Made by a program: the position numbers and the translations under genes. Positions 1 to 64,000 of a DNA stretch of 64,000 bases are shown here, one piece after another. The stretch covers positions 248,001 to 312,000 of the forward strand of contig CALSPH010000002.1 in assembly GCA_943788195.1 (NCBI GenBank), written 5' to 3'. Each line of letters opens with the position of its first letter. Position 1 is the first letter of the stretch. The notes below the pieces were generated by a model, which saw nothing but the letters and a program-made list of their open reading frames with translations, made no database searches and was not told where the DNA came from. Source of the stretch: an uncultured Bacteroidia bacterium (GTDB lineage: Bacteria; Bacteroidota; Bacteroidia; NS11-12g; UBA955).

Positions 1-102
1 TCAACAAACTACAACCCTTTTAAGAATTGGCATAGACTGATTGTATTTAAATTAAAATTGGATTTTAGCAAAGACGACTTAATTAACTTAAGCGGATTAT
101 GA
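1..102 (+). CDS. possible 3' end of a gene entering from the left edge
   Basis: Frame 1 is open from the first base to a TGA at 100-102 and encodes 33 residues ending in LINLSGL. The piece has alternating hydrophobic and charged residues (HRLIVFKLKLDF), which could be a terminal beta strand of an outer-membrane protein, but it is too short to assign. It would converge on radC and overlap the radC stop by a few bases. It may be a chance open frame. Confidence 0.25.
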   Translation, partial: STNYNPFKNWHRLIVFKLKLDFSKDDLINLSGL

Positions 103-789
103 TAACTTACCGTTATCAGCAAAACTATGATATCCTTGATTTGAAATAATCAAATGATCCAAGACAATAATATCCAAAAAAGTCCCTGCATTTATCAATT
201 TCTGAATTAGCATTCTATCCGCTTTACTGGGCTTCAAAGCGCCCGAAGGATGATTATGTAGTAGAATAATCCCACTTGCATGGTCTTCTAAAGCCGTTTT
301 ATAGATCCGTTTAGGGTCTACCACGGTACCGGCAATGCCTCCCTCGCTTATTTTATGCCTGCTGATCAACGCATTACTTCTGCTCAAGGTAATCAGCCAG
401 AATTGCTCATAAGAAAGGTCCTGGAGGTCTCCTTTCATTAAATCAAATACCTTTTTACTGCTGTCCATTATTGGATTTTTAACTTGGGCGCTCAATTCCT
501 TTCTTGCTGCCAATTCTAAAGCTGCAATAATGGTAATTGCTTTTGCAGGACCAATTCCTTGAATGGTGCAATATTCATTAATATTAAAACGAGCCAGTTG
601 ATTTAAATTATAGTTGGCCTTTTTCAATAAATCAGCCGCAACATCAATGGCTGACTTTTCCTTGATACCTGAACCTATTAATATCCCGATAAGTTCTTTA
701 TCACTTAAGGTGTGTTTGCCATGTCGTGCAAGTTTTTCTCTAGGTTTATCATCTTCAGACCAAAATTTTATGCTTTCATACCTTTTCAT
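97..789 (-). CDS. radC: RadC family JAB-domain protein
   Basis: The 230-residue product has the full RadC layout. An N-terminal helix-hairpin-helix-like part carries IQGIGPAKA near residues 76-84. A C-terminal JAB/MPN domain has the metal motif HNHPSG at 178-183 followed by an Asp at 191, so the JAMM-type zinc ligands are kept. The family is named for DNA repair, but its biochemical role is unsettled; it is often linked to recombination or replication-fork processing. It lies 57 bp downstream of rpsT on the same strand and is probably co-transcribed from the rpsT promoter. The start is an ATG and the length is normal for the family. Family identity is sure, function much less so. Confidence 0.95.
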   Translation of the reverse strand: MKRYESIKFWSEDDKPREKLARHGKHTLSDKELIGILIGSGIKEKSAIDVAADLLKKANYNLNQLARFNINEYCTIQGIGPAKAITIIAALELAARKELSAQVKNPIMDSSKKVFDLMKGDLQDLSYEQFWLITLSRSNALISRHKISEGGIAGTVVDPKRIYKTALEDHASGIILLHNHPSGALKPSKADRMLIQKLINAGTFLDIIVLDHLIISNQGYHSFADNGKLS

Positions 790-846
790 AAAAAATGTCC
801 ATCGGCCTAAGGCTGATGGACTTTCAAGGTATTATTAAATATTTAA

Positions 847-1101
847 CTAGCCTAAGCCGTTAACGTATTTAGTTAGTTTACTTTTCTGATTGGCCGCTTT
901 ATTTTTGTGAATGATATTTTTCTTTACCAATCGATCGATCATGGTATACACATTCTTCAACAATTCTGAAGCTTCTTTTTGATCCGTGGTTCCTTTTAAA
1001 CGTTTAACCGCGGTACGTGTAGACTTATGCTGATACTTATTTAAAGCATTCGCTTTCTTGTTTTGTCTGATTCTTTTTAAAGCTGATTTATGATTCGCCA
1101 T
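847..1101 (-). CDS. rpsT: 30S ribosomal protein S20
   Basis: An 84-residue, strongly basic protein starting MANHKSALKRIRQNKK, the classic S20 N-terminus, with continuous amphipathic helices to the end. S20 binds 16S rRNA in the body of the small subunit and helps early assembly. The length matches bacterial S20. The ATG start lies about 30 nt downstream of the transcription start predicted from a well-formed Bacteroidota promoter at 1138-1168. The radC gene follows on the same strand. Confidence 0.98.
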   Translation of the reverse strand: MANHKSALKRIRQNKKANALNKYQHKSTRTAVKRLKGTTDQKEASELLKNVYTMIDRLVKKNIIHKNKAANQKSKLTKYVNGLG

Positions 1102-1137
1102 TTCGCTGAAATATGTTAAGTCCTATTTTTAGGAGTG

Positions 1138-1168
1138 CAAAAATATTATAATTAGTCGATAAAACAAA
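1138..1168 (-). promoter_or_regulatory. Bacteroidota-type promoter for rpsT
   Basis: On the minus strand TTTG (1165-1168) is followed by exactly 19 bp and then TATTTTTG (1138-1145), matching the Bacteroidota consensus TTTG-N19-TAnnTTTG. It sits about 37 bp upstream of the rpsT ATG. Confidence 0.75.
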
Positions 1169-1181
1169 CAAATAGAGCTTC

Positions 1182-1853
1182 TTAATACTTGAAATATGAA
1201 AGGTAGGTAGAAACATCAAATTTTTTGGCCTCAGTACCCATTCTTACAATTTTCACCACTTCAATTAAATCGCCTTGTTGAATCTTGTTTACCACGTCCA
1301 TTCCTACTACCACTTTTCCAAATACACTATGTCGGTTATTCAGATGAGGTGTTTCTTTATGGGTGATAAAAAACTGACTGCCATTGGTTGCTCTACCACT
1401 ATTAGCCATACTTAAAATCCCAGGGCCATCATGCCTTAAACTCTCATGAAATTCATCTTGAAAAGAATATCCAGGACCACCCATACCATTACCTAAAGGA
1501 TCGCCCCCTTGGATAACAAAATTAGGGACTACGCGGTGAAATTTCAAGCTATCAAAATAAGGTGTGCCCAATGGTTTTGCTATATTTTTAATGGTTCCTT
1601 CGGCTAAGCCTACAAAACTTGCAACGGTTATTGGTGCTAATTTGAATGCCATATCGCATACTATTAAACCTTTGGATGTTTTAATTTCAGCGTATAATCC
1701 CTCTGGAAGGGAATCATAGTGCTGATACATAGTGGCCGCTTTTTTAGACTTTTTACTCGAAGAACCTGCAGTGCTATCTCCAGCCTTTTTCTTTCCGCCA
1801 CAAGATGCAAAAAGTAACAAGGCAGTTAATGTGATTGTGCAATATTTAATCAT
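1182..1853 (-). CDS. cyclophilin-type peptidyl-prolyl isomerase lipoprotein
   Basis: A 223-residue protein with a lipoprotein signal peptide (LLLFASC, lipidated Cys18) and a Lys/Ser-rich linker, followed by a cyclophilin domain. Conserved catalytic and ligand-binding segments are visible: FHRVVPNFVIQGGD at 105-118, MANSGRATNGSQFFIT at 149-164 and HLNNRHSVFG at 170-179. It should catalyse proline cis/trans isomerisation as an envelope-anchored folding factor. It is the last gene of a probable three-gene set with the DUF937 and YjbR genes (gaps of roughly 10-25 bp). Family assignment is firm; its clients are unknown. Confidence 0.95.
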   Translation of the reverse strand: MIKYCTITLTALLLFASCGGKKKAGDSTAGSSSKKSKKAATMYQHYDSLPEGLYAEIKTSKGLIVCDMAFKLAPITVASFVGLAEGTIKNIAKPLGTPYFDSLKFHRVVPNFVIQGGDPLGNGMGGPGYSFQDEFHESLRHDGPGILSMANSGRATNGSQFFITHKETPHLNNRHSVFGKVVVGMDVVNKIQQGDLIEVVKIVRMGTEAKKFDVSTYLSYFKY

Positions 1854-1864
1854 AGTTTATTAAT

Positions 1865-2464
1865 TTATTTACCAAAAAGTTTTCCCAAGGTTCCTAAGAT
1901 ACCGCCTCCACCAGAGCTGCGCTGATTTCCACCATCACCTAGCATACCCAATATGTCACCAATATCAAGACCAACAGAACTATTACCACCGCTCAAACCT
2001 CCAACTACAGACGTGAGTAAATCTGAAATACCACCTGAAGAGTTGATACTGTTTTCCTTTTTTTGTTTTCCTAAGTAACCCATAATAATTGGGGCAAGCA
2101 TAGCAAGGATTTTACTCATAGATTCAGAACTGATTCCAGCTTTTTGGCTAAGACCACTTTCTACCGCACCTCTTTTATCTCCCAACAAATGTTTTAATAT
2201 TCCATTGCCATCAGAACCATCAGAATTTGCCAAAAAACCCATCACATCATCCAAAATGCTTCCATCATGATCTCGATCCAATGCTCCTAAAATTCCAGCT
2301 GCTCCTTCGCTGCTGTTTGAATTATTATTCAACGCATTTAGCAATGTGGGTACAGCCAACTGAACAGCATTTCCGGTTTTCTCTGGGGATTCGCCAGTAA
2401 TATCGCTTAATTTAGCTATGGCTCCATCGCCCAGTTGACTTGTAATTAATTTTAAAATGTCCAT
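1865..2464 (-). CDS. DUF937 domain protein
   Basis: About 199 residues starting at the ATG for MDILKLITSQLG; an in-frame TTG five codons upstream is less likely. The N-terminal half, with AIAKLSDITGESPEKTGNAV and PTLLNALNNN, resembles the helical DUF937 domain (YidB-like). It is followed by an EF-hand-like acidic stretch (DRDHDGSILDDVMGF), the helical segment SMSKILAMLAPIIMGYLGKQ, and a Gly/Ser-rich C-terminus. No enzyme motif is seen. The role of DUF937 proteins is unknown. It lies in a row with the YjbR gene and the cyclophilin lipoprotein gene. Confidence 0.85.
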   Translation of the reverse strand: MDILKLITSQLGDGAIAKLSDITGESPEKTGNAVQLAVPTLLNALNNNSNSSEGAAGILGALDRDHDGSILDDVMGFLANSDGSDGNGILKHLLGDKRGAVESGLSQKAGISSESMSKILAMLAPIIMGYLGKQKKENSINSSGGISDLLTSVVGGLSGGNSSVGLDIGDILGMLGDGGNQRSSGGGGILGTLGKLFGK

Positions 2465-2488
2465 TTTTTGTGTTTTCAAAGTTAGTTC

Positions 2489-2842
2489 TTAATGATCTTT
2501 TTGCAAATCAAGCTTTGCTTTTTTCGTTAGATTGGCAAAAACCAGTCCATAACTTATATCAATCCAATTTTTTAATTCATCCCATGTGGCAGACTTCAAC
2601 TCGATAGTATTCCAATGCTTTTTACTCATATGATATCCAGGTAATACAGCGATATGAACTGCACGGAGTTCTTCAATATCCTCGGCAGGATACTTCACAT
2701 TAATCGATTCAAAGTTGCAAATATTTGTAGCTGCGAACATTTTGTTGGCCACTTTAAAGACTAAAGTACACTGATCAAAAGGCATTCCCTCGCTTACTCC
2801 AGGTTTATTCATGCAATATGTGCGTATGGTTTCAATATCCAT
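2489..2842 (-). CDS. MmcQ/YjbR family DNA-binding-like protein
   Basis: A 117-residue protein of the MmcQ/YjbR (CyaY-like fold) family: N-terminal IRTYCMNKPGVSEGMPFD, central VFKVANKMFAA, and LPGYHMSKKHWNTIEL in the second half. Length and motif order match the family. The fold resembles double-wing DNA-binding modules, but no precise function is established. It is the first gene of a minus-strand set continuing into the DUF937 and cyclophilin genes. Confidence 0.9.
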   Translation of the reverse strand: MDIETIRTYCMNKPGVSEGMPFDQCTLVFKVANKMFAATNICNFESINVKYPAEDIEELRAVHIAVLPGYHMSKKHWNTIELKSATWDELKNWIDISYGLVFANLTKKAKLDLQKDH

Positions 2843-2915
2843 ATTGTGTGGGAAAATTGGTTAATTTTAATACTATTCTTCCGTTAATTTCGTTGCAAAA
2901 TAGAGAACTATCTAA

Positions 2916-3950
2916 ATGATTGCAAGTAAACGTTTCCTTCTTTTAACATTAGTCTGTACCTTAAGTTCTGTTTTAACGGGTCAAACATTAAAGGCTGTAC
3001 CTTTTGATCGGCTCATACCCAAAAATGACGTGTACTATTTTTTAGGAAAACCTTATTCCGGTATGTCACTCGAACAATATGATTCTCGCAAAAGGAAGCA
3101 AATCCTCAATTGGAAAAATGGTATTCTTCATGGCAAAAGGATTAGCTACTATCAAAACGGAAACACAAAGGATATCCTCTATTTTAATGAAGGTAAACGC
3201 ACAGACAGCTTCATGTTCTATGATTCAAAAGGGACTTTAAGGGAAAAGGGGTTTTATAAGAATGACTTGCTCAATGGTATATATCGCAAGTACTACCCCA
3301 ATGGGAAACTATATATTTATTCATCTTATGTTGAAGGAGAAATTACCGGTCCTTTTGTTCTTTTTTATACGAACGGTCAAAAGGAATCTGAAGCCATGAT
3401 GCTTAAAAATAAGAAAGAAGGGAAATTCACTGCTTGGTATGAAGAAGGCAACAAGAGAAAAGAAGCCAAATATAAAGGGGGCAAACTGGATGGAAGAATT
3501 GTTAAATACTACCCGAATGGCGATACAGCATCCATCGAACACATTAAAAATGATGTGCGTGAAGGAGAATACAAAATATGGGACCTCACGTTGCGTACAT
3601 TAATTAAGCAGGAAAATTACTCCAAGGGAAAAAAGAATGGAAGCAGCATTACATATGGACAGACTGGAGATACTGTGCTCATGCAAACTTATAACATGGG
3701 TATTCTCCATGGTGAATTTCGTTCATTTCAAAATGGGAATATCGAATCTTGGGGTACATATGAAAATGGCAAGAAAATAGGCATGTGGAATGAAGGTTGG
3801 TCCAGCCATTATCAGCAACGAAAAGGCAACTATTCAACTGGTGTTATGACAGGTGAATGGATTTTTTATGACCTGGAAGGAAAACCTCTGTTTTGTTCCA
3901 TTTTTAATGATCAAGGCGAGGTAACAAAAACTAAAAAATATCGAAGATAA
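2916..3950 (+). CDS. secreted YwqK/MORN-variant repeat protein
   Basis: A 344-residue protein with a Sec signal peptide (residues 1-23, ending near LTGQ), then about ten to twelve repeats of roughly 20-23 residues with the pattern YxNGxxxxxxxYxxGxxxG (for example YYQNGNTKDILYFNEGKR and YYPNGKLYIYSSYVEGE). This is the MORN-variant/YwqK repeat, which forms an extended beta-hairpin solenoid. Such proteins are common and abundant in Bacteroidota envelopes; their role is unknown. The antitoxin label sometimes attached to YwqK has no support here because there is no toxin partner. It stands alone, convergent with the metallo-hydrolase gene. Confidence 0.85.
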   Translation: MIASKRFLLLTLVCTLSSVLTGQTLKAVPFDRLIPKNDVYYFLGKPYSGMSLEQYDSRKRKQILNWKNGILHGKRISYYQNGNTKDILYFNEGKRTDSFMFYDSKGTLREKGFYKNDLLNGIYRKYYPNGKLYIYSSYVEGEITGPFVLFYTNGQKESEAMMLKNKKEGKFTAWYEEGNKRKEAKYKGGKLDGRIVKYYPNGDTASIEHIKNDVREGEYKIWDLTLRTLIKQENYSKGKKNGSSITYGQTGDTVLMQTYNMGILHGEFRSFQNGNIESWGTYENGKKIGMWNEGWSSHYQQRKGNYSTGVMTGEWIFYDLEGKPLFCSIFNDQGEVTKTKKYRR

Positions 3951-3955
3951 TTCTA

Positions 3956-4723
3956 TTAGACCTCAATCTCAAGACCATCGTACGCCAAGTTGATACCTGA
4001 AGGTAATTTAGCATCTTCTTCTGCATGAAACCCCAATTGAAAACTGATATGGGTCAAATACGTTTGATCCACTTCAAACTCTCGAGCTAAGTCAATTGCT
4101 TCTTGCAATGTAAAATGTGAAATATGGGCTTCTTTACGCAATGCGTTTAGCACCAATACCTTTGTGCCTTTAATCTTCTCTTTCTCCTCAGGTGAAATGT
4201 AATTTGCATCCGTTATGTACGTAAAATCATCAAAGCGAAATCCAAGTACCGGCAATTTGTGATGCATCACTTCAATTGGCACGATTCGATGTCCGTTTAT
4301 CTCGATAACTTCATCTTTTGACGCATTTAACAGATTCACCTTGGGCAATCCAGGGTATTTCAAATCTGCAAAAATATAGTCAAACTGTTTTTTCAACGCA
4401 TCTTGGACCCACGGAGTAGCATAGATATCCATTGGCTTGTCTTGCATGAAATTGAAAGGTCTAATATCATCCAAACCGGCCGTATGATCCTTATGTTCAT
4501 GTGTAAATAAAACTGCGTCCAATTGAGTTGCTCGCACACTTAGCATCTGTTGTCTAAAATCTGGCCCAGTGTCTACCACAATTTTAGTATCCCCATAATC
4601 CACCAAAATAGAACAACGTAATCTTTTATCCTTGGGATCCTGAGATAAACAAACCGGACTAGTGCACCCAATCGGGGGAACACCTTGTGATGTACCAGTC
4701 CCTAAAAAAGTGATTCTAGGCAT
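3956..4723 (-). CDS. PhnP-like MBL-fold metallo-hydrolase
   Basis: A 255-residue metallo-beta-lactamase-fold enzyme. The N-terminus TFLGTGTSQGVPPIGC with two further Cys is typical of the PhnP-like branch, and HEHKDH (75-80) supplies the zinc ligands; later His ligands fall in VMHHK and near the C-terminal LTHISFQLG. PhnP itself is a cyclic phosphodiesterase, so a small phosphodiester is the best substrate guess. The start overlaps the end of the upstream binding-protein gene by 8 bp, implying translational coupling in an operon with the CBS-like enzyme. Confidence 0.88.
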   Translation of the reverse strand: MPRITFLGTGTSQGVPPIGCTSPVCLSQDPKDKRLRCSILVDYGDTKIVVDTGPDFRQQMLSVRATQLDAVLFTHEHKDHTAGLDDIRPFNFMQDKPMDIYATPWVQDALKKQFDYIFADLKYPGLPKVNLLNASKDEVIEINGHRIVPIEVMHHKLPVLGFRFDDFTYITDANYISPEEKEKIKGTKVLVLNALRKEAHISHFTLQEAIDLAREFEVDQTYLTHISFQLGFHAEEDAKLPSGINLAYDGLEIEV

Positions 4724-5522
4724 TCGCTTGCAATGCTTTGTTTAGTTCCAATAAATAAGAGGGTGTTTGTATCAACCTGCTCCCATACCATGAGAACAAT
4801 TCTCCATTCACCAATTTAATTTCTGCTTCAGGGAAATATACTCTGAGCTCTTCAATATGATTTTCCTTAAAAGGATAGGGTTCTGAGGACATGAAAATAA
4901 TCTCTGGATTCAATGCATGCATTTCTACTGCTGTTAATTCAGGATAACGTTTCTCTTTAATCACATTGACAAAACCGCCCTTTGCAAGAATTGAATCAAT
5001 AAATGTATCCGAACCGACTGTCATGTATGGTTTTCTCCAAATCAAATACAAACAAGTTTTCGGCTCTTTAAGCCTTGCTCCTAACAGACTAAAGGACATA
5101 TTTATTTGTTGATTAATCCAACTGGCCTGACCCGACACTTTAAATATCTCACCCAAGCTAGTAATCATTTTTTGATTATCATTTAAATTAGCAATATCTG
5201 AAATCCAGACTGGAAATCGTTTTTCGAGTTCCTCTATTTGATTTTTATCATTCTCTTCTTTATTGGCAATGATTAAATCGGGATTGAGTTTCAGGATTTT
5301 GGCAATATTTAGCTGCTTTGTTCCACCAATAAATTTTTCTGACTTATACTCCTCTTCAGGATGAATACAAAACCGCGTTTGACCGATTACCTGTTTTGCT
5401 AAACCAAGCTCATAAAGTAATTCTGTCTGGCTAGGCACCAAGCTTACTACATTTAAATTAGAACGCTTGTGAAGGTTAACTTCCCTTCCCATCATATCTA
5501 TATGCGTTTCCATCAAATGCAT
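4716..5522 (-). CDS. BtuF-like helical-backbone metal/cobalamin-binding protein
   Basis: A 268-residue protein of the TroA/BtuF (helical backbone) binding-protein superfamily: the lobe starts NVVSLVPSQTELLYELGL, followed by GQTRFCIHP, KILKLNPDLIIANKEEN, and TVGSDTFIDSILAKGGFVNV in the second lobe. No signal peptide or lipobox is visible, so it may be cytoplasmic or exported in a non-standard way; this is common in Bacteroidota relatives. No permease or ATPase is adjacent. It sits 1 bp after the CBS-like gene and overlaps the MBL gene, so the three are probably one operon. The ligand is not known. Confidence 0.8.
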   Translation of the reverse strand: MHLMETHIDMMGREVNLHKRSNLNVVSLVPSQTELLYELGLAKQVIGQTRFCIHPEEEYKSEKFIGGTKQLNIAKILKLNPDLIIANKEENDKNQIEELEKRFPVWISDIANLNDNQKMITSLGEIFKVSGQASWINQQINMSFSLLGARLKEPKTCLYLIWRKPYMTVGSDTFIDSILAKGGFVNVIKEKRYPELTAVEMHALNPEIIFMSSEPYPFKENHIEELRVYFPEAEIKLVNGELFSWYGSRLIQTPSYLLELNKALQANA

Positions 5523-5523
5523 C

Positions 5524-6897
5524 TTATCCTAAGGCGCTTATAATATCAAACTTTGTAATTATGTGTGTATTTCCTCCCATGTCATTCATTAACACTGCAG
5601 GGTTATTTTTGTTTATCAATTTAGCGATTTTACTAATATCATCCATATAAGAAACCATAGGAAAAGGATCGTTCATATGTTGTTTAACTGGATCAGAAAG
5701 AATTTCCGTATTTTCTAGAACCATAGCATAAACATCGGAGTCACTTACCGAGCCCACCCAGTTTCTATCCTTATCTGATACCGGTATTTGAGAAACACTG
5801 TACTTCTTGAATATATCAACCACTTCAGACAATGAATCCGAATCCTTAACTGAAAGTAAAGGTAAATTTTGGTGCCCCTCAATCAAATCAATCGCTTTTT
5901 TCATCGGTTTGCTCTCCACAAAACCACGCTCACGCATCCATTCTTCATTGAACATTTTCCCTAGGTAACGTGTGCCATGATCATGAAAAATTACGACAAT
6001 CACATCGTCCTTCTTGAAACGCTCTTTCATTTGAGCGATCCCTGCCATGGCAGCTCCTGCACTATTCCCCACAAATATTCCTTCTTTCTTAGGTATTAAA
6101 CTGGTGTAAATTGCGGCATCCTTATCCGTCACTTTTTCAAAGTGGTCAATTAAACTAAAATCAACATTTTCAGGGACAAAATCTTCCCCGATACCCTCTG
6201 TTATGTATGGATATATGTCCGATTTTTCATAAGACCCTGTTTCCAAATACTTCTTAAAAATAGAACCGTAAGTATCAATACCTAAAACCTGAATATTCGG
6301 GTTTTTCTCTTTCAAAAACTTTGCTGTTCCACTGATTGTGCCACCTGTGCCAACGCCAACTACCAAATGTGTAATGGTACCATCGGTTTGATCCCAAATT
6401 TCTGGGCCGGTACTTTCATAATGCGCAGTTCGATTACTTAGGTTGTTGTATTGATCTGGCTTCCAAGAATTGGGCACTTCATCTACTAGGCGAGATGAAA
6501 CTGAATAATAGGATCTTGGATCTTCGGGATCAACGTCTGTTGGACAAACTATCACTTCGGCCCCAAACGCTTTTAAGGCATCCACCTTTTCTTTGCTTTG
6601 CTTATCAGTAGTGGTAAAAATACATTTATATCCTTTAAGCACAGCAGCAATTGCCAAGCCCATTCCAGTGTTACCACTTGTACCTTCGATAATTGTACCA
6701 CCGGGCTTTAACAAACCCGCTTTCTCCGCATCCTCAATCATTTTTACAGCCATTCGATCCTTAATACTGTTTCCAGGATTAGTGGTTTCAACTTTTGCTA
6801 GAACCGTTGCAGACACGCCCATGTCTTCAATCATCTGATTCATTTTAACCAAAGGAGTATTGCCTATGGTTTCTAAGATATTATTATAAATTTTCAT
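5524..6897 (-). CDS. cystathionine beta-synthase / cysteine synthase-like PLP enzyme with CBS domain pair
   Basis: A 457-residue fold-type II PLP enzyme. TIGNTPLV starts the catalytic domain, Lys46 in NPGNSIKDRMA is the PLP Schiff-base lysine, TSGNTGMG (73-80) binds the substrate carboxylate and GVGTGGTISG is the phosphate loop. Residues of about 335-457 form a tandem CBS-domain module (Bateman type), as in eukaryotic and bacterial cystathionine beta-synthases. It should make cystathionine from serine and homocysteine, or cysteine from an activated serine; sequence alone does not separate these. It leads an operon with the binding protein and MBL hydrolase and has a good promoter at 6912-6941. 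Confidence 0.92.
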   Translation of the reverse strand: MKIYNNILETIGNTPLVKMNQMIEDMGVSATVLAKVETTNPGNSIKDRMAVKMIEDAEKAGLLKPGGTIIEGTSGNTGMGLAIAAVLKGYKCIFTTTDKQSKEKVDALKAFGAEVIVCPTDVDPEDPRSYYSVSSRLVDEVPNSWKPDQYNNLSNRTAHYESTGPEIWDQTDGTITHLVVGVGTGGTISGTAKFLKEKNPNIQVLGIDTYGSIFKKYLETGSYEKSDIYPYITEGIGEDFVPENVDFSLIDHFEKVTDKDAAIYTSLIPKKEGIFVGNSAGAAMAGIAQMKERFKKDDVIVVIFHDHGTRYLGKMFNEEWMRERGFVESKPMKKAIDLIEGHQNLPLLSVKDSDSLSEVVDIFKKYSVSQIPVSDKDRNWVGSVSDSDVYAMVLENTEILSDPVKQHMNDPFPMVSYMDDISKIAKLINKNNPAVLMNDMGGNTHIITKFDIISALG

Positions 6898-6911
6898 TTT
6901 TTAGCTGATCG

Positions 6912-6941
6912 CAAAGGTAAAACTGTTCATCGGATAGCAAA
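6912..6941 (-). promoter_or_regulatory. Bacteroidota-type promoter for the CBS-like operon
   Basis: On the minus strand TTTG (6938-6941), an 18-bp spacer and TACCTTTG (6912-6919) match the TTTG-N19-TAnnTTTG form. The predicted transcript would start about 10 nt upstream of the gene's ATG. Confidence 0.7.
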
Positions 6942-6958
6942 GGATATTATCTTTTAAC

Positions 6959-8158
6959 TTATGATTTAACTTTCCCCAATATTTCATCAATTTTACGCTT
7001 CACTTCTTCCACCCTAATCTTATTTAAGTGTTGATCTTCATTGCCTTCTATACGTTTATTACCAAAATAGCCTACTGGATAATTTAATCGCTCAAATAAG
7101 ACCACACTCAACGGGTTTTCAGGCGGCCACCAGGCCTTAGGATAACTTCTGCCTCCAAACAAAGCGATCAGCGGTGTACCAACCGAATAAGCCAAATGCA
7201 TTGGACCACTATCATTACAAACCAGCAAACGCACTTGGCTAAGCACATACCTACTTTGCAAAACATTCAGTTTCCCGCATAAATTAGTCACATCAAGTTT
7301 ATCAATACTACCCCCTTCGTCATCACTGCCAATAACTACCACATGGTAATTTGACTTAATCAAAGCATGAGCAAGCCGATTATAATGGGGCCATTGTTTA
7401 CATTTAAACTTGGCTCCTGGAGCAATCGCTATCATTTCTTTGAAATCAACCTGGCTATATTCTTTAGGCAATTCAACCTGATCAACAGGCATATACTTTT
7501 CCTTAATGAGCTCATCAAAACCTTGTGCTTTCAAAGTATCAGCATGCTTTTCCCATTCGCGTTTTAAAGGTATTTTTTTAAATCGATAGTTACGCAACTG
7601 CTTACTTATACCAGGTGCCCAACCAACTCCTTGTTTAATACCGCACCAACGATAGAAAATCATATTTCGCACTTGGGTGTAGATCGTATCCAGGTCTTGT
7701 GGCAACTCAATGACTAAGTCATACCTCTTTGATTTAATTTGCTCAAATATTTCTTTTTTACCTAAGTCATTGAAATTAATGGTTTCATTAAATAGGCCTT
7801 GTTCAGGTAATTTAGAAATATGAGCATATTCTAGCCCACCATTGGAAGTTAAAAGGTCAATGTTCTGTGTCGAGTAATAATCCTTTATTGCTAAGTATAA
7901 CGGCTGGCAAACCACATGATCACCGATAGTCCCTTTTCGAACGAGTAAGATTCTTTTCGGTATTTTGTAACCCATTGGACGGAATAATAGCCCTCTTACT
8001 CTATTCAGCAGACCTGACTTAAACAAGTCAACCTTTTTTATCCAAAAACCTTTAATATCCAAATCAACCCCAAAGGTAAACCAATGAACGAAAAATGGAT
8101 AAAATTTTCCCTGTCTTGTGCTGAAAACATGCTCAAAATAAAACCTGACCATCATCAT
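6959..8158 (-). CDS. GT9 (heptosyltransferase-like) glycosyltransferase
   Basis: A 399-residue protein of the ADP-heptose:LPS heptosyltransferase-like family GT9. After a 65-70 residue basic/aromatic N-terminal extension comes RILLVRKGTIGDHVVCQPL, the N-terminal Rossmann start of the family. The C-terminal domain has IAIAPGAKFKCKQWP, the acceptor/nucleotide region VCNDSGPMHLAYSVGTPLIALFG and later WWPP. It probably adds a sugar to LPS core or a related glycan at the inner face of the membrane. It is divergent from the HlyD gene, with 48 bp between the starts. The donor sugar is unknown. Confidence 0.88.
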   Translation of the reverse strand: MMMVRFYFEHVFSTRQGKFYPFFVHWFTFGVDLDIKGFWIKKVDLFKSGLLNRVRGLLFRPMGYKIPKRILLVRKGTIGDHVVCQPLYLAIKDYYSTQNIDLLTSNGGLEYAHISKLPEQGLFNETINFNDLGKKEIFEQIKSKRYDLVIELPQDLDTIYTQVRNMIFYRWCGIKQGVGWAPGISKQLRNYRFKKIPLKREWEKHADTLKAQGFDELIKEKYMPVDQVELPKEYSQVDFKEMIAIAPGAKFKCKQWPHYNRLAHALIKSNYHVVVIGSDDEGGSIDKLDVTNLCGKLNVLQSRYVLSQVRLLVCNDSGPMHLAYSVGTPLIALFGGRSYPKAWWPPENPLSVVLFERLNYPVGYFGNKRIEGNEDQHLNKIRVEEVKRKIDEILGKVKS

Positions 8159-8206
8159 ATTTGCTATGCAAGATTCTTATTCATTTGTTTTAATTTTGAT
8201 TTAACT

Positions 8207-9298
8207 ATGAAAGACAAGTATATAGTACACCTTTTTCTGTATACTCTATCGGTAATCTTCTTCAGTTGTTCTAAAAAACAGAAGAAGATAAATCCCGAAT
8301 ATCAAACCTTAACGGAATCGGTTTATGCCTCAATTACTATTGAACCTGAGAATTTATACGATGTATTTCCAAGTGTATCTGGAGTAATTACAAATCTCCT
8401 GATTTCTGAGGGGGACACCATTCACAAAGGGCAGGTTTTGGCACTACTCGATGATAAAAACGCTCATTTAAACCTGAAGAATGCAATCACACGAAATGAG
8501 TTAGCAAATAAAAATTTGACAGGTAGTGGAAGCGTTAAAGAAAGCCTTAAGGCTAGAATCAGAGCTGCTCAAGCACAATTAAAACTAGATTCTCATTATT
8601 ACGCCAAATTTAAGCGATTAAATCAATTGGGAATTGGTAAAACTGCTGATTTAGATAATGCGCGATTGAAATTTGAAGTTGCCAAGTCAAACAAAGCCCA
8701 ACTGCAACAACAATTGCAGCAGGCTGAAAATGAATTGCATTCAAACGCGATTCAAAACAAGAACAACTTAAAAACCGTTCAGCTTTCTGTTAATGACTTT
8801 CAAATAAAATCGGCCATTGACGGAATTGTATATCAATTATATAAGGCAGAAGGCGAATTGATTAATCCCCAATTTCCAATTGCTCAATTGGGTGACGGAA
8901 ATCAATATCTCATTCAATTGTTGGTGGATGAAGTAGATATATCGAAAATTGAATTAAAACAACCGGTTTTGATTTCTTTAGATGCATACCCCAATCAAGT
9001 ATTTAATGCAATCGTGAGTAAAATTTACCCGATAAAAGACAATCGGTCTCAAACGTTCACGATAGAAGCCATTTTCACCACCTTTCCAAAAAAGCTGTAT
9101 GCTGGGCTTTCAGGTGAAGCGAATATCATTATTAATCGTAGAGAAAAAGTGCTTACACTGCCCACCTATTCTTTAATTAACGATTCTACCGTAAACACAT
9201 CTGATGGAGAGCGTATCATTCAAATTGGTTATAAAAGTTTTGATAAAATTGAAGTGATTAGCGGAATAGACTCATCTACAGTCGTTCTTTTACCATGA
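8207..9298 (+). CDS. HlyD/MacA-like periplasmic adaptor lipoprotein
   Basis: Start chosen at ATG 8207 because the product then begins MKDKYIVHLFLYTL and has a lipobox FFSC; the longer frame back to 8084 would run into the divergent GT9 gene. The 363-residue product has a biotinyl/lipoyl-like hairpin half (GVITNLLISEGDTIHKGQVLALLDD), an alpha-helical hairpin with Gln-rich coiled coil (KAQLQQQLQQAENEL), the second lipoyl half (IKSAIDGIVYQLYKAEGELI) and a beta-barrel. It should connect an inner-membrane transporter to the periplasm or outer membrane. It is the first gene of a tightly packed exporter operon; its stop overlaps the permease start (ATGA). Confidence 0.88.
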   Translation: MKDKYIVHLFLYTLSVIFFSCSKKQKKINPEYQTLTESVYASITIEPENLYDVFPSVSGVITNLLISEGDTIHKGQVLALLDDKNAHLNLKNAITRNELANKNLTGSGSVKESLKARIRAAQAQLKLDSHYYAKFKRLNQLGIGKTADLDNARLKFEVAKSNKAQLQQQLQQAENELHSNAIQNKNNLKTVQLSVNDFQIKSAIDGIVYQLYKAEGELINPQFPIAQLGDGNQYLIQLLVDEVDISKIELKQPVLISLDAYPNQVFNAIVSKIYPIKDNRSQTFTIEAIFTTFPKKLYAGLSGEANIIINRREKVLTLPTYSLINDSTVNTSDGERIIQIGYKSFDKIEVISGIDSSTVVLLP

Positions 9299-10560
9299 GA
9301 ACTTCCTATTCCATCATTTTCAGCATCACCAAAACGCATTTGCTTACTCGTATTAAGCAGTCGGCCATTGCTGCGCTGGGTGTAACTTTTGGGATAGGTA
9401 CTTTTATTATTCTAATCAGTTTCATGACTGGCTTAAATGGTTTACTCGATGGATTGGTTTTAAACAGAACGCCTCATATCCAGCTTTATAATGAGATTTC
9501 ACCTAGTCAAAAACAACCTGTTCAGCTAGCCGATAATTTCACAGGAGATTTCAATATCATCCACTCCATAAAACCTAAAAATAATCTTATCCGGATACAT
9601 AATGCCATTCCGATAATTAATAAACTGAAAGCAGATTCTAGAATACTGGGTATAACACCTCAAGTTAGCGCAAAGGTTTCATACTTAGCTGGATCTATTG
9701 AACTCAATGGAATGGTCAGTGGTATTAATGTTAAAGAAGAAATGCGCCTATTCAATTTTGACGATTACGTGGTAAAGGGATCTGCTTTGGACCTATTAAG
9801 GAACAACAAAGGAATTATTTTAGGGGCAGGTGCAGCAGATAAACTATCCCTAAAAGTGGGTGATAAAATTCAAGTGGGAACTATCACGGGCGGTATTATT
9901 CCATTGAAAATAGTAGGCATCTTTCAAACTGGCTTGGCAGAGGTTGACAATGTCCAAAGCTATGTCAATTTAAAAATGGCGCAGCAATTATTGGGTCAAG
10001 GAAACAATTATATATCCAATATCCATATTAAATTACATGACATGAGTTTGGCTGCTGGAATGGCAAAAACTATTAGTAAAGAATACAATGTGAGCGCCCT
10101 AGATATTATAGCCGCAAACGCACAATTTGAAACGGGTACATCAATTCGAAACTTAATAACCTATGCAGTGTCTATTACATTGCTTATTGTAGCTGGGTTT
10201 GGCATTTATAATATTCTTAACATGCTGATTTATGAAAAAATGAAAGACATTGCCATTCTAAAAGCCACAGGTTTTTCAGGGGAAGATGTAAGGAGGATTT
10301 TCATCAGTCAAGCTATGATTATTGGGTTTACTGGAGGCGTTTTAGGCTTAATCATAGGTTATCTTGTTTCCGTGATGATTTCTCATGTGCCCATGGAGTT
10401 TGAGGCATTGCCTACTATTAAAACGTATCCTGTAAACTTTGACCCCATGTTTTACATAATTGGAATAATTTTCGCACTTATATCCACTTTTCTTGCTGGA
10501 TATCTTCCTTCTCGAAAAGCCGCAAAAATAGACCCTGTAGAGATTATAAGAGGACAATAA
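9295..10560 (+). CDS. MacB/LolCE-like ABC transporter permease
   Basis: A 421-residue FtsX-superfamily permease. The N-terminal transmembrane helix (ALGVTFGIGTFIILISFMTGL) is followed by a large MacB-type periplasmic domain (about residues 45-275) and three C-terminal transmembrane helices. Between the first two of these lies the coupling-helix motif EKMKDIAILKATGFS, and the end has GYLPSRKAAKIDPVEIIRGQ, typical of the family. These transporters are mechanotransmission machines that move lipoproteins, peptides or drugs from the periplasmic side. It overlaps the adaptor gene by 4 bp and the ATPase gene by 1 bp (TAATG), so all three are coupled. Confidence 0.9.
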   Translation: MRTSYSIIFSITKTHLLTRIKQSAIAALGVTFGIGTFIILISFMTGLNGLLDGLVLNRTPHIQLYNEISPSQKQPVQLADNFTGDFNIIHSIKPKNNLIRIHNAIPIINKLKADSRILGITPQVSAKVSYLAGSIELNGMVSGINVKEEMRLFNFDDYVVKGSALDLLRNNKGIILGAGAADKLSLKVGDKIQVGTITGGIIPLKIVGIFQTGLAEVDNVQSYVNLKMAQQLLGQGNNYISNIHIKLHDMSLAAGMAKTISKEYNVSALDIIAANAQFETGTSIRNLITYAVSITLLIVAGFGIYNILNMLIYEKMKDIAILKATGFSGEDVRRIFISQAMIIGFTGGVLGLIIGYLVSVMISHVPMEFEALPTIKTYPVNFDPMFYIIGIIFALISTFLAGYLPSRKAAKIDPVEIIRGQ

Positions 10561-11235
10561 TGAAGATTCTAGAAGCCAAAAACATCAACAAATACTTTGA
10601 AAACCCGGTGTCATTTCATGTATTAAAAGATATTTCTTTTAGCATTGATGAGGGCGAGTTTGTTTCAATAATGGGTAAGTCGGGCTGTGGAAAATCAACC
10701 CTACTCTATATCCTTTCTACTATGGATACCCAATATCAGGGAGATCTCTTCTTTGCGGAAGAAAAAATGAGTGGCAAGAACAGCAAAGAATTGGCGCATA
10801 TTCGAAATGCCCATATTGGTTTTGTGTTTCAGTTTCATTACCTGCTGCCTGAATTCACAGTTTTAGAAAATGTGATGCTACCGGCCAAAAAACTTGACCT
10901 TTTAAACCATACTAAAATAAAGAAAGAAGCGTTGGGAAAGTTAGAAATGCTTGGGGTGGCTGACCAAGCTTTTAAAAGAGCTTCAAGAATTTCGGGCGGA
11001 CAAAAGCAGCGCGTATCCATTGCGCGCGCTTTAATCAACAATCCGAAGATTATTATGGGGGATGAACCTACTGGAAATTTGGATAGTAAGAACGCGGATA
11101 ACGTATTTAAAATATTTAAAGAAATTAGTGACCTCAATAAGCTTTCATTACTTATTGTGACCCACGATTTAGACTTTGCAAAAAAAAACAGATCGCATCA
11201 TCGAAATGGGAGATGGACGAATAATATCACAATAA
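10560..11235 (+). CDS. LolD/MacB-like ABC transporter ATPase, 3' end frameshifted
   Basis: The ATPase has Walker A GKSGCGKST (39-47), Q-loop FQFHYLLPEFTVLENVMLP, signature ISGGQKQR, Walker B IIMGDEPTG and H-loop VTHD, so it is catalytically complete. It should energise the permease encoded upstream. In the literal sequence the frame changes in a run of nine A (11180-11188) and continues as an alien tail to 11252. With eight A the normal ending AKKTDRIIEMGDGRIISQ appears, with stop at 11233-11235 and 224 residues. The lesion removes only the last 15 or so residues and leaves all catalytic motifs, so even the literal product could work. Transcriptional slippage at A9 could also produce the normal end. 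Confidence 0.88.
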
Positions 11236-11273
11236 AATTAACGTTATGGTAGTGCAATAATGCTAAAGATGAA

Positions 11274-11303
11274 TTTATCATTGCACTTTTGTTCGTACCT
11301 TTG
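11274..11303 (+). promoter_or_regulatory. putative promoter for porQ, leaderless-type
   Basis: TACCTTTG (11296-11303) matches the Bacteroidota -7 box; TTTA at 11274-11277, 18 bp upstream, is a weak -33 box. The predicted start of transcription falls on or beside the GTG at 11310, which would make the mRNA almost leaderless. Confidence 0.5.
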
Positions 11304-11309
11304 TCATTC

Positions 11310-12359
11310 GTGAAAAAAAGCTGGTTATTAATGGTTCTAGTACTTGGAGTTGATTCTCTTTATGGGCAAGCTGGTGGTAAACAAACCTTTAATTTCTTGG
11401 ATCTCAAACTATCCCCATATATTGCAGCCTTGCAAGGTGCCACCATTGCACAGCGCAGTGACAATCCAATAATTTCAACACGTAACCCAGCACTTCAAAA
11501 CAAAGGCATGAGCAACCGACTTATCATGTCATACAACAACTACTTGTCTGATGTTAATTTTGGAAATGTGGCCTATTCTACTACTTATAAAAACCAAATG
11601 ATTAATGCAGGTATTCTGTATGTGAATTATGGCAAGTTTGATGGATATGATGCAGCAGGAGAAAGTATCGGCAGCTTTACGGCAGACGACTATGCATTCT
11701 TCGTTGGAAGTTCAAAAAGTATCAATGAGCGATTAACTCTAGGAAGCAATTTTAAGGCGGTCTATTCTCAACTTTACAACTCTTTTGCTAGCGGTGTTGC
11801 TTTGGATGCTGGCTTGCATTATGTAGATACATCAGGCAATAATAACCTTGGGTTTGTGGTTAGAAATGCTGGATTTGTATTAAAGAATTATACTGAAGGG
11901 ATCAAAGAAAAAATGCCCCTACGTATTGAACTATCCTATTCTGTAAAACTATCAAAAGCGCCTTTTCGGTTTAATATCCTGCTGCATAATCTTCAACAAC
12001 CCAACATGCGCTATATTCCTCAAGACGGGTCGGTTCAGAGTACCAGCCTCGATGGAAATCAAAAGCAACAGCAAATTGGTTTCGGAGATAATGTTATGCG
12101 TCATGTAACTTTGGGCACAGAATTGATACTAGGAAAATACACGCATCTTCGTTTTGGATATTCACATCAAATGCGAAGAGAATTAAGCCCAACCATACGC
12201 AGAGGACTCACCGGTTTTGCTTGGGGATTTGGTGTAAACTTGTTTAACATTCATTTTAATTATGCGAGTAATTCATTTTTCCCTGGTATAAACACCAACC
12301 AATTCTCTGCAGTATTTAATCTTAAGAGTCTTTACACCAAAAAGAAAAAACTTGACTAA
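11310..12359 (+). CDS. porQ: type IX secretion system protein PorQ
   Basis: Start chosen at GTG 11310, giving MKKSWLLMVLVLGVDSLYGQ, a clear signal peptide; the upstream TTG at 11289 lies inside the promoter. The mature part begins GGKQTFNFLDLKLSPYIAAL and continues with SDNPIISTRNPALQ and many amphipathic beta strands, as in PorQ of the FadL-like outer-membrane barrel group. PorQ belongs to the T9SS attachment complex (with PorU, PorV and PorZ) that processes and anchors cargo at the cell surface. The pairing with cmk immediately downstream is a recurrent Bacteroidota arrangement and supports the call. The product is about 349 residues. Confidence 0.88.
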   Translation: MKKSWLLMVLVLGVDSLYGQAGGKQTFNFLDLKLSPYIAALQGATIAQRSDNPIISTRNPALQNKGMSNRLIMSYNNYLSDVNFGNVAYSTTYKNQMINAGILYVNYGKFDGYDAAGESIGSFTADDYAFFVGSSKSINERLTLGSNFKAVYSQLYNSFASGVALDAGLHYVDTSGNNNLGFVVRNAGFVLKNYTEGIKEKMPLRIELSYSVKLSKAPFRFNILLHNLQQPNMRYIPQDGSVQSTSLDGNQKQQQIGFGDNVMRHVTLGTELILGKYTHLRFGYSHQMRRELSPTIRRGLTGFAWGFGVNLFNIHFNYASNSFFPGINTNQFSAVFNLKSLYTKKKKLD

Positions 12360-13035
12360 AAAAATAAATATAGCAATTGATGGACATTCATCCTGCGGCA
12401 AGGGCACCTTGGCAAAGTACTTAGCGGACCAATTCGAATACTGCTTTATAGATACAGGAGCGATGTATCGAGCAGTAACCTATGCCATTCACCAAGAGAA
12501 CATTGATTTAAAAGATAGAGATGCAATCAAAACTTTGCTGCACACGCAGAACATTTCAATAGAGGTTGTTGAAAACACGCATCAATTAAATATTGAATAT
12601 AAGGGTGTAAATATCAATGAAGCCATTCGAATGCCGGCTATAAGCAATCAAGTCAGTCAAGTAAGCGAAATTGACATTGTAAGATCATACCTAGTTGAAA
12701 TTCAACAGGAAATGGCACTAAAAAAAGGCGTGGTAATGGATGGCCGAGATATAGGCACGCACGTAATCCCAGATGCTGAGCTGAAAATATTTATGACCGC
12801 AGATGCCAAGATAAGAGCGCAGCGAAGATTTGACGAATTGCAGAAAAAAGATGTAAATATCACATATGACCAGGTGCTAGAAAACATTGTTTTTCGAGAC
12901 AAAACAGATAGTACACGAGAAATCAATCCATTAATCCAAGCCACTGACGCTAAGATTCTTGATAATTCGGAACTCAAATTAGAAGAGCAAAACTACATCG
13001 CAAAACAATGGGTGCTTGAGAAGTTATCTCAATAA
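12352..13035 (+). CDS. cmk: cytidylate kinase
   Basis: A 227-residue (d)CMP kinase: P-loop IDGHSSCGKGT (9-19), the FIDTGAMYRAV motif of the CMP site, GVVMDGRDIGTHVIPDA, the RAQRRFDE lid and RDKTDSTREINPL. It converts CMP/dCMP to the diphosphate in the cytoplasm for RNA, DNA and lipid precursor supply. The TTG start overlaps the end of porQ by 8 bp, so the two are translationally coupled. Length and motifs are normal for the family. Confidence 0.95.
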   Translation: MTKKINIAIDGHSSCGKGTLAKYLADQFEYCFIDTGAMYRAVTYAIHQENIDLKDRDAIKTLLHTQNISIEVVENTHQLNIEYKGVNINEAIRMPAISNQVSQVSEIDIVRSYLVEIQQEMALKKGVVMDGRDIGTHVIPDAELKIFMTADAKIRAQRRFDELQKKDVNITYDQVLENIVFRDKTDSTREINPLIQATDAKILDNSELKLEEQNYIAKQWVLEKLSQ

Positions 13036-13177
13036 AGATACTACCCCAAAAATAGTGCGTTCAGATGCTTTATCGGCACAATTCAGTTATCTTAATTTAT
13101 ATTATCCTATTTAACAGTCAAAGCTTTAAATATAAGCGATTCAAGCGGTCGACCCTTTGGCGTAATTGAACAATCCC

Positions 13178-14279
13178 TTACTTTATCTCGTCCTTCTTTT
13201 TATCGATTTGATTCTTTTTTGCATCAGCTTCCGACTTTTTCTTTTTTGAATCTGACTTTAAATTTTCTTTTTTCTTATTGGTCGAATCAATTTCATTCTC
13301 TCTCTTAGCGTTATCTGAGGCCAACTTGGTATTGGTTTTTCTTAACTTTTTATTTGACTTGGAGATGGATTTAATTTTCTTGGTTTTAGCTTTTAATTGA
13401 AACTTTTCTATTGACCAAGTTATATCTTTTGCCTCTTTTTTCAACCCCTCCACTTCCGCAGCACTTTTTGCTTGATCTCTTATTTGAACGATTGATTTTT
13501 CATTGGCTGCCTTTTCTTCATTCATGGTTGAAATCTTAGACTCATTTTTAGAAATACTCTTTCGCAATTTCTTATTGGTCTTCAATAGTTTCGATGAAGA
13601 TTTGTTCAAAGTCTTTATTTTTCCCTTTAACATCGAAATCAGAAATCTCTTTTTCGATTGATTTAATCTCATTCTCATTCGCTGATATTTTGTCTTTGTT
13701 CTTGTCCAATTCTGATTTATTTGCATTAATCTTAGACTCTTCTTTTTTTACGTCTCCCTCTGCTTTATCAATTTCTTTGTTAATTTTCTTAACCTCCTTT
13801 TCTTTTCCTTTTTTCTCCTTACTCAAATCCTTAATTTCAGATTTTAATCCTGCGATTCTATTCTTCTCTTTTTGCTCCAACCAGGACTTTTGAAGTTCAT
13901 CAAGATAAATAGCATATGCCGGATTTTGATGGGTATTTAAAATCACATAAATACCGCATTTAGTAGTAGTATCATTTATTGGGGCATATTTTAGATGTGC
14001 AGTAAACGCTGGCGGACCCATTGGGAAAGAAAACACATTTGATGCTGTAAAGACAAATTTTCTGCCTGGCATAACAGCAACCGTTCCTTTTTGCTTTGTG
14101 TTATACTTTTGCCATACTTTTAAACAGTCCATATAGGATAATGGAACAATAGCCTCTTGTACTTCATAAGTGATAGGACCTATAGTATCCTGTTTCTCAG
14201 TAAAATTTATTTCTTGGCCAAATAGTCCAGAAATGATTACTAGACAGATAGGTATTAAAAGTAATTTTTTTATTTTTTT
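13178..14279 (-). pseudogene. exported lysine-rich coiled-coil protein, frameshifted
   Basis: Two overlapping frames (13178-13726 and 13572 upwards) are parts of one gene. Reducing the A5 run near 13618-13622 by one base joins them into about 366 residues. The N-terminus reads KKIKKLLLIPICLVIISGLFGQ, a good signal peptide, but no ATG precedes it in frame before a stop at 14283-14285, so the start is unclear or also damaged. Residues of about 25-130 form a small unrecognised domain; the rest is a long Lys/Glu/Ser/Asn-rich coiled coil. No family is recognised. It could be a periplasmic or surface-associated structural protein. It diverges from the T9SS cargo gene at 14301. Confidence 0.6.
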
Positions 14280-14300
14280 ACGTTAATTTCACCTTGCAAT

Positions 14301-15852
14301 ATGCAAAAAACGTTCCAAATATCGGGGATTTTTTCAATAATTCTTTTTCTATTTTCATTTCATAACTGTATTGAGTGGAAACCCATTGGCCCGCTATCAA
14401 CCCCCATGCCTGAAGAAGGGTACAAAGGATGGTCAGCAAATGGCATTGGACGTGTTTTTGACATTGCTGTACACACGAAAAACGCGAATATTATATGGCT
14501 TTGCAGCCCTAATGGCGGGCTTTTTTATACCAAAAATAGAGGGAAAAAGTGGAAACAAATTCCATTACCTACACCAGGCGGAGCAATACATATTGAGCGC
14601 ACCCCAATCGACCAGAGAGCCTATCGTCTCTTTGTAGCATCCAACATTAGCATGTCCAGTAAAGACCCGTATTCTTATGGCGTTTTTTCTACCGACAACA
14701 ATGGTAAAACATGGGATACCATACATCCACTATTTCCTTCTGAATACAATCTTTCTACCATTGGCATAATGAAATGGTTTAATAACCAATTGATTTACAG
14801 TGTAAATGAAAATGTTTATCGTTTTACGAATGGGCGACAAACCTTATTACACACTGCTGTTGTTCCTGTTTCTGGTGTATCTTTAGAGATCGGTGCTACC
14901 ACAACAACGACATACAATAGTGCCGGGGGAATTATTACGAACTCCAATGGTGGTGTGATTTTCAACCGAAAATGGAATATATCTCCAACCAGCCAACCAA
15001 CCAGTGACGTGACGGTCCTTTATCCATTTACCAATACCGAATATTCCGCTATTGTAACGGCATTATCAAGTAAAAGTACTACTATTACTAATGCAAACCA
15101 GCTGCAAATGTATAAGCTTACATCTTCTGGTACGTTTGCAGACCCACATGCCAGTGGTGCCACGGGACCCGTTCTTACTCACGGAACAAATCCAAGTACT
15201 GAAAATTGGGTATATAGTGCTCACAGTAATGGTACAGACCACCTTGCCACGTATAAAGTGTCTTCGTTCTCTGGGGGCGGAGGTGGTGGCGGTGCATCTG
15301 GAATTGCTTTACCTCTAGAATTCGTTTCCTTTGACGCGCGAGCTGCAGCTATGCATACCGCTAATCTTCAATGGGCTACTGCTAGTGAGATCAATAACAG
15401 TCACTTTGAAATAGAACGTAGCTACAATGGTAGAACTTTTGAAATGATTTGTCAGGTTGCCGGTAAAGGAAAAAGCCATCAGCAGATGGAGTACAACTAC
15501 ATCGATAATGGCATTCATCCGTCCAACAACATAGCTTATTACCGCCTCAAACAGGTCGATTTTAATGGTACATCTGAGTATTCAACTATTCAGTTCGTTC
15601 GTTTTGATGAATTGGGAAGTGGGATATATTTTTCTGCTTACCCCAACCCGGCCTCAATAGAATTGAACATCAAAATAGAATCAAATCTTATAGGCTCTCA
15701 ATTCAAAATTATTAATGCTTTAGGGCAAGAAGTAAAACAGAGGTGAACTATCCAATTTAAACGCTACTATTGATGTAAGTAGGCTACCAAAAGGAAACTA
15801 TACTATGCTTATTGGTTCTGAAAATTATTCGCATCCATTTTTGGTTGAATAG
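14301..15852 (+). pseudogene. T9SS type A cargo with BNR/sortilin-like N-terminus, frameshifted near the end
   Basis: The frame from ATG 14301 encodes a signal peptide, then a beta-propeller-like start with sortilin/BNR-type phrases (NIIWLCSPNGGLFYTKNRGKKW, FSTDNNGKTWD), then a Gly-rich linker (GGGGGGGASG), then a fibronectin-like LPLEFVSFDAR...NLQWATASEINNSHFEIERS segment common in T9SS cargo, and finally the sorting domain starting YPNPASIELNI. The literal frame stops at 15746 in the middle of that sorting domain. Dropping one A at 15741 continues it to VSRLPKGNYTMLIGSENYS and a stop at 15850-15852, giving 516 residues. Secretion through T9SS would need the restored tail. Confidence 0.75.
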
Positions 15853-16525
15853 TTTTTAAATGAAGTATGCTTAAATACGGTTGTTATTCCTCGCTCTTTT
15901 CTATTGAGAGGGCAAATCCCGTAAGACTCTTGTAAAGAGCTTAAGGGGTAGATAATTGTTCCACAAGTAAGAGAGCATCATTGAAAATAATCGAAAGGTT
16001 TTGCATAACGTTAGCTCAAACCAATAAACAACAAATAATATCATTTAAACCTCATTCTTTTATTGGCCAATGTGGAACAGTAGCAGTCTGGATGTCTCAA
16101 AAAAATCCAACTAATTTTCTTGTTTAACAGCCCCTAAGTAATTTAAAATAAGGACTTCTTGTTTAAATGATTTGCTCAGAGTGGTGGTATAATCCTATGG
16201 GTTGGTGACAGTAAAGCAGGCATAAAAAAGCCCCTAATTATGGAGAGGCTTAAATCTTGGTTGATTTACTATCCATCTTAACACTGTTATACTACAAACA
16301 CCAATAAATAATGCTTTGAATGGGTTAAGCAATAGAATAAATTAAAATAAGGGCTATTTAGCCCCCTAAGGAATTTCTTTATTTTAGAGATTTTTTAATC
16401 ATTGATAGTTAGACTGATAGCTCATTATTTTTGGAACTTGAAAAAGTTCGACCTTGCTCTAAAACTGGTAGTACAAATCTATGGAACAAAATGGTCATAC
16501 TTGCCTTTATTTAATTAAAATCTAT
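15853..16525 (+). other. non-coding gap of about 0.7 kb
   Basis: No open frame with coding character is seen on either strand. Weak hairpins occur at about 16227-16252 (aagcccct with agaggctt, one mismatch) and 16347-16365 (gggct-attt-agccc). No RNA gene or mobile-element end is recognised. The right end carries the promoter of the giant repeat protein. Confidence 0.5.
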
Positions 16526-16533
16526 TATCTTTG
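16526..16533 (+). promoter_or_regulatory. -7 box upstream of the repeat protein gene
   Basis: TATCTTTG matches TAnnTTTG and lies 31 bp before ATG 16565. Only a weak -33 element (TTGC at 16501-16504, spacer 21) is seen. The site lies downstream of the ATG at 16481, which argues for 16565 as the true start. Confidence 0.5.
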
Positions 16534-16564
16534 CAATCGGTTTTATTTAACTTTTAAGGGTATC

Positions 16565-19500
16565 ATGAAATATTTATCACTTTTAGTTTTTTTGTTGTGC
16601 TTTAATCAAAAAATTGAGGCTCATGCGGGAATTGCAGTTGAAATTAGAGATGGTTGTGATAGATATTTAGTTATTGGAACATGGCATAGCTCAGCTTCTG
16701 AAATCAGAAATACAGTGAATTCGTCAAATAAAGGCCTGTATATAGATCTTAACCTTAATAATAGTTTTACAAATTGTTGCAACGGGTCAACCTCATCAGA
16801 ATTTTTTACATTTACTGATTATACATTCCCAAAACAATCTGTCAAATGGAATCAAATAACTAATACATCATCAACAGTATCTGATTTAGTTAATTATTTT
16901 AATAATTCATTTAAATACAACAGTTCAGGAATAAAAAATCGTTTTACAGCTGAGGTTGTTTGGAATCCTGGATGTAAAAATTCGCTTGAATCATGGTTAA
17001 TCTTGAAATTACCAAGCACCCTTAAACCAGGAATTGTCTACAAATGTCGAACTTCATCAACTTCAGTTGTTGAAACACCATGTAGTTCTTCAAATATATT
17101 TGAGATTGTTTTCGGAACTGATATCAGTATAAACAGTAAGAGTAATATTTTATGCAATAATGACTCAATATTATTAAAAACTTCTTCTGCTAATGATTTA
17201 GAATGGTTTAGAAATGATACTCTGATAAAAGGACCAAGTAGTGATAGTTCTTTAACAATATACAAACCTGGATATTATAGTGTAAGAAAAGGTGGTATTG
17301 GTTGTAAATCTAGAACCAGTGAGAAATTAGAAATAAGAAGAACCCCACAAATATATATGGGTCTTGATAGTTTCATTTGTTCTGGAGATTCAATACTATT
17401 AGATGGTGGTGTGGGTAAATCATATCTATGGTCTAATGGAAGAAAATCAAGATATATATTTAACTATGGTGATTCCGTGAATATCACCAGAACAGACAGT
17501 AATGGTTGTGTAAGTATTGACAGTTTTTCAATATATGTGCACCCACGACCCAAGGCTCAGTTTACCATCGACGATAGTCTGGAGTGCTTCCGAGATCACG
17601 AAATTGTTGCCATAAATAAGAGTACCCTTGCTCAAGGGGCTGTTCAATCCCGTACTTGGACAACAGATGGTAAAGATTATCTCAACATCGATACACTTAA
17701 CCAAGCCTATCCCAGTGCAAATGACTATACCATTCAACTGACTATAGAATCTGATCAAGGATGTTTTGATAGCTTGACCAAAGCCGTAACTATTTATCCA
17801 ATGCCCGTAGGCTCAATTTACAACTGATACGACACGCCTCTGTGAACGAGGTAATGTGTTTGCCATAGACTACCAAGGAAGCTATATCCTCCGGAAGTAT
17901 CTCTAAGTTATGGAGCTTTGGAGACGGAGTCTCTAGTACAACTGCCGATGATACGACTAAAAGCTATTCTACCTTCGGGTCCTACCCGGTTCGTTTGGAG
18001 TTGGTGTCTGGCTTTGATTGTAGAGATACTACAGAGCAAATACTTACTGTTCACGCTCAACCCAAGGCTCAGTTTACCATCGACGACAGTCTGGAGTGCT
18101 TCCGAGATCACGAAATTGTTGCCATTAATAAGAGTACCCTTGCTCAAGGGGCTGTTCAATCCCGTACTTGGACAACAGATGGTAAAGATTATCTCAACAT
18201 CGATACACTTAACCAAGCCTATCCCAGTGCAAATGACTATACCATTCAACTGACTATAGAATCTGATCAAGGATGTTTTGATAGCTTGACCAAAGCCGTA
18301 ACTATTTATCCAATGCCCAAGGCTCAATTTACAACTGATACGACAAGCCTCTGTGAACGAGGTAATGTGTTTGCCATAGACTACCAAGGAAGCTATATCC
18401 TCCGGAAGTATCTCTAAGTTATGGAGCTTTGGAGACGGAGTCTTTAGTACAACTGCCGATGATACTACTAAAAGCTATTCTACCTTCGGGTCCTACCCAG
18501 TTCGTTTGGAGTTAGTGTCTGGTTTTGATTGTAGAGATACTACAGAGCAAATACTTACTGTTCACGCTCAACCCAAGGCTCAGTTTACCATCGACGATAG
18601 TCTGGAGTGCTTCCGAGATCACGAAATTGTTGCCATAAATAAGAGTACCCTTGCTCAAGGGGCTGTTCAATCCCGTACTTGGACAACAGATGGTAAAGAT
18701 TATCTCAACATCGATACACTTAACCAAGTCTATCCCAGTGCAAATGACTATACCATTCAACTGACTATAGAATCTGATCAAGGATGTTTTGATAGCTTGA
18801 CCAAAGCCGTAACTATTTATCCAATGCCTGTAGCTCAATTTATAACTGATACGACACGCCTCTGTGAACGAGGTAATGTGTTTGCCATAGACTACCAAGG
18901 AGCAATATCCTCTGGAAGTATCTCTAAGTTATGGAGCTTTGGAGACGGAGTCTCTAGTACAACTGCAGATGATACGACTAAAAGCTATTCTACCTTCGGA
19001 TCCTATCCGGTTCGTTTGGAGTTGGTGTCTGGCTTTGATTGTAGAGATACTACAGAGCAAATACTTACTGTTCACGCTCAACCCAAGGCTCAGTTTACCA
19101 TCGACGATAGTCTGGAGTGCTTCCGAGATCACGAAATTGTTGCCATAAATAAGAGTACCCTTGCTCAAGGGGCTGTTCAATCCCGTACTTGGACAACAGA
19201 TGGTAAAGATTATCTCAACATCGATACACTTAACCAAGTCTATCCCAGTGCAAATGACTATACCATTCAACTGACTATAGAATCTGATCAAGGATGTTTT
19301 GATAGCTTGACCAAAGCCGTAACTATTTATCCAATGCCTGTAGCTCAATTTACAACTGATACGACAAGCCTCTGTGAACGAGGTAATGTGTTTGCCATAG
19401 ACTACCAAGGAAGTATATCCTCCGGAAGTATCTCTAAGTTATGGAGCTTTGGAGACGGAGTCTTTAGTACAACTGCCGATGATACTACTAAAAGCTATTC

Positions 19501-21127
19501 TACCTTCGGGTCCTACCCAGTTCGTTTGGAGTTAGTGTCTGGTTTTGATTGTAGAGATACTACAGAGCAAATACTTACTGTTCACGCTCAACCCAAGGCT
19601 CAGTTTACCATCGACGACAGTCTGGAGTGCTTCCGAAATCACGAAATTGTTGCCATTAATAAGAGTACCCTTGCTCAAGGGGCTGTTCAATCCCGTACTT
19701 GGACAACAGATGGTAAAAATTATCTCAACATCGATACACTTAACCAAGCCTATACCAGTGCAAATGACTATACCATTCAACTGACTATAGAATCTGATCA
19801 AGGATGTTTTGATAGCTTGACCAAAGCCGTAACTATTTATCCAATGCCCAAGGCTCAATTTACAACTGATACGACAAGCCTCTGTGAACGAGGTAATGTG
19901 TTTGCCATAGACTACCAAGGAAGTATATCCTCCGGAAGTATCTCTAAGTTATGGAGCTTTGGAGACGGAGTCTTTAGTACAACTGCCGATGATACTACTA
20001 AAAGCTATTCTACCTTCGGGTCCTACCCAGTTCGTTTGGAGTTAGTGTCTGGTTTTGATTGTAGAGATACTACAGAGCAAATACTTACTGTTCACGCTCA
20101 ACCCAAGGCTCAGTTTACCATCGACGACAGTCTGGAGTGCTTCCGAAATCACGAAATTGTTGCCATTAATAAGAGTACCCTTGCTCAAGGGGCTGTTCAA
20201 TCCCGTACTTGGACAACAGATGGTAAAAATTATCTCAACATCGATACACTTAACCAAGCCTATACCAGTGCAAATGACTATACCATTCAACTGACTATAG
20301 AATCTGATCAAGGATGTTTTGATAGCTTGACCAAAGCCGTAACTATTTATCCAATGCCCAAGGCTCAATTTACAACTGATGATGTATGCTTAGGTAAGCT
20401 AACATCATTTGAAAATTTATCAAATTTTGCATTTGGAACCATGTCGAGTTATTGGAGTTTTGGAGATGGAAATACAAGCAATGAAGAATCTCCTTTTCAT
20501 AAATACAGTTCGACTGACAGTTTTGATGTAACCCTAGTTGTTAGTACAGAGCAAGATTGCACAGATACTATAGAATACAAAAAAATAGCAGTTATTCACC
20601 AAGTTCCCTCAGCAGCATTTGATTACAAAAAAATAAAGTCATGGAAAAAAGAAACACAGTTTTTATTTAGCGATAGTTCTATTGGTGCGGATTTCTTAAG
20701 ATGGAAAATTGATGGGTTTTCAGAGAGTAATGAGGATTATTTTCAGTTTATTTTTCAAGACTCTGGCAGCAAAGAAGTGACACTTATCGCAACGAATGAA
20801 TTTAGTTGCTCGGATACAACATCAAAAACCATTTCGGTTTTCCCTGATTTAATATACTATATTCCAAATGCGATTACTCCCAACGGCGACGGTTTGAATG
20901 ATGTGTTTAATGTTGTAGGTCTTGGATATGCGGATATGTATAACCTTAAAATACATAACCGCTGGGGAGAACTCCTATTTGAAAGTAATAAGATTTCGGA
21001 AGGTTGGGATGGACGATTTATGGGTGAGATTGTACAAAGCGGGGTTTATATATACATTGTAACTTTTAGAGATATAGGCTCAAAGGAAAGAGTATTTACA
21101 AGTGGGAATGTCACCTTAATTCGATGA
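16565..21127 (+). pseudogene. giant PKD-repeat surface protein with type B T9SS sorting domain, frameshifted in the first repeats
   Basis: Start chosen at ATG 16565 (signal peptide MKYLSLLVFLLCF). Corrected length is 1519 residues: a unique Cys-containing N-terminus with Ig-like parts (to about 328), an alternating array of six A modules (about 86 residues, IDDSLECFRDHEIVAINKS) and five B modules (about 84 residues, PKD-like with LWSFGDG), two further divergent PKD-like domains, and a C-terminal CHU_C/type B sorting domain (NAITPNGDGLNDVFNV, IHNRWGELLFES, WDGRF). Three single-base gains interrupt it: G at 17811, A at 17880 and A at 18391. Their sum is three, so the original frame resumes at 18506. 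A literal ribosome would stop at 17827. It should be an adhesin or surface-layer protein exported by T9SS. Confidence 0.8.
17549..20365 (+). repeat. near-identical 510-bp tandem repeat array inside the repeat protein gene
   Basis: The marker CCCAAGGCTCAGTTTACC starts at 17549, 18061, 18572, 19082, 19592 and 20102, spaced 512, 511, 510, 510 and 510 bp. The excesses of 2 and 1 equal the extra bases in the first two units. Each unit is an A module plus a B module, and the sixth unit ends after A. Units differ by only a handful of bases (for example GAC/GAT, GAT/AAT, CCC/ACC), which indicates recent amplification or gene conversion. Confidence 0.95.
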
Positions 21128-21671
21128 ACAAAAAGACTAAAGTTTAGATAACAGTCTAATTGATTCTACTCGATGAGATTTATCGAACTAATAAATCTTA
21201 TTGGTCTAAATTTTTAGACTAAAGATTAGATAAGAGTCTCAAAGACTTTACTGAACTATTTGATAGATACTGTTGTTAATTAAAAGTATAAAGTAATTAG
21301 TATTAACTATCAATTACTTATAAATCAAAGGTACAATTAGATCCATAAATTTACTTTTTCAACTGCGCATGTGTGAAGTAAAGGGAACGGGCGGTTTGCA
21401 GGGTCATCCAGTTATTGATTATACCCTGCCATAGGGTCAATTCTAATTGATAGATCTACCTAAACAATAAATGCTGACCTTTATAGAGTCTATTAGAAAG
21501 TTCAATAAAGTTTAGCATTTTTCAAGTAGTTTAAAATTGATCTAAAAATATCTTTTGATGCCCAAATGAATAAGCAAAGGGAATATTTCCAGTTTTGCGC
21601 GAATGTGTGAGTTCTGATTAAAACCATACTAAAAATATTAAATTTAAAGGAAATACCTAACTTCGCGTTAA
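21128..21671 (+). other. non-coding gap with two dyad-bearing direct repeats
   Basis: No coding frame is seen. A 24-bp element occurs at 21134-21157 and 21216-21239 with 22 identical positions; each begins AGACT and ends AGTCT, an inverted pair. Between them GTCTAAA-TT-TTTAGAC (21204-21219) is a 7-bp perfect hairpin. These could be a transcription-termination region for the repeat gene or protein-binding sites. The rest of the gap up to the SPFH gene shows nothing recognisable. Confidence 0.45.
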
Positions 21672-22748
21672 ATGGCAATACTCAATGTTCTAAAGTATGA
21701 TGGTCCCAATGATGAACTCGTGTGGAAATGGCATTCTGAATCAAACGATTTGCGTGAGAACGAATTGAGAATGGGTTCACAATTGATTGTAAATCAATCG
21801 CAGGAAGCTTGTTTTTACAGTGGCGGACAATTACTGGATGTTCTTGGTCCCGGAACCCACACTTTGTCGACGAAAAACCTACCGGTTCTCTCAAAGCTTG
21901 TTGGTTTGGTTTTTGGAGGGAATAGCCCGTTTTCAGCTGAGGTCTATTTCGTAAACAAGGCTGTATCAATGAATGCAAAATTCGGTTTGATGCCGTTCAA
22001 CATCATTGAACCTACTTTTAAAGTGCCTGTTCCAGTAACATGTCGAGGTTCATTTGCCATAATAGTGGAAAACTCAAAACTATTCTTGAGCAAAATGATT
22101 GGTACCACTCGGGACTTCCATACAAATACACTTTCAGAGCTTTTTAGAGGGGTTATTTCAGAAAACATAAAGCACACAATTACGCAGATTAGCAGGGAGT
22201 AGAATTTAAGTCCTTTGGAATTAGAATCTATTGTATTTGAAGTTGGCAGCGCAGTTAAATCAATCATTAACGAGCACTTAAAAGAGTTTGGTTTAGAATT
22301 AAAGCTTTTCAATATCGAGGCCATTCCAGTAATCGATGACGATCAGCGCGTGAAGGACGTAGTTGCTAAGTTTCAGCAAATAATGGCGAAAGATTTGGAC
22401 GAACGTATGCGTCTAAAACGTCGTGCAGAGAATTTAGAAATTTACAAAGTAGAACGTAGCTTTGATACAACTGAAAAAGCAGCTGAAAATATCGGCGGTG
22501 GAGAATGTGGAGCTGGAGGAATTCTTGGAACCATGGTCGGTTTAGGAATGGTAAATCCAATTGCTGAGCAGATGGGGAAAATGATGTCAAGGAATACGGA
22601 CAATACAACAAATGCGAAAGACACGACCAGTGAAAATGAAGATACCGTAAAATTATTAAAACAGTTAGGTGAGCTCAAGGAAGCTGGAATTTTAACTGAA
22701 GAAGAATTTTCAGAAAAGAAGAATGAACTTTTAGATAAACTTAAATAA
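21672..22748 (+). pseudogene. SPFH-domain protein with C-terminal SHOCT motif, in-frame TAG
   Basis: Two open stretches in the same frame (21672-22202 and 22203-22748) are separated only by a TAG at 22200-22202; read through, they give 358 residues. The N-terminal part (MAILNVLKYDGPNDELVWKW, MGSQLIVNQSQEACFYSGG, LDVLGPGTHTLST) is typical of the YdjI/virion-core-like SPFH family. Near the end is a Gly/Cys-rich stretch (ENIGGGECGAGG), and the last 35 residues (LLKQLGELKEAGILTEEEF) are a SHOCT oligomerisation motif. Related proteins usually work with a zinc-ribbon partner, and the Cys/Gly-rich stretch may be a remnant. The TAG may be a real nonsense mutation or a base-call error. Confidence 0.75.
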
Positions 22749-22762
22749 CAACCATACTCAAT

Positions 22763-24271
22763 ATGAAAAATATTTTTCTGATTGGTGGAATCCTAACCAT
22801 ATTTTTCAATTCTTTGACAGGAATTATCTTGACTAATTACACTTCTTTTAACTGGATAATAGCCAATTCTAAGTTAACAAGTATCGTTCTACATCCCACC
22901 AATCCAAATCTATGGTATTTATGTGGCAAGAATATTTGCTTTACAAAGGATAATGGAAAAACCTTCGCCTATCTTAAAAAGAATAAAAAAACGGAGAATT
23001 TGTTTGAAGCCAAGCGCTGTGACCTAGCATTTGACCATGCTTTAAATGGAGTACTCATTGCACATCAAAATAGAGGTAATTTTCGATATGAAATCAAATC
23101 AAACGAGAACATTGAAACAGAAACTCGAATCAATGCTGCAATTGACGTGCATCGAACAAAAATAATTTTCGACTCCAAACGGCACCGTTTTCTAATTGGG
23201 GGCATCAGGCTGTATTCTTTAATAAATGATCAAATACAACAACTTAGTTATCCAAATTTTCCGCATAATCAATTTATGCATGATGATATTCGAGTTATAA
23301 CCTTTGATATCCAAGCCAACATACTAATTGGACATGATGGCGGAGTAAGCACTTCAGAAAACGGAGGGGCAAAGTGGTTCAATATAAATGGCTGTGGCTT
23401 AAACATAACCGAAGTGTATGATTTTGACTTTAGCGAAAAAACACTTTTTGCTGGAGCCCAAGACCTGAGTAGTTTTCAACTGAACAGAAAGAATAATAAA
23501 TGGACTCATTTCAGCAACTTATATAGTGATGGAGGATCTTGTATTCTTAAAAACGATACATGGTACGTGATGAAAAGTTTACAACTGGTGAACACGACAA
23601 ACCAAGGTAAAAACTTCAATTATCCTTACGTTCCTGTGAAGACATCTCGGTTTAACCCAGAATTATGTCTGAGCGATAATACATTATTCTATGCTGGAAA
23701 ACAGTTGTGGAAGGAGCAAAATGGAACATGGAAAAATCTAAGCCCAATGATTGAATCCAATTATGATGTTACGGGTTTGATTATTCAAAAAAACTTTATG
23801 CTACTGAGTAAGGCTGACCCGGTATGGCGGTCCGAAGATCTAAAAGGCAAATTATTTCGTTCATCCAATAAAGGCAAAACATGGCAAGATATTACTTCAA
23901 ATTTTAAGGCTTACGCATACCGTGAGATATCCGATTTAACATCAAAAACAGACCTTAGCCATATTTATGCGTGCATAGGCAGCTTTGATAATCCAAAGGG
24001 AAATAAAGAGAAAGTATATGAATCTAAAGATTCGGGAAATACTTGGAAAAATATCAGCTATAACTTACCCAACATCCCATGTACTTGCATAACATTTATT
24101 GATAAAATTGGGCTTTTGCTAGGAACCGATCAAGGTTTGTTTATTCTCAAACAGAATAAATGGGTGAAATTCAGGAGCGAATTACCTGAAGTGCCTATCA
24201 CCAAAATACGATACAAATATGGAAAGTTAATTGTTAGCACTTACGGCAGAGGTCTTTGGATATTAAAATAA
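22763..24271 (+). CDS. sortilin/BNR-like beta-propeller protein without sorting domain
   Basis: A 502-residue protein with an N-terminal hydrophobic signal (IFLIGGILTIFFNSLTGIIL), then repeated BNR/sortilin-type phrases: TKDNGKTFAYL, STSENGGAKWF, RSSNKGKTWQDI, ESKDSGNTWKNI and the closing VSTYGRGLWILK. These fit a VPS10/sortilin-like propeller, as in the T9SS cargo at 14301, but no T9SS C-terminal domain is present; the protein ends at the propeller. It could be periplasmic or leave by another route. It follows the SPFH gene by 14 bp and may share its transcript; a terminator follows. Confidence 0.75.
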   Translation: MKNIFLIGGILTIFFNSLTGIILTNYTSFNWIIANSKLTSIVLHPTNPNLWYLCGKNICFTKDNGKTFAYLKKNKKTENLFEAKRCDLAFDHALNGVLIAHQNRGNFRYEIKSNENIETETRINAAIDVHRTKIIFDSKRHRFLIGGIRLYSLINDQIQQLSYPNFPHNQFMHDDIRVITFDIQANILIGHDGGVSTSENGGAKWFNINGCGLNITEVYDFDFSEKTLFAGAQDLSSFQLNRKNNKWTHFSNLYSDGGSCILKNDTWYVMKSLQLVNTTNQGKNFNYPYVPVKTSRFNPELCLSDNTLFYAGKQLWKEQNGTWKNLSPMIESNYDVTGLIIQKNFMLLSKADPVWRSEDLKGKLFRSSNKGKTWQDITSNFKAYAYREISDLTSKTDLSHIYACIGSFDNPKGNKEKVYESKDSGNTWKNISYNLPNIPCTCITFIDKIGLLLGTDQGLFILKQNKWVKFRSELPEVPITKIRYKYGKLIVSTYGRGLWILK

Positions 24272-24273
24272 AA

Positions 24274-24303
24274 AACCCCATTCGCCTTCAGGCGGATGGG
24301 GTT
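24274..24303. terminator. bidirectional intrinsic terminator
   Basis: AACCCCATTCGCC-TTCA-GGCGGATGGGGTT forms a 13-bp stem (one G-T pair) between the convergent genes ending at 24271 and 24328. A-rich sequence lies on the left side, giving a U tract for the minus strand. Confidence 0.8.
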
Positions 24304-24327
24304 CATTAATATATTTTTTATTACGAA

Positions 24328-25020
24328 TTATTCAGCTGTTTCAGCTTCTTTTTGCTCAACTTTTTCATCAATTTTAGCAGCAATTTTACCAATTTTAAAC
24401 ATGGGTGCCAACTTCAATTTTAACTTTGCAATTTTCAAGTTGTCAGCTGCAGCCAAGTCCTTCTCAATTACATTCTTTCTAGCACCCAATTTTTCGTAAA
24501 TGGCCTTAACAAAATTCCAGTCATCAGATGAATAATCATCTTTGTGAGCTGTAGCTTTAGCAGCAAACCCTTCAAAAGTTGCCAATGCATTTTCTGCTGT
24601 CATAAAAGAATAATCATTTGCATCGGCCATTTTTACATCACCCAAGAATTCCGCAAAAATTTCTTTCGCATGTGCTTCAGAAACAGTACCTGCTCCAGAT
24701 TCACCATCTACTTTCGCACCGTCTTCACCTTCCTCAGTTGGGGTGTTGTTCATTTTAAACGCATTCCATCTGTCGTTAATCGCTTGCCATTCTGCTTTTT
24801 GAGCTTCATCTAAAGCCTCAACATCAAATCCTGCAGTAGCTGCAGTATACTCATCTGCAATAGCTGTCATTTGTTCTGGAGTAACATCTCCTAAACCGTC
24901 AATTGAATCTAACCAAGCCTCTAAACTGGTCATTGGAGAAACTTCTACAGTTTCTACCTTGTTACTATTACATGCAATAAATCCTGCAGCAACAATTGTT
25001 AATAAAATAAGTTTTTTCAT
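24328..25020 (-). CDS. hypothetical acidic lipoprotein
   Basis: A 230-residue protein with a lipoprotein signal (LTIVAAGFIAC, then NSNKVETVE), an acidic and Ala/Glu/Asp-rich helical body, and a Lys-rich segment followed by an acidic end (EKVEQKEAETAE). No domain is recognised. The body resembles neither a transporter nor an enzyme. It has its own promoter at 25038-25068 and shares the terminator at 24274-24303, so it is a single-gene unit, likely well expressed. Confidence 0.75.
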   Translation of the reverse strand: MKKLILLTIVAAGFIACNSNKVETVEVSPMTSLEAWLDSIDGLGDVTPEQMTAIADEYTAATAGFDVEALDEAQKAEWQAINDRWNAFKMNNTPTEEGEDGAKVDGESGAGTVSEAHAKEIFAEFLGDVKMADANDYSFMTAENALATFEGFAAKATAHKDDYSSDDWNFVKAIYEKLGARKNVIEKDLAAADNLKIAKLKLKLAPMFKIGKIAAKIDEKVEQKEAETAE

Positions 25021-25037
25021 GTTCTTTAATTTTTTTG

Positions 25038-25068
25038 CAAAAATAGATTTTTTTACAAAGTAAACAAG
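25038..25068 (-). promoter_or_regulatory. Bacteroidota-type promoter for the acidic lipoprotein gene
   Basis: Minus-strand CTTG (25065-25068), 19-bp spacer, TATTTTTG (25038-25045): one mismatch to the TTTG-N19-TAnnTTTG form. It lies 18 bp upstream of the ATG. Confidence 0.65.
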
Positions 25069-25247
25069 GTATTAAAATTTTGTTCGTTTTAACAAAAACA
25101 ACATATTATATGCTGATATTCAGCATATAACGAAATAATGTTATAACAAATTTGCTTGAAACTAATAGACTTAACTTAATCGATTTACTTTAAATTGACG
25201 TTTGCTTATACCTAAACGTATGTTTTTGATAATCATTTGTACAGTAT

Positions 25248-27347
25248 CTAAGAAATCCTGCGCCATACTTTTCCTCGCATAATCTTTTGAAAGTGTTCTT
25301 TTAAGCCACGATGCCCACTCAATTCCAAATTGGGGTCGTTTTCTAGTAAATCAGAAACCACTTTTCGCGTAATATAAAGCAATTCTTCATCCTTCACTAT
25401 ATCACTTAAATTCAAATCCATTATTCCACTTTGCTTTGTGCCATCTATCTCACCAGGGCCCCTTAGTTTCATATCCAAAGCCGCAATCTCAAAACCATCG
25501 GTAGTTGATTCCATTGCTCTGATACGTTGTTTGGCTGTATTACTTAATTTACTGCCACTTAACATTATGCAATAAGCTTGTGCTGCGCTTCGTCCAACAC
25601 GTCCTCTTAATTGATGCAATTGCGAAAGTCCAAATCGTTCCGAGTTTTCAATAATCATCACATTTGCATTGGGCACATTAACCCCCACTTCAATCACGGT
25701 TGTTGCCATCATTATTTGCGTCTTCCCTTCCTTGAAACGCTTCATCTCTGCTTCCTTGTCTGCTGCTTTTAACTTTCCATGAACTAAACTAATTTGATAT
25801 TCAGGCAATGGGAAATAGCGTATTATATTATCATATGCAGACATTAAGTCTTGATAATCCAGTTTATCACTCTCATGAATGAGGGGATAAACAATATATA
25901 CTTGTTTACCTGCCTTAACTTGCTGTTCAGCAAACAGAGCAACCTCGGTAAATTGAGATTTATATTTATGCACCGTGCGCACTGGTAACCTTCCAGGTGG
26001 CATTTCATCAATTGCTGAAACATCCAAGTCACCATAAACAGTCATCGCCAATGTGCGAGGTATGGGAGTTGCGGTCATTACCAAAACATGCGGTGCTGGA
26101 TTATATTGCGTCCATAACTTGGCACGCTGGGCTACACCAAATCGATGTTGCTCATCTATAATACACATCCCTAGGTTCTGAAACTTTACAGGATCTTCAA
26201 TGAGCGCATGTGTTCCAATAATGGCATTCAATTTACCCGAACTTAATTGTTCTAAAACTTCTTTCTTCGCTTTACTTTTAGTTGATCCAGTAAGCAATGT
26301 AATATTCAAATTGAGCATCTCACCGTACTCTAGTAGGGACTCATAGTGCTGCTGTGCCAATATTTCAGTTGGAGCCATCAAACAGGCCTGAAAACCATTG
26401 TCTATTGCCATAAGCATTGCAAACCATGCAACAATTGTTTTACCGCTGCCCACATCTCCTTGAACCAATCTGTTCATCTGTATACCACGCTTAACATCCC
26501 CCCTTATCTCTTTTAATACTCTCTTTTGTGCATTGGTTAAGTCAAATGCTAAGTGATTTGTATAGAAGGAATTAAAATAAGTGCCTATTTGCGCTAAGAC
26601 AACTCCTTTCACTTTCATTTTAACCTCTGTTTTTCTAGAGAGGATTTTATATTGTAAATTGAAAAGCTCATTGAATTTTATCCGATGTATCGCATGATCA
26701 ATATCGTCCCCACTTTTTGGGCTATGAATATGCTTATATGCATTGCTTAAGTTGATTAATCCATTCTCCTTTAAAATGGATGCAGGTAAAAATTCTTGCA
26801 CTGAAAAACGCGAATCGTTCACAATGGAATAGGTAACCTGACTTAAAATTTTGTTATCCAGCCCTCTCTTCTTTAACATTTCTGTTAAAGAGTAAATTGG
26901 TTTAATACGCATTTGAGTATGATTGCTTGCGTCATCCCAAACCACTACTTCAGGATGAACAATATTGAAGGATCCTTTAAATGCCTGTGGTTTGCCATGA
27001 ATTAAAAACTGGTCGGTGGTGTTAAGTTTCTTTTCCATCCAATCAATTCCTTTGAACCATACCAGCTCCAATTTACCAGTACCATCATTTAGATAAGCCT
27101 TAAGCCGTTTACCTCTTCCCGTACCTTCTTTTGTAATTCGTTCAATCTTACCTCTCAATTGAATGCTGTGTTCCGTATTTTGAACCGATGATATGGGTAA
27201 GATGGTAGTTCGATCTTCATGGCGAAAAGGAAAATGATTCACCATATCCCACAATGTAAAAATCCCTAATTCGGTTTGTAATAATTCGGCACGTTTAGGC
27301 CCCACACCTTTAATAAATTCAATGGAGGTATTTAAAAAATCGTTCAT
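25248..27347 (-). CDS. recG: ATP-dependent DNA helicase RecG
   Basis: A 699-residue superfamily 2 helicase with the full RecG order: N-terminal wedge/OB domain (FIKGVGPKRAELLQTELGI start, then INHFPFRHED-like), Walker A GDVGSGKT near residue 300, Walker B box IIDEQHRFGVAQR, motif III MTATPIPRT, motifs V and VI in TTVIEVGVNVPNA and QLRGRVGRS, and the C-terminal TRG hook. RecG reverses stalled forks and processes branched DNA. It is the last gene of a minus-strand operon starting at 30615, with 10-bp gaps. Confidence 0.97.
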   Translation of the reverse strand: MNDFLNTSIEFIKGVGPKRAELLQTELGIFTLWDMVNHFPFRHEDRTTILPISSVQNTEHSIQLRGKIERITKEGTGRGKRLKAYLNDGTGKLELVWFKGIDWMEKKLNTTDQFLIHGKPQAFKGSFNIVHPEVVVWDDASNHTQMRIKPIYSLTEMLKKRGLDNKILSQVTYSIVNDSRFSVQEFLPASILKENGLINLSNAYKHIHSPKSGDDIDHAIHRIKFNELFNLQYKILSRKTEVKMKVKGVVLAQIGTYFNSFYTNHLAFDLTNAQKRVLKEIRGDVKRGIQMNRLVQGDVGSGKTIVAWFAMLMAIDNGFQACLMAPTEILAQQHYESLLEYGEMLNLNITLLTGSTKSKAKKEVLEQLSSGKLNAIIGTHALIEDPVKFQNLGMCIIDEQHRFGVAQRAKLWTQYNPAPHVLVMTATPIPRTLAMTVYGDLDVSAIDEMPPGRLPVRTVHKYKSQFTEVALFAEQQVKAGKQVYIVYPLIHESDKLDYQDLMSAYDNIIRYFPLPEYQISLVHGKLKAADKEAEMKRFKEGKTQIMMATTVIEVGVNVPNANVMIIENSERFGLSQLHQLRGRVGRSAAQAYCIMLSGSKLSNTAKQRIRAMESTTDGFEIAALDMKLRGPGEIDGTKQSGIMDLNLSDIVKDEELLYITRKVVSDLLENDPNLELSGHRGLKEHFQKIMRGKVWRRIS

Positions 27348-27357
27348 TGCGACTCAT

Positions 27358-28782
27358 CTATTTACCACGCCCTTGAATCATGATTAACAAGGTGTAAAGA
27401 ATAATTTTAACATCCAGTCCCAGACTGAGGTTCTCAATATAAAGGATATCATATCGAAGGCGTTCAATCATCTCATCCACATTTTCTGCATAACCATATT
27501 TAACTTGGCCCCAACTTGTTACTCCAGGTTTAACTCGATGCAATCGTTTATAGTATGGTGCTCTTGTGATGATTTGATCAATGAAAAATTGCCGTTCTGG
27601 TCTCGGTCCAACTACACTCATATTTCCGATAAGCACATTAATGAATTGGGGAATTTCATCCAACCTAGTTTTACGAAGGACCTTGCCTATTCCTGTGATA
27701 CGCGGATCGTCATCTTTGGATAACTGAGGTCCTGCATTCTCGGCATCCTGGCGCATGCTACGAAACTTATAGATATAAAAAGACTTTCCTTTATAGCCGA
27801 TCCTCTGTTGCTTATAAAAAACAGGACCTTTACTGGTTAATTTAATAATGATGGCTATTACAATATAAAAGGGTGAAAATACAACCAATGCAAATAACGA
27901 AAAGAGTATATCAAAAATTCGCTTGATGTTTTTTTGCCAGATGGAAGTTATATCAAAATCAACCTCTATAAGCACAGTTCCTAATATGTTATTCATCCGG
28001 ACCATTCCCGTTAATATGTGATACAAATCAGGTAAAATCTTAATATACACCTCTAAAGAACTCAAGCGATTGATAACCTCAAACAGCTTTGTATGTTCCG
28101 TGTCTTCTGTGGCTATTATTATTTCTTCAATGTTCTTTCCTGAAATAAAGGATTCTATTTGCTCTAACGAACCTAGCACAGGCACCTTACTTTCGGCTAA
28201 TTCTTCATTCACCGTTTTGGTATCTACAGATACGAATCCTTTCACTAGAAATCCTTGTGAAAAGGAGCTTGAATTCAATTCATTGTACAGCTTATTTGCC
28301 CGTGGACCGGTTCCCAAAATAAGTGTATTGAAACCCAGTTTGGCATTTTGAATTGCACGATTGGTTAATGATGATAGTATAAATCGACCGAGCATAGTTA
28401 TGAAAAAGCTCAACCCAAAGAGTACAAAAAATTCTCGATAATAATCTTTGTAATCGCTGATACTATCATTTAGAACCAAAGTAAAAAAGAGGACTAAACT
28501 TCCTATCAGCGAAGTATTAAACGTTTGCCAAATTTCATTTACCCTGCTCCTGCGATAAATCTTTGCATAATAGCCAGTTATCCCATAAAAAAGCACCCAA
28601 ATTAATGGAATTAAAATGATTGAAATAATGAGTTTATCATCCCATTCAATTGCAATTTCATACCCATGTTTAGCAGATTCAATATACTTTTTTCTGAAAT
28701 AATAGAATCCAAACCAGGTTAGTGTTGCGGCTAACCAATCCCAAATAACATAACGGGCGATTTGTAGGTTTTTGTTTCTCAA
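27358..28782 (-). CDS. undecaprenyl-phosphate sugar phosphotransferase (WcaJ/WbaP-like)
   Basis: A 474-residue polyprenyl glycosylphosphotransferase. Four N-terminal transmembrane helices are followed by a Rossmann-like CoA-binding-type domain (LILGTGPRANKLYNELN), a fifth membrane segment (FDILFSLFALVVFSPFYIV) and the catalytic bacterial sugar transferase domain with YKFRSMRQDAE, TRLDEIPQFINVLIG and MSVVGPRPE. It moves a sugar-1-phosphate onto undecaprenyl phosphate, the first step of a capsule, exopolysaccharide or O-antigen unit. The start is TTG, directly after the lipoprotein gene (12-bp gap). No other polysaccharide genes are adjacent; the UDP-sugar dehydrogenase at 50133 may act in the same pathway. 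Confidence 0.92.
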   Translation of the reverse strand: MRNKNLQIARYVIWDWLAATLTWFGFYYFRKKYIESAKHGYEIAIEWDDKLIISIILIPLIWVLFYGITGYYAKIYRRSRVNEIWQTFNTSLIGSLVLFFTLVLNDSISDYKDYYREFFVLFGLSFFITMLGRFILSSLTNRAIQNAKLGFNTLILGTGPRANKLYNELNSSSFSQGFLVKGFVSVDTKTVNEELAESKVPVLGSLEQIESFISGKNIEEIIIATEDTEHTKLFEVINRLSSLEVYIKILPDLYHILTGMVRMNNILGTVLIEVDFDITSIWQKNIKRIFDILFSLFALVVFSPFYIVIAIIIKLTSKGPVFYKQQRIGYKGKSFYIYKFRSMRQDAENAGPQLSKDDDPRITGIGKVLRKTRLDEIPQFINVLIGNMSVVGPRPERQFFIDQIITRAPYYKRLHRVKPGVTSWGQVKYGYAENVDEMIERLRYDILYIENLSLGLDVKIILYTLLIMIQGRGK

Positions 28783-28794
28783 TTTTACCTCAGC

Positions 28795-29670
28795 TTATTG
28801 CAAATATGCCAATTTAAGGTTATCAATAAAAACTTTTGGAGTGCTTGCACTATCCGTAAAGTTGAATCCTCCAAAGAACAATCTAACTTTCAAATCATCA
28901 GGTAAAGGAGAGACTTCTGTTTCTAAGTTTATATACAATTTCTTGTATACATCTCCTGTTGGAAAAAATGTTACCACATCGCGCTGAGTCAAGACATTAT
29001 TCAAATTATAAATTACTCCAATATTGATCGCGATATCTGATTTTAGGTCCAATTCTACATAGACATCTTTCCCTTTTTTTGGCACCAGAAATTCTTGTAC
29101 TGTAATCGCTTCCCAAATAAAGCCAACAGAATTAACAGGAAAATAAACCCCACCTGAAAAACCCTTTCCAGATCCTTTGAAAGCATCTGTTGCAGTAAAT
29201 GGATAGGTCTCCAAAGAATCAAATAGGCTATTGGTCAACCCTTTTTCCATACTTATCGCATTATCATCAAAATCTTCAATCCATACAAAATTTACATTCT
29301 GTTTATAGGTGCTTGATGGCTTAACAGAGTCTACCAAGCCCCTTTTTAATGATACCTGTTCCTTATGCGGTTCATACAATTTGTAGACTTTTCGTCCATT
29401 GGAAATTCCGTTCTCTTTTACTGAAGGAAAAATAGATACTACGGTATCCCCTGCTACATTGACTGGAATCGTAATTGGGAATTCATAATCCCCTACAAAC
29501 GTATTTCCAATAAAAACTTGTCCATTGGTAATATTGGCTGTTTTTCCACCTTGAGCATCGGCAGCCGTGAAGGTGAATGGTTCTATATGAATATATGATG
29601 GTATTTCAACTTCTTTCTTTTTACATGAAAGTACAGTAATCGAAATAATGCATAATATCAGGAATCTCAT
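28795..29670 (-). CDS. hypothetical lipoprotein, beta-rich
   Basis: A 291-residue protein with a lipobox (SITVLSC, followed by KKKEVEIPSYIHIEPF). The body is beta-rich with a jelly-roll-like second half (FIWEAITVQEFLVPKKGKD, FFGGFNFTDSAS, VFIDNLKLAYLQ) that resembles carbohydrate-binding-module-like domains seen in Bacteroidota lipoproteins. No catalytic motif is seen. It sits between the Gfo/Idh-like gene and the sugar phosphotransferase gene with 12-bp gaps on both sides, a conserved-looking operon whose purpose is unknown. Confidence 0.75.
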   Translation of the reverse strand: MRFLILCIISITVLSCKKKEVEIPSYIHIEPFTFTAADAQGGKTANITNGQVFIGNTFVGDYEFPITIPVNVAGDTVVSIFPSVKENGISNGRKVYKLYEPHKEQVSLKRGLVDSVKPSSTYKQNVNFVWIEDFDDNAISMEKGLTNSLFDSLETYPFTATDAFKGSGKGFSGGVYFPVNSVGFIWEAITVQEFLVPKKGKDVYVELDLKSDIAINIGVIYNLNNVLTQRDVVTFFPTGDVYKKLYINLETEVSPLPDDLKVRLFFGGFNFTDSASTPKVFIDNLKLAYLQ

Positions 29671-29682
29671 TTGCGGGCAAAT

Positions 29683-30615
29683 TTAAGCCCAATTTACGCA
29701 ATTTCTTTGCATAATGTATTGCGCCTTTTGCAAAACGTGTGCAATGTTTTTAGCATCGTCAATGTTTACCAAAGGAGTGAAACCATGCGATATGTTTTCG
29801 TAAAAATTATGAAATGCTTTTTTCACAGGATTGAATACTAAAATCTTCTTCGAAAATTTAGCCAAACGCGGCTGCAAAGCAGCATTATCCATCAAACTTA
29901 GCTGATCATTATTTGCATGCACTATTTCAACAATCTCATGATTGCTAAAATCTACCTGATAGTATCCATTTTCGGCAACAAACAAACCTTCGCTCTTCAT
30001 TTCTGATCCAGCAGCGTGCAATTGTATATCTGCAATAGCTCCGTTCTGAAAACTCAGTTTAAGATTTATTAAATCAACATTATTGTTAAAAATGTTACCC
30101 GTGTGGCAATCCACATTGGCAACACCGGATTGAAAACAATTCACTGCCATATCAATATCATCTACCAATTGTTCAGTTATATTTAGATGATTGGTAGTCC
30201 AACGTTCCAATCTACAATATTTGGGCTTTCTCAAGTACTGACGAAGCGATGTATAAACCGGTTTATTGCGCTCCAAATTCTCAATTTGTAGCACTGTGCC
30301 TGACTCATGCAGCAAGTGTTCTAACTCTGCCGTTAAGTCTATCACACTTTTAACTCGGTTCAAAAACAGCAGGTGTAAAGATCTTTTAACTAAAAATGCT
30401 ACTAAATCTGCATCAATCTCCACTCCTTCTACAATAACAATTGCATCCACTTGATTGGCGAAATTTGCAGCCATTTCTAGATTTAAAGTCCCTGTTAATT
30501 TAAAATCGATCGGGTTGATATAACCTATATTTTCAAAACTTGATTCATCGATCAAATCTTGTAAATTCTCGTAGCTTTCCTTTGTTGATATGTAACCCAG
30601 TTTATACTTCACCAA
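29683..30615 (-). CDS. degenerate Gfo/Idh/MocA-like oxidoreductase
   Basis: A 310-residue protein. The second half (LVDDIDMAVNCFQSGVANVDCHTG, NLKLSFQNGAIADIQLHA, GYYQVDFSNHEI) reads like the C-terminal alpha/beta domain of Gfo/Idh/MocA dehydrogenases, with a helix then an open beta sheet. The N-terminal nucleotide-binding domain lacks the GxGxxG motif and the EKP catalytic segment, so NAD(P)-dependent catalysis is doubtful. The start is TTG 30615 or GTG 30612. It is the first gene of the operon that ends in recG. It may be a binding or regulatory protein. Confidence 0.7.
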   Translation of the reverse strand: MVKYKLGYISTKESYENLQDLIDESSFENIGYINPIDFKLTGTLNLEMAANFANQVDAIVIVEGVEIDADLVAFLVKRSLHLLFLNRVKSVIDLTAELEHLLHESGTVLQIENLERNKPVYTSLRQYLRKPKYCRLERWTTNHLNITEQLVDDIDMAVNCFQSGVANVDCHTGNIFNNNVDLINLKLSFQNGAIADIQLHAAGSEMKSEGLFVAENGYYQVDFSNHEIVEIVHANNDQLSLMDNAALQPRLAKFSKKILVFNPVKKAFHNFYENISHGFTPLVNIDDAKNIAHVLQKAQYIMQRNCVNWA

Positions 30616-30699
30616 TTTTATTACTTTTGACCTTTCAAATTTGGAGAATAATTCTGCTCCATTTAATCGTATTTATCAACTAAAATCAAATATTCCAGT

Positions 30700-31353
30700 T
30701 TGAAAGACACTTATAGACATCAAGGACAACGCAAGTCGCTCATTAAAATATTGAGGAGCAAAGGAATACAAGACACCAAAGTATTGAATGCTATCAATAC
30801 CATTCCGCGTCATTGGTTCATCCCTGCTGAGTTTGAATCGTATGCTTATCAAGACAATGCCTTTCCAATCGACAGTGGACAAACCATAAGTCAACCCTAT
30901 ACCGTTGCATACCAAACTGAATTATTGGATATTAAACCGGGCGATCGAATACTAGAAATTGGTACGGGTAGTGGATATCAAGCGGCCATCCTTTGCAGTT
31001 TAGGCGCAACTTTATACTCAATCGAACGGATTAAGGAGTTACATATCCAGGCGGGAGAATTACTGAATAAACTAAACTTAAATGCCAACCTTATACTTGG
31101 TGACGGGACCAAAGGTGCTAAGGAATTTGCTCCTTATGATAAAATTATTGTTACCGCAGGCGCACCACATATCCCGACAAATTATGTTAAGCAGTTAAAG
31201 ACGGGGGGCGCAATTGTAATACCTGTTGGAAAAACGCAGGCAAGTCAAAAAATGATTTTAGCTATCAAACAAGCGGACGGTTCGATAAAGCATGAAGTTA
31301 AAGGTGATTTTAAATTTGTGCCATTACTAGGTGAGCAAGGCTGGAAGACTTGA
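30700..31353 (+). CDS. pcm: protein-L-isoaspartate O-methyltransferase
   Basis: A 217-residue SAM-dependent methyltransferase. The sequence has TIPRHWFIPAEF, the substrate-site AFPIDSGQTISQPYTVA, motif I ILEIGTGSGYQAA, post-I YSIERI, and the C-terminal GGAIVIPVG. It repairs isoaspartyl residues in aged proteins. The start is TTG because an in-frame TAA lies six codons upstream. It is divergent from the Gfo/Idh-like gene and precedes a peptidase gene by 79 bp. Confidence 0.94.
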   Translation: MKDTYRHQGQRKSLIKILRSKGIQDTKVLNAINTIPRHWFIPAEFESYAYQDNAFPIDSGQTISQPYTVAYQTELLDIKPGDRILEIGTGSGYQAAILCSLGATLYSIERIKELHIQAGELLNKLNLNANLILGDGTKGAKEFAPYDKIIVTAGAPHIPTNYVKQLKTGGAIVIPVGKTQASQKMILAIKQADGSIKHEVKGDFKFVPLLGEQGWKT

Positions 31354-31432
31354 TTTTAGATGGGTGATTTCTCATTTCTGATTTCTCATTACATACTTCT
31401 TATTTCACGCATCTCTTTGTATTATTGTTGCT

Positions 31433-33643
31433 ATGAAATTAAAAGCAACTTTCATTTCAAAAATAGTTCTTCTAACCATCTGCACGTATTACACAGGCAC
31501 TGTGCTTTATGCACAGGATAAACAAGACTTAAGTTTAGAAAAAATCTGGTACAGCGGTGAATTTAGCCCAAAATACCCCAATAGTTTCAAAGGAATGGCC
31601 GATGGCGAAACGTATTGCTTGGCAGAGCGCAAAGATGGTTATACAGAGGTTTGGCGTTATCAGATTAAAGATGGCAAGAAATTAGAAATGCTCTTTTCTA
31701 CCAATGGCATTAAGGTTAATGAAAATCCCATTAACATGAGTTCCTTTTCATTTAGCGATGATGAAAACAAAGTAATCATCAAGTATAATGTGAATCGCAT
31801 ATACCGTCATAGCTCAACTTGCGATGCTATTGTTTATAATCTTAAATCGAAAGAATTCAATACTCTTCCAAATCAGATTATGTATCCAACCATCTCTCCC
31901 GATGGTAACCATATCGCTTTTGTATCAGACTATAATCTTCACTTTATGGACCTTAGAAATGGGAATGATGGGAAGGTTACAGATGCGCGTAAAATAACCA
32001 ACGATGGAATTAAGAATAAAATCAGAAATGGCTTTGTGGACTGGGTATATGAAGAGGAGTTCGGAATGGATGTTGGTTTTTTCTGGAGCCCCAATTCCCA
32101 ATATATTTCTTATTATAAATTTAACGAAGTAGAAGTTCCTGAATTTACCATGGATGTATATGGAAGTCTGTATCCACGCAAGGAAACCTGGAAATACCCT
32201 AAAGCAGGTGAGGCCAATTCAAAAGTAGATATATACATTTATTCCATAGTCTCTGGGAGTTCGAAAAAATGCGAAACCACTTCGGATGCTGATCAATACT
32301 TACCACGTATGCATTGGAATTTGAACAGTAGCTATTTAGCCATACAACGGCTGAACAGGCATCAAAACAAATTAGACATTCTTAAGGCAAACCCAGTTAC
32401 TGGTGCAACCTCCATTTTGTATACTGAAACGAATCAATATTATATTGAAATACACGATTGGATTCCCAATGAGGCTGGTGATTGGCTGCACTTAAGTGAA
32501 AAATCAGGATATAACCATTTGTGGTGTTTGGATGGCAAAAGCAACAAAGAAAAACAAATCACCAAAGGAATTTTTGACATTGGGGAATTCTATGGATATG
32601 ATGACAAAAAAGGAATGGCATACTTTAATGCGGGCAAAGATGTTGCCACAGAACGACAAGTTTTTGGAGCAAATATTAAAAACGGAAAACTAACGCAGTT
32701 AACAAAAGGCGCAGGATGGCACAATGCAACTTTCATTGCTGGGTTCAATTACTTTTTGGACAATCATTCTACCGTTTCAAAACCTTCCGTACATACTTTA
32801 TTTGCCTCAAATGCTTCTGAAATAAGAGTGCTTGAAGACAATTCAAAATTAACTGAAGCGCTAGCCAAATATAACTTAGGAGAAACCGCTTTCGGTAAAT
32901 TCAAGAATAGAAACGGCACCGATTTAGATTACTGGATTCTTAAACCAGCTAACTTTGATGCAAGTAAGAAGTATCCGGTATTATTTCATGTGTATGGAGG
33001 TCCAGGATACCAAACCGCAAAAAATTCATATGGAGGCAGTAATTATTTATGGCACCAATTCATGGCTCAAAAAGGATACATTATTATCACCATTAACAAT
33101 ACAGGTGGTGGTGCACAAGGCGAAGCTTTTAAAAAGAAGACTTATTTGCAATTGGGAAACTATGAGACTCAAGATTACATTGATGCCGCAAAACACTTTG
33201 GCGGTCAATCCTATGTTGATGCCTCCCGAATAGGAATTTGGGGATGGAGCTATGGCGGTTACATGTCAAGCAATTGCATCACGCGTGGTGCAAGTTATTT
33301 CAAGACGGCCATTGCTGTTGCACCGGTTACCTCTTGGAGATATTATGACAATATCTATACTGAACGATACATGAGAACTCCACAGGAAAATGCACAAGGA
33401 TATGACACCAATTCGCCAATCAACCATGTCAAAGAACTCAAAGGCAATTATCTTATCGTTCATGGATCAGCAGATGATAATGTACATTTTCAGAACGCAT
33501 TGGAAATGATGATGGCTCTAAATAACAATAATGTGCCTTATGAATCTGCGGTTTACCCAAATAAAAACCATGGAATTTATGGAGGCAAAACACGCCTGCA
33601 CCTCTTTACCAGAATGACAAAATTCATTCTTGAAAATTTGTAA
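31433..33643 (+). CDS. S9 family dipeptidyl peptidase IV-like
   Basis: A 736-residue secreted protein: signal peptide to about residue 27 (YYTGTVLYAQD), a DPP-IV N-terminal beta-propeller with the double-Glu motif WVYEEEFGMD that anchors the substrate amino terminus, and a C-terminal alpha/beta hydrolase domain. The catalytic triad is visible: Ser606 in GWSYGGYM, Asp near 681 in HGSADDNVHFQ, His713 in NKNHGIYGG. It should release dipeptides (often X-Pro or X-Ala) from peptide N-termini in the periplasm. Two di/tripeptide transporter genes follow on the same strand at 29 and 16 bp, so the group looks like a peptide-use operon. Confidence 0.95.
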   Translation: MKLKATFISKIVLLTICTYYTGTVLYAQDKQDLSLEKIWYSGEFSPKYPNSFKGMADGETYCLAERKDGYTEVWRYQIKDGKKLEMLFSTNGIKVNENPINMSSFSFSDDENKVIIKYNVNRIYRHSSTCDAIVYNLKSKEFNTLPNQIMYPTISPDGNHIAFVSDYNLHFMDLRNGNDGKVTDARKITNDGIKNKIRNGFVDWVYEEEFGMDVGFFWSPNSQYISYYKFNEVEVPEFTMDVYGSLYPRKETWKYPKAGEANSKVDIYIYSIVSGSSKKCETTSDADQYLPRMHWNLNSSYLAIQRLNRHQNKLDILKANPVTGATSILYTETNQYYIEIHDWIPNEAGDWLHLSEKSGYNHLWCLDGKSNKEKQITKGIFDIGEFYGYDDKKGMAYFNAGKDVATERQVFGANIKNGKLTQLTKGAGWHNATFIAGFNYFLDNHSTVSKPSVHTLFASNASEIRVLEDNSKLTEALAKYNLGETAFGKFKNRNGTDLDYWILKPANFDASKKYPVLFHVYGGPGYQTAKNSYGGSNYLWHQFMAQKGYIIITINNTGGGAQGEAFKKKTYLQLGNYETQDYIDAAKHFGGQSYVDASRIGIWGWSYGGYMSSNCITRGASYFKTAIAVAPVTSWRYYDNIYTERYMRTPQENAQGYDTNSPINHVKELKGNYLIVHGSADDNVHFQNALEMMMALNNNNVPYESAVYPNKNHGIYGGKTRLHLFTRMTKFILENL

Positions 33644-33672
33644 ACCTTAAAGTTAATATATACTTTTACCCA

Positions 33673-35400
33673 ATGGCTAAAACTAAACATCCTAAGGCGT
33701 TGCCTTACTTATTTCTCACTGAGATGTGGGAACGGTTCGGTTATTATTTAATGCTGGGAATATTTTCATTGTACATGCTGGATAGTTGGAACAATGGAGG
33801 AATGGGATTTGATAGTGTAAAGAAATCAGACATCTATGGCACGTACCTTGGCCTGGTTTATTTAACGCCTTTTTTAGGAGGTTTATTAGCTGATCGAGTT
33901 TTTGGCTATCGAAAATCCATCATTTTTGGCGGTCTGCTCATGGCTGCTGGATATTTAACGCTTTCCATACACAGTAATCAAACCTTCTATATAGCACTGG
34001 CGCTAATCATCGTAGGAAATGGTTTTTTCAAACCAAATATTTCTACTTTATTGGGTAATTTATATAATAAGGATGAGTTTAAGGCGAATAAAGATGCGGG
34101 TTACAACATTTTCTATATGGGAATTAATATTGGTGCATTTGTTTGCAACTTTGTTGCAGCTTATATGCGGAACAACTGGGGTTGGAACTGGGCATTTATT
34201 GTTGCAGGAATAGGAATGCTGGTTGGCGTAGCTACTTTTATTGCAGGTTCTAAAACAGTCAAGGATGCTGATGTAATTCGTCCATTAGAAGATGGCGATA
34301 TGTCAACAGGGCGAATTTTAGGCTTTACCCTATTACCAATGATTATTTTCGGTGTGATTGGATACTTTTTTGGAGGGGTAACTAGCCCTACCAATCCAGA
34401 TGGCAACTTTTTAGGGACCGATACCAACGATGCATTTATTTTTGGTTGTTTGCCTGTAGTAGCATTTTTCATTTACTTATATGCTAAAGCAAACAGCAAC
34501 GACAAACGTCCGATTGGTGCATTATTGGCCGTGTTTGCATGTTTGGTTATTTTTTGGGCAGTGTTTCATCAAAATGGAGATGCATTAACCGAATGGGCTG
34601 AGAATAATACAGACCGTGAAATGCCTTTAAGTGTTTCAAATACTGCTGATAAAATAGGCATGACGCAAACTGTGCGCGATTGGCCATTAAATCAGGCACC
34701 CGAGGCAGAAATTGACGCAAAACTTGAAGCCTTGCAGGTTGAAAAGAAAGCCGCTCAAGATGTGGGTGACCGAATCAAAACCAAAGAAGTGGTTCAAGAG
34801 ATGAATATCGTTTCTAAATCACCCGAATACTTTAAGAATCTGGAACCAGACAAACGACCGGGGACTGGTAAAACCTTGAAATTGTATTCAACCGAGTTAT
34901 ATCAATCAATAAATCCATTCTGGGTTGTATTACTCACACCTATTTTAGTAGGTTTCTGGGGCTTTCTCAGAAAAAAAGGGAAAGAGCCCTCCACCCCAAC
35001 TAAGATTGCTATAGGACTCCTTATTACCGCCTTATCTGCATTGGTAATGGTTGGAGCGGTGCACGCTAGTAATAACTTGGGCACAAAGGCAAGTAGTTGG
35101 TGGCTGATAGCCTCCTATGGGGTAATTACGGTGGGTGAGTTATGCCTCTCTCCTATGGGGCTTTCATTGGTTTCTAAATTGAGCCCACCACGAATAACCG
35201 CATTGATGATGGGTGGATTCTTCTTGAGCACTGCCATTGGGAATAAACTTTCTGGAATGCTTTCAGGTATGTGGGGATCCTTTGAAAACAAACAAAACTT
35301 TTTCTATATGAATATGGGCCTTGCATTGGTTGCAGCATTAATGATGTTTGCATTGCTAAGGTGGTTAAATGGTGTCATGAAAGAAAAGAATATCGATTAG
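33673..35400 (+). CDS. POT family proton-dependent oligopeptide transporter
   Basis: A 575-residue MFS/POT protein with the diagnostic ExxERFxYY motif in LTEMWERFGYYLMLG (residues 15-29), GGLLADRVFGYRKSI after helix 2, GNGFFKPNISTLLGNLY, and GELCLSPMGLSLVSKLSPP in the C-terminal half. It imports di- and tripeptides with protons. A hydrophilic insert of about 100 residues (about 305-405, Glu/Lys-rich) lies between predicted membrane helices in mid-protein. It follows the DPP-IV-like gene by 29 bp and precedes a second POT gene, which fits uptake of peptidase products. Confidence 0.94.
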   Translation: MAKTKHPKALPYLFLTEMWERFGYYLMLGIFSLYMLDSWNNGGMGFDSVKKSDIYGTYLGLVYLTPFLGGLLADRVFGYRKSIIFGGLLMAAGYLTLSIHSNQTFYIALALIIVGNGFFKPNISTLLGNLYNKDEFKANKDAGYNIFYMGINIGAFVCNFVAAYMRNNWGWNWAFIVAGIGMLVGVATFIAGSKTVKDADVIRPLEDGDMSTGRILGFTLLPMIIFGVIGYFFGGVTSPTNPDGNFLGTDTNDAFIFGCLPVVAFFIYLYAKANSNDKRPIGALLAVFACLVIFWAVFHQNGDALTEWAENNTDREMPLSVSNTADKIGMTQTVRDWPLNQAPEAEIDAKLEALQVEKKAAQDVGDRIKTKEVVQEMNIVSKSPEYFKNLEPDKRPGTGKTLKLYSTELYQSINPFWVVLLTPILVGFWGFLRKKGKEPSTPTKIAIGLLITALSALVMVGAVHASNNLGTKASSWWLIASYGVITVGELCLSPMGLSLVSKLSPPRITALMMGGFFLSTAIGNKLSGMLSGMWGSFENKQNFFYMNMGLALVAALMMFALLRWLNGVMKEKNID

Positions 35401-35416
35401 AACAATAAATTAAAAT

Positions 35417-37354
35417 ATGAATAATACTATCCAAAAGGGGCACCCGCAAGGGTTGATGACCCTGTTTTTCTCTGAAATGTGGGAGCGGTTCTGTTACTAC
35501 GGAATGCGGACTCTCTTAACTCTTTATTTGGTAAAATCCTTAATGAAAGGAGATGCTGAGGCCTCGCTTCTTTATGGAGCATACACCGGTTTAGTATATG
35601 CAGCTCCAATTTTAGGGGGTAAAATGGCCGACAAGTATTTAGGCTATCGCTATGCGGTAATGTTAGGTGCCGTATTAATGGCCATTGGTGAATTTATCAT
35701 TTTAGGTGGAACAGAGCAGATGTTGATGATTGGAATGGGTGCTTTGATTATTGGAAATGGATACTTTAAAGCAAACATATCAACTATAGTAGGTAAATTA
35801 TACAAGGATGGAGATTCAAGAAGAGATTCTGGATTTACTATTTTTTATATTGGTATCAATGTTGGTGCACTTTTAGCAACCACTGTGGTTGCGTATGTTG
35901 GTGAAACTTATGGCTTTAAATATGGCTTCGGGTTGGCTGGCTTAGGAATGCTTGCTGGTTTAATTATCTTTTATACAGGAAGGCATAATTATGCGGCATC
36001 AGCTGGTTTAGAAGTAACTGAAGCAGGAAAAAAGAAGGTACTGGGGCCATTCAATATGACTCAAGTAATTACCATCGGTTCTTTATTGCTTATCCCATTA
36101 TGCTATGTTCTTATACTGAACAATGAATGGCTTAATTTAATTTTCTTGGGATTATTCATTTGGGTTGGGTACTCATTGTTTGCTGCTGGAAAGAAAGCAG
36201 ATGTCGAGCAAAACACCAAAATATGGAAAGATCGAATGATTGCTTTAATCATCTTCATGGTAATAAATATTGTGTTCTGGGCTTGCTTTGAACAAGCAGG
36301 AACGTCCTTAACCCTATTTGCTGATCGGAATGTTGACCGATCCATTTTTGGATGGATAATGCCTGCTTCGATGACGCAATTCTTTAATCCATTTTTTATT
36401 ATCGTCTTTGGATCTCTGTTTTCTGTGATGTGGGTACGTTTATCTAAGATGGGCAAGAACCCGAACATTCCATTAAAATTCGCCTATGGTATTATACAAT
36501 TGGGTCTTGGGTTTTTAATTACCTATGTAGGATATCAATTTGCTAGTGATAGTTTAGTGCCAATATTAACATTGGTTTTCTTATACATGTTGCATACCAC
36601 GGGTGAATTATTTCTTTCTCCTATTGGATTATCCATGGTTACCAAACTGTCACCGAAAAACATTGCTGGAACGGCAATGGGTGCTTGGTTCCTTAGTTTT
36701 GCTATTGCCAATTTACTCGGAGGTCAAATAGCTGCATTAACAGGTGGAGGACATGGTTCAGATACAAAAGTGGACCCCAACACATTCAGCCTTGAAACTA
36801 CCGTGCAAAAAGCGTGTAAAATGGCGAAGGATGAGTCCTCTTTTGCTCAGTGGAAACCTTTGTCCAAAAAATTACCAGTCAATATTACGTATCAAAAATG
36901 GTTTGATATTAAAGATTGGGTTGAATTACGGGAAAGTTTAGGCCAAAATCAAGCAGTGAATGAATTCTTAAGTGCTCGAACGATTGGTGATACTTTTACT
37001 GAAGCTAGCCAATGGCTAGATGCCGAAAAATGGACCGCTTTAGGAACGCGATATGATAAGATTTTAGCTGCTGATAGGGCAGCCAATAAGGCCAACAAAG
37101 ACAGTAAGGAGTACGATGCTCCAATGCAGTTAGACGATTGGATGTATTTCAGAGGAGACTTTAATAAGCTCGAAAACGCAGCTGAATTAAGTTTAACAGA
37201 AGGACTTGCCAAACAAAAAGATAAAGTGCAAAAAGCCGCTTTAGATAAGTATGTAGGTATTTTCACCAAGATCGGACTAATTCTCCTTGGATTTGCTGGC
37301 TTAATTATCATTGGGAATAAACCATTGAAAAAATTGATGCACGGTGTAGAATAA
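35417..37354 (+). CDS. second POT family oligopeptide transporter with C-terminal insert
   Basis: A 645-residue POT paralogue: FSEMWERFCYYGMRTLL (ExxERFxYY), GGKMADKYLGYRYAV, GNGYFKANISTIVGKLY and GELFLSPIGLSMVTKLSP. Unlike its neighbour, a hydrophilic insert of about 150 residues (about 450-600: WFDIKDWVELRES, AADRAANKANKDSKEYDA) sits just before the last transmembrane helix (IFTKIGLILLGFAGLIIIG). The two POT proteins differ in where their extra domains lie, which may mean different partners or substrates. It is last in the operon; a strong terminator follows at 37374. Confidence 0.93.
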   Translation: MNNTIQKGHPQGLMTLFFSEMWERFCYYGMRTLLTLYLVKSLMKGDAEASLLYGAYTGLVYAAPILGGKMADKYLGYRYAVMLGAVLMAIGEFIILGGTEQMLMIGMGALIIGNGYFKANISTIVGKLYKDGDSRRDSGFTIFYIGINVGALLATTVVAYVGETYGFKYGFGLAGLGMLAGLIIFYTGRHNYAASAGLEVTEAGKKKVLGPFNMTQVITIGSLLLIPLCYVLILNNEWLNLIFLGLFIWVGYSLFAAGKKADVEQNTKIWKDRMIALIIFMVINIVFWACFEQAGTSLTLFADRNVDRSIFGWIMPASMTQFFNPFFIIVFGSLFSVMWVRLSKMGKNPNIPLKFAYGIIQLGLGFLITYVGYQFASDSLVPILTLVFLYMLHTTGELFLSPIGLSMVTKLSPKNIAGTAMGAWFLSFAIANLLGGQIAALTGGGHGSDTKVDPNTFSLETTVQKACKMAKDESSFAQWKPLSKKLPVNITYQKWFDIKDWVELRESLGQNQAVNEFLSARTIGDTFTEASQWLDAEKWTALGTRYDKILAADRAANKANKDSKEYDAPMQLDDWMYFRGDFNKLENAAELSLTEGLAKQKDKVQKAALDKYVGIFTKIGLILLGFAGLIIIGNKPLKKLMHGVE

Positions 37355-37373
37355 ACACTATACACCACTCAAT

Positions 37374-37409
37374 AAAAAAGCCCTTGATTTTAGGATCAAG
37401 GGCTTTTTT
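37374..37409. terminator. bidirectional intrinsic terminator
   Basis: AAAAAAGCCCTTGAT and ATCAAGGGCTTTTTT form a 15-bp stem between the convergent POT and gldM-paralogue genes, with U tracts in both directions. Confidence 0.9.
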
Positions 37410-37416
37410 ATTTTAA

Positions 37417-39000
37417 CTATTTTTCGGCATACAATAATAATTTACCTGGCACGCGCACAACAGCTCCACCAGGTGCTCTGGCTTTAATATTACCAACCGC
37501 TATCCGATCTCCGGGAGTGATTTTTGGCAACCTGATTCGCTTACCCGAAATATTATATTGATTCATTTTTCTGCGTCCATCATTGTCTACTACTGACATA
37601 TCGTATGTAACCAATTGGTAACTCACCCCTTTAAATAAGAAATACTTTAAGTATAGTTGAATATTTTGTTGGGCCATAATGGCTCCAGGGGTATATGTTC
37701 CGCTTGTAAGGGCGCCAAAACTAATGGATGGTAAAGGCACTTGCCTTACACGAAACTCCATATTACCCATACTGCGTATCGTACCATCCGACATTCTTGC
37801 TTTTACTTTGACGGTAGCTTTTTTCCCACCAGATACTTTTGCCATAAACTTAGTACCACTTTCTTTACAAATCGTACCTCCAGCGATACTTACCATCACA
37901 TTGGATGGATCTACACCAGGCACAGATATTTGTACGGGGTTATCCAATCCTACATACAAAACATTCATATTGGTAGGTGATATAGTAGCCGAAGGCATAA
38001 ATGATGTCCATTCCGTATGGAATGGAAGGGGATCTTTTCCAGGCATAATAATCTCTCCATCCAATCTGTGGTTGCCAACCCCTTTGGCTTTGGCCACATA
38101 TTTCCCAATACCTTGGCTGAGAGGTAAATAATCTCCACCAATCTTGATTTGGTAATTTGAATTTGAATTGGCTGCTACCAATAGTATATCTGCTTCATAA
38201 CTAGAACCAGCCATTACATAGTTGCTATTCGGCTTTACAAAAGCCTTCATGTCTTCAAAACCAAAGGGTGATGCTCCTGCTGTCTTAGCCAGACGATCAA
38301 TTATTGAGTTCGCCAAATTAAGGCATTCGTTTCGCAAACGAGCTAGATTAGTAACCGCTGCGGCCAAAGGAGTTTCAATTAAAAACATTTCTTCCCACTT
38401 CTTGGTAACCCCTTCTGCATTCACCACATCACGAATCATTAAATCGGTGGTTAAAGAAAGTTCCTTGTAATGTTGTTCTGGAATTTGGTGCAATGTGTCT
38501 TTTGCATTACTGATCAATAAACTCAACATCTTCTTCCTTGTTTCTGAAACTTTTTTCCGTGCAATTAAACCATGGCCCTTTCCCTTTTTTTCTATAGGAT
38601 TAAAGTAGTTAGCATGTGTTTCTAAATCATCTCCATTCTTGAGTTCCGCTTTACCTAAACCCATTTCATCCTCTTCCATTCTACCGCCACCCATTTCTTC
38701 CAAGGAGATCTGCACTTCATAAAGATACTGATTGAGCTCTTCAGCCATTTGCTTGGCTTCAATAGCGCGTTCTTTAAAGAATGTGGCCTTCTCTGGGTTT
38801 TCCTTTTCCAAAGCATCCAGGCCACTTAAAGCGGCTTTCATAGACTCAAAATGACTCTTGCTCGTATTCTCAAAACTTACCTCCATTAAGTGGAATGCCT
38901 TTAACACTTCTTTTGACACGTTCAATGCAAGTAGCGCCAGTAGCACCAAATACATCATGTTAATCATTTTCTGTCTTGGCGACATACTGCTTATTGCCAT
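37417..39000 (-). CDS. GldM-like T9SS/gliding motor protein, second copy (intact)
   Basis: A 527-residue GldM homologue. Its single N-terminal transmembrane helix region (SPRQKMINMMYLVLLALLA and NVSKEVLKAFHLMEVSF) nearly equals that of the copy at 41119-42724, and the long periplasmic part has the four GldM domains (D1-D4), closing GDRIAVGNIKARAPGG. GldM pairs with GldL as the proton-driven motor that powers T9SS. There is no second gldL next to it: this copy stands alone behind its own terminator, 200 bp downstream of the second gldN. It is shorter in mid-region but unbroken, unlike the other gldM. Whether it is the working motor shaft or a variant is open. Confidence 0.88.
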   Translation of the reverse strand: MAISSMSPRQKMINMMYLVLLALLALNVSKEVLKAFHLMEVSFENTSKSHFESMKAALSGLDALEKENPEKATFFKERAIEAKQMAEELNQYLYEVQISLEEMGGGRMEEDEMGLGKAELKNGDDLETHANYFNPIEKKGKGHGLIARKKVSETRKKMLSLLISNAKDTLHQIPEQHYKELSLTTDLMIRDVVNAEGVTKKWEEMFLIETPLAAAVTNLARLRNECLNLANSIIDRLAKTAGASPFGFEDMKAFVKPNSNYVMAGSSYEADILLVAANSNSNYQIKIGGDYLPLSQGIGKYVAKAKGVGNHRLDGEIIMPGKDPLPFHTEWTSFMPSATISPTNMNVLYVGLDNPVQISVPGVDPSNVMVSIAGGTICKESGTKFMAKVSGGKKATVKVKARMSDGTIRSMGNMEFRVRQVPLPSISFGALTSGTYTPGAIMAQQNIQLYLKYFLFKGVSYQLVTYDMSVVDNDGRRKMNQYNISGKRIRLPKITPGDRIAVGNIKARAPGGAVVRVPGKLLLYAEK

Positions 39001-39161
39001 TTGTCGCTCCTTTCTTTGATTTTAAATTTTAAATTGTTCATAGATCCTTGTTTTCTTATTAAAGAACGTTCCTTGAAATGTAATTATTATGTCATATGCC
39101 CTTTAAAACAGGATTATTTGTACACTTGTCTTATTAAACGCCTATTAAAATGAATGAAAAC

Positions 39162-39188
39162 AAAAAAACCGCCCATAAGGCGGTTTTT
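39162..39188. terminator. intrinsic terminator downstream of the second gldN
   Basis: AAAAACCGCC-CATAA-GGCGGTTTTT: a 10-bp stem with U/A tracts, between the second gldN (stop 39205) and the second gldM. Confidence 0.85.
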
Positions 39189-39204
39189 AATGCATGTATT
39201 TCGA

Positions 39205-40107
39205 TTAATATTCCCATAAGTCGTGCTCAAAAATAAACAGGTCATTTTTTACGCGTTCAGATTCTAACAATGCATCTACCCCATTATCTCGAAACTCAGG
39301 AAACATATTGATGTCTTGATCCCATTCATTGGACTCCTTAACCACATAGCTGTCAAATAAGCGCAGTTGAAAGAAATCATCATAAGAAAGCCTCCCTGCA
39401 TCATTCGACTTATTAAAGAGTTCTGAATTAGTCAATATGGGTCTCAGCTGTTCCATTTTAATCCAAACTACTGGAAATTCACGTTCATCCTGGATTCCGC
39501 CCGCAAGCCAACCTTTGCTTATGAATGCTATTCCAATGATTCTTTGTTCCATAACACCTCTTTTGTAATCAAATACCCAATCCTCCATAATCCTGAACTT
39601 AGGATATTCCTTCGGGTAAAAATCTCGTGGTCTTCGTACCGTAATAAATACTGGATTATTTGGAGTACTATTTATGGTATCTAGAATCTGAAATATTTCG
39701 TAGCCACAAACAAACTCCTTTAAGGAATCCGGATAAAAATATTGATCCGACTCATCCATTTGATCAGTACTATAACCCGTTAAGTGCCCATTCATCAAAT
39801 TAGACCATAATAAATTCGGTAATGAACTCTTTTCCCAAGCAAGCACATGGTTTTGCTTTTGTCTGGTATCAATCACGCTGTGTACACGTTTGGAATATTT
39901 CATATCTGCCTCATTCAAAAAGCACTTTGAAACAGGCATGCGCTGTTTAATATTATACTTTTCATAGTTGAAGTCCTTCTCAAAGTTTACGATTGCATTG
40001 GACTCATACTGTGCATATGCCCCAAATGATGGTATAAGAAATAAGACAAAGAAAATATTAATCCAGTGATTTCCTCTCCATGTTGATTTTGCTTTCTGAT
40101 TGTTCAT
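39205..40107 (-). CDS. GldN/GldO-like T9SS protein, second copy
   Basis: A 300-residue GldN paralogue with a signal peptide (WINIFFVLFLIPSFGAYAQ). The core matches its neighbour at 40235: RRPRDFYPKEYPKFRIMEDWVFDY, WLAGGIQDEREFPVVW and LRPILTNSELFNKSNDAGRL. The last 32 residues are identical to those of the neighbour. GldN forms the periplasmic ring of T9SS with lipoprotein GldK. Tandem gldN-type genes (gldN and gldO) are known in Flavobacterium. This copy has terminators on both sides (40178-40214 and 39162-39188), so it may be transcribed separately from the main operon. Confidence 0.88.
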   Translation of the reverse strand: MNNQKAKSTWRGNHWINIFFVLFLIPSFGAYAQYESNAIVNFEKDFNYEKYNIKQRMPVSKCFLNEADMKYSKRVHSVIDTRQKQNHVLAWEKSSLPNLLWSNLMNGHLTGYSTDQMDESDQYFYPDSLKEFVCGYEIFQILDTINSTPNNPVFITVRRPRDFYPKEYPKFRIMEDWVFDYKRGVMEQRIIGIAFISKGWLAGGIQDEREFPVVWIKMEQLRPILTNSELFNKSNDAGRLSYDDFFQLRLFDSYVVKESNEWDQDINMFPEFRDNGVDALLESERVKNDLFIFEHDLWEY

Positions 40108-40177
40108 AGTATATAAACAACGGAATTGAAACGAAGAATATTATATCTGGGCAGAAGTTCTTCGCATTGCTCTGAAT

Positions 40178-40214
40178 AAAAAAACCCATTCGCCAGCTGG
40201 CGAATGGGTTTTTT
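40178..40214. terminator. strong intrinsic terminator after gldN
   Basis: A nearly perfect palindrome AAAAAACCCATTCGCCAG / CTGGCGAATGGGTTTTTT (18-bp stem) ends the gldKLMN operon between the two gldN copies. Confidence 0.9.
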
Positions 40215-40234
40215 CTATTTTGAATTACGACAAA

Positions 40235-41104
40235 TTAATATTCCCATAAATCATGTTCAAATATGAATAAATCATTTTTAACTCGTTCAGATTCAAGTAA
40301 TGCATCAACGCCATTGTCTCTAAACTCTGGGAATTGATTAATGTCTACATCCCATTCGTTGGACTCTTTAATTACGTAACTATCGAACATTCTCAATTGA
40401 AAGAAGTCATCATACGTTAAACGAGCCGCATCATTGGTTCTGTTAAACAATTCTGAATTCACTAAGATTGGTCTGAACTGATCCATACTCAACCAGAATA
40501 CTGGATACTCATTCTCATCTCTTGCACCACCTGCTAACCATGCCTTAAAGTAAGGTGCAATAGCAATAATTCGTGGTTCAAAAACAGAACGTTGGTAATC
40601 AAATATCCAATCTTCCATTATTCTAAACTTAATCAATTCATCAGGATAGAATTCTCTTGGGATTTCTGTTACTTTAAATACAGGCTCCTCAGCAGTACTT
40701 AAACTATCATCTAAAACTTCAATGATTTCAACACCTGTTACTAATTTCTGAGCTTCTTCAGCTGTAAACCAAGCTGTATCTGATAAACGATCTGATTTGT
40801 ATGGTCTTAAGTTACCATTCATCACATTATCCCATAATACAACTGCAAATGGATTACGTTTCCAAGTTAAACAGTGATTTAATTTTTGTCGAACGTCAAT
40901 TACCCTGTGAACACGTCTAAGGTACTTCACATCCGCTTCTCTCACATAGCAAGGTTTAACAACCTCTCTTTGCTTAACAGCTTCTTTATTGTACTTAAAA
41001 TCTTCTTCGTAGTAAGTTGCAGATCCTGTTTCATATTGAGCATTCACTCCAATTGAAACTACCAAACCAACAACTACAAGGCTAATTAACTTTCTCATAT
41101 TCAT
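40235..41104 (-). CDS. gldN: T9SS ring protein GldN
   Basis: A 289-residue protein with a signal peptide (MRKLISLVVVGLVVSIGVNAQ) and the GldN core: REVVKPCYVREADVKYLRR, EIPREFYPDELIKFRIMEDW and WLAGGARDENEYPVFW. It forms, with GldK, the large periplasmic ring under the outer membrane that is needed for T9SS cargo export. It is the last gene of the gldK-gldL-gldM-gldN operon (14-bp gap from gldM) and has a strong terminator after it. Intact, unlike gldK and gldM upstream. Confidence 0.93.
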   Translation of the reverse strand: MNMRKLISLVVVGLVVSIGVNAQYETGSATYYEEDFKYNKEAVKQREVVKPCYVREADVKYLRRVHRVIDVRQKLNHCLTWKRNPFAVVLWDNVMNGNLRPYKSDRLSDTAWFTAEEAQKLVTGVEIIEVLDDSLSTAEEPVFKVTEIPREFYPDELIKFRIMEDWIFDYQRSVFEPRIIAIAPYFKAWLAGGARDENEYPVFWLSMDQFRPILVNSELFNRTNDAARLTYDDFFQLRMFDSYVIKESNEWDVDINQFPEFRDNGVDALLESERVKNDLFIFEHDLWEY

Positions 41105-41118
41105 TTCTCTTTTAAATC

Positions 41119-42724
41119 TTATCTCGTTACGCTAACGATAATACCACCTGGTATCAATTCATTGCTTCTTCCCGGACCCGTTACACGGATACTTCCAATA
41201 AATACTTTACAACCTGGCTCAACTGGTAATCGTCCAATTGCTCCACCATTTGTTCTTTTAGTTAAAGGCGGCTTATTCTTATAAGAAACAGGACACCTCA
41301 CAAGAGTTTACAGTATAAGTAATTCCTTCGTAAGGGAAGTTTTGTAAGTAAACAAACAACTTATTTTGTCCTTTCACTTTTCCAACTGAGGCAGAACCAC
41401 CGGTTATAGAACCGAAACTTGCCGTTGGAGGAGGAACTCTCTTAATTCTGAATGGAACAGCACCCATACTTCGAGTACTTCCGTCAGGCATTTTGGCTGA
41501 AGCTCTAATAGTAGCTTCTTTACCTCCACTAACTGTAGCAACATATTTTCCTCCGCCTTTATTAGACAAAGAACCTCCGCTCATTGAAGCAGTTACATTA
41601 CCTGGAGCAACTCCAGGAACGGATACTTCAATAGGGTTTGGTAACTATCATCCTATGTATAACACATTCATTTTAGTAGCAGATATAGTTGCTGCTGGTA
41701 AAAATGAAGTCCATTCCGCTTTAAAAGGAAAAGGCTTTTTACCTGGAAGAACAATTTCTCCTGCTAAGGTATGAGACCCTGCACCACTTGCTCCTGCAGT
41801 ATATTTACCAATACCACCCGTAACAGGTACAGTTCCACCACCATTTAAGTTAATTTCATAGGTTCACGGAAGAACTTGAAGCAAACCAATAAAATATCTG
41901 CTTCGTACTTTGATCCGCTCATTACATAACTAGTGGGTGCATTAACCATTGCAACCATATTATCAAATTTTAAATCGTCTGCATTAATGGACTGCTGTAA
42001 TTTACTCACTACATTATTCCCCAAGTTTAATGCTTCGTTTTTCAAACGTGCAATATTAGTTACTGCTCCAGCTAATGGTGTTTCTACCAATAACATTACT
42101 TCCCACTCAATTTCTTTCTTATCCGCATCTTTGTAAATTCGTTGTTAATAAATCACTAGAAGCTTCTATTTCTTTAAGATATGCAGCCGGAATTTTCATA
42201 CCCGTTGAATCTGTTGCGTTAGCATCAGATTCCAACAATTTAATTAGAGCCTTACGTGTTTCCTCTATTTTTTTGCGAAGAATGATTCCGTTCCCTTGAC
42301 CATCTTCCTTTTTACTAGCAAAATAATTTGCATGCTTCTCTGTATCATCTGGTTTAGCTAGTTCTGATGTATGATCATCATTGCCACTTGCATCCTTTAT
42401 AGAACGACCACCAGCCATTTTCTCAACGGTCTTAGACTGATCATCAAGATACTTAACTAAATCATCCACTAATTTCTGTGCTTCATTCGCTCGGTTTGCA
42501 AAAGGCTCGGCTCTTGGACCTTGCTTTTTTACTTCCGCTTGAATACTTGATATTGAAGCTTTCATTTTTGAATTCAAACTTGCTCCGGTATTATCAAACG
42601 ACACTTCCATTAAGTGAAATGCCTTTAATATTTCTTTTGACACGTTCATGGCTAAAAGAGCGATTAACACGAGATACATCATGTTAATCATCTTCTGCCT
42701 GGGTGACATTTTTCCACTTGACAT
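41119..42724 (-). pseudogene. gldM: T9SS motor protein GldM, broken by five small insertions
   Basis: The ATG at 42724 starts the normal GldM N-terminus (SPRQKMINMMYLVLIALLA). Extra single bases near 42142 (A), 41884 (T), 41862 (C) and 41290 (T), and a six-base TGATAG (two stops) at 41645-41650, interrupt the frame. Removing these ten bases gives 1596 nt, 531 residues, aligned end to end with the intact copy at 37417: for example DADKKEIEWEVMLLVETPLAG, ASSSSVNYEINLNGGG, ILYIGLPNPIEVSVPG-like and CEVS-VSYKNKPPL. GldM with GldL makes the proton-driven T9SS motor. It lies in the proper operon position between gldL and gldN. Either sequence errors or a decayed copy replaced by the paralogue. Confidence 0.85.
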
Positions 42725-42763
42725 AATTTATTTCTTTAAATTTATCTTATTAAATGAATAAAA

Positions 42764-43429
42764 TTAGGCTTTAGATCCACCCATTGCTGAAAGCATATTT
42801 CCATATACTGTATTCAAATTGCCAAGGCTTTTATTTAATTTTCCTAAGTTTTCTTTAAAGGCTACTGTACTGCCTTCTGTTTCAGAAAGGTTTGAAAGTA
42901 TATTCGTTAAACCACCGCTAAAGTTATTCAATGAAGAATTTACAGAGGTAGATGCTTCTGATATTTCCGCCATTGTTTTCGCTGCTTTTTGAACATTACT
43001 TGAATATTCATTTGTAGCAACGGTAGCATTACTAAGTGTTGACATTTCACCAACATTATCGCTTAATGATTTAAGACCTGTACCAAGACTAGAAATCAAT
43101 TCTGGTCCTACTTTAGCATCTTCTAACATTTGATCAAGTTGTTGAGAAACTGAACCTTTGTCTTTATCTAATTTCTTTGGACGATCGCTCTCCATTCCTG
43201 CTAATTCAGGATACACTAAGGACCAATCTGCATCCATATGCACCGGTTCAAAAGCTGATATACAAAATATTCCCGCTTCTGTAAATAGACCTATCATAAG
43301 CATAAGGTTTGCTCCGGGCCAGTGAAGGATTTTAAATAAGGCTCCAACAATTACAACAGCTGCACCGATTCCATAGATAAAATTCATGATGGTTTTCCAT
43401 CTCTTAGTTTCAAAAAAACTTTTACTCAT
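42764..43429 (-). CDS. gldL: T9SS motor protein GldL
   Basis: A 221-residue inner-membrane protein. Two N-terminal transmembrane helices (IMNFIYGIGAAVVIVGALFKI and LMLMIGLFTEAGIFCISAF) flank the motif HWPGAN, and a Glu inside the second helix is the kind of membrane-embedded acid proposed to carry protons in GldL. The rest is a cytoplasmic helical domain rich in Ser/Asn/Ala. GldL with GldM converts proton motive force into rotation or conformational work for T9SS and gliding. It sits 56 bp after gldK and 39 bp before gldM. Confidence 0.95.
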   Translation of the reverse strand: MSKSFFETKRWKTIMNFIYGIGAAVVIVGALFKILHWPGANLMLMIGLFTEAGIFCISAFEPVHMDADWSLVYPELAGMESDRPKKLDKDKGSVSQQLDQMLEDAKVGPELISSLGTGLKSLSDNVGEMSTLSNATVATNEYSSNVQKAAKTMAEISEASTSVNSSLNNFSGGLTNILSNLSETEGSTVAFKENLGKLNKSLGNLNTVYGNMLSAMGGSKA

Positions 43430-43485
43430 AGTTTTAAATTTTTATTTTGTTATTTAATATTAGTTAATGCGTTTTAAAAGTGTTC

Positions 43486-44900
43486 CTATTTCTTGTCTTT
43501 ATTTGATCTACCAATATAAGATTGGATGGTTCTAAAGCCAATATAACACTTGCTTGTATCTTGATAATCATAGGTTCTGGTTCCACATTGAATAAAATGT
43601 GCCACATCTTTCCATGATCCTCCTCTAATTACTTTTCTCTTTTTAGTAATGGATGAGCCTTCTTGAACGAAGTTTTCTTGTTCCCAAACATTATCTACTT
43701 CAAATGGTTTTTCATCAAAACCTTCTTCAGTTTCTGTTTCATGAACAAATTCAGAAACATCTGTTTCATAAGCAGGATTAAGGTCGTGTTGGAAACTTGC
43801 TGCAGCTTCAGCATAAGTAGACTTAGTCCATTCCGCAACGTTACCTGCCATGTTATATAATCCGTAATCATTTGGGAAATAAGAATCTACACGTACTGGG
43901 TAAACTCCTCCATCTGCTCCATAATTACCTCTTAACGGCTTAAAGTTGGCTAGCATACACCCTTTACTATTTCGAGTATATGGTCCACCCCATGGATACA
44001 TATTTGCATCTCTACCACCACGGGCTGCATATTCCCACTCATATTCATGTGGCAATCTAAAATCTTCAGTTCTACTTACGTTACCGATATTTCTCCAGTA
44101 ATTCTCTTTATACAAGCTTCTCCAGTTGCAGAAAGCTTTTGCTTGATGCCAATTTACACCTACCACAGGATAATCATCATACTTCTCATGATTGAAGTAG
44201 TGTCTTACCATAGGCTCATTGTATGAGTATGTATAATCTCTACGCCAGCATAAAGTATCTGGATAAATCAATGTTCTTTCTTTACGGATGAAATTTCTTC
44301 TATCCCTTGCATTGTATTTGTCACGATCTTCGGCAGCTGCTTTTTTGAAATCAATCCACATATATCTGTAAAATAATTTTCTTGTATCAATTTGCTTATC
44401 TCCATTAAAACGCTCTTCTTCTGGGTAGAACATATCTTCTAAACTCTTCTACATACTCCTCCCAATCCAATTCTTCATCCCAATTTATAGAACGCTCTCC
44501 AGTATCATCATTTACATTAAACAATGCATCTTCATCAACCATCTCACGTGCAATTGAATCAATCACCCAATTTACAAACTGACGATACTCATTATTGGTA
44601 ATTTCAGTTTCATCCATCCAAAAGGCAGTAATAGTAACTTGCTTATTTGGCATTAAGTAACTGTTGAATACATCTTGCTCACTTGCTCCAGTATGGATTG
44701 TTCCTGTTGGAACATAAACCATTCCAATTGGCGTGGGATGAAACCACAAGCTTCTTCCTTGCACACCAAGTAACTCCCCTCTATCTGAAGCCTTGCAACC
44801 TGCTAAAGTTAAAATCCCCAACATTAACCCTGTCTTGACAGTAGGGCTAAAGGACAAGGGCCTTTTTAACGGTATTTATTACAATCTTTTTCATATTCAT
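43486..44900 (-). pseudogene. gldK: T9SS ring lipoprotein GldK, two single-base frameshifts
   Basis: A formylglycine-generating-enzyme-like (FGE/sulfatase-modifying factor) lipoprotein. Start proposed at ATG 44898-44900 (or 44892-44894), reading MNMKKIVINTVKKALVL, then one extra T in the TTT at 44849-44851, then SPTVKTGLMLGILTLAGC with lipobox Cys. A second extra base near 44446 switches into SLEDMFYPEEERFNG. Corrected length is 470 residues, a multiple of three. The body has VNWHQAKAFCNWR, RLPHEYEWEYAARGG, GLYNMAGNVAEWTKS and IRGGSWKD, the GldK fold. It anchors the GldK-GldN ring to the outer membrane. It is the first gene of the gldKLMN operon, with a -7 box at 44927-44934. Confidence 0.85.
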
Positions 44901-44926
44901 GCTTTGCTTTTTTCAGCGCTGACCCG

Positions 44927-44934
44927 CAAATGTA
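44927..44934 (-). promoter_or_regulatory. -7 box of the gldKLMN operon
   Basis: Minus-strand TACATTTG fits TAnnTTTG and lies 26 bp upstream of the proposed gldK ATG at 44900. The -33 region is poor. Its position supports the corrected upstream gldK start rather than the in-frame TTG at 44857. Confidence 0.55.
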
Positions 44935-45022
44935 ACTATTTTAACGGAAGATCTTTACTTTTTTTCTGCATTTAGTAAAACGCGGTCGTTTTGTAATTAT
45001 TGTGTAATCTTTAAAAAAAAGT

Positions 45023-46086
45023 TTATTCAATACTTGAATCTTTATCCAAATGCCTTGGGTCAACCAGTCGTATCGGTTGTTTTTCAACAACAGCTATGTT
45101 GAAACAATAGTTTAGAACTACTTCATGCGTATTGTTATTATTTGTTCTTAACCCACTCGTATTAATATCAAACGAGTATCCAATTCTCAATTGCGGGTTT
45201 AAATTATATCCAATGATTGCGCTTAACGATTCAAAGGTCTTTGTTGAAGTTTCTTAAAGATAAACCTGCTTGAAGTGCGGTACTTAAATCAGCCAAGGCG
45301 CCTAGGTTGAAATCCGGGTTAGCAAACCCTGCACCATTTTGACTTGCCTTGATCAATAAATAAGGTCTTACCATTAAACCACCTGGTGTAAACTCGGCAC
45401 TGGCATTCAAGTATTGATGCCATCCTGGAGCGATTGCTGCAACGCTCGCAAATTGAAATGGTTTTGAAGATAGGTTCTGAACCGCATATCCTAAAGTTAA
45501 ATTATAAAAATTTGGATTGTTGAACCAAACGCCTGTACCAAAATTTACATTGATGCCTGAAGGGTTCTTATCATTTGGTATTCGAGGATCGTTAGGGTCT
45601 TTGTAAATCAATCCGTCTACATTTACTGTTTTTTGCATTGCCCCAATATTTACGCCTACCCCAATCGCCTTGTCAAAAGCAAGTTGTTTCCTGAATGCAA
45701 AATCACCTTTATAATAACTAGTGGTTAAATAACCTACTTGATCTTGGAAAACGGAAAGTCCTACACCTTCCTGAGTTAGGCCCCTTTGGTGCTCTTGCAA
45801 AAGGAATTGGTGCACCATAGGAGAATGTTACAGTCTTGGCGCCTTTCTGTCCATAGAGATCTATGTCTTCATCCCTTTGATCATTTAAGGTATATGTTTG
45901 ATCCTCATATTTCACATACTGTGTTCTTGCCAAAATTGCCACACAATGTTTCCCATCAAAACCGGTAACGGCCGGGTTATACATCTGCTTGTTGAACATA
46001 AACTGTGTGTATTGCGGATCTTGCTGACCATATGCTTTGAAGATTAACCCAAAACAAACTGCAACTAGTAATATCTTTTTATTCAT
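45023..46086 (-). pseudogene. PorP/SprF family T9SS protein, two frameshifts
   Basis: Signal peptide (MNKKILLVAVCFGLIFKAYGQ), then the family signature QQDPQYTQFMFNKQMYNPAV. An extra G in the run of four at 45781-45784 and an extra A at 45250-45252 break the frame. With both removed it reads ARAPKGLTQEGVGLSVFQDQ, continues to TSTKTFESLSAIIGYNLN and HEVVLNYCF, and stops at 45023-45025 with 353 residues. These outer-membrane beta-barrel proteins help secretion or anchoring of type B T9SS cargo. It is a tandem paralogue of the intact gene at 46244. Confidence 0.85.
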
Positions 46087-46243
46087 AGAATGATTTCAAA
46101 CTTCTCCTTCGATTTACAATTTTACAATATTTTTTTCAGATTTTGGTCACATAAAACAAAATATTACTTTGCTTAATTGTCAATTTGCAATGCTTGGCTT
46201 GTTATTGACAATGCATGGCTTTTTTTCCACAAAATTTACATAG

Positions 46244-47332
46244 TTAAATATGCTTTTGTTCAAAGTCAAACTGATCGATGTGACGAGGGTCATCTGTAAC
46301 ATCAATTTTACACTTGGTAAAACAATATTTCAGGATTATTTCATGTGTATTGCGATGGTTGAAGTGTAGACTAGAAATATTCATGTCATACGCATAACCC
46401 AATCGAAGGTTTGGCATAAGGTATATCCCCAAAATTCCACTTACCGATTCCAAATTTTTGGTTGATAAACGGCTTGACATGCCCACTTGAATCAATGGAT
46501 TAATATCTGCCAATAGACCCATTGTGAGTGTTGGATTGGCGAAGTTAAAACGGTCCGATGTAAGGCTATCATGCCATATGCTTTTTTGATTGCCCATTTG
46601 TGCTAATCCAAATGTGGTAAGAATGATCCCTGATCTTTTAATCATGGACTCCATATCAAAAGTTATGTATTGATGAAGACCCGGTGCCAGAGCATCAACA
46701 TTGGCAAAACTAAACGGCCTGCCAGATACATTTTGTATAGCGTAACCAATATTTACATTGTGCTTCCCTTTGCTTGAATATGATATACCAAAGCCATAAT
46801 TGACATTATGTTTGGATGTACTTACTAGAGGAACTTTGGGATCAAAAGGGTCTTTATACACCAAACCATTGATATCAATAACCTTTTGCATCATACCCAC
46901 ATTGGCCCCTAAAGATAAAGTTGCTGCGGGTAAAGAAATGCGATAAGCCAAATCAGTCTTTAAATAATTGGTTTTCAAATACCCTGTTTCATCTGCATAA
47001 AAAGAAAGCCCTGCCCCACCCGAAGAAATGCGTGATGTTTCACACCTCAACGGTATAGGCGCACCGTATGAGAAGCTAACGGTCTTTGCCCCTTTGGCCC
47101 CTTCAAGGTGTGTTGGACCACCTGCATGGGTATTCAACAAAAAGGTTTGATCCTCGTATTGACTGTATTGTGTGCGTGTCAATAATGTTGCACAATGTCT
47201 TGCATTTTGTCCTGTAACCGCAGGATTAAACATTTGTTTGTTAAATAAAAATTGGGTGTATTGAGGATCTTGCTGGGCAGCACTCAGAATAGATAAACTG
47301 AAACTAAGTACAGTGAGTAACGTTTTGTTCAT
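46244..47332 (-). CDS. PorP/SprF family T9SS outer-membrane protein
   Basis: A 362-residue protein with signal peptide (LLTVLSFSLSILSAAQ) and QQDPQYTQFLFNKQMFNPAV, followed by amphipathic strands of a PorP/SprF beta-barrel (SFSYGAPIPL, YKDPFDPKVP, NLRLGYAYDMNISSL) and the C-terminal HEIILKYCF. Members act in T9SS; SprF in Flavobacterium is needed for SprB, a type B cargo. It is upstream of the broken paralogue at 45023 with a gap of 157 bp. A possible client in this window is the type B repeat protein at 16565, though they are not adjacent. Confidence 0.92.
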   Translation of the reverse strand: MNKTLLTVLSFSLSILSAAQQDPQYTQFLFNKQMFNPAVTGQNARHCATLLTRTQYSQYEDQTFLLNTHAGGPTHLEGAKGAKTVSFSYGAPIPLRCETSRISSGGAGLSFYADETGYLKTNYLKTDLAYRISLPAATLSLGANVGMMQKVIDINGLVYKDPFDPKVPLVSTSKHNVNYGFGISYSSKGKHNVNIGYAIQNVSGRPFSFANVDALAPGLHQYITFDMESMIKRSGIILTTFGLAQMGNQKSIWHDSLTSDRFNFANPTLTMGLLADINPLIQVGMSSRLSTKNLESVSGILGIYLMPNLRLGYAYDMNISSLHFNHRNTHEIILKYCFTKCKIDVTDDPRHIDQFDFEQKHI

Positions 47333-47415
47333 AGGTCTTAAATCATTACAGACCGTTCATGAGAAATGTCGTAGGTCTGTAATTCTAACGACCGAAGTAC
47401 ACTGAATATTATGTG

Positions 47416-48156
47416 CTACTTTTTCTGAGCTCGAATTATTAAGTTAGGTGTAAGTACCACATGCTTCGATGATCTCCCTGAAGCAAAAAGAATCAGTTTA
47501 ACACTTGAAGACTTTCTGAACCACAGCAGTTTTCTAACTAAATTCTTCAACGCACCCTTCACATACATATAGGATGGAAACACTTCCACATTTTTAAAAT
47601 CTAATGAAAGCATTAGTTGTTCAGCAGCATTTTTATTCAAGAAATTTTCATGAGTAAAATCACCCATGGCAAACACGCTAGCCATTGGAGCGTCCATATT
47701 GGGAGTCCTAAAAATAGCCATCCCTCCTTTGCGAAGTGCTTTCTTGATGAGTTGAACCAAATCAACCAGCTCATCCTTTGTAAAATGCTCGATGATATCC
47801 ATCCCACTGATGACATCAAAAGCCGATTCATGCTTTTTCAAATAATCAAAAATATCCGCTTTAATCACTTCATGAACATTAAGCTGATGGGCAATTTCAA
47901 CTTGTTGGTCACTGATATCTATGCCAATTAAGTTTTTATACCCTTTTTTCTTACATGCCTCAATTAGGGATCCAATCCCACAACCCAAATCTAAAATTTC
48001 AATTTCCTTATTTTTTGCAGGCAAATAAGGAATCACTTCCTTTTGAAACTGATATTGTTCATCTAAAAACTTACGATTAACATCATCTTTATAATTCCGA
48101 CCGCTTTGGCGATCAAAATAGTCTTCATAGAAATATTTGCGATAGGACAACCCCAT
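47416..48156 (-). CDS. class I SAM-dependent methyltransferase
   Basis: About 246 residues from ATG 48156 (MGLSYRKYFYEDYFD); an in-frame TTG two codons earlier is also possible. Motif I ILDLGCGIGSLIEACKK, motif II around IGIDISDQQ, VISGMDIIEHF and GGMAIFRTPNMD identify a UbiG/Methyltransf_11-23 type enzyme. The set MDIIEHF plus RTPNMD is common in methyltransferases of cell-surface glycan loci. The substrate is unknown. It diverges from rnhB, 41 bp between starts. Confidence 0.88.
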   Translation of the reverse strand: MGLSYRKYFYEDYFDRQSGRNYKDDVNRKFLDEQYQFQKEVIPYLPAKNKEIEILDLGCGIGSLIEACKKKGYKNLIGIDISDQQVEIAHQLNVHEVIKADIFDYLKKHESAFDVISGMDIIEHFTKDELVDLVQLIKKALRKGGMAIFRTPNMDAPMASVFAMGDFTHENFLNKNAAEQLMLSLDFKNVEVFPSYMYVKGALKNLVRKLLWFRKSSSVKLILFASGRSSKHVVLTPNLIIRAQKK

Positions 48157-48197
48157 TTTCAAGCCTGCGAAAATAGCCCTTTATTTGCCATATAAAA

Positions 48198-48776
48198 ATG
48201 GGGCGACTAATATTTACCTATAAAGATTACAAAATTATTGCTGGAACAGACGAGGCAGGGCGTGGTTGTTTGGCCGGACCTGTAGTTGCAGCGGCTGTAG
48301 TACTTAGCAAACCGATCCCCGAATTAAACGATTCCAAAAAACTTTCAAAAAAAAGACGGAATGAACTGAGGAAGAAAATTGAAGAAAATGCGCTCAGTTT
48401 TCAAGTTGCTTTTGTCGATCATATTAAAATAGATGAAATTAACATATTGAATGCCTCGATACTGGCGATGCATCACGCAACATTAGGTTTACAAGTTAAA
48501 CCTGAGATTCTTTTGGTTGATGGAAATCGATTCAAACCTTTGAAACAAATACCACATCAGACCATTATTAAGGGAGATGCAAAGTTTCAATGCATCGCAG
48601 CTGCATCTATTCTTGCCAAAACATATCGCGATGATTATATGGATGCGATGCATGAACAATATCCCGAATATGGATGGGACACCAATGCAGGATACCCCAC
48701 AGTTAAGCATAGAGAAGGAATCAAAGCGCATGGACCCACAAAAATCCATCGCATGACTTTTCGACTTTTACCTTAA
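48198..48776 (+). CDS. rnhB: ribonuclease HII
   Basis: A 192-residue RNase HII: GTDEAGRGCLAGPVVAAAVV carries the DEAGRG catalytic Asp18-Glu19, then ILLVDGNRFKP with a third acidic residue, and AKFQCIAAASILAKTYRDDYM with the Asp of the active site. It removes ribonucleotides from DNA and RNA primers. Length is normal. It is 32 bp upstream of the RNase P RNA gene on the same strand. Confidence 0.96.
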   Translation: MGRLIFTYKDYKIIAGTDEAGRGCLAGPVVAAAVVLSKPIPELNDSKKLSKKRRNELRKKIEENALSFQVAFVDHIKIDEINILNASILAMHHATLGLQVKPEILLVDGNRFKPLKQIPHQTIIKGDAKFQCIAAASILAKTYRDDYMDAMHEQYPEYGWDTNAGYPTVKHREGIKAHGPTKIHRMTFRLLP

Positions 48777-48796
48777 CAACTTCAGTAGTTATAAAT

Positions 48797-48804
48797 TATA
48801 TTTG
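48797..48804 (+). promoter_or_regulatory. -7 box of rnpB
   Basis: TATATTTG matches TAnnTTTG and ends 4 bp before the predicted 5' end of RNase P RNA at 48809. The -33 region at the usual distance is weak (around 48766-48777). Confidence 0.6.
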
Positions 48805-48808
48805 CCCC

Positions 48809-49186
48809 GCAACAGTTCGCTTTGTCGTCAGTCAGTTGACTGAAGGAAAGTCCGGGCAACACAGTGCAAATTGCTTCCTAACGGGAAGAGGGTTTTGAGT
48901 ATTTAATATTCAAAATTCATAGCCAGTGCCGCAGAAAATAACTTTTCCATTTCGGTGGAATAAAGGTGAAAACGTGAGGTAAGAGCTCACGATATTTGGT
49001 GGTGACATTAAATATGGGTAAACCTCAGTTGTTGAAAGACCAAATATACTCTGGTTAAGAGTTGCACGCTCAAGCTTAGGCACCAGAGAGGGTAGGTTGA
49101 TTGATTCCATGGGCAATCATGGAACTAGATAAATGACAAAGATGCTAATTTATTAGCATACAGAACCCGGCTTATAGAACTGTTGC
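48809..49186 (+). ncRNA. rnpB: RNase P RNA
   Basis: A bacterial class A RNase P RNA of about 378 nt. The terminal helix P1 is formed by GCAACAGTTC (48809-48818) and GAACTGTTGC (49177-49186). The conserved 5' core GAAGGAAAGTCCGGGCAAC (48840-48859) and 3' core ACAGAACCCGGCTTAT (49160-49175) are present. It is the catalytic subunit that removes tRNA 5' leaders. A T run directly after P1 (49187 on) makes P1 part of an intrinsic terminator; this lies up against the stop of the convergent hydrolase gene. Confidence 0.96.
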
Positions 49187-49190
49187 TTTT

Positions 49191-50129
49191 TTATTTTGCT
49201 ATGAAATTTACAATTTCAGGAGGCATTTCTTCCTGGATAAAGTGCTTCGCATTTTCCAGGATTAAGATATCTTCAGGTTTAATCTTCAATGCCTTGGTCA
49301 CTTTTTCGGCCTGTTTTTCCCAAACCAATATCTTGTCATTCTTACCCCAAATCACTTTGGTATGAATATTTAAGGTATCCATCAAAGGAATGTAATCCGG
49401 CAACTTTTTAACGCATACATTGGAAAAAAACTGATATAACGCTCTATCTAACCGACCTTCGGTTGGCCCTATATACCCTTCTAGCATTTCCGGTGTACAC
49501 ATTTTTTTGTTGTTTAACCCATTCCCAATTGTAGCCTTCATGGTGCCTTTGCGAGACATATTTGAGGTGTAACTTTTAACATACAACTTGGAAATCAAAT
49601 TTCGTTTCATTTCCATGGGTGGATTAAACCCTTCTTGAGTAATAATGGTATTTAACAGTACCAAATTCGATACTTTCTTTGCATTTTGTTTCAACATTTC
49701 CCAGGTCCAAAGGCCTCCTGCATCATGGCAAACATGAGTCCAAGAATCTATCTGCAAAGAATCCATCAGTTCCAGTAAATAAGACCCCATGTTGCCTGGA
49801 TCATAAATATGATACCCTTTCGGTTTATCACTTTGCCCATAACCCAACATATCTGGAGCAATCACACGGTATCCTTTGGCAACTAGCTTATCAATCATAT
49901 TTCGATAAAGCCAAGAAGAAGTTGGGACACCATGTACTAACAAAATGCATTCTTGATTAGTGCTGCCTGCATCAATATATTTAATAACATATTGGTTGGA
50001 AAGCAATAGCGATTCCTGCCGTGCAATAAATCTACTATATCCTGAATTTGTGGTCATACTAGGCTGTGTATGCTTGCAAGATAGAACAAAAAATAACCCA
50101 AAAAGAAATAAGATCAGTCTTGATGACAT
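49191..50129 (-). CDS. alpha/beta-hydrolase lipoprotein, haloalkane dehalogenase-like
   Basis: A 312-residue protein with a lipobox (FGLFFVLSC, Cys18) and an alpha/beta-hydrolase fold: oxyanion HG at 66-67 in LLVHGVPTSSWLYRN, DMLGYGQSDKP, nucleophile elbow HDAGG with Asp136 in the nucleophile position, and a C-terminal His in ENAKHFIQEE. An Asp nucleophile is typical of haloalkane dehalogenases and epoxide hydrolases rather than esterases, so it may hydrolyse epoxides or C-halogen bonds, anchored in the envelope. It is 3 bp downstream of the nucleotide-sugar dehydrogenase gene. Confidence 0.87.
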   Translation of the reverse strand: MSSRLILFLFGLFFVLSCKHTQPSMTTNSGYSRFIARQESLLLSNQYVIKYIDAGSTNQECILLVHGVPTSSWLYRNMIDKLVAKGYRVIAPDMLGYGQSDKPKGYHIYDPGNMGSYLLELMDSLQIDSWTHVCHDAGGLWTWEMLKQNAKKVSNLVLLNTIITQEGFNPPMEMKRNLISKLYVKSYTSNMSRKGTMKATIGNGLNNKKMCTPEMLEGYIGPTEGRLDRALYQFFSNVCVKKLPDYIPLMDTLNIHTKVIWGKNDKILVWEKQAEKVTKALKIKPEDILILENAKHFIQEEMPPEIVNFIAK

Positions 50130-50132
50130 GAT

Positions 50133-51422
50133 CTATAAACTCCAATACTCTAATTCGTTGATTTTATCTCGATAAATACCCTTTAAATCTAAAAGAAAGG
50201 CATGTTCATTGCAAATGCTTTTAAACCATGATTGCGGCTTGTTTTTATATTCATCGTGTGCTACAGCCAAAATTATCCCATCATATCCAGAAGTTATTTC
50301 ATCCGCTAAACTAAAGCCGTATTCTTCCTGAACATCATGACTGCTTGCATGCGGGTCTGCCACTTCAACATTCACTGAAAAAGATTTCAGTTCATTCACA
50401 ATATCTACTATTTTACTATTTCGAATATCAGACACGTTTTCTTTAAACGTAGCCCCCATGATTAGAATCTTCGACTGACGAATCTGTTTATCATTTCCAA
50501 TCAATTTTTTAATACTCACTTTGGCAATATGTGCCCCCATCATATCATTGGTGAACCTACCTGCTGCAATTACTCTAGGATGAATCCCTAATTCTGTTGC
50601 TCTGTATGTTAAATAATATGGATCAACCCCGATACAATGCCCACCTACTAAACCAGGATAGAACTTAAGAAAATTCCATTTGGTTCCAGCAGCTTCAATC
50701 ACATCATATGTATTGATATTCATTTTATCAAAGATTAATGAAAGTTCATTCATCAAACTTATATTCAAATCACGTTGGGTATTTTCAACAATTTTTGCTG
50801 CCTCAGCCACCTTGATGGTGGGAGCCTCATGTATCCCGGCTTCAATAATAGAACCATACAAATCTGAAATGTTCCGCAAAGACTCTTTGTCACAACCGCT
50901 TACAATTTTCGTTATTTTAGTAATGGTATTTACTTTGTCGCCCGGATTAATACGCTCTGGGGAATAGCCCACCTTAAAATCTTCAGGAAAACTCAGTTTG
51001 CTATATTTTTCAATAACAGGGATGCAGTCTTCCTCAGTACAACCTGGGTAAACTGTAGATTCATAAACCACATAATCTCCTTTGCTGATTACCTTACCTA
51101 CTGCTTTTGATGCAGATTGAAGTGGCTTTAAGTCTGGATTTTTTCCATCGTCAATTGGCGTAGGCACGGCCACAATGTAAAAACTTGCTGCTTCTAAATC
51201 TTCCAATTGATCAGTAAAGACAATGTCCTTGTTTTTGAATTCATCTGATTCAATTTCCTTGCTAGGGTCTTCGTGGTTCTTGAGCATATCAATTCGTTTA
51301 GAATTAATATCGAAACCGATAACCTTGTAGTGTTTTGCAAATTCAAGGGCAATTGGCAAGCCAACATAACCCATTCCGATTACACAGATTTGTTTGGTTT
51401 TATCTTTTATAGATTGAAACAT
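50133..51422 (-). CDS. nucleotide sugar dehydrogenase (UDP-HexNAc 6-dehydrogenase type)
   Basis: A 429-residue UDP-glucose/GDP-mannose dehydrogenase family enzyme. The Rossmann motif is GMGYVGLPIALEF (16-28), followed by ESTVYPGCTEEDC, the catalytic segment GGHCIGVDPYYLTY with Cys263, and a C-terminal UDP-binding domain starting SKILIMGATFKENVSDIRNSK. The GGHCIGVDPYY form is typical of the WecC/WbpO/TviB group acting on UDP-N-acetyl-mannosamine or -galactosamine, giving uronic acids for capsule or LPS. It is the first gene of a two-gene unit with the hydrolase. Confidence 0.93.
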   Translation of the reverse strand: MFQSIKDKTKQICVIGMGYVGLPIALEFAKHYKVIGFDINSKRIDMLKNHEDPSKEIESDEFKNKDIVFTDQLEDLEAASFYIVAVPTPIDDGKNPDLKPLQSASKAVGKVISKGDYVVYESTVYPGCTEEDCIPVIEKYSKLSFPEDFKVGYSPERINPGDKVNTITKITKIVSGCDKESLRNISDLYGSIIEAGIHEAPTIKVAEAAKIVENTQRDLNISLMNELSLIFDKMNINTYDVIEAAGTKWNFLKFYPGLVGGHCIGVDPYYLTYRATELGIHPRVIAAGRFTNDMMGAHIAKVSIKKLIGNDKQIRQSKILIMGATFKENVSDIRNSKIVDIVNELKSFSVNVEVADPHASSHDVQEEYGFSLADEITSGYDGIILAVAHDEYKNKPQSWFKSICNEHAFLLDLKGIYRDKINELEYWSL

Positions 51423-51486
51423 GGACTAAAAATAAGGCGCAAAAATAGACCTTTGATTTTGATTAAGCAACAAAGCCTTTTCAACC

Positions 51487-51516
51487 ATTGTTATTTCTAA
51501 CAATATTCTAACTTTG
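51487..51516 (+). promoter_or_regulatory. Bacteroidota-type promoter for the 51529-53752 operon
   Basis: ATTG (51487-51490), an 18-bp spacer and TAACTTTG (51509-51516) lie 12 bp upstream of the ATG at 51529, predicting a very short 5' leader. Confidence 0.6.
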
Positions 51517-51528
51517 CACTAATAATTA

Positions 51529-52113
51529 ATGATTTATAGATTTAAAATAAGATTTGAGGACGAAGAGGATTTTGTATCTATCGTTGAGGTGAACACCAAA
51601 CATTCGTTCTTCCATTTGCATGATATAATGCAAACTGCAATTGGTTTTAATAAAAAGCAAGATGCCTCAATTTTTACATCCAATGACAACTGGAAACCTT
51701 TGAAAGAATTCAGTATCCCTTCTAACTACAATGAACTGATTGAAAAGGGAGAAAAACTCCCCTTGATTTCAGCCCATATTTTCGATCCATATCAAAAATT
51801 CATTTATATAGCGGATAAAGAGAATGAATGGGTGTTGGAAGTGGAGTTAATGCGTATTGCAGATGACGAGCAGAATGTAAAATATCCTAACGTTAAACGT
51901 ACGGAAGGTTTTCCTCCACGTCAATTCGTTGCAGAGCCTATTATTGATGATGAGCCAAGTGCTGACATTGTGGATGAATTAGCTGCAATGCCTTCTTTTG
52001 ATTCAATTGTCCCTAATCTTGATAAGGACAAGACCAAAACGGAGAATTCAGAATTAGACGAATTTCCAGACTTGGGTGATATTGACGAAATTGATTTTAG
52101 CGAAGAGCTTTAG
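51529..52113 (+). CDS. pRiA4b ORF-3-like / IS1096 TnpR-like domain protein
   Basis: A 194-residue protein. The first 120 or so residues (FKIRFEDEEDFVSIVEVNTKHSFFHLHDIMQTAIGF, WKPLKEFSIP, FIYIADKENEWVLEVEL) match the plasmid pRiA4b ORF-3-like fold found in many Bacteroidota. The last 60 are acidic and disordered (Asp/Glu rich, DELAAMPSFDS). Despite the IS1096 name given to relatives, no transposase or inverted repeats are nearby. It begins an operon with miaA (2-bp gap) and terC. Function unknown. Confidence 0.8.
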   Translation: MIYRFKIRFEDEEDFVSIVEVNTKHSFFHLHDIMQTAIGFNKKQDASIFTSNDNWKPLKEFSIPSNYNELIEKGEKLPLISAHIFDPYQKFIYIADKENEWVLEVELMRIADDEQNVKYPNVKRTEGFPPRQFVAEPIIDDEPSADIVDELAAMPSFDSIVPNLDKDKTKTENSELDEFPDLGDIDEIDFSEEL

Positions 52114-52115
52114 GT

Positions 52116-52988
52116 ATGCCTAAGGCAATTATTATAGTCGGACCCACAGCAATAGGAAAATCAGGTTTAGCTGAAAAAATCGCACTTGAGAATCAACTGC
52201 CAATCGTCTCTGCAGATTCAAGACAACTTTATAAAGAACTTAATATTGGGGTAGCAAAACCAGAATCTTCTGTTTTAGCATTAATCCAGCACGTAGAAAT
52301 TGGTTCAATAAACATACAAGATGAAAATGACGTTGCATTTTACTGTAAGCGTGTAAGTGAACAGTTACGAACCATTGATGGTGATATTTTAGTTGTTGGT
52401 GGCACTGGGTTTTATATCAAAGCATTAATTGAAGGATTAGAAGACTTGCCTCCAAAAAATGATGAACTCAGAAAAAGATTAGAAAAGGGTTATCAATCAG
52501 CAGGTATTTCCTATTTACAAGATCAATATTCAAAAATATCCCAACCATACCGCCTCAAGGATATGAATAATCCGCATCGTCTTATTCGTGCTATTGAAAT
52601 GGGCGAAAAAAAGGAGAATAAACGTTCCAAAGCAGCGCTGCATAATTACGAAATAACCATGGTGGGTCTTCAAATGTCCCGAGAAAAACTATATCATAGT
52701 ATAGACCTGCGCGTAGATCAAATGATAGAAAACGGTTTGGTTGAAGAGGCGCGAGAATTAATCCCATACAAGAATTTGCAGGCACTTCAAACCGTAGGTT
52801 ACAGTGAATTATTTGATTATTTCGAAGGCATTTATAATTTAGAATTTGCTGTAGATAAAATCAAGCAGCATACACGAAACTATGCCAAAAGGCAAATAAC
52901 GTACTTCTCAAATCAACTAGATGTCACCTGGTTTGATGCAGAAGAAACTGAAAAATTAAATACATTTGTTTCAAATAAACTATCATGA
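52116..52988 (+). CDS. miaA: tRNA dimethylallyltransferase
   Basis: A 290-residue enzyme with P-loop GPTAIGKS (9-16), SADSRQLYKELNIGVAKP, the DMA-PP-binding region GDILVVGGTGFYIKAL, and the tRNA-binding elements RLIRAIE and ALQTVGYSEL. It adds the isopentenyl group to A37 of tRNAs reading UNN codons. Its 3' end overlaps the terC start by 4 bp (ATGA). Confidence 0.97.
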   Translation: MPKAIIIVGPTAIGKSGLAEKIALENQLPIVSADSRQLYKELNIGVAKPESSVLALIQHVEIGSINIQDENDVAFYCKRVSEQLRTIDGDILVVGGTGFYIKALIEGLEDLPPKNDELRKRLEKGYQSAGISYLQDQYSKISQPYRLKDMNNPHRLIRAIEMGEKKENKRSKAALHNYEITMVGLQMSREKLYHSIDLRVDQMIENGLVEEARELIPYKNLQALQTVGYSELFDYFEGIYNLEFAVDKIKQHTRNYAKRQITYFSNQLDVTWFDAEETEKLNTFVSNKLS

Positions 52989-53752
52989 ATTTTGACTTTG
53001 CTTTATTGCTGGACCTAAATAATTTGGTCAGCTTACTTACGCTAACCTTTCTAGAAATTGTTCTTGGTATAGATAATATTTTATTTGTTAGCATTATATC
53101 AGCTCGGGTTGAAGACAAGCATAGAAGAAAAGCAGCGAACTTAGGTTTAGGTTTAGCACTAGTTATGCGGATCATCTTTCTATTTATAATCGGATTGATT
53201 ATTCATTCGGCAAATTTGGTTTTATTTACAATTCCTGTTGACTTTCCTGGTGCCGATATCAGCATTAAAGATCTCATCGTTTTTTTGGGAGGTGTTTTTC
53301 TTATTTATAAAAGTGTTACTGAAATTCATGATAAGGTAACGGGTTCTGGTATCGCGAATGAAGCAGCAACGGTTACCCTAACATGGGGCAAAGCGATTGT
53401 TCAAATAGCCATGATTAATCTTGTGTTTTCTTTGGATAGTATCATCACTGCCATTGGTTTAGCAGGTGATAACATAGCAATTATGTTTGTTGCCGTAGTG
53501 GTGTCAATGGTGGTCATGATTATTATTACCAACCCATTAAGCAAATTCGTTGAAAAGCATCCTACTATCAAAATTTTGGCTTTAAGTTTTCTACTAATGA
53601 TTGGTGTGTTGCTGGTAGCAGAATCATTTGAGCAACATATCAATAAAGGGTATATCTACTTCTCGATTGCTTTTGCCCTCTTGGTTGAGTTTTTAAATAT
53701 TGCTTATCGCAGAAAAAAGGCAGGAAAAGGAAATGTCATCAGCAAGAACTAG
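52985..53752 (+). CDS. TerC family membrane protein
   Basis: A 255-residue integral membrane protein with about seven helices and the TerC signature EIVLGIDNILFVSI near the N-terminus and INLVFSLDSIITAIGLAG in the middle; both hold membrane-embedded Asp residues thought to coordinate metal ions. The family covers tellurite-resistance-associated proteins and Mn exporters such as Alx/MeeF. A role in metal-ion export, possibly supplying metal to exported proteins, is the best guess. It is coupled to miaA and convergent with the SulP gene, overlapping it by 4 bp. Confidence 0.92.
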   Translation: MNFDFALLLDLNNLVSLLTLTFLEIVLGIDNILFVSIISARVEDKHRRKAANLGLGLALVMRIIFLFIIGLIIHSANLVLFTIPVDFPGADISIKDLIVFLGGVFLIYKSVTEIHDKVTGSGIANEAATVTLTWGKAIVQIAMINLVFSLDSIITAIGLAGDNIAIMFVAVVVSMVVMIIITNPLSKFVEKHPTIKILALSFLLMIGVLLVAESFEQHINKGYIYFSIAFALLVEFLNIAYRRKKAGKGNVISKN

Positions 53753-55932
53753 AAGGTTCGGCTCAGTAACTCTCCAAAGGCCACTAAGTTCTTTAGACCA
53801 TCCATATTGGCGAGTTTAAAGTCTCTAAAGATCAACAATTCTCTGCCATTAGATTCAATGTAATAGGCTTTCTGTGCGCTTAAGGTTTGGATTAAATCTG
53901 GGGTGAAAAAAGATTCAAGCTCTTGGCGGTTGTTGCCAATAATTTGAACTTCATCATCCAAAGCACTAAAATGTATTTGAGCATCCGTTCGAAAAGCGAA
54001 ATCTCTAATACGATCATATAGTGAGAAATTTTCAATGGAAAATTGGGGTATTTCTTTACCCATCTTAAATGATAAAGCTGTGGTGCGCAAAGAGTCCTGC
54101 GCACTAAGTTCGCCCTCATGGAAAAGTACGTCTGCAACTTCAAATTGAATTCCATTTTCCCAAAACCCATCAATTCGATTGAACCGATACTCAAAAGGTC
54201 GAGTCTTGAAGTATGGGAATGTTTGATAATGACCTATGTGATAATCTGGCTCTGGGGTAAAATTGAACTTTCTATTTAATGAATACCGTTTAAGACGTAT
54301 TTGGCGTTGGGTATGGAGTGAATTCTTTTTCCAAGTAGTTTCAAGCAAGTGCAAGGCTGTGGGATGTGGAGATGAAGAATGATGATTCTCTAAACCAGTA
54401 ATATCAAGATACCCCCCCTTTTTCTCATGCAATAAGCTTTGCTCATTCAAATATTCCAATACGGTACGGTCTACTACTTGGGTCTCCGACAAATCAATCT
54501 TAGCTGAAGCATTTGCGGGTATCAAGTCAATTTGTTTTTGAATTTTGAGTAAGCTAATAAAATTAATAACTCCTTTCATTTTTAAAACAAATCGATCTTT
54601 TCCTTCTTTTAGTTTGATGTATGGATGCTTACTCGACTTCCAAAACTTAACCAATGTGGTATCTGCCAGAAAAAAGGAGAGTAAAAAGTCCATCACAGTA
54701 CCAACAATAATTCCAGTTAAAAGGCCATATCTCAGAGTAGCATAAAATGTTATCGTAAAAATCACAAGTTGCTCCCATCCTTTTTTAAAGGCTTTTCTAA
54801 AAATTCGAGGCGCACATAGTCGGTAACCGGCCACCACTAACACTGCTGCAAGCGCTTCTTTTGGCAGTAAGTTGATAAAAGGTATGGCAACAATCAACAT
54901 GATTGCCAACACAAGACCATGACTAAAATTGGAAAATCTTGTCATTCCGCCAACGTGCACATTCACACTACTTCTAGCAATAACAGTAATTGCAGGCATA
55001 CCACCAATAAGAGAAGACACTGCAGTTGTAAAACCACTTGAGCTCAGATCTTTATCAAGATTTGTTTTTCTACTTAAGGGATCGATTTTATCAATTGCCT
55101 TGGCGCTTAATAGGTTTTCAACCAATAAAATAATAAATATATTAAATGCTTGAATCCAAAATGCGAAGGTTTCAAGTCCTTTAAAGTTGGGTAAATTAAA
55201 ATTTGCAAATGCATTTTTATCAATATTAATCAATAGATTATCGCCAACTTGAGCATTCATTCCTAAGAACGAAACTACTTTATTATGTTGTAATCCAAAT
55301 ATCAAAACTATGGCCACATTTATCAAAAGCACCCAGATTGCAGCAGGAATAGTGCGCACTGTTTTAGATGGAACTTTCTTGTGATAGATTAATATGGCGA
55401 TACTAATGACCCCGAGAATAAATGATATGGGATTTGCTTCAGTGATTTTACTTGGAATCTCAGCAAGCGCATCTACAGGGCTTAACGCATTAGATGTATA
55501 ACCAAACAATTCATCCATTTGCTTCACGACAATTATAAATCCAATGCCGGCTAATAATCCATTTATGGCTCCAGAAGGAAGAATTTGGGCATAATTACCA
55601 AGTCGCAAAACACCTGTGAGAATTAATAATACGCCAGCGAAAAAAGTGCACGTTAAGAGCACTGCAAGGGGATTTTCATATAACCCACTTTCACTAAATA
55701 CAGAATAAGCAAAAATCAAGGCAACAATTGACCCTGCACCTGGACCTTTAATACCCACATGGGTGCCTCCAAGGACAAAACCCAACAATCCGCCTACTAT
55801 TGCAGCGAAAATCCCTGCCTGTATCGGATACCCAACTGCGAGTGCAATCCCCATGGACAGTGGCAATGCCACAAAACTGACACTTAAACCTGCCAGTATA
55901 TCTAATTTCCAATATTTAAAAATGTTCTTCAA
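53749..55932 (-). CDS. SulP family anion transporter with extra C-terminal domain
   Basis: A 727-residue SLC26/SulP protein. About twelve transmembrane segments contain FVALPLSMGIALAVGYPIQAGIFAAIVGGLLG, HVGIKGPGAGSIVAL and SLIGGMPAITVIARSSVNV; a STAS domain follows (about 455-545, ASAKIDLSETQVVDRTVLEYL). It should exchange or import sulfate, bicarbonate or a similar anion. Unusually, a further hydrophilic region of about 180 residues (about 545-727, PEPDYHIGHYQTFPYF, FEVADVLFHEGELS, RELLIFRDFKLANM) follows the STAS domain. The start is TTG. It converges with terC. Confidence 0.92.
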   Translation of the reverse strand: MKNIFKYWKLDILAGLSVSFVALPLSMGIALAVGYPIQAGIFAAIVGGLLGFVLGGTHVGIKGPGAGSIVALIFAYSVFSESGLYENPLAVLLTCTFFAGVLLILTGVLRLGNYAQILPSGAINGLLAGIGFIIVVKQMDELFGYTSNALSPVDALAEIPSKITEANPISFILGVISIAILIYHKKVPSKTVRTIPAAIWVLLINVAIVLIFGLQHNKVVSFLGMNAQVGDNLLINIDKNAFANFNLPNFKGLETFAFWIQAFNIFIILLVENLLSAKAIDKIDPLSRKTNLDKDLSSSGFTTAVSSLIGGMPAITVIARSSVNVHVGGMTRFSNFSHGLVLAIMLIVAIPFINLLPKEALAAVLVVAGYRLCAPRIFRKAFKKGWEQLVIFTITFYATLRYGLLTGIIVGTVMDFLLSFFLADTTLVKFWKSSKHPYIKLKEGKDRFVLKMKGVINFISLLKIQKQIDLIPANASAKIDLSETQVVDRTVLEYLNEQSLLHEKKGGYLDITGLENHHSSSPHPTALHLLETTWKKNSLHTQRQIRLKRYSLNRKFNFTPEPDYHIGHYQTFPYFKTRPFEYRFNRIDGFWENGIQFEVADVLFHEGELSAQDSLRTTALSFKMGKEIPQFSIENFSLYDRIRDFAFRTDAQIHFSALDDEVQIIGNNRQELESFFTPDLIQTLSAQKAYYIESNGRELLIFRDFKLANMDGLKNLVAFGELLSRTF

Positions 55933-56006
55933 ATTGCAACGATGCCCTAAGAACGCAAAGAAAACCCTTTTCGCGAAAAAATTACTATTAAGCCAAGTAA
56001 ACCTAT

Positions 56007-56753
56007 CTATTTGATTTTTAAATAATCAAATTTGGCAAAGCCCCATTTCTGAAGTCTATATTGAACTGAAACCCACATTACTCCCAGGCCATATTTCATA
56101 CTTCGTTGAAAATTAATAGAGCTTGCTTCTTCAAAATATTTTGTGGGGCAGGTTACTTCTCCAACCTCATAACCAGCCATAAAAATCTGAGCTGTCATTT
56201 GATTGTCGTACACAAAATCATCTGAGTTTTTTTCTATATCAATTTTATCAAATATTTCAGTAGAAAAAGCACGGTACCCAGTGTGATATTCACTCAATTT
56301 TTGTCCGATCAAAATATTCTGAAATAAGGTTAAAAACCGATTAGCGACATACTTATATTTAGGCATACCCCCTTTTAGTGCCCCTTTGCCTAAAATCCTC
56401 GATGCATAAACCGCAGGATATACCCCATTCGCTATAATGCTGCACATACTCTTTACTAAAAGAGGTGTGTATTGATAATCAGGATGGACCATAATTGCGA
56501 TATCTGCATTCAGTTCAACCGCCTTATTATAACAGCTTTTTTGATTTCCACCATATCCGCGGTTGGCATCGTGCACAATCACATGATTAATACCTATTTT
56601 CTTGGCTAAAGCTGCTGTATCATCTTTTGAAGCATCATCCACCAAAACGGTTTCATCCACTATATCAAATGGCAATTCCTTAAATGTTTTTTCTAACGTT
56701 TTTGCTGCATTATATGCAGGAAAGACCACAACAACCTTTTTGCCATCAATCAT
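56007..56753 (-). CDS. GT2 family glycosyltransferase (dolichol-phosphate-mannose synthase-like)
   Basis: Start chosen at the ATG of MIDGKKVVVVFPAYNAAKTL because the longer frame runs into the end of nhaD. About 248 residues: VVFPAYNAAKTLEKTF opens the GT-A fold, DDASKDDT holds the nucleotide/metal aspartates, HVIVHDANRGYGGNQKSCYN and MVHPDYQYTP follow, then KLSEYHTGYRAFS. It should transfer a sugar to a polyprenyl phosphate or a related lipid. The stop of nhaD and this ATG overlap (ATGA), so they are co-translated. Confidence 0.9.
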   Translation of the reverse strand: MIDGKKVVVVFPAYNAAKTLEKTFKELPFDIVDETVLVDDASKDDTAALAKKIGINHVIVHDANRGYGGNQKSCYNKAVELNADIAIMVHPDYQYTPLLVKSMCSIIANGVYPAVYASRILGKGALKGGMPKYKYVANRFLTLFQNILIGQKLSEYHTGYRAFSTEIFDKIDIEKNSDDFVYDNQMTAQIFMAGYEVGEVTCPTKYFEEASSINFQRSMKYGLGVMWVSVQYRLQKWGFAKFDYLKIK

Positions 56754-58114
56754 AAAGCAAACATTGCATAATAAACGGCTGCACCAGCAAAATAGCCAAT
56801 GACAGCCAGCCAACTGATCCTTTTCAAATACCAGCCAAAATCGATTTTTTCAAGACCCATTGCAGCAACTCCAGCTGCTGATCCAATAATTAATGCACTT
56901 CCGCCGGTTCCAGCACAATAAGCTAGAAATTCCCAAAAATGTCCATTGGCTGCAAAAGCCCCTGAAGGGGCAATATCATACATTCCTTGCGCTGCTGCAA
57001 CCAATGGAACGTTATCGACAATGGCTGAAAGCAAACCAATCACTATATTTATGGAATAAATATTACCTGAGAAGGCGGCATCCAAAGAGGTGGCAACGGT
57101 TCTTAAATGACCCACTTCTTGAAGGGCAGACACCGCTAACAATATTCCAAGAAAGAACAATACACTGGCGACATCAATCTTTTGCAAAACACCAATAATA
57201 GATAATGGGTGTCTAACTTCTTTACTTTTCCCCTTGTGCATTATTTCCGTAGCTGCCCAAACGACACCCAAACTCATCATCATACCCATAAACGGGGGTA
57301 AATGAGTCACTGTTTTGAATATGGGAACAAAAATCAATCCCGCAACACCCAATAAGAAGACAAACATTCGTTCACCAGGAGTGGTTGGATTTAAGTAATG
57401 GTCTTCCGTTTCTTGCCGAATAGGTCGTTCAACATTTCCTTTATATGTAAAACTCAATATGGTTAGTGGCACTAAAACCGTAACTAAACTAGGTATGAAA
57501 AGATCCACAACCAAATTGGGAACATCCGGCAACTGGCCTTTAATCCAAAGCATTGTTGTGGTAACATCCCCAATAGGAGACCAAGCACCCCCAGCATTGG
57601 CCGCTAAAACCACCATACCAACATACATCCATCTTGTTTTTTGATCGGTTACCAGTTTTCGCAGTAATGAAATCATTACAATAGTAGTCGTAAGATTATC
57701 TAATGCAGCTGAGAAAAAGAATGTTAATATGCAAATGATCCAAAGTAATTTAGTCTTATTGGTTGTTTTAATTCGATTAGTAATTACGGCAAAACCTTCA
57801 TGGGCATCCACAGTCTCCACAATGGTCATAGCACCGATTAAGAAAAATAAAATACTGGCTATTTCACTAATGTGATGCAACAGACGATGCTCAAAATAGT
57901 ATGCTAAACTTGGATTAATGGTTTCCTTTAGGCCTTTCCAAGTCTCAAAATTTTCAGCCATATGAGGTGCCACGTCTTCTGAACCTAATACAAATAAAGT
58001 CCAACAAAGAACCCCAGTTAGAAGTGCACTAGCAGCCTTATCAATTTTAATTGGATGCTCTAATGCAATGGCTGTATAGCCTAGAATAAATACGATGATA
58101 ATTGCAATTGCCAT
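56750..58114 (-). CDS. nhaD: NhaD family sodium:proton antiporter
   Basis: A 454-residue ion transporter of the IT superfamily with 11-12 transmembrane helices. Signature pieces include IASILFFLIGAMTIVETVDAHEGF, SAALDNLTTTIVM, LAANAGGAWSPIGDVTTTMLWI and the mirrored SAIVDNVPLVAAAQGMYDI, with AYCAGTGGSALIIGSAAGVAAMG near the end. The two opposed re-entrant/Asp-Asn motifs are those of NhaD. It expels Na+ (and Li+) in exchange for protons. It is coupled to the GT2 gene; a functional link is not obvious. Confidence 0.94.
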   Translation of the reverse strand: MAIAIIIVFILGYTAIALEHPIKIDKAASALLTGVLCWTLFVLGSEDVAPHMAENFETWKGLKETINPSLAYYFEHRLLHHISEIASILFFLIGAMTIVETVDAHEGFAVITNRIKTTNKTKLLWIICILTFFFSAALDNLTTTIVMISLLRKLVTDQKTRWMYVGMVVLAANAGGAWSPIGDVTTTMLWIKGQLPDVPNLVVDLFIPSLVTVLVPLTILSFTYKGNVERPIRQETEDHYLNPTTPGERMFVFLLGVAGLIFVPIFKTVTHLPPFMGMMMSLGVVWAATEIMHKGKSKEVRHPLSIIGVLQKIDVASVLFFLGILLAVSALQEVGHLRTVATSLDAAFSGNIYSINIVIGLLSAIVDNVPLVAAAQGMYDIAPSGAFAANGHFWEFLAYCAGTGGSALIIGSAAGVAAMGLEKIDFGWYLKRISWLAVIGYFAGAAVYYAMFAL

Positions 58115-58165
58115 ATTCCTTTATTTTGGTGCAATTTTCATACTTAAAACAGCATTTTCAAAATT

Positions 58166-58705
58166 TTATATTCCACTAAACGCTAAATCTTCCAAAAATT
58201 GCTTGTTTACAACATCATAATATATATGCTGTAGTCCATTACTCAGCATTATATATCGGGGTTTTTCGGATTGTGCATAGGTTAAACTCTGAATAAGTGT
58301 TTCCTCAGTAAGTTTTATACTTGGAGCCTTACACTCTACTAACAGGATAAGATTAAGAGAATTATCATACACTTTAAGATCATATCTTTTCTTTAAACCA
58401 TTGAAACTGGTCCCTTTTTCGATACTAATTAGGCCTTTACCTAATTGTTTATGTTCTATTAAAAAGGACACTATATGTTGCCTCACCCATTCCTCTGGTG
58501 TTAATTGGATATATTTTTTTCGCACTCTGTCAAAAATGTACGTTTTTTGTGCTCGAGTTTCGAAATTAAACGAATAAACAAATGGTTTGAAATTGAGTTC
58601 GTAAAGTACCTTGATAATCGCAAAACTAAGATGTCTAAGCCCACATTTGAAAGTATAATCAAAGAAATTAATGAAAAAACATTTCATTCCATCTATGTGC
58701 TGCAA
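58166..58705 (-). CDS. type I restriction enzyme HsdR N-terminal-like nuclease-fold protein
   Basis: The open frame is 179 codons, but only about the last 140-150 residues are family-like: TYIFDRVRKKYIQLTPEEWVRQHIV, then the PD-(D/E)XK core RYDLKVYD and LILLVECKAP, then TYAQSEKPRYIMLSNG. This matches the HSDR_N_2 domain found as a stand-alone conserved Bacteroidota protein. No hsdM or hsdS is near, so it is not a restriction system. Frame positions before about residue 30 overlap the divergent holA start at 58631, so translation probably begins inside at a non-ATG codon (ATT 58616-58618 is one candidate). Confidence 0.75.
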   Translation of the reverse strand: MQHIDGMKCFFINFFDYTFKCGLRHLSFAIIKVLYELNFKPFVYSFNFETRAQKTYIFDRVRKKYIQLTPEEWVRQHIVSFLIEHKQLGKGLISIEKGTSFNGLKKRYDLKVYDNSLNLILLVECKAPSIKLTEETLIQSLTYAQSEKPRYIMLSNGLQHIYYDVVNKQFLEDLAFSGI

Positions 58706-59641
58706 GGAGATGAAACCTATTATATTGATAAAATTGTTGATGCTCTAGAACAAAACGTGCTTTCTGAAGCAGATAAAAGTTTTAACCAAACCATTGTTTA
58801 TGGGAAAGAAGCCAACGCCATGTCAGTATCAATGGCCGCCAAAAGATATCCGATGCCTCCGGCCCAACATCAATTAATTATTGTCAAAGAGGCGCAGGCA
58901 ATGAAAGATATTGAAGGACTGGCGAACTACTTTGAAAACAGCACTTCGAGTACTGTGCTTTGTTTGGCATTAAAAAACAAAAAACTAGACGGGCGAAAAA
59001 AACTTGCCAAGTTGGCCAAAAAGTTCTGCCTTTTTAACTCCGACCCCATCCGTGATTACCAAGTACCTAATTGGGTAGAGGGATATATACGCTCTAAAGG
59101 AAAAAATATTGACGGAAAAGCCAACCTTTTAATCACTGAATATTTAGGGAACAGTCTTTCTAAGGTGGCGAATGAAATTGATAAGATGCTCATTAATATT
59201 GGAGATGCCGCTGTCATCACACTTAAGCACATCGAGGAAAATATTGGCATCAGCAAGGATTATAATGTATTTGAATTGCAAAAAGCAGTAGGAATGAAGC
59301 AGTTTAACAAAGCCATTCAAATAGCCCACTACTTTGCAAGTGATGAAAGGAAAAACCCCATTATCCTATCGATTGCGAATTTGAACACCTATTTTATTAA
59401 AATACTCTTATACATTGAGAATAGGGGCAAACCAGATTTTGAATTAAGCAAAGTTCTGGGCCTTCGAAATGATTATGCTTTGAGTGAATACCGGCAAGCT
59501 TCCTCTAATTATACCAAAGAAAAAGTAGAAGAAATTCTCGGTTTACTCAAGTATTATGACCTCAGAAGTAAGGGAGTTGAAAGCAGTGGAGAAGATGAAG
59601 GAAAGCTTTTAATTGAGCTGCTGGTTAAAATCATGAAATAA
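58631..59641 (+). CDS. holA: DNA polymerase III subunit delta
   Basis: Start chosen at ATG 58631 (MSKPTFESIIKEINEKTFHSIYVLQGDETYYIDKI); the frame further upstream overlaps the divergent HSDR_N-like gene. 336 residues with the HolA layout: LQGDETYYIDKIVDALE, LIIVKEAQAM, VLCLALKNKKLDGRKKLAKLAKK, WVEGYIRSKGKNI and NELDKML-like motif (VANEIDKMLINI), then the C-terminal collar part. The delta subunit opens the sliding clamp in the clamp-loader complex. The neighbouring pair is a conserved Bacteroidota arrangement. Confidence 0.93.
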   Translation: MSKPTFESIIKEINEKTFHSIYVLQGDETYYIDKIVDALEQNVLSEADKSFNQTIVYGKEANAMSVSMAAKRYPMPPAQHQLIIVKEAQAMKDIEGLANYFENSTSSTVLCLALKNKKLDGRKKLAKLAKKFCLFNSDPIRDYQVPNWVEGYIRSKGKNIDGKANLLITEYLGNSLSKVANEIDKMLINIGDAAVITLKHIEENIGISKDYNVFELQKAVGMKQFNKAIQIAHYFASDERKNPIILSIANLNTYFIKILLYIENRGKPDFELSKVLGLRNDYALSEYRQASSNYTKEKVEEILGLLKYYDLRSKGVESSGEDEGKLLIELLVKIMK

Positions 59642-59735
59642 AATCTATATAAATATTACAGAAGTATTATACTCTAATATAAGTAAAACGGTTATTTTTA
59701 TTTATTTTCACGGACTTAAATTGATTTAACGAAAT

Positions 59736-61664
59736 ATGAAAAAACATTACTTAACTATTTTAGGATTAGCATGCACTACTTTATTGTTTGGGCAAACAAA
59801 TGCTGATTTATCTAACGTAGCAGTTGAAGCATCTCCTAAGATGACAACTTCTGTTTACGAACAAACTAGCGCAAGTACATCAACAACGGCAAGCACCAAT
59901 TCTAATAATATCAGAAGAAGTAACGCGGCAGTTGTTGTTGGAAACACTAAATACGACCTTCAGACGAATGCTGCCGTTGCAAGACGAGTAATTTTACATA
60001 GCAATGGAACCGTATCCATGGTATGGACACAAGCAGCAGATGATGGTTTTCAAGAAAGAGGTGCTGGATACTATTATGTAAGTCAACCTGGTGGTTGGTT
60101 TAACCCAGGTCCACTTAACAATGTTCGTTTGGAATCTATTCGAACAGGATGGCCTCAAATTGGAGTCATGACGAATGGAAATGAATTCACACTCGGTCAT
60201 TTAGCATCTGACGGCGGATGGGCTAGAGCAGAGAACACAGGATTAGGAACTACCTTCGCCCAAACAGACGCTAGTGTGAATGACGATGGTCTTTGGAAGC
60301 CTATTTGGGGGCGAATGTCCAATACTGGTGATACAGTACACTTGGTTTCAAGCTATACCGATTCAAGTGCAGTTGGTGAGTTAAGAGCTAAAACAATCAA
60401 TGGTGTATATGCAGCAATGACTTATTCTAGATCATTAGATGGTGGTAAAACTTGGCCAATCAGCCATATTACCTTACCTGGTTACGATTCGACAAGATAT
60501 AACTCAGGTGGAGGTGACCAATACAGTATTGATGCTAGAGGTAATGTGGTTGCAATTGTAACAACCGATATACTTGAAGATTTAGCATACTGGAAATCTA
60601 CAGATTACGGTTTGACTTTTACTAAAGTAATAATTGATTCATTCAAATACGCTCCATACACATCAAAGACATTAATGTTGGACACTCCATTTACCCAAGA
60701 CGGTACGAGCACTGTTGTGGTTGATAAAGGAGGAAATGTGCATGTTGCTTGGGGCATCAGTAGAGCATTTGATGACGATACAACAAACGAAACATATTCT
60801 TTCTATCCTGGTACTGCAGGTATTGGCTACTGGAATGAAATTGATCAAAACATTGAAGTAATTGCAGTTGGATCTGACCTAGATTTAAATAACGATGGTA
60901 TATTAACTTTTGCTCAAGGTAATATAGCTAACCTAAGCGGAGGGAATTTGCCTACAGGAGTTAACCACGTGGCGCGAACTGGAAATACAAGTATTATGAC
61001 CATGCCAAGTATGGGTATGGATAAAAACGGAAGAATTTTTGTATCCTTTTCATGTGTCAATGAACAAGCTATTGATCAAATATGGAGTCTTAACTTAAGA
61101 GATGCCTATATTGTAATGTCTCAAGATACCGGAAAAACTTGGGCTGATCCATTAAACGTAACAAACCTACAAGAGAAAGAAGTAGCTTTCCCTTCTATTG
61201 CAAGAGATGTTGATGATTATATTCATATGCAGTTTCAATCAGATGACATCCCTGGAACCAATTTACAGAACAACGTGGATGCAATAGGAAACCACCCTGT
61301 TGTGGAAAATGATATTTGTTACATTGCTGTGCCAGTAAGTCAAGTGATTGCCGCATCATTAGATGATGTTGCTTTAAGTGTAGATAAAATCACTTCTTCT
61401 AAAGTATTTGTTGTTGGTCAGAACCAACCAAATCCTTTTATCGGCTCAACTGATGTTACTATTTACTTGAGTAACCCTTCAAACTTAAACGTTACAATTA
61501 CCAATATTGCTGGTAAAGTTGTTAGTTCATTCAAAACAGACGAATTAGCGACTGGTAACCATATTGTTACCATTGACGGAAGCAAACTTAAGTCAGGAAT
61601 ATACTTTTATACCATGTCAGCTAGCAATGGCGAGACTGTTACCAAGAAAATGGTTGTAAAGTAA
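59736..61664 (+). CDS. secreted sialidase-like protein with T9SS type A sorting domain
   Basis: A 642-residue protein with signal peptide (YLTILGLACTTLLFGQ), a Thr/Ser-rich linker, and a beta-propeller-like body with Asp-box/BNR-type phrases (RSLDGGKTWPISHI, KSTDYGLTFTK, VMSQDTGKTWADPL, DKGGNVHVAW). The C-terminus (about 560-642, NQPNPFIGSTDVTIYL, SGIYFYTMSASNGETVTKKMVVK) is a classic type A T9SS sorting domain with the usual ending. It should be exported to the cell surface or medium. No sialidase catalytic set is visible. A strong terminator follows. Confidence 0.88.
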   Translation: MKKHYLTILGLACTTLLFGQTNADLSNVAVEASPKMTTSVYEQTSASTSTTASTNSNNIRRSNAAVVVGNTKYDLQTNAAVARRVILHSNGTVSMVWTQAADDGFQERGAGYYYVSQPGGWFNPGPLNNVRLESIRTGWPQIGVMTNGNEFTLGHLASDGGWARAENTGLGTTFAQTDASVNDDGLWKPIWGRMSNTGDTVHLVSSYTDSSAVGELRAKTINGVYAAMTYSRSLDGGKTWPISHITLPGYDSTRYNSGGGDQYSIDARGNVVAIVTTDILEDLAYWKSTDYGLTFTKVIIDSFKYAPYTSKTLMLDTPFTQDGTSTVVVDKGGNVHVAWGISRAFDDDTTNETYSFYPGTAGIGYWNEIDQNIEVIAVGSDLDLNNDGILTFAQGNIANLSGGNLPTGVNHVARTGNTSIMTMPSMGMDKNGRIFVSFSCVNEQAIDQIWSLNLRDAYIVMSQDTGKTWADPLNVTNLQEKEVAFPSIARDVDDYIHMQFQSDDIPGTNLQNNVDAIGNHPVVENDICYIAVPVSQVIAASLDDVALSVDKITSSKVFVVGQNQPNPFIGSTDVTIYLSNPSNLNVTITNIAGKVVSSFKTDELATGNHIVTIDGSKLKSGIYFYTMSASNGETVTKKMVVK

Positions 61665-61683
61665 CATTACTTAGCTTTAATCT

Positions 61684-61716
61684 AAAAAGCCCTTTGCATT
61701 TTGCAAAGGGCTTTTT
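61684..61716 (+). terminator. intrinsic terminator after the T9SS cargo gene
   Basis: AAAAAGCCCTTTGCA-TTT-TGCAAAGGGCTTTTT: a 15-bp stem ending in a T run. Confidence 0.9.
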
Positions 61717-61764
61717 ATTTATTCACAGGTTTTGCAAATAGAGTTAATTAGAGCGCATTTTTTT

Positions 61765-61772
61765 TAGATTTG
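61765..61772 (+). promoter_or_regulatory. -7 box directly before the NtrC-type regulator
   Basis: TAGATTTG ends 4 bp before ATG 61777, so a transcript from it would be leaderless. No -33 box at the normal spacing is seen, so the call is weak. Confidence 0.35.
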
Positions 61773-61776
61773 CTGT

Positions 61777-63135
61777 ATGGCAAAAATTCTTGTTATTGAT
61801 GACGAAGAAAGCATAAGAAATACCCTGGCTGAAATCCTTGAGTATGAAAAGTACACTGTTGACAAAGCAGAGAACGGTAAAAAAGGGATCGCTACACTTA
61901 AAAAATCAGAGTATGATGCAGTGTTATGCGACATAAAAATGCCTATCATGGATGGCATGGAGTTTCTGGATGAATCCACAAAGCTTTATCCAGACCTTCC
62001 AATTGTTATGATTTCTGGCCATGGCACAATTGATACTGCTGTTGAAGCAACCAAAAAGGGAGCTTATGATTTCATAACTAAGCCACCAGACTTAAATCGC
62101 TTACTTATCACCATTCGGAATGCACTAGATAAAACTAATCTAGTAACGGAAACTAAAATTCTCAAACGTAGAGTTAATAAGACTAAAAGCATTTTAGGTA
62201 AAACGCCTGCCATTGAAAAGATAAAACAAACCATTGAAAAAGTGGCTCCTACAGAAGCAAGAGTATTAATTACTGGAGCCAATGGAACAGGAAAGGAACT
62301 AATTGCAAGATGGATTCATGAGAAAAGTGTACGAGGCTCCCATTCATTGATAGAGGTGAACTGTGCAGCAATTCCCAGTGAACTAATTGAAAGTGAACTA
62401 TTTGGTCATGAGAAAGGTAGTTTTACTTCTGCGGTCAAACAACGTATTGGTAAATTTGAATTAGCCGATAATGGAACCTTGTTTCTTGATGAGGTAGGCG
62501 ACATGAGCTTAGCTGCTCAGGCCAAAGTTCTTCGAGCTATTCAGGAAGGTACCATCGCACGAGTTGGAGGTGACAAGGAAATAAACGTGAATGTGAGGGT
62601 TATAGCGGCAACGAATAAAAACCTTCTAGAAGAAATTGAAAAGGGGAATTTTAGACTTGATCTATATCATAGACTTGGGGTGATTTTAATACACAACCCT
62701 ACACTGAATGAAAGAGAAGAAGACATCCCTGTTATTGCTGAAAAGTTCATTGCTGAGATTTGTGAAGACAACGGGATACCAAAAAAAGAATTCACCAAAG
62801 AAGGATTTGATGCATTAAAACAAATCAAGTGGACAGGTAATATCCGTGAACTACGTAATGTGATTGAACGCATGGTAATCCTATGTGGCAGCAAAATAAG
62901 TGCGGATGATGTGTTCAACAACGCAAATCCAGCAGCTCGAATTCATGAGGGCATGAATAGCGTGGATGAATTCGAAAAGTTTCAAGAATTTAAAGACTTT
63001 GCCGAAAAACTCTTCATAAAGAAAAAGCTTGAAGACAACAATTGGAATGTTGCCAAAACTGCTCAGGAAATAGACATTCAGCGCAGTCATCTATATAATA
63101 AAATTGAGAAGTTTGGTTTAAAGCGAACCAGCTGA
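61777..63135 (+). CDS. sigma-54-dependent response regulator, NtrC type
   Basis: A 452-residue two-component regulator. The receiver domain has Asp52 (CDIKMPIMDG) and the acidic pocket DDEES. The AAA+ domain has Walker A TGANGTGKE, the sigma-54 loop region HEKGSFTSAV, Walker B GTLFLDEVGDM and LYHRLGVI. A FIS-type helix-turn-helix ends the protein (NWNVAKTAQEIDIQRSHLYNKI). The usual GAFTGA is GSFTSA, a form seen in Bacteroidota members. No partner kinase is in the window. The sua5 start overlaps its stop (TGATG). Confidence 0.93.
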   Translation: MAKILVIDDEESIRNTLAEILEYEKYTVDKAENGKKGIATLKKSEYDAVLCDIKMPIMDGMEFLDESTKLYPDLPIVMISGHGTIDTAVEATKKGAYDFITKPPDLNRLLITIRNALDKTNLVTETKILKRRVNKTKSILGKTPAIEKIKQTIEKVAPTEARVLITGANGTGKELIARWIHEKSVRGSHSLIEVNCAAIPSELIESELFGHEKGSFTSAVKQRIGKFELADNGTLFLDEVGDMSLAAQAKVLRAIQEGTIARVGGDKEINVNVRVIAATNKNLLEEIEKGNFRLDLYHRLGVILIHNPTLNEREEDIPVIAEKFIAEICEDNGIPKKEFTKEGFDALKQIKWTGNIRELRNVIERMVILCGSKISADDVFNNANPAARIHEGMNSVDEFEKFQEFKDFAEKLFIKKKLEDNNWNVAKTAQEIDIQRSHLYNKIEKFGLKRTS

Positions 63136-64000
63136 TGCGTATCGGCAATTCCATAGCCGAAGCTAAGAAGCACTTAGACCTAAACGGAATTGTTGCAATT
63201 CCAACTGAAACAGTTTATGGATTGGCGGCTTGCGCATTGAATGATGAAGCCATTCTCAAAGTATTTAAAGCAAAAAACAGGCCTCATTTTGATCCACTGA
63301 TTGTGCATGTTGCCAATGGTACTGAGGCTAAGAAATATGCTGAGATTCCAACAAAACTGCAGCCATTAGCAAATGAACTTTGGCCTGGACCATTGACATT
63401 GTTATTGATCAAAAAACCAATGATCTCGGATTTGGTCACTGCAGGTAGTGATTTCGTTGCCCTCCGAGTGCCTAAGCACGCTTTAACGCAAACACTTCTT
63501 AGTCAACTGAATTACCCATTGGTGGCTCCTAGTGCAAACCCCTTTGGATATGTTAGTCCAACTACTGCTCAACATGTAGCCAAAAACCTCACATCTGTAG
63601 ATTATATTTTAGATGGTGGTGCATGCGAACATGGAATTGAATCAACCATCATTGGTTTAGAACAGAATCAAATTTTCGTGTACCGATTAGGCTCCACCTC
63701 ATTGGAAGAAATTGAGCGGATATGTAATGAACCAGTCCAGCTGAAAATTCAAAACAACAGCAACCCGAAAGCACCTGGGATGCTCGACAAGCACTATTCA
63801 CCAAAATGTCGCCTAAGTATATATAAACCAGAAAAAGATGCAGCAGACCGCACGGGAAAGGCTTTAATTTGGTATGGAGAGGATGCACCTATAGGATATG
63901 AGAACGTATACTTTCTTAGCAAGGAAAAGTCATTGGATGAAGCGGCAAAGAACTTATTTGCCATTCTTAGAGATTTGGATGAAAATCAATGGAGCAAGGC
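63135..64000 (+). CDS. L-threonylcarbamoyladenylate synthase (Sua5 type), cut by window end
   Basis: Open from ATG 63135 to the window edge (288 codons, no stop yet). IPTETVYGLAA is the nucleotide-binding start of the YrdC/Sua5 domain; FKAKNRPHFDPLIVHV holds the KxR and PL motifs and SANPFGYVSPTTA the active-site part. PGMLDKHYSPKC begins the linker to the extra Sua5 C-terminal domain, so this is the long Sua5 form rather than short TsaC. It makes the threonylcarbamoyl-AMP used for t6A37 of tRNAs. The TGATG junction couples it to the upstream regulator gene. Confidence 0.92.
   Translation, partial: MRIGNSIAEAKKHLDLNGIVAIPTETVYGLAACALNDEAILKVFKAKNRPHFDPLIVHVANGTEAKKYAEIPTKLQPLANELWPGPLTLLLIKKPMISDLVTAGSDFVALRVPKHALTQTLLSQLNYPLVAPSANPFGYVSPTTAQHVAKNLTSVDYILDGGACEHGIESTIIGLEQNQIFVYRLGSTSLEEIERICNEPVQLKIQNNSNPKAPGMLDKHYSPKCRLSIYKPEKDAADRTGKALIWYGEDAPIGYENVYFLSKEKSLDEAAKNLFAILRDLDENQWSK

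Follow-up and report, generated by a model that had tools for sequence, protein, structure and literature searches.

The window analysed here is a stretch of 64,000 bases from the genome of an uncultured Bacteroidia bacterium. Seven of its genes have interrupted reading frames, and intact genes of related function lie close to some of them (Table 1). An earlier note, made from the sequence alone, had described these interruptions as single-base gains, all in one direction. The shifts were confirmed: plus-one changes of frame occur at the 14 places listed in the window or no more than about 20 bases away, 13 of these sites are backed by evidence other than the reading frame, and the seven sites testable against near-identical proteins are all gains, never losses.

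Table 1. Interrupted genes of the window and intact genes near them
Gene	Position	Strand	State of the reading frame and domains
lolD-like ABC transporter gene	10560..11252	+	shift within the A run at 11180-11188; Pfam ABC_tran
coiled-coil protein gene	13178..14132	-	two frames, split near 13620; overlapping ORFs, plus-one phase change
type IX secretion cargo protein gene	14301..15852	+	one extra base at 15741; P0121 intact
PKD-repeat protein gene, type B (CHU_C) sorting domain	16481..21127	+	single extra bases at about 17811, 17880 and 18391
second gldM paralogue	37417..39000	-	intact; GldM domains 1 to 3 (Pfam) along 527 aa
gldM	41119..42724	-	extra bases at about 41290, 41861, 41883 and 42136; 6-base extra at about 41645; P0241 intact
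gldL	42764..43429	-	intact, between broken gldK and gldM
gldK	43486..44900	-	extra bases at about 44443 and 44858; P0001 intact; first site called by 8 of 8 family homologues
porP/sprF	45023..46086	-	extra bases near 45250 and 45782; middle piece matches Pfam PorP_SprF
second porP/sprF	46244..47332	-	intact; Pfam PorP_SprF over nearly the full profile

Several sites were placed by comparison with family homologues. The six that were aligned to lolD (the best six of 11 loci) all call a plus-one shift at 11181. In porP, a shift at 45233-45251 is called by all eight homologues and one at 45768 by seven of them, the eighth calling a two-base loss with the same change of frame. The gldM homologues agree with the extra-base sites, 41290 being reached by one of the eight. 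At the gldM pair 41861/41883, two gains are called by one homologue and a two-base gain by the other seven; a one-base loss was chosen by none of the eight, and a single deletion was thus rejected as a reading of the pair. For the PKD-repeat protein, in which PKD_4 and CHU_C were found in Pfam, the repeat units measure 512, 511, 510, 510 and 510 bases, followed by a partial unit, which supports three extra bases. The C-terminal module of the cargo protein recurs elsewhere in the genome (in L279), and this second copy lacks the extra base at 15741. Site 13620 was recognised from the reading frame alone, by its plus-one phase change: the coiled-coil gene has no homologue in the other 38 of the 39 family genomes searched, its sole match being its own, and the coding model described below, at a lenient setting, calls a plus one about 40 bases away.

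The earlier note had called forty-odd other genes intact. A homologue scan that covered 37,347 of the 64,000 bases returned, outside the listed genes, a single split at 12319, where two adjacent genes meet and which one reference called; it also returned an opposite-strand split at 44437, inside gldK. Both were judged false. Matches of gldL were found in 36 of the 38 genomes searched, and neither its own match nor the best match of any other genome has an inner stop. The second gldM paralogue is identical to the database protein P0249 over all 522 aa of the latter.

The most direct evidence comes from near-identical proteins encoded on other contigs, which were sought for three genes only (gldM, gldK and the cargo gene) and compared at the protein level. 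All three genes have one with an intact frame: P0001 for gldK (99.6% identity over 470 aligned residues, two amino-acid differences), P0121 for the cargo protein (99.6% over 481, two differences), and P0241 for gldM (99.0% over 520, five differences). Relative to them, the window has one extra base at each of 15741, 41290, 41861, 41883, 42136, 44443 and 44858, the gldM pair thus requiring two separate gains, as well as a 6-base extra at about 41645 that corresponds to the listed TGATAG. Other sequences of this species thus lack the extra bases at seven of seven testable single sites and at the 6-base site. In these three genes no loss, no other step and no point stop was required, in line with the earlier claim that no compensating deletion is needed; the mismatch at gldK residue 219 (window position 44244) consists of two adjacent changed bases and could mask one gain and one loss. 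P0001 and P0121 carry no source label, and the window as given encodes neither of them intact. They lie on contigs of 54,725 and 50,215, as opposed to 678,791 here, from which we infer that they are independent of this assembly.

Since the near-identical proteins from outside the contig show none of the extra bases at the sites they cover, the single bases that break the seven frames most likely come from errors of sequencing or assembly and not from biology. More precisely, they very probably reflect errors in the consensus of a metagenome assembly, in patches of low quality, and not mutations of the organism. The interpretation of the earlier note is thus partly supported. Its suggestion of sequence error is favoured, the near-identical proteins and the family homologues having intact frames wherever a site was tested. 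Its other suggestion, an unusual recoding process, found no support, because the homologues have a single frame across the sites. The run of nine A in lolD is a plausible slippery stretch, but programmed frameshifting, or any other recoding that lets the ribosome read these genes through, would have to act several times per gene and in unrelated genes, while both homologues and near-identical proteins are encoded in a single frame. No motif shared by the 14 site contexts was apparent by eye, two identical PKD sites excepted, and no conserved shift or slippery site was seen among the homologues used, which are single open frames across the sites. We give recoding a negligible probability.

The window is not the only affected part of its genome, since further patches of shifts occur outside it, in unrelated genes that include a chorismate synthase and a macroglobulin-type gene. 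Four references indicate 12 to 14 shifts in L145 (12.8-16.1 kb), eight references about 10 to 12 in L154 (6.5-7.7 kb), and six references two to four in L136 (5.2-5.9 kb). Two gains are called in L279 by three of five proteins, the other two aligning poorly, and single gains were found in an RND-like gene (L127) and in the chorismate synthase (L143), with one reference each. On contig 1, patches of this kind lie near 25 kb, 600 kb, 833-836 kb and 1,727 kb. The same split-gene script returned 6 split positions in 31,744 covered bases of the window, 6, spread over three genes, among the 194,460 bases covered in the rest of the genome, and none in 244,578 covered bases of the genome of a relative, G009, for which a further test over 69,644 covered bases also gave no split. 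The script labels the 41861/41883 pair and the first PKD pair as minus one because it reads the net frame only. The error reading is thus supported by the intact near-identical proteins in three of the three genes searched, by the patches in unrelated genes, and by their absence from the genome of the relative.

An ab initio coding-model scan over 624 kb was noisy and served solely to point to candidates. At the strict setting it gave 3 shifts in the window and, outside it, 2 plus-one against 6 minus-one shifts. At FS 7, which is more permissive, there were 16 plus-one and 12 minus-one calls in the window and 112 and 80 in the rest, and at FS 10 with filtering, 4 and 1 in the window and 15 and 11 in the rest. 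Neither the strict calls nor those filtered at FS 10 show a clear bias towards gains outside the window. Lenient settings joined neighbouring genes. Some candidates, in L127, L136, L145 and L154, were checked by homology, and one of them (L127:12767) was rejected as a join of two different genes.

The alternative that the strain truly carries these insertions, for example after a recent burst of gene inactivation that followed the loss of gliding and type IX secretion, was also weighed. A common loss of need is conceivable, as five of the seven genes are components or cargo of the type IX secretion system, or likely so, and the near-identical intact proteins prove only that other strains are intact. 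Yet gldL, gldN, the second gldM, the second gldN and the second porP remain intact, and the unrelated genes named above are also struck. Genes such as lolD and chorismate synthase are difficult to lose in a free-living cell. Several gains per gene are also at odds with the very few amino-acid differences that separate these products from their intact counterparts. At the tested sites the disruption is shared neither by the near-identical proteins nor by the family homologues, and the deletions or point stops expected of genuine pseudogenes are missing from the three genes with near-identical proteins. Bacterial frameshift pseudogenes, as treated in PMC2916853, are likewise frames interrupted by small indels, but natural decay is described there as favouring deletions. 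In the Salmonella set of that source, most pseudogenes (346 of 378) have one inactivating mutation, which is an insertion in 17% of the 346, while here one gene can have as many as four single-base gains and a 6-base gain besides, with an intact near-identical protein elsewhere. We consider genuine inactivation very unlikely. A burst of single-base insertion mutagenesis in type IX secretion and other genes, confined to two tight clusters, seems more improbable still; if true, it would be a one-way mutational signature, apparently new for a free-living bacterium.

The distribution of the sites fits localised errors, but their direction is less telling than it seemed. All 14 sites fall within two intervals totalling 11.7 kb, which none of 200,000 random placements matched, with a statistic that was picked after the data were seen. 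The argument that one-way gains imply one special mechanism fails at the scale of the genome, as other patches contain losses: about seven, with four gains, in L154, and two to three one-base losses among the shifts of L145. In L136, a loss at 5210 is called by five of six references. Nor was the statement that most extra bases lengthen a homopolymer borne out. Of the eight sites with a nameable base by our own reading (six being ambiguous), a run is lengthened at five and not at the other three, compared with 42% for random inserts (one-sided p 0.21), so the link to homopolymers is not clearly above chance.

The window could instead combine two strains that occur together, or paralogous copies, in one consensus, with blended alleles in place of read errors. 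We regard this as rather unlikely, and it overlaps with the explanation by consensus error because it is likewise an artefact. It would agree with the PKD extra bases, which resemble blends of unit versions, with the second copy of the cargo C-terminal module (88% DNA identity), and with the closeness of P0001, P0121 and P0241, which are not identical to the window. However, DNA matches to the gldM-gldL-gldK-porP stretch elsewhere in the genome are all short, the best reaching 80% over about 130 bases, lolD has its next best match at 46% (protein), and around an extra base the near-identical protein is otherwise the same at most sites. Paralogue mixing as the sole cause was therefore rejected for lolD and the gldK-gldM-porP stretch. 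The earlier proposal of errors in paralogous regions thus holds for the PKD repeats, and perhaps for the cargo module, but not for gldM, gldK, porP or lolD. A collapsed or mixed repeat consensus has extra bases at columns where repeat units differ, a feature shared here by the PKD array only, perhaps also by the cargo module.

Consensus errors of this kind might arise where a stretch has few or ambiguous reads, so that indel errors of the reads would stay in the consensus; in the two stretches of the window, the leftover errors would be gains. In the PKD array, two versions of the repeat unit may have contributed reads to one consensus: all three extra bases lie at two blocks of adjacent columns that differ between the versions, and they resemble a blend of both, which makes mixed reads a likely source. 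That read cover was thin or mixed, that the platform was a long-read one and the source a metagenome, and what the organism's true sequence is at each site are all inferred. One sequencing platform yields mostly insertions; no clear statement to this effect was found in the literature examined. Indel errors are given as about 15 times as common as substitutions for PacBio RS (PMC4719071). The gene-fragmenting indels of the Kastor long-read example (PMC12007338) are likewise single-base changes in conserved genes with intact homologues. Unlike the two patches of the window, which have gains only, false deletions tied to homopolymers predominate in that example, and its insertion errors are described as linked to no particular homopolymer, so a bias towards gains would need another platform or polishing history.

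These observations amount to a warning rather than a discovery. Genes for type IX secretion, lipoprotein export and aromatic biosynthesis appear broken in such patches, and inferring gene loss or lost gliding from this genome is likely to be misleading. The usual figures do not reveal the error patches: the assembly, in 3 contigs, is rated 94.5% complete with 0.14% contamination.

The frame breaks described in the earlier note are real: gldM, gldK and porP can be aligned to the proteins of other members of the genome's family only with a change of frame. In frame-aware alignments permitting both gains and losses, a plus-one shift was found in all eight proteins for gldK and for the first site of gldM, in eight of eight at one site of porP and seven of eight at the other, and in 6/6 proteins for lolD (the best six of 11 loci). 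The gldM pair at 41861 and 41883 (net two bases) could arithmetically be read as one loss, a solution preferred by none of the eight aligned proteins. The coiled-coil gene (site 13620) had no homologue beyond its own genome among the 39 genomes searched.

As far as sequence comparison goes, the strongest evidence on the extra bases is that of three near-identical database proteins, most likely from the same species as the window. With frame changes permitted, P0001 (GldK, 470 aa) and P0121 (cargo, 481 aa) each agree with the window at 99.6% of aligned residues, and P0241 (GldM, 520 aa) at 99.0%. Relative to the window's ORFs, P0121 begins 35 codons in and P0241 11 codons in. All three proteins are uninterrupted at every site they cover, and thus lack seven of the fourteen single-base gains as well as the extra six bases around 41645. 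At each covered site it is the window that has gained bases; in gldK, a mismatch of two bases at 44244 could conceal a gain next to a loss. P0241 is labelled JGI and the other two are unlabelled; P0001 and P0121 lie on contigs of 54,725 and 50,215 bases, against 678,791 bases for that of the window.

The five full units of the PKD repeat array measure 512, 511, 510, 510 and 510 bases, with two extra bases in unit 1 and one in unit 2. All fall at the sole two blocks where adjacent columns differ among these units (CCCAAGG versus CCTGTAG, and GGAAGTAT versus GGAGCAAT), and the extra base at the second block is identical in units 1 and 2. Since such shared placement would be rare under independent random errors, we infer that the consensus here mixes reads from two unit versions.

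We also compared, frame-aware, 560 kb more of the window's genome (G000) in 28 stretches. In stretch L145, four references place 12 to 14 shifts within 3.3 kb of a macroglobulin-type gene: 9 to 11 are gains and 2 to 3 are losses of one base, and three of the references also show one loss of two bases. At L145:16107-18677 a single open frame runs from the end of this gene into the transglycosylase domain of the one that follows, with a further shift likely near 18650. Stretch L154 shows about 10 to 12 shifts in 1.2 kb, typically some four gained bases and some seven losses (eight references). In L136, a gene that we take to be thioredoxin-domain-like (the scanned piece had no Pfam match) has two to four shifts, including a loss at 5210 in five of six references. 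Single gains appeared in an RND-like gene adjoining the window and in chorismate synthase (one reference each), and two gains, by three of five proteins, in L279, which holds a second copy of the cargo module. A split-gene script returned 6 positions in the window (31,744 covered bases), a further 6, spread over three genes, in the rest of G000 (194,460 covered bases) and, as a control, no position in the genome of a relative, G009 (244,578 covered bases). A wider run, on an uneven sample because its references were partly picked for these candidates, recovered the same G000 patches plus one weak split in stretch L128, and again none in G009 (69,644 bases). Its two window splits, one at 12319 and one at 44437 (the latter on the opposite strand), were judged false. 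At L127:12164-13274 (contig 2, near 240,770), an asparaginase-2 gene breaks off after two thirds of its length and continues, with a change of frame at the junction, as the last two thirds of a polyphosphate kinase 2 gene; a segment was perhaps lost, or the assembly wrongly joined. Five thousand bases of the same genome, L146:15001-20000, are N.

The gains are clustered (none of 200,000 random placements of the 14 window sites was as tight, by a statistic picked afterwards) and fall in genes of unrelated function, some of them unlikely to be lost from a free-living cell. Together with the absence of the extra bases from the near-identical proteins, this makes consensus error the most likely source on the sequence evidence: indel errors would have been left where patches were thinly or ambiguously covered, and repeat versions would have been mixed in the PKD array. 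Insertions dominate among the indel errors of PacBio RS. In the raw data of that platform, indels are reported to outnumber substitutions (PMC4719071), and one long-read example assembly is described as having mostly false deletions, its insertions showing no link to homopolymers (PMC12007338). Bacterial gene decay is described as biased to deletions; of 378 Salmonella pseudogenes, 346 carry a single inactivating change, which is an insertion in 17% of the 346 (PMC2916853).

The window spans bases 248,001-312,000 of contig 2 in a genome of 2,533,270 bases (3 contigs, 94.5% complete). From the three contigs and the relatives, we infer a long-read metagenome assembly. The relatives searched included no further genome of its genus, and the best named matches of GldL are MAGs of uncultured Bacteroidota or Flavobacteriales, some with lake or pond names.

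The one-way gains claimed earlier hold for the window and fail as a general feature, since L154 leans to losses. Outside the window, a noisy coding-model scan gave gains versus losses of 2 to 6 and 15 to 11, with no clear gain bias; the bias is a local feature. The claim that most extra bases lengthen a homopolymer is not clearly better supported than by chance: it holds at 5 of the 8 sites where the base can be named, and 42% would be expected (p 0.21). Mixing of near-copies does not easily explain the gldK-gldM-porP stretch: elsewhere in the genome, the best DNA match to it reaches 80% along some 130 bases.

Both gldM and gldN occur twice nearby (37417-42724). A protein search gave three pairs of GldM proteins, the longest contig being equal in size within each pair, which suggests that relatives keep both copies. 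The cargo sorting module has its second copy on contig 1, at 88% DNA identity. P0122 and P0123, from other assemblies, carry similar modules (97 and 91% protein identity) on quite different N-termini, as if the sorting tail were common to several cargo proteins.

Positions of further features in the window
Feature	Position	State
C-terminal sorting module of the cargo gene	15638-15860	
Second gldM	37417-39000	intact
Second gldN	39205-40107	intact
RNase P RNA, bacterial class A	48809-49190	full length
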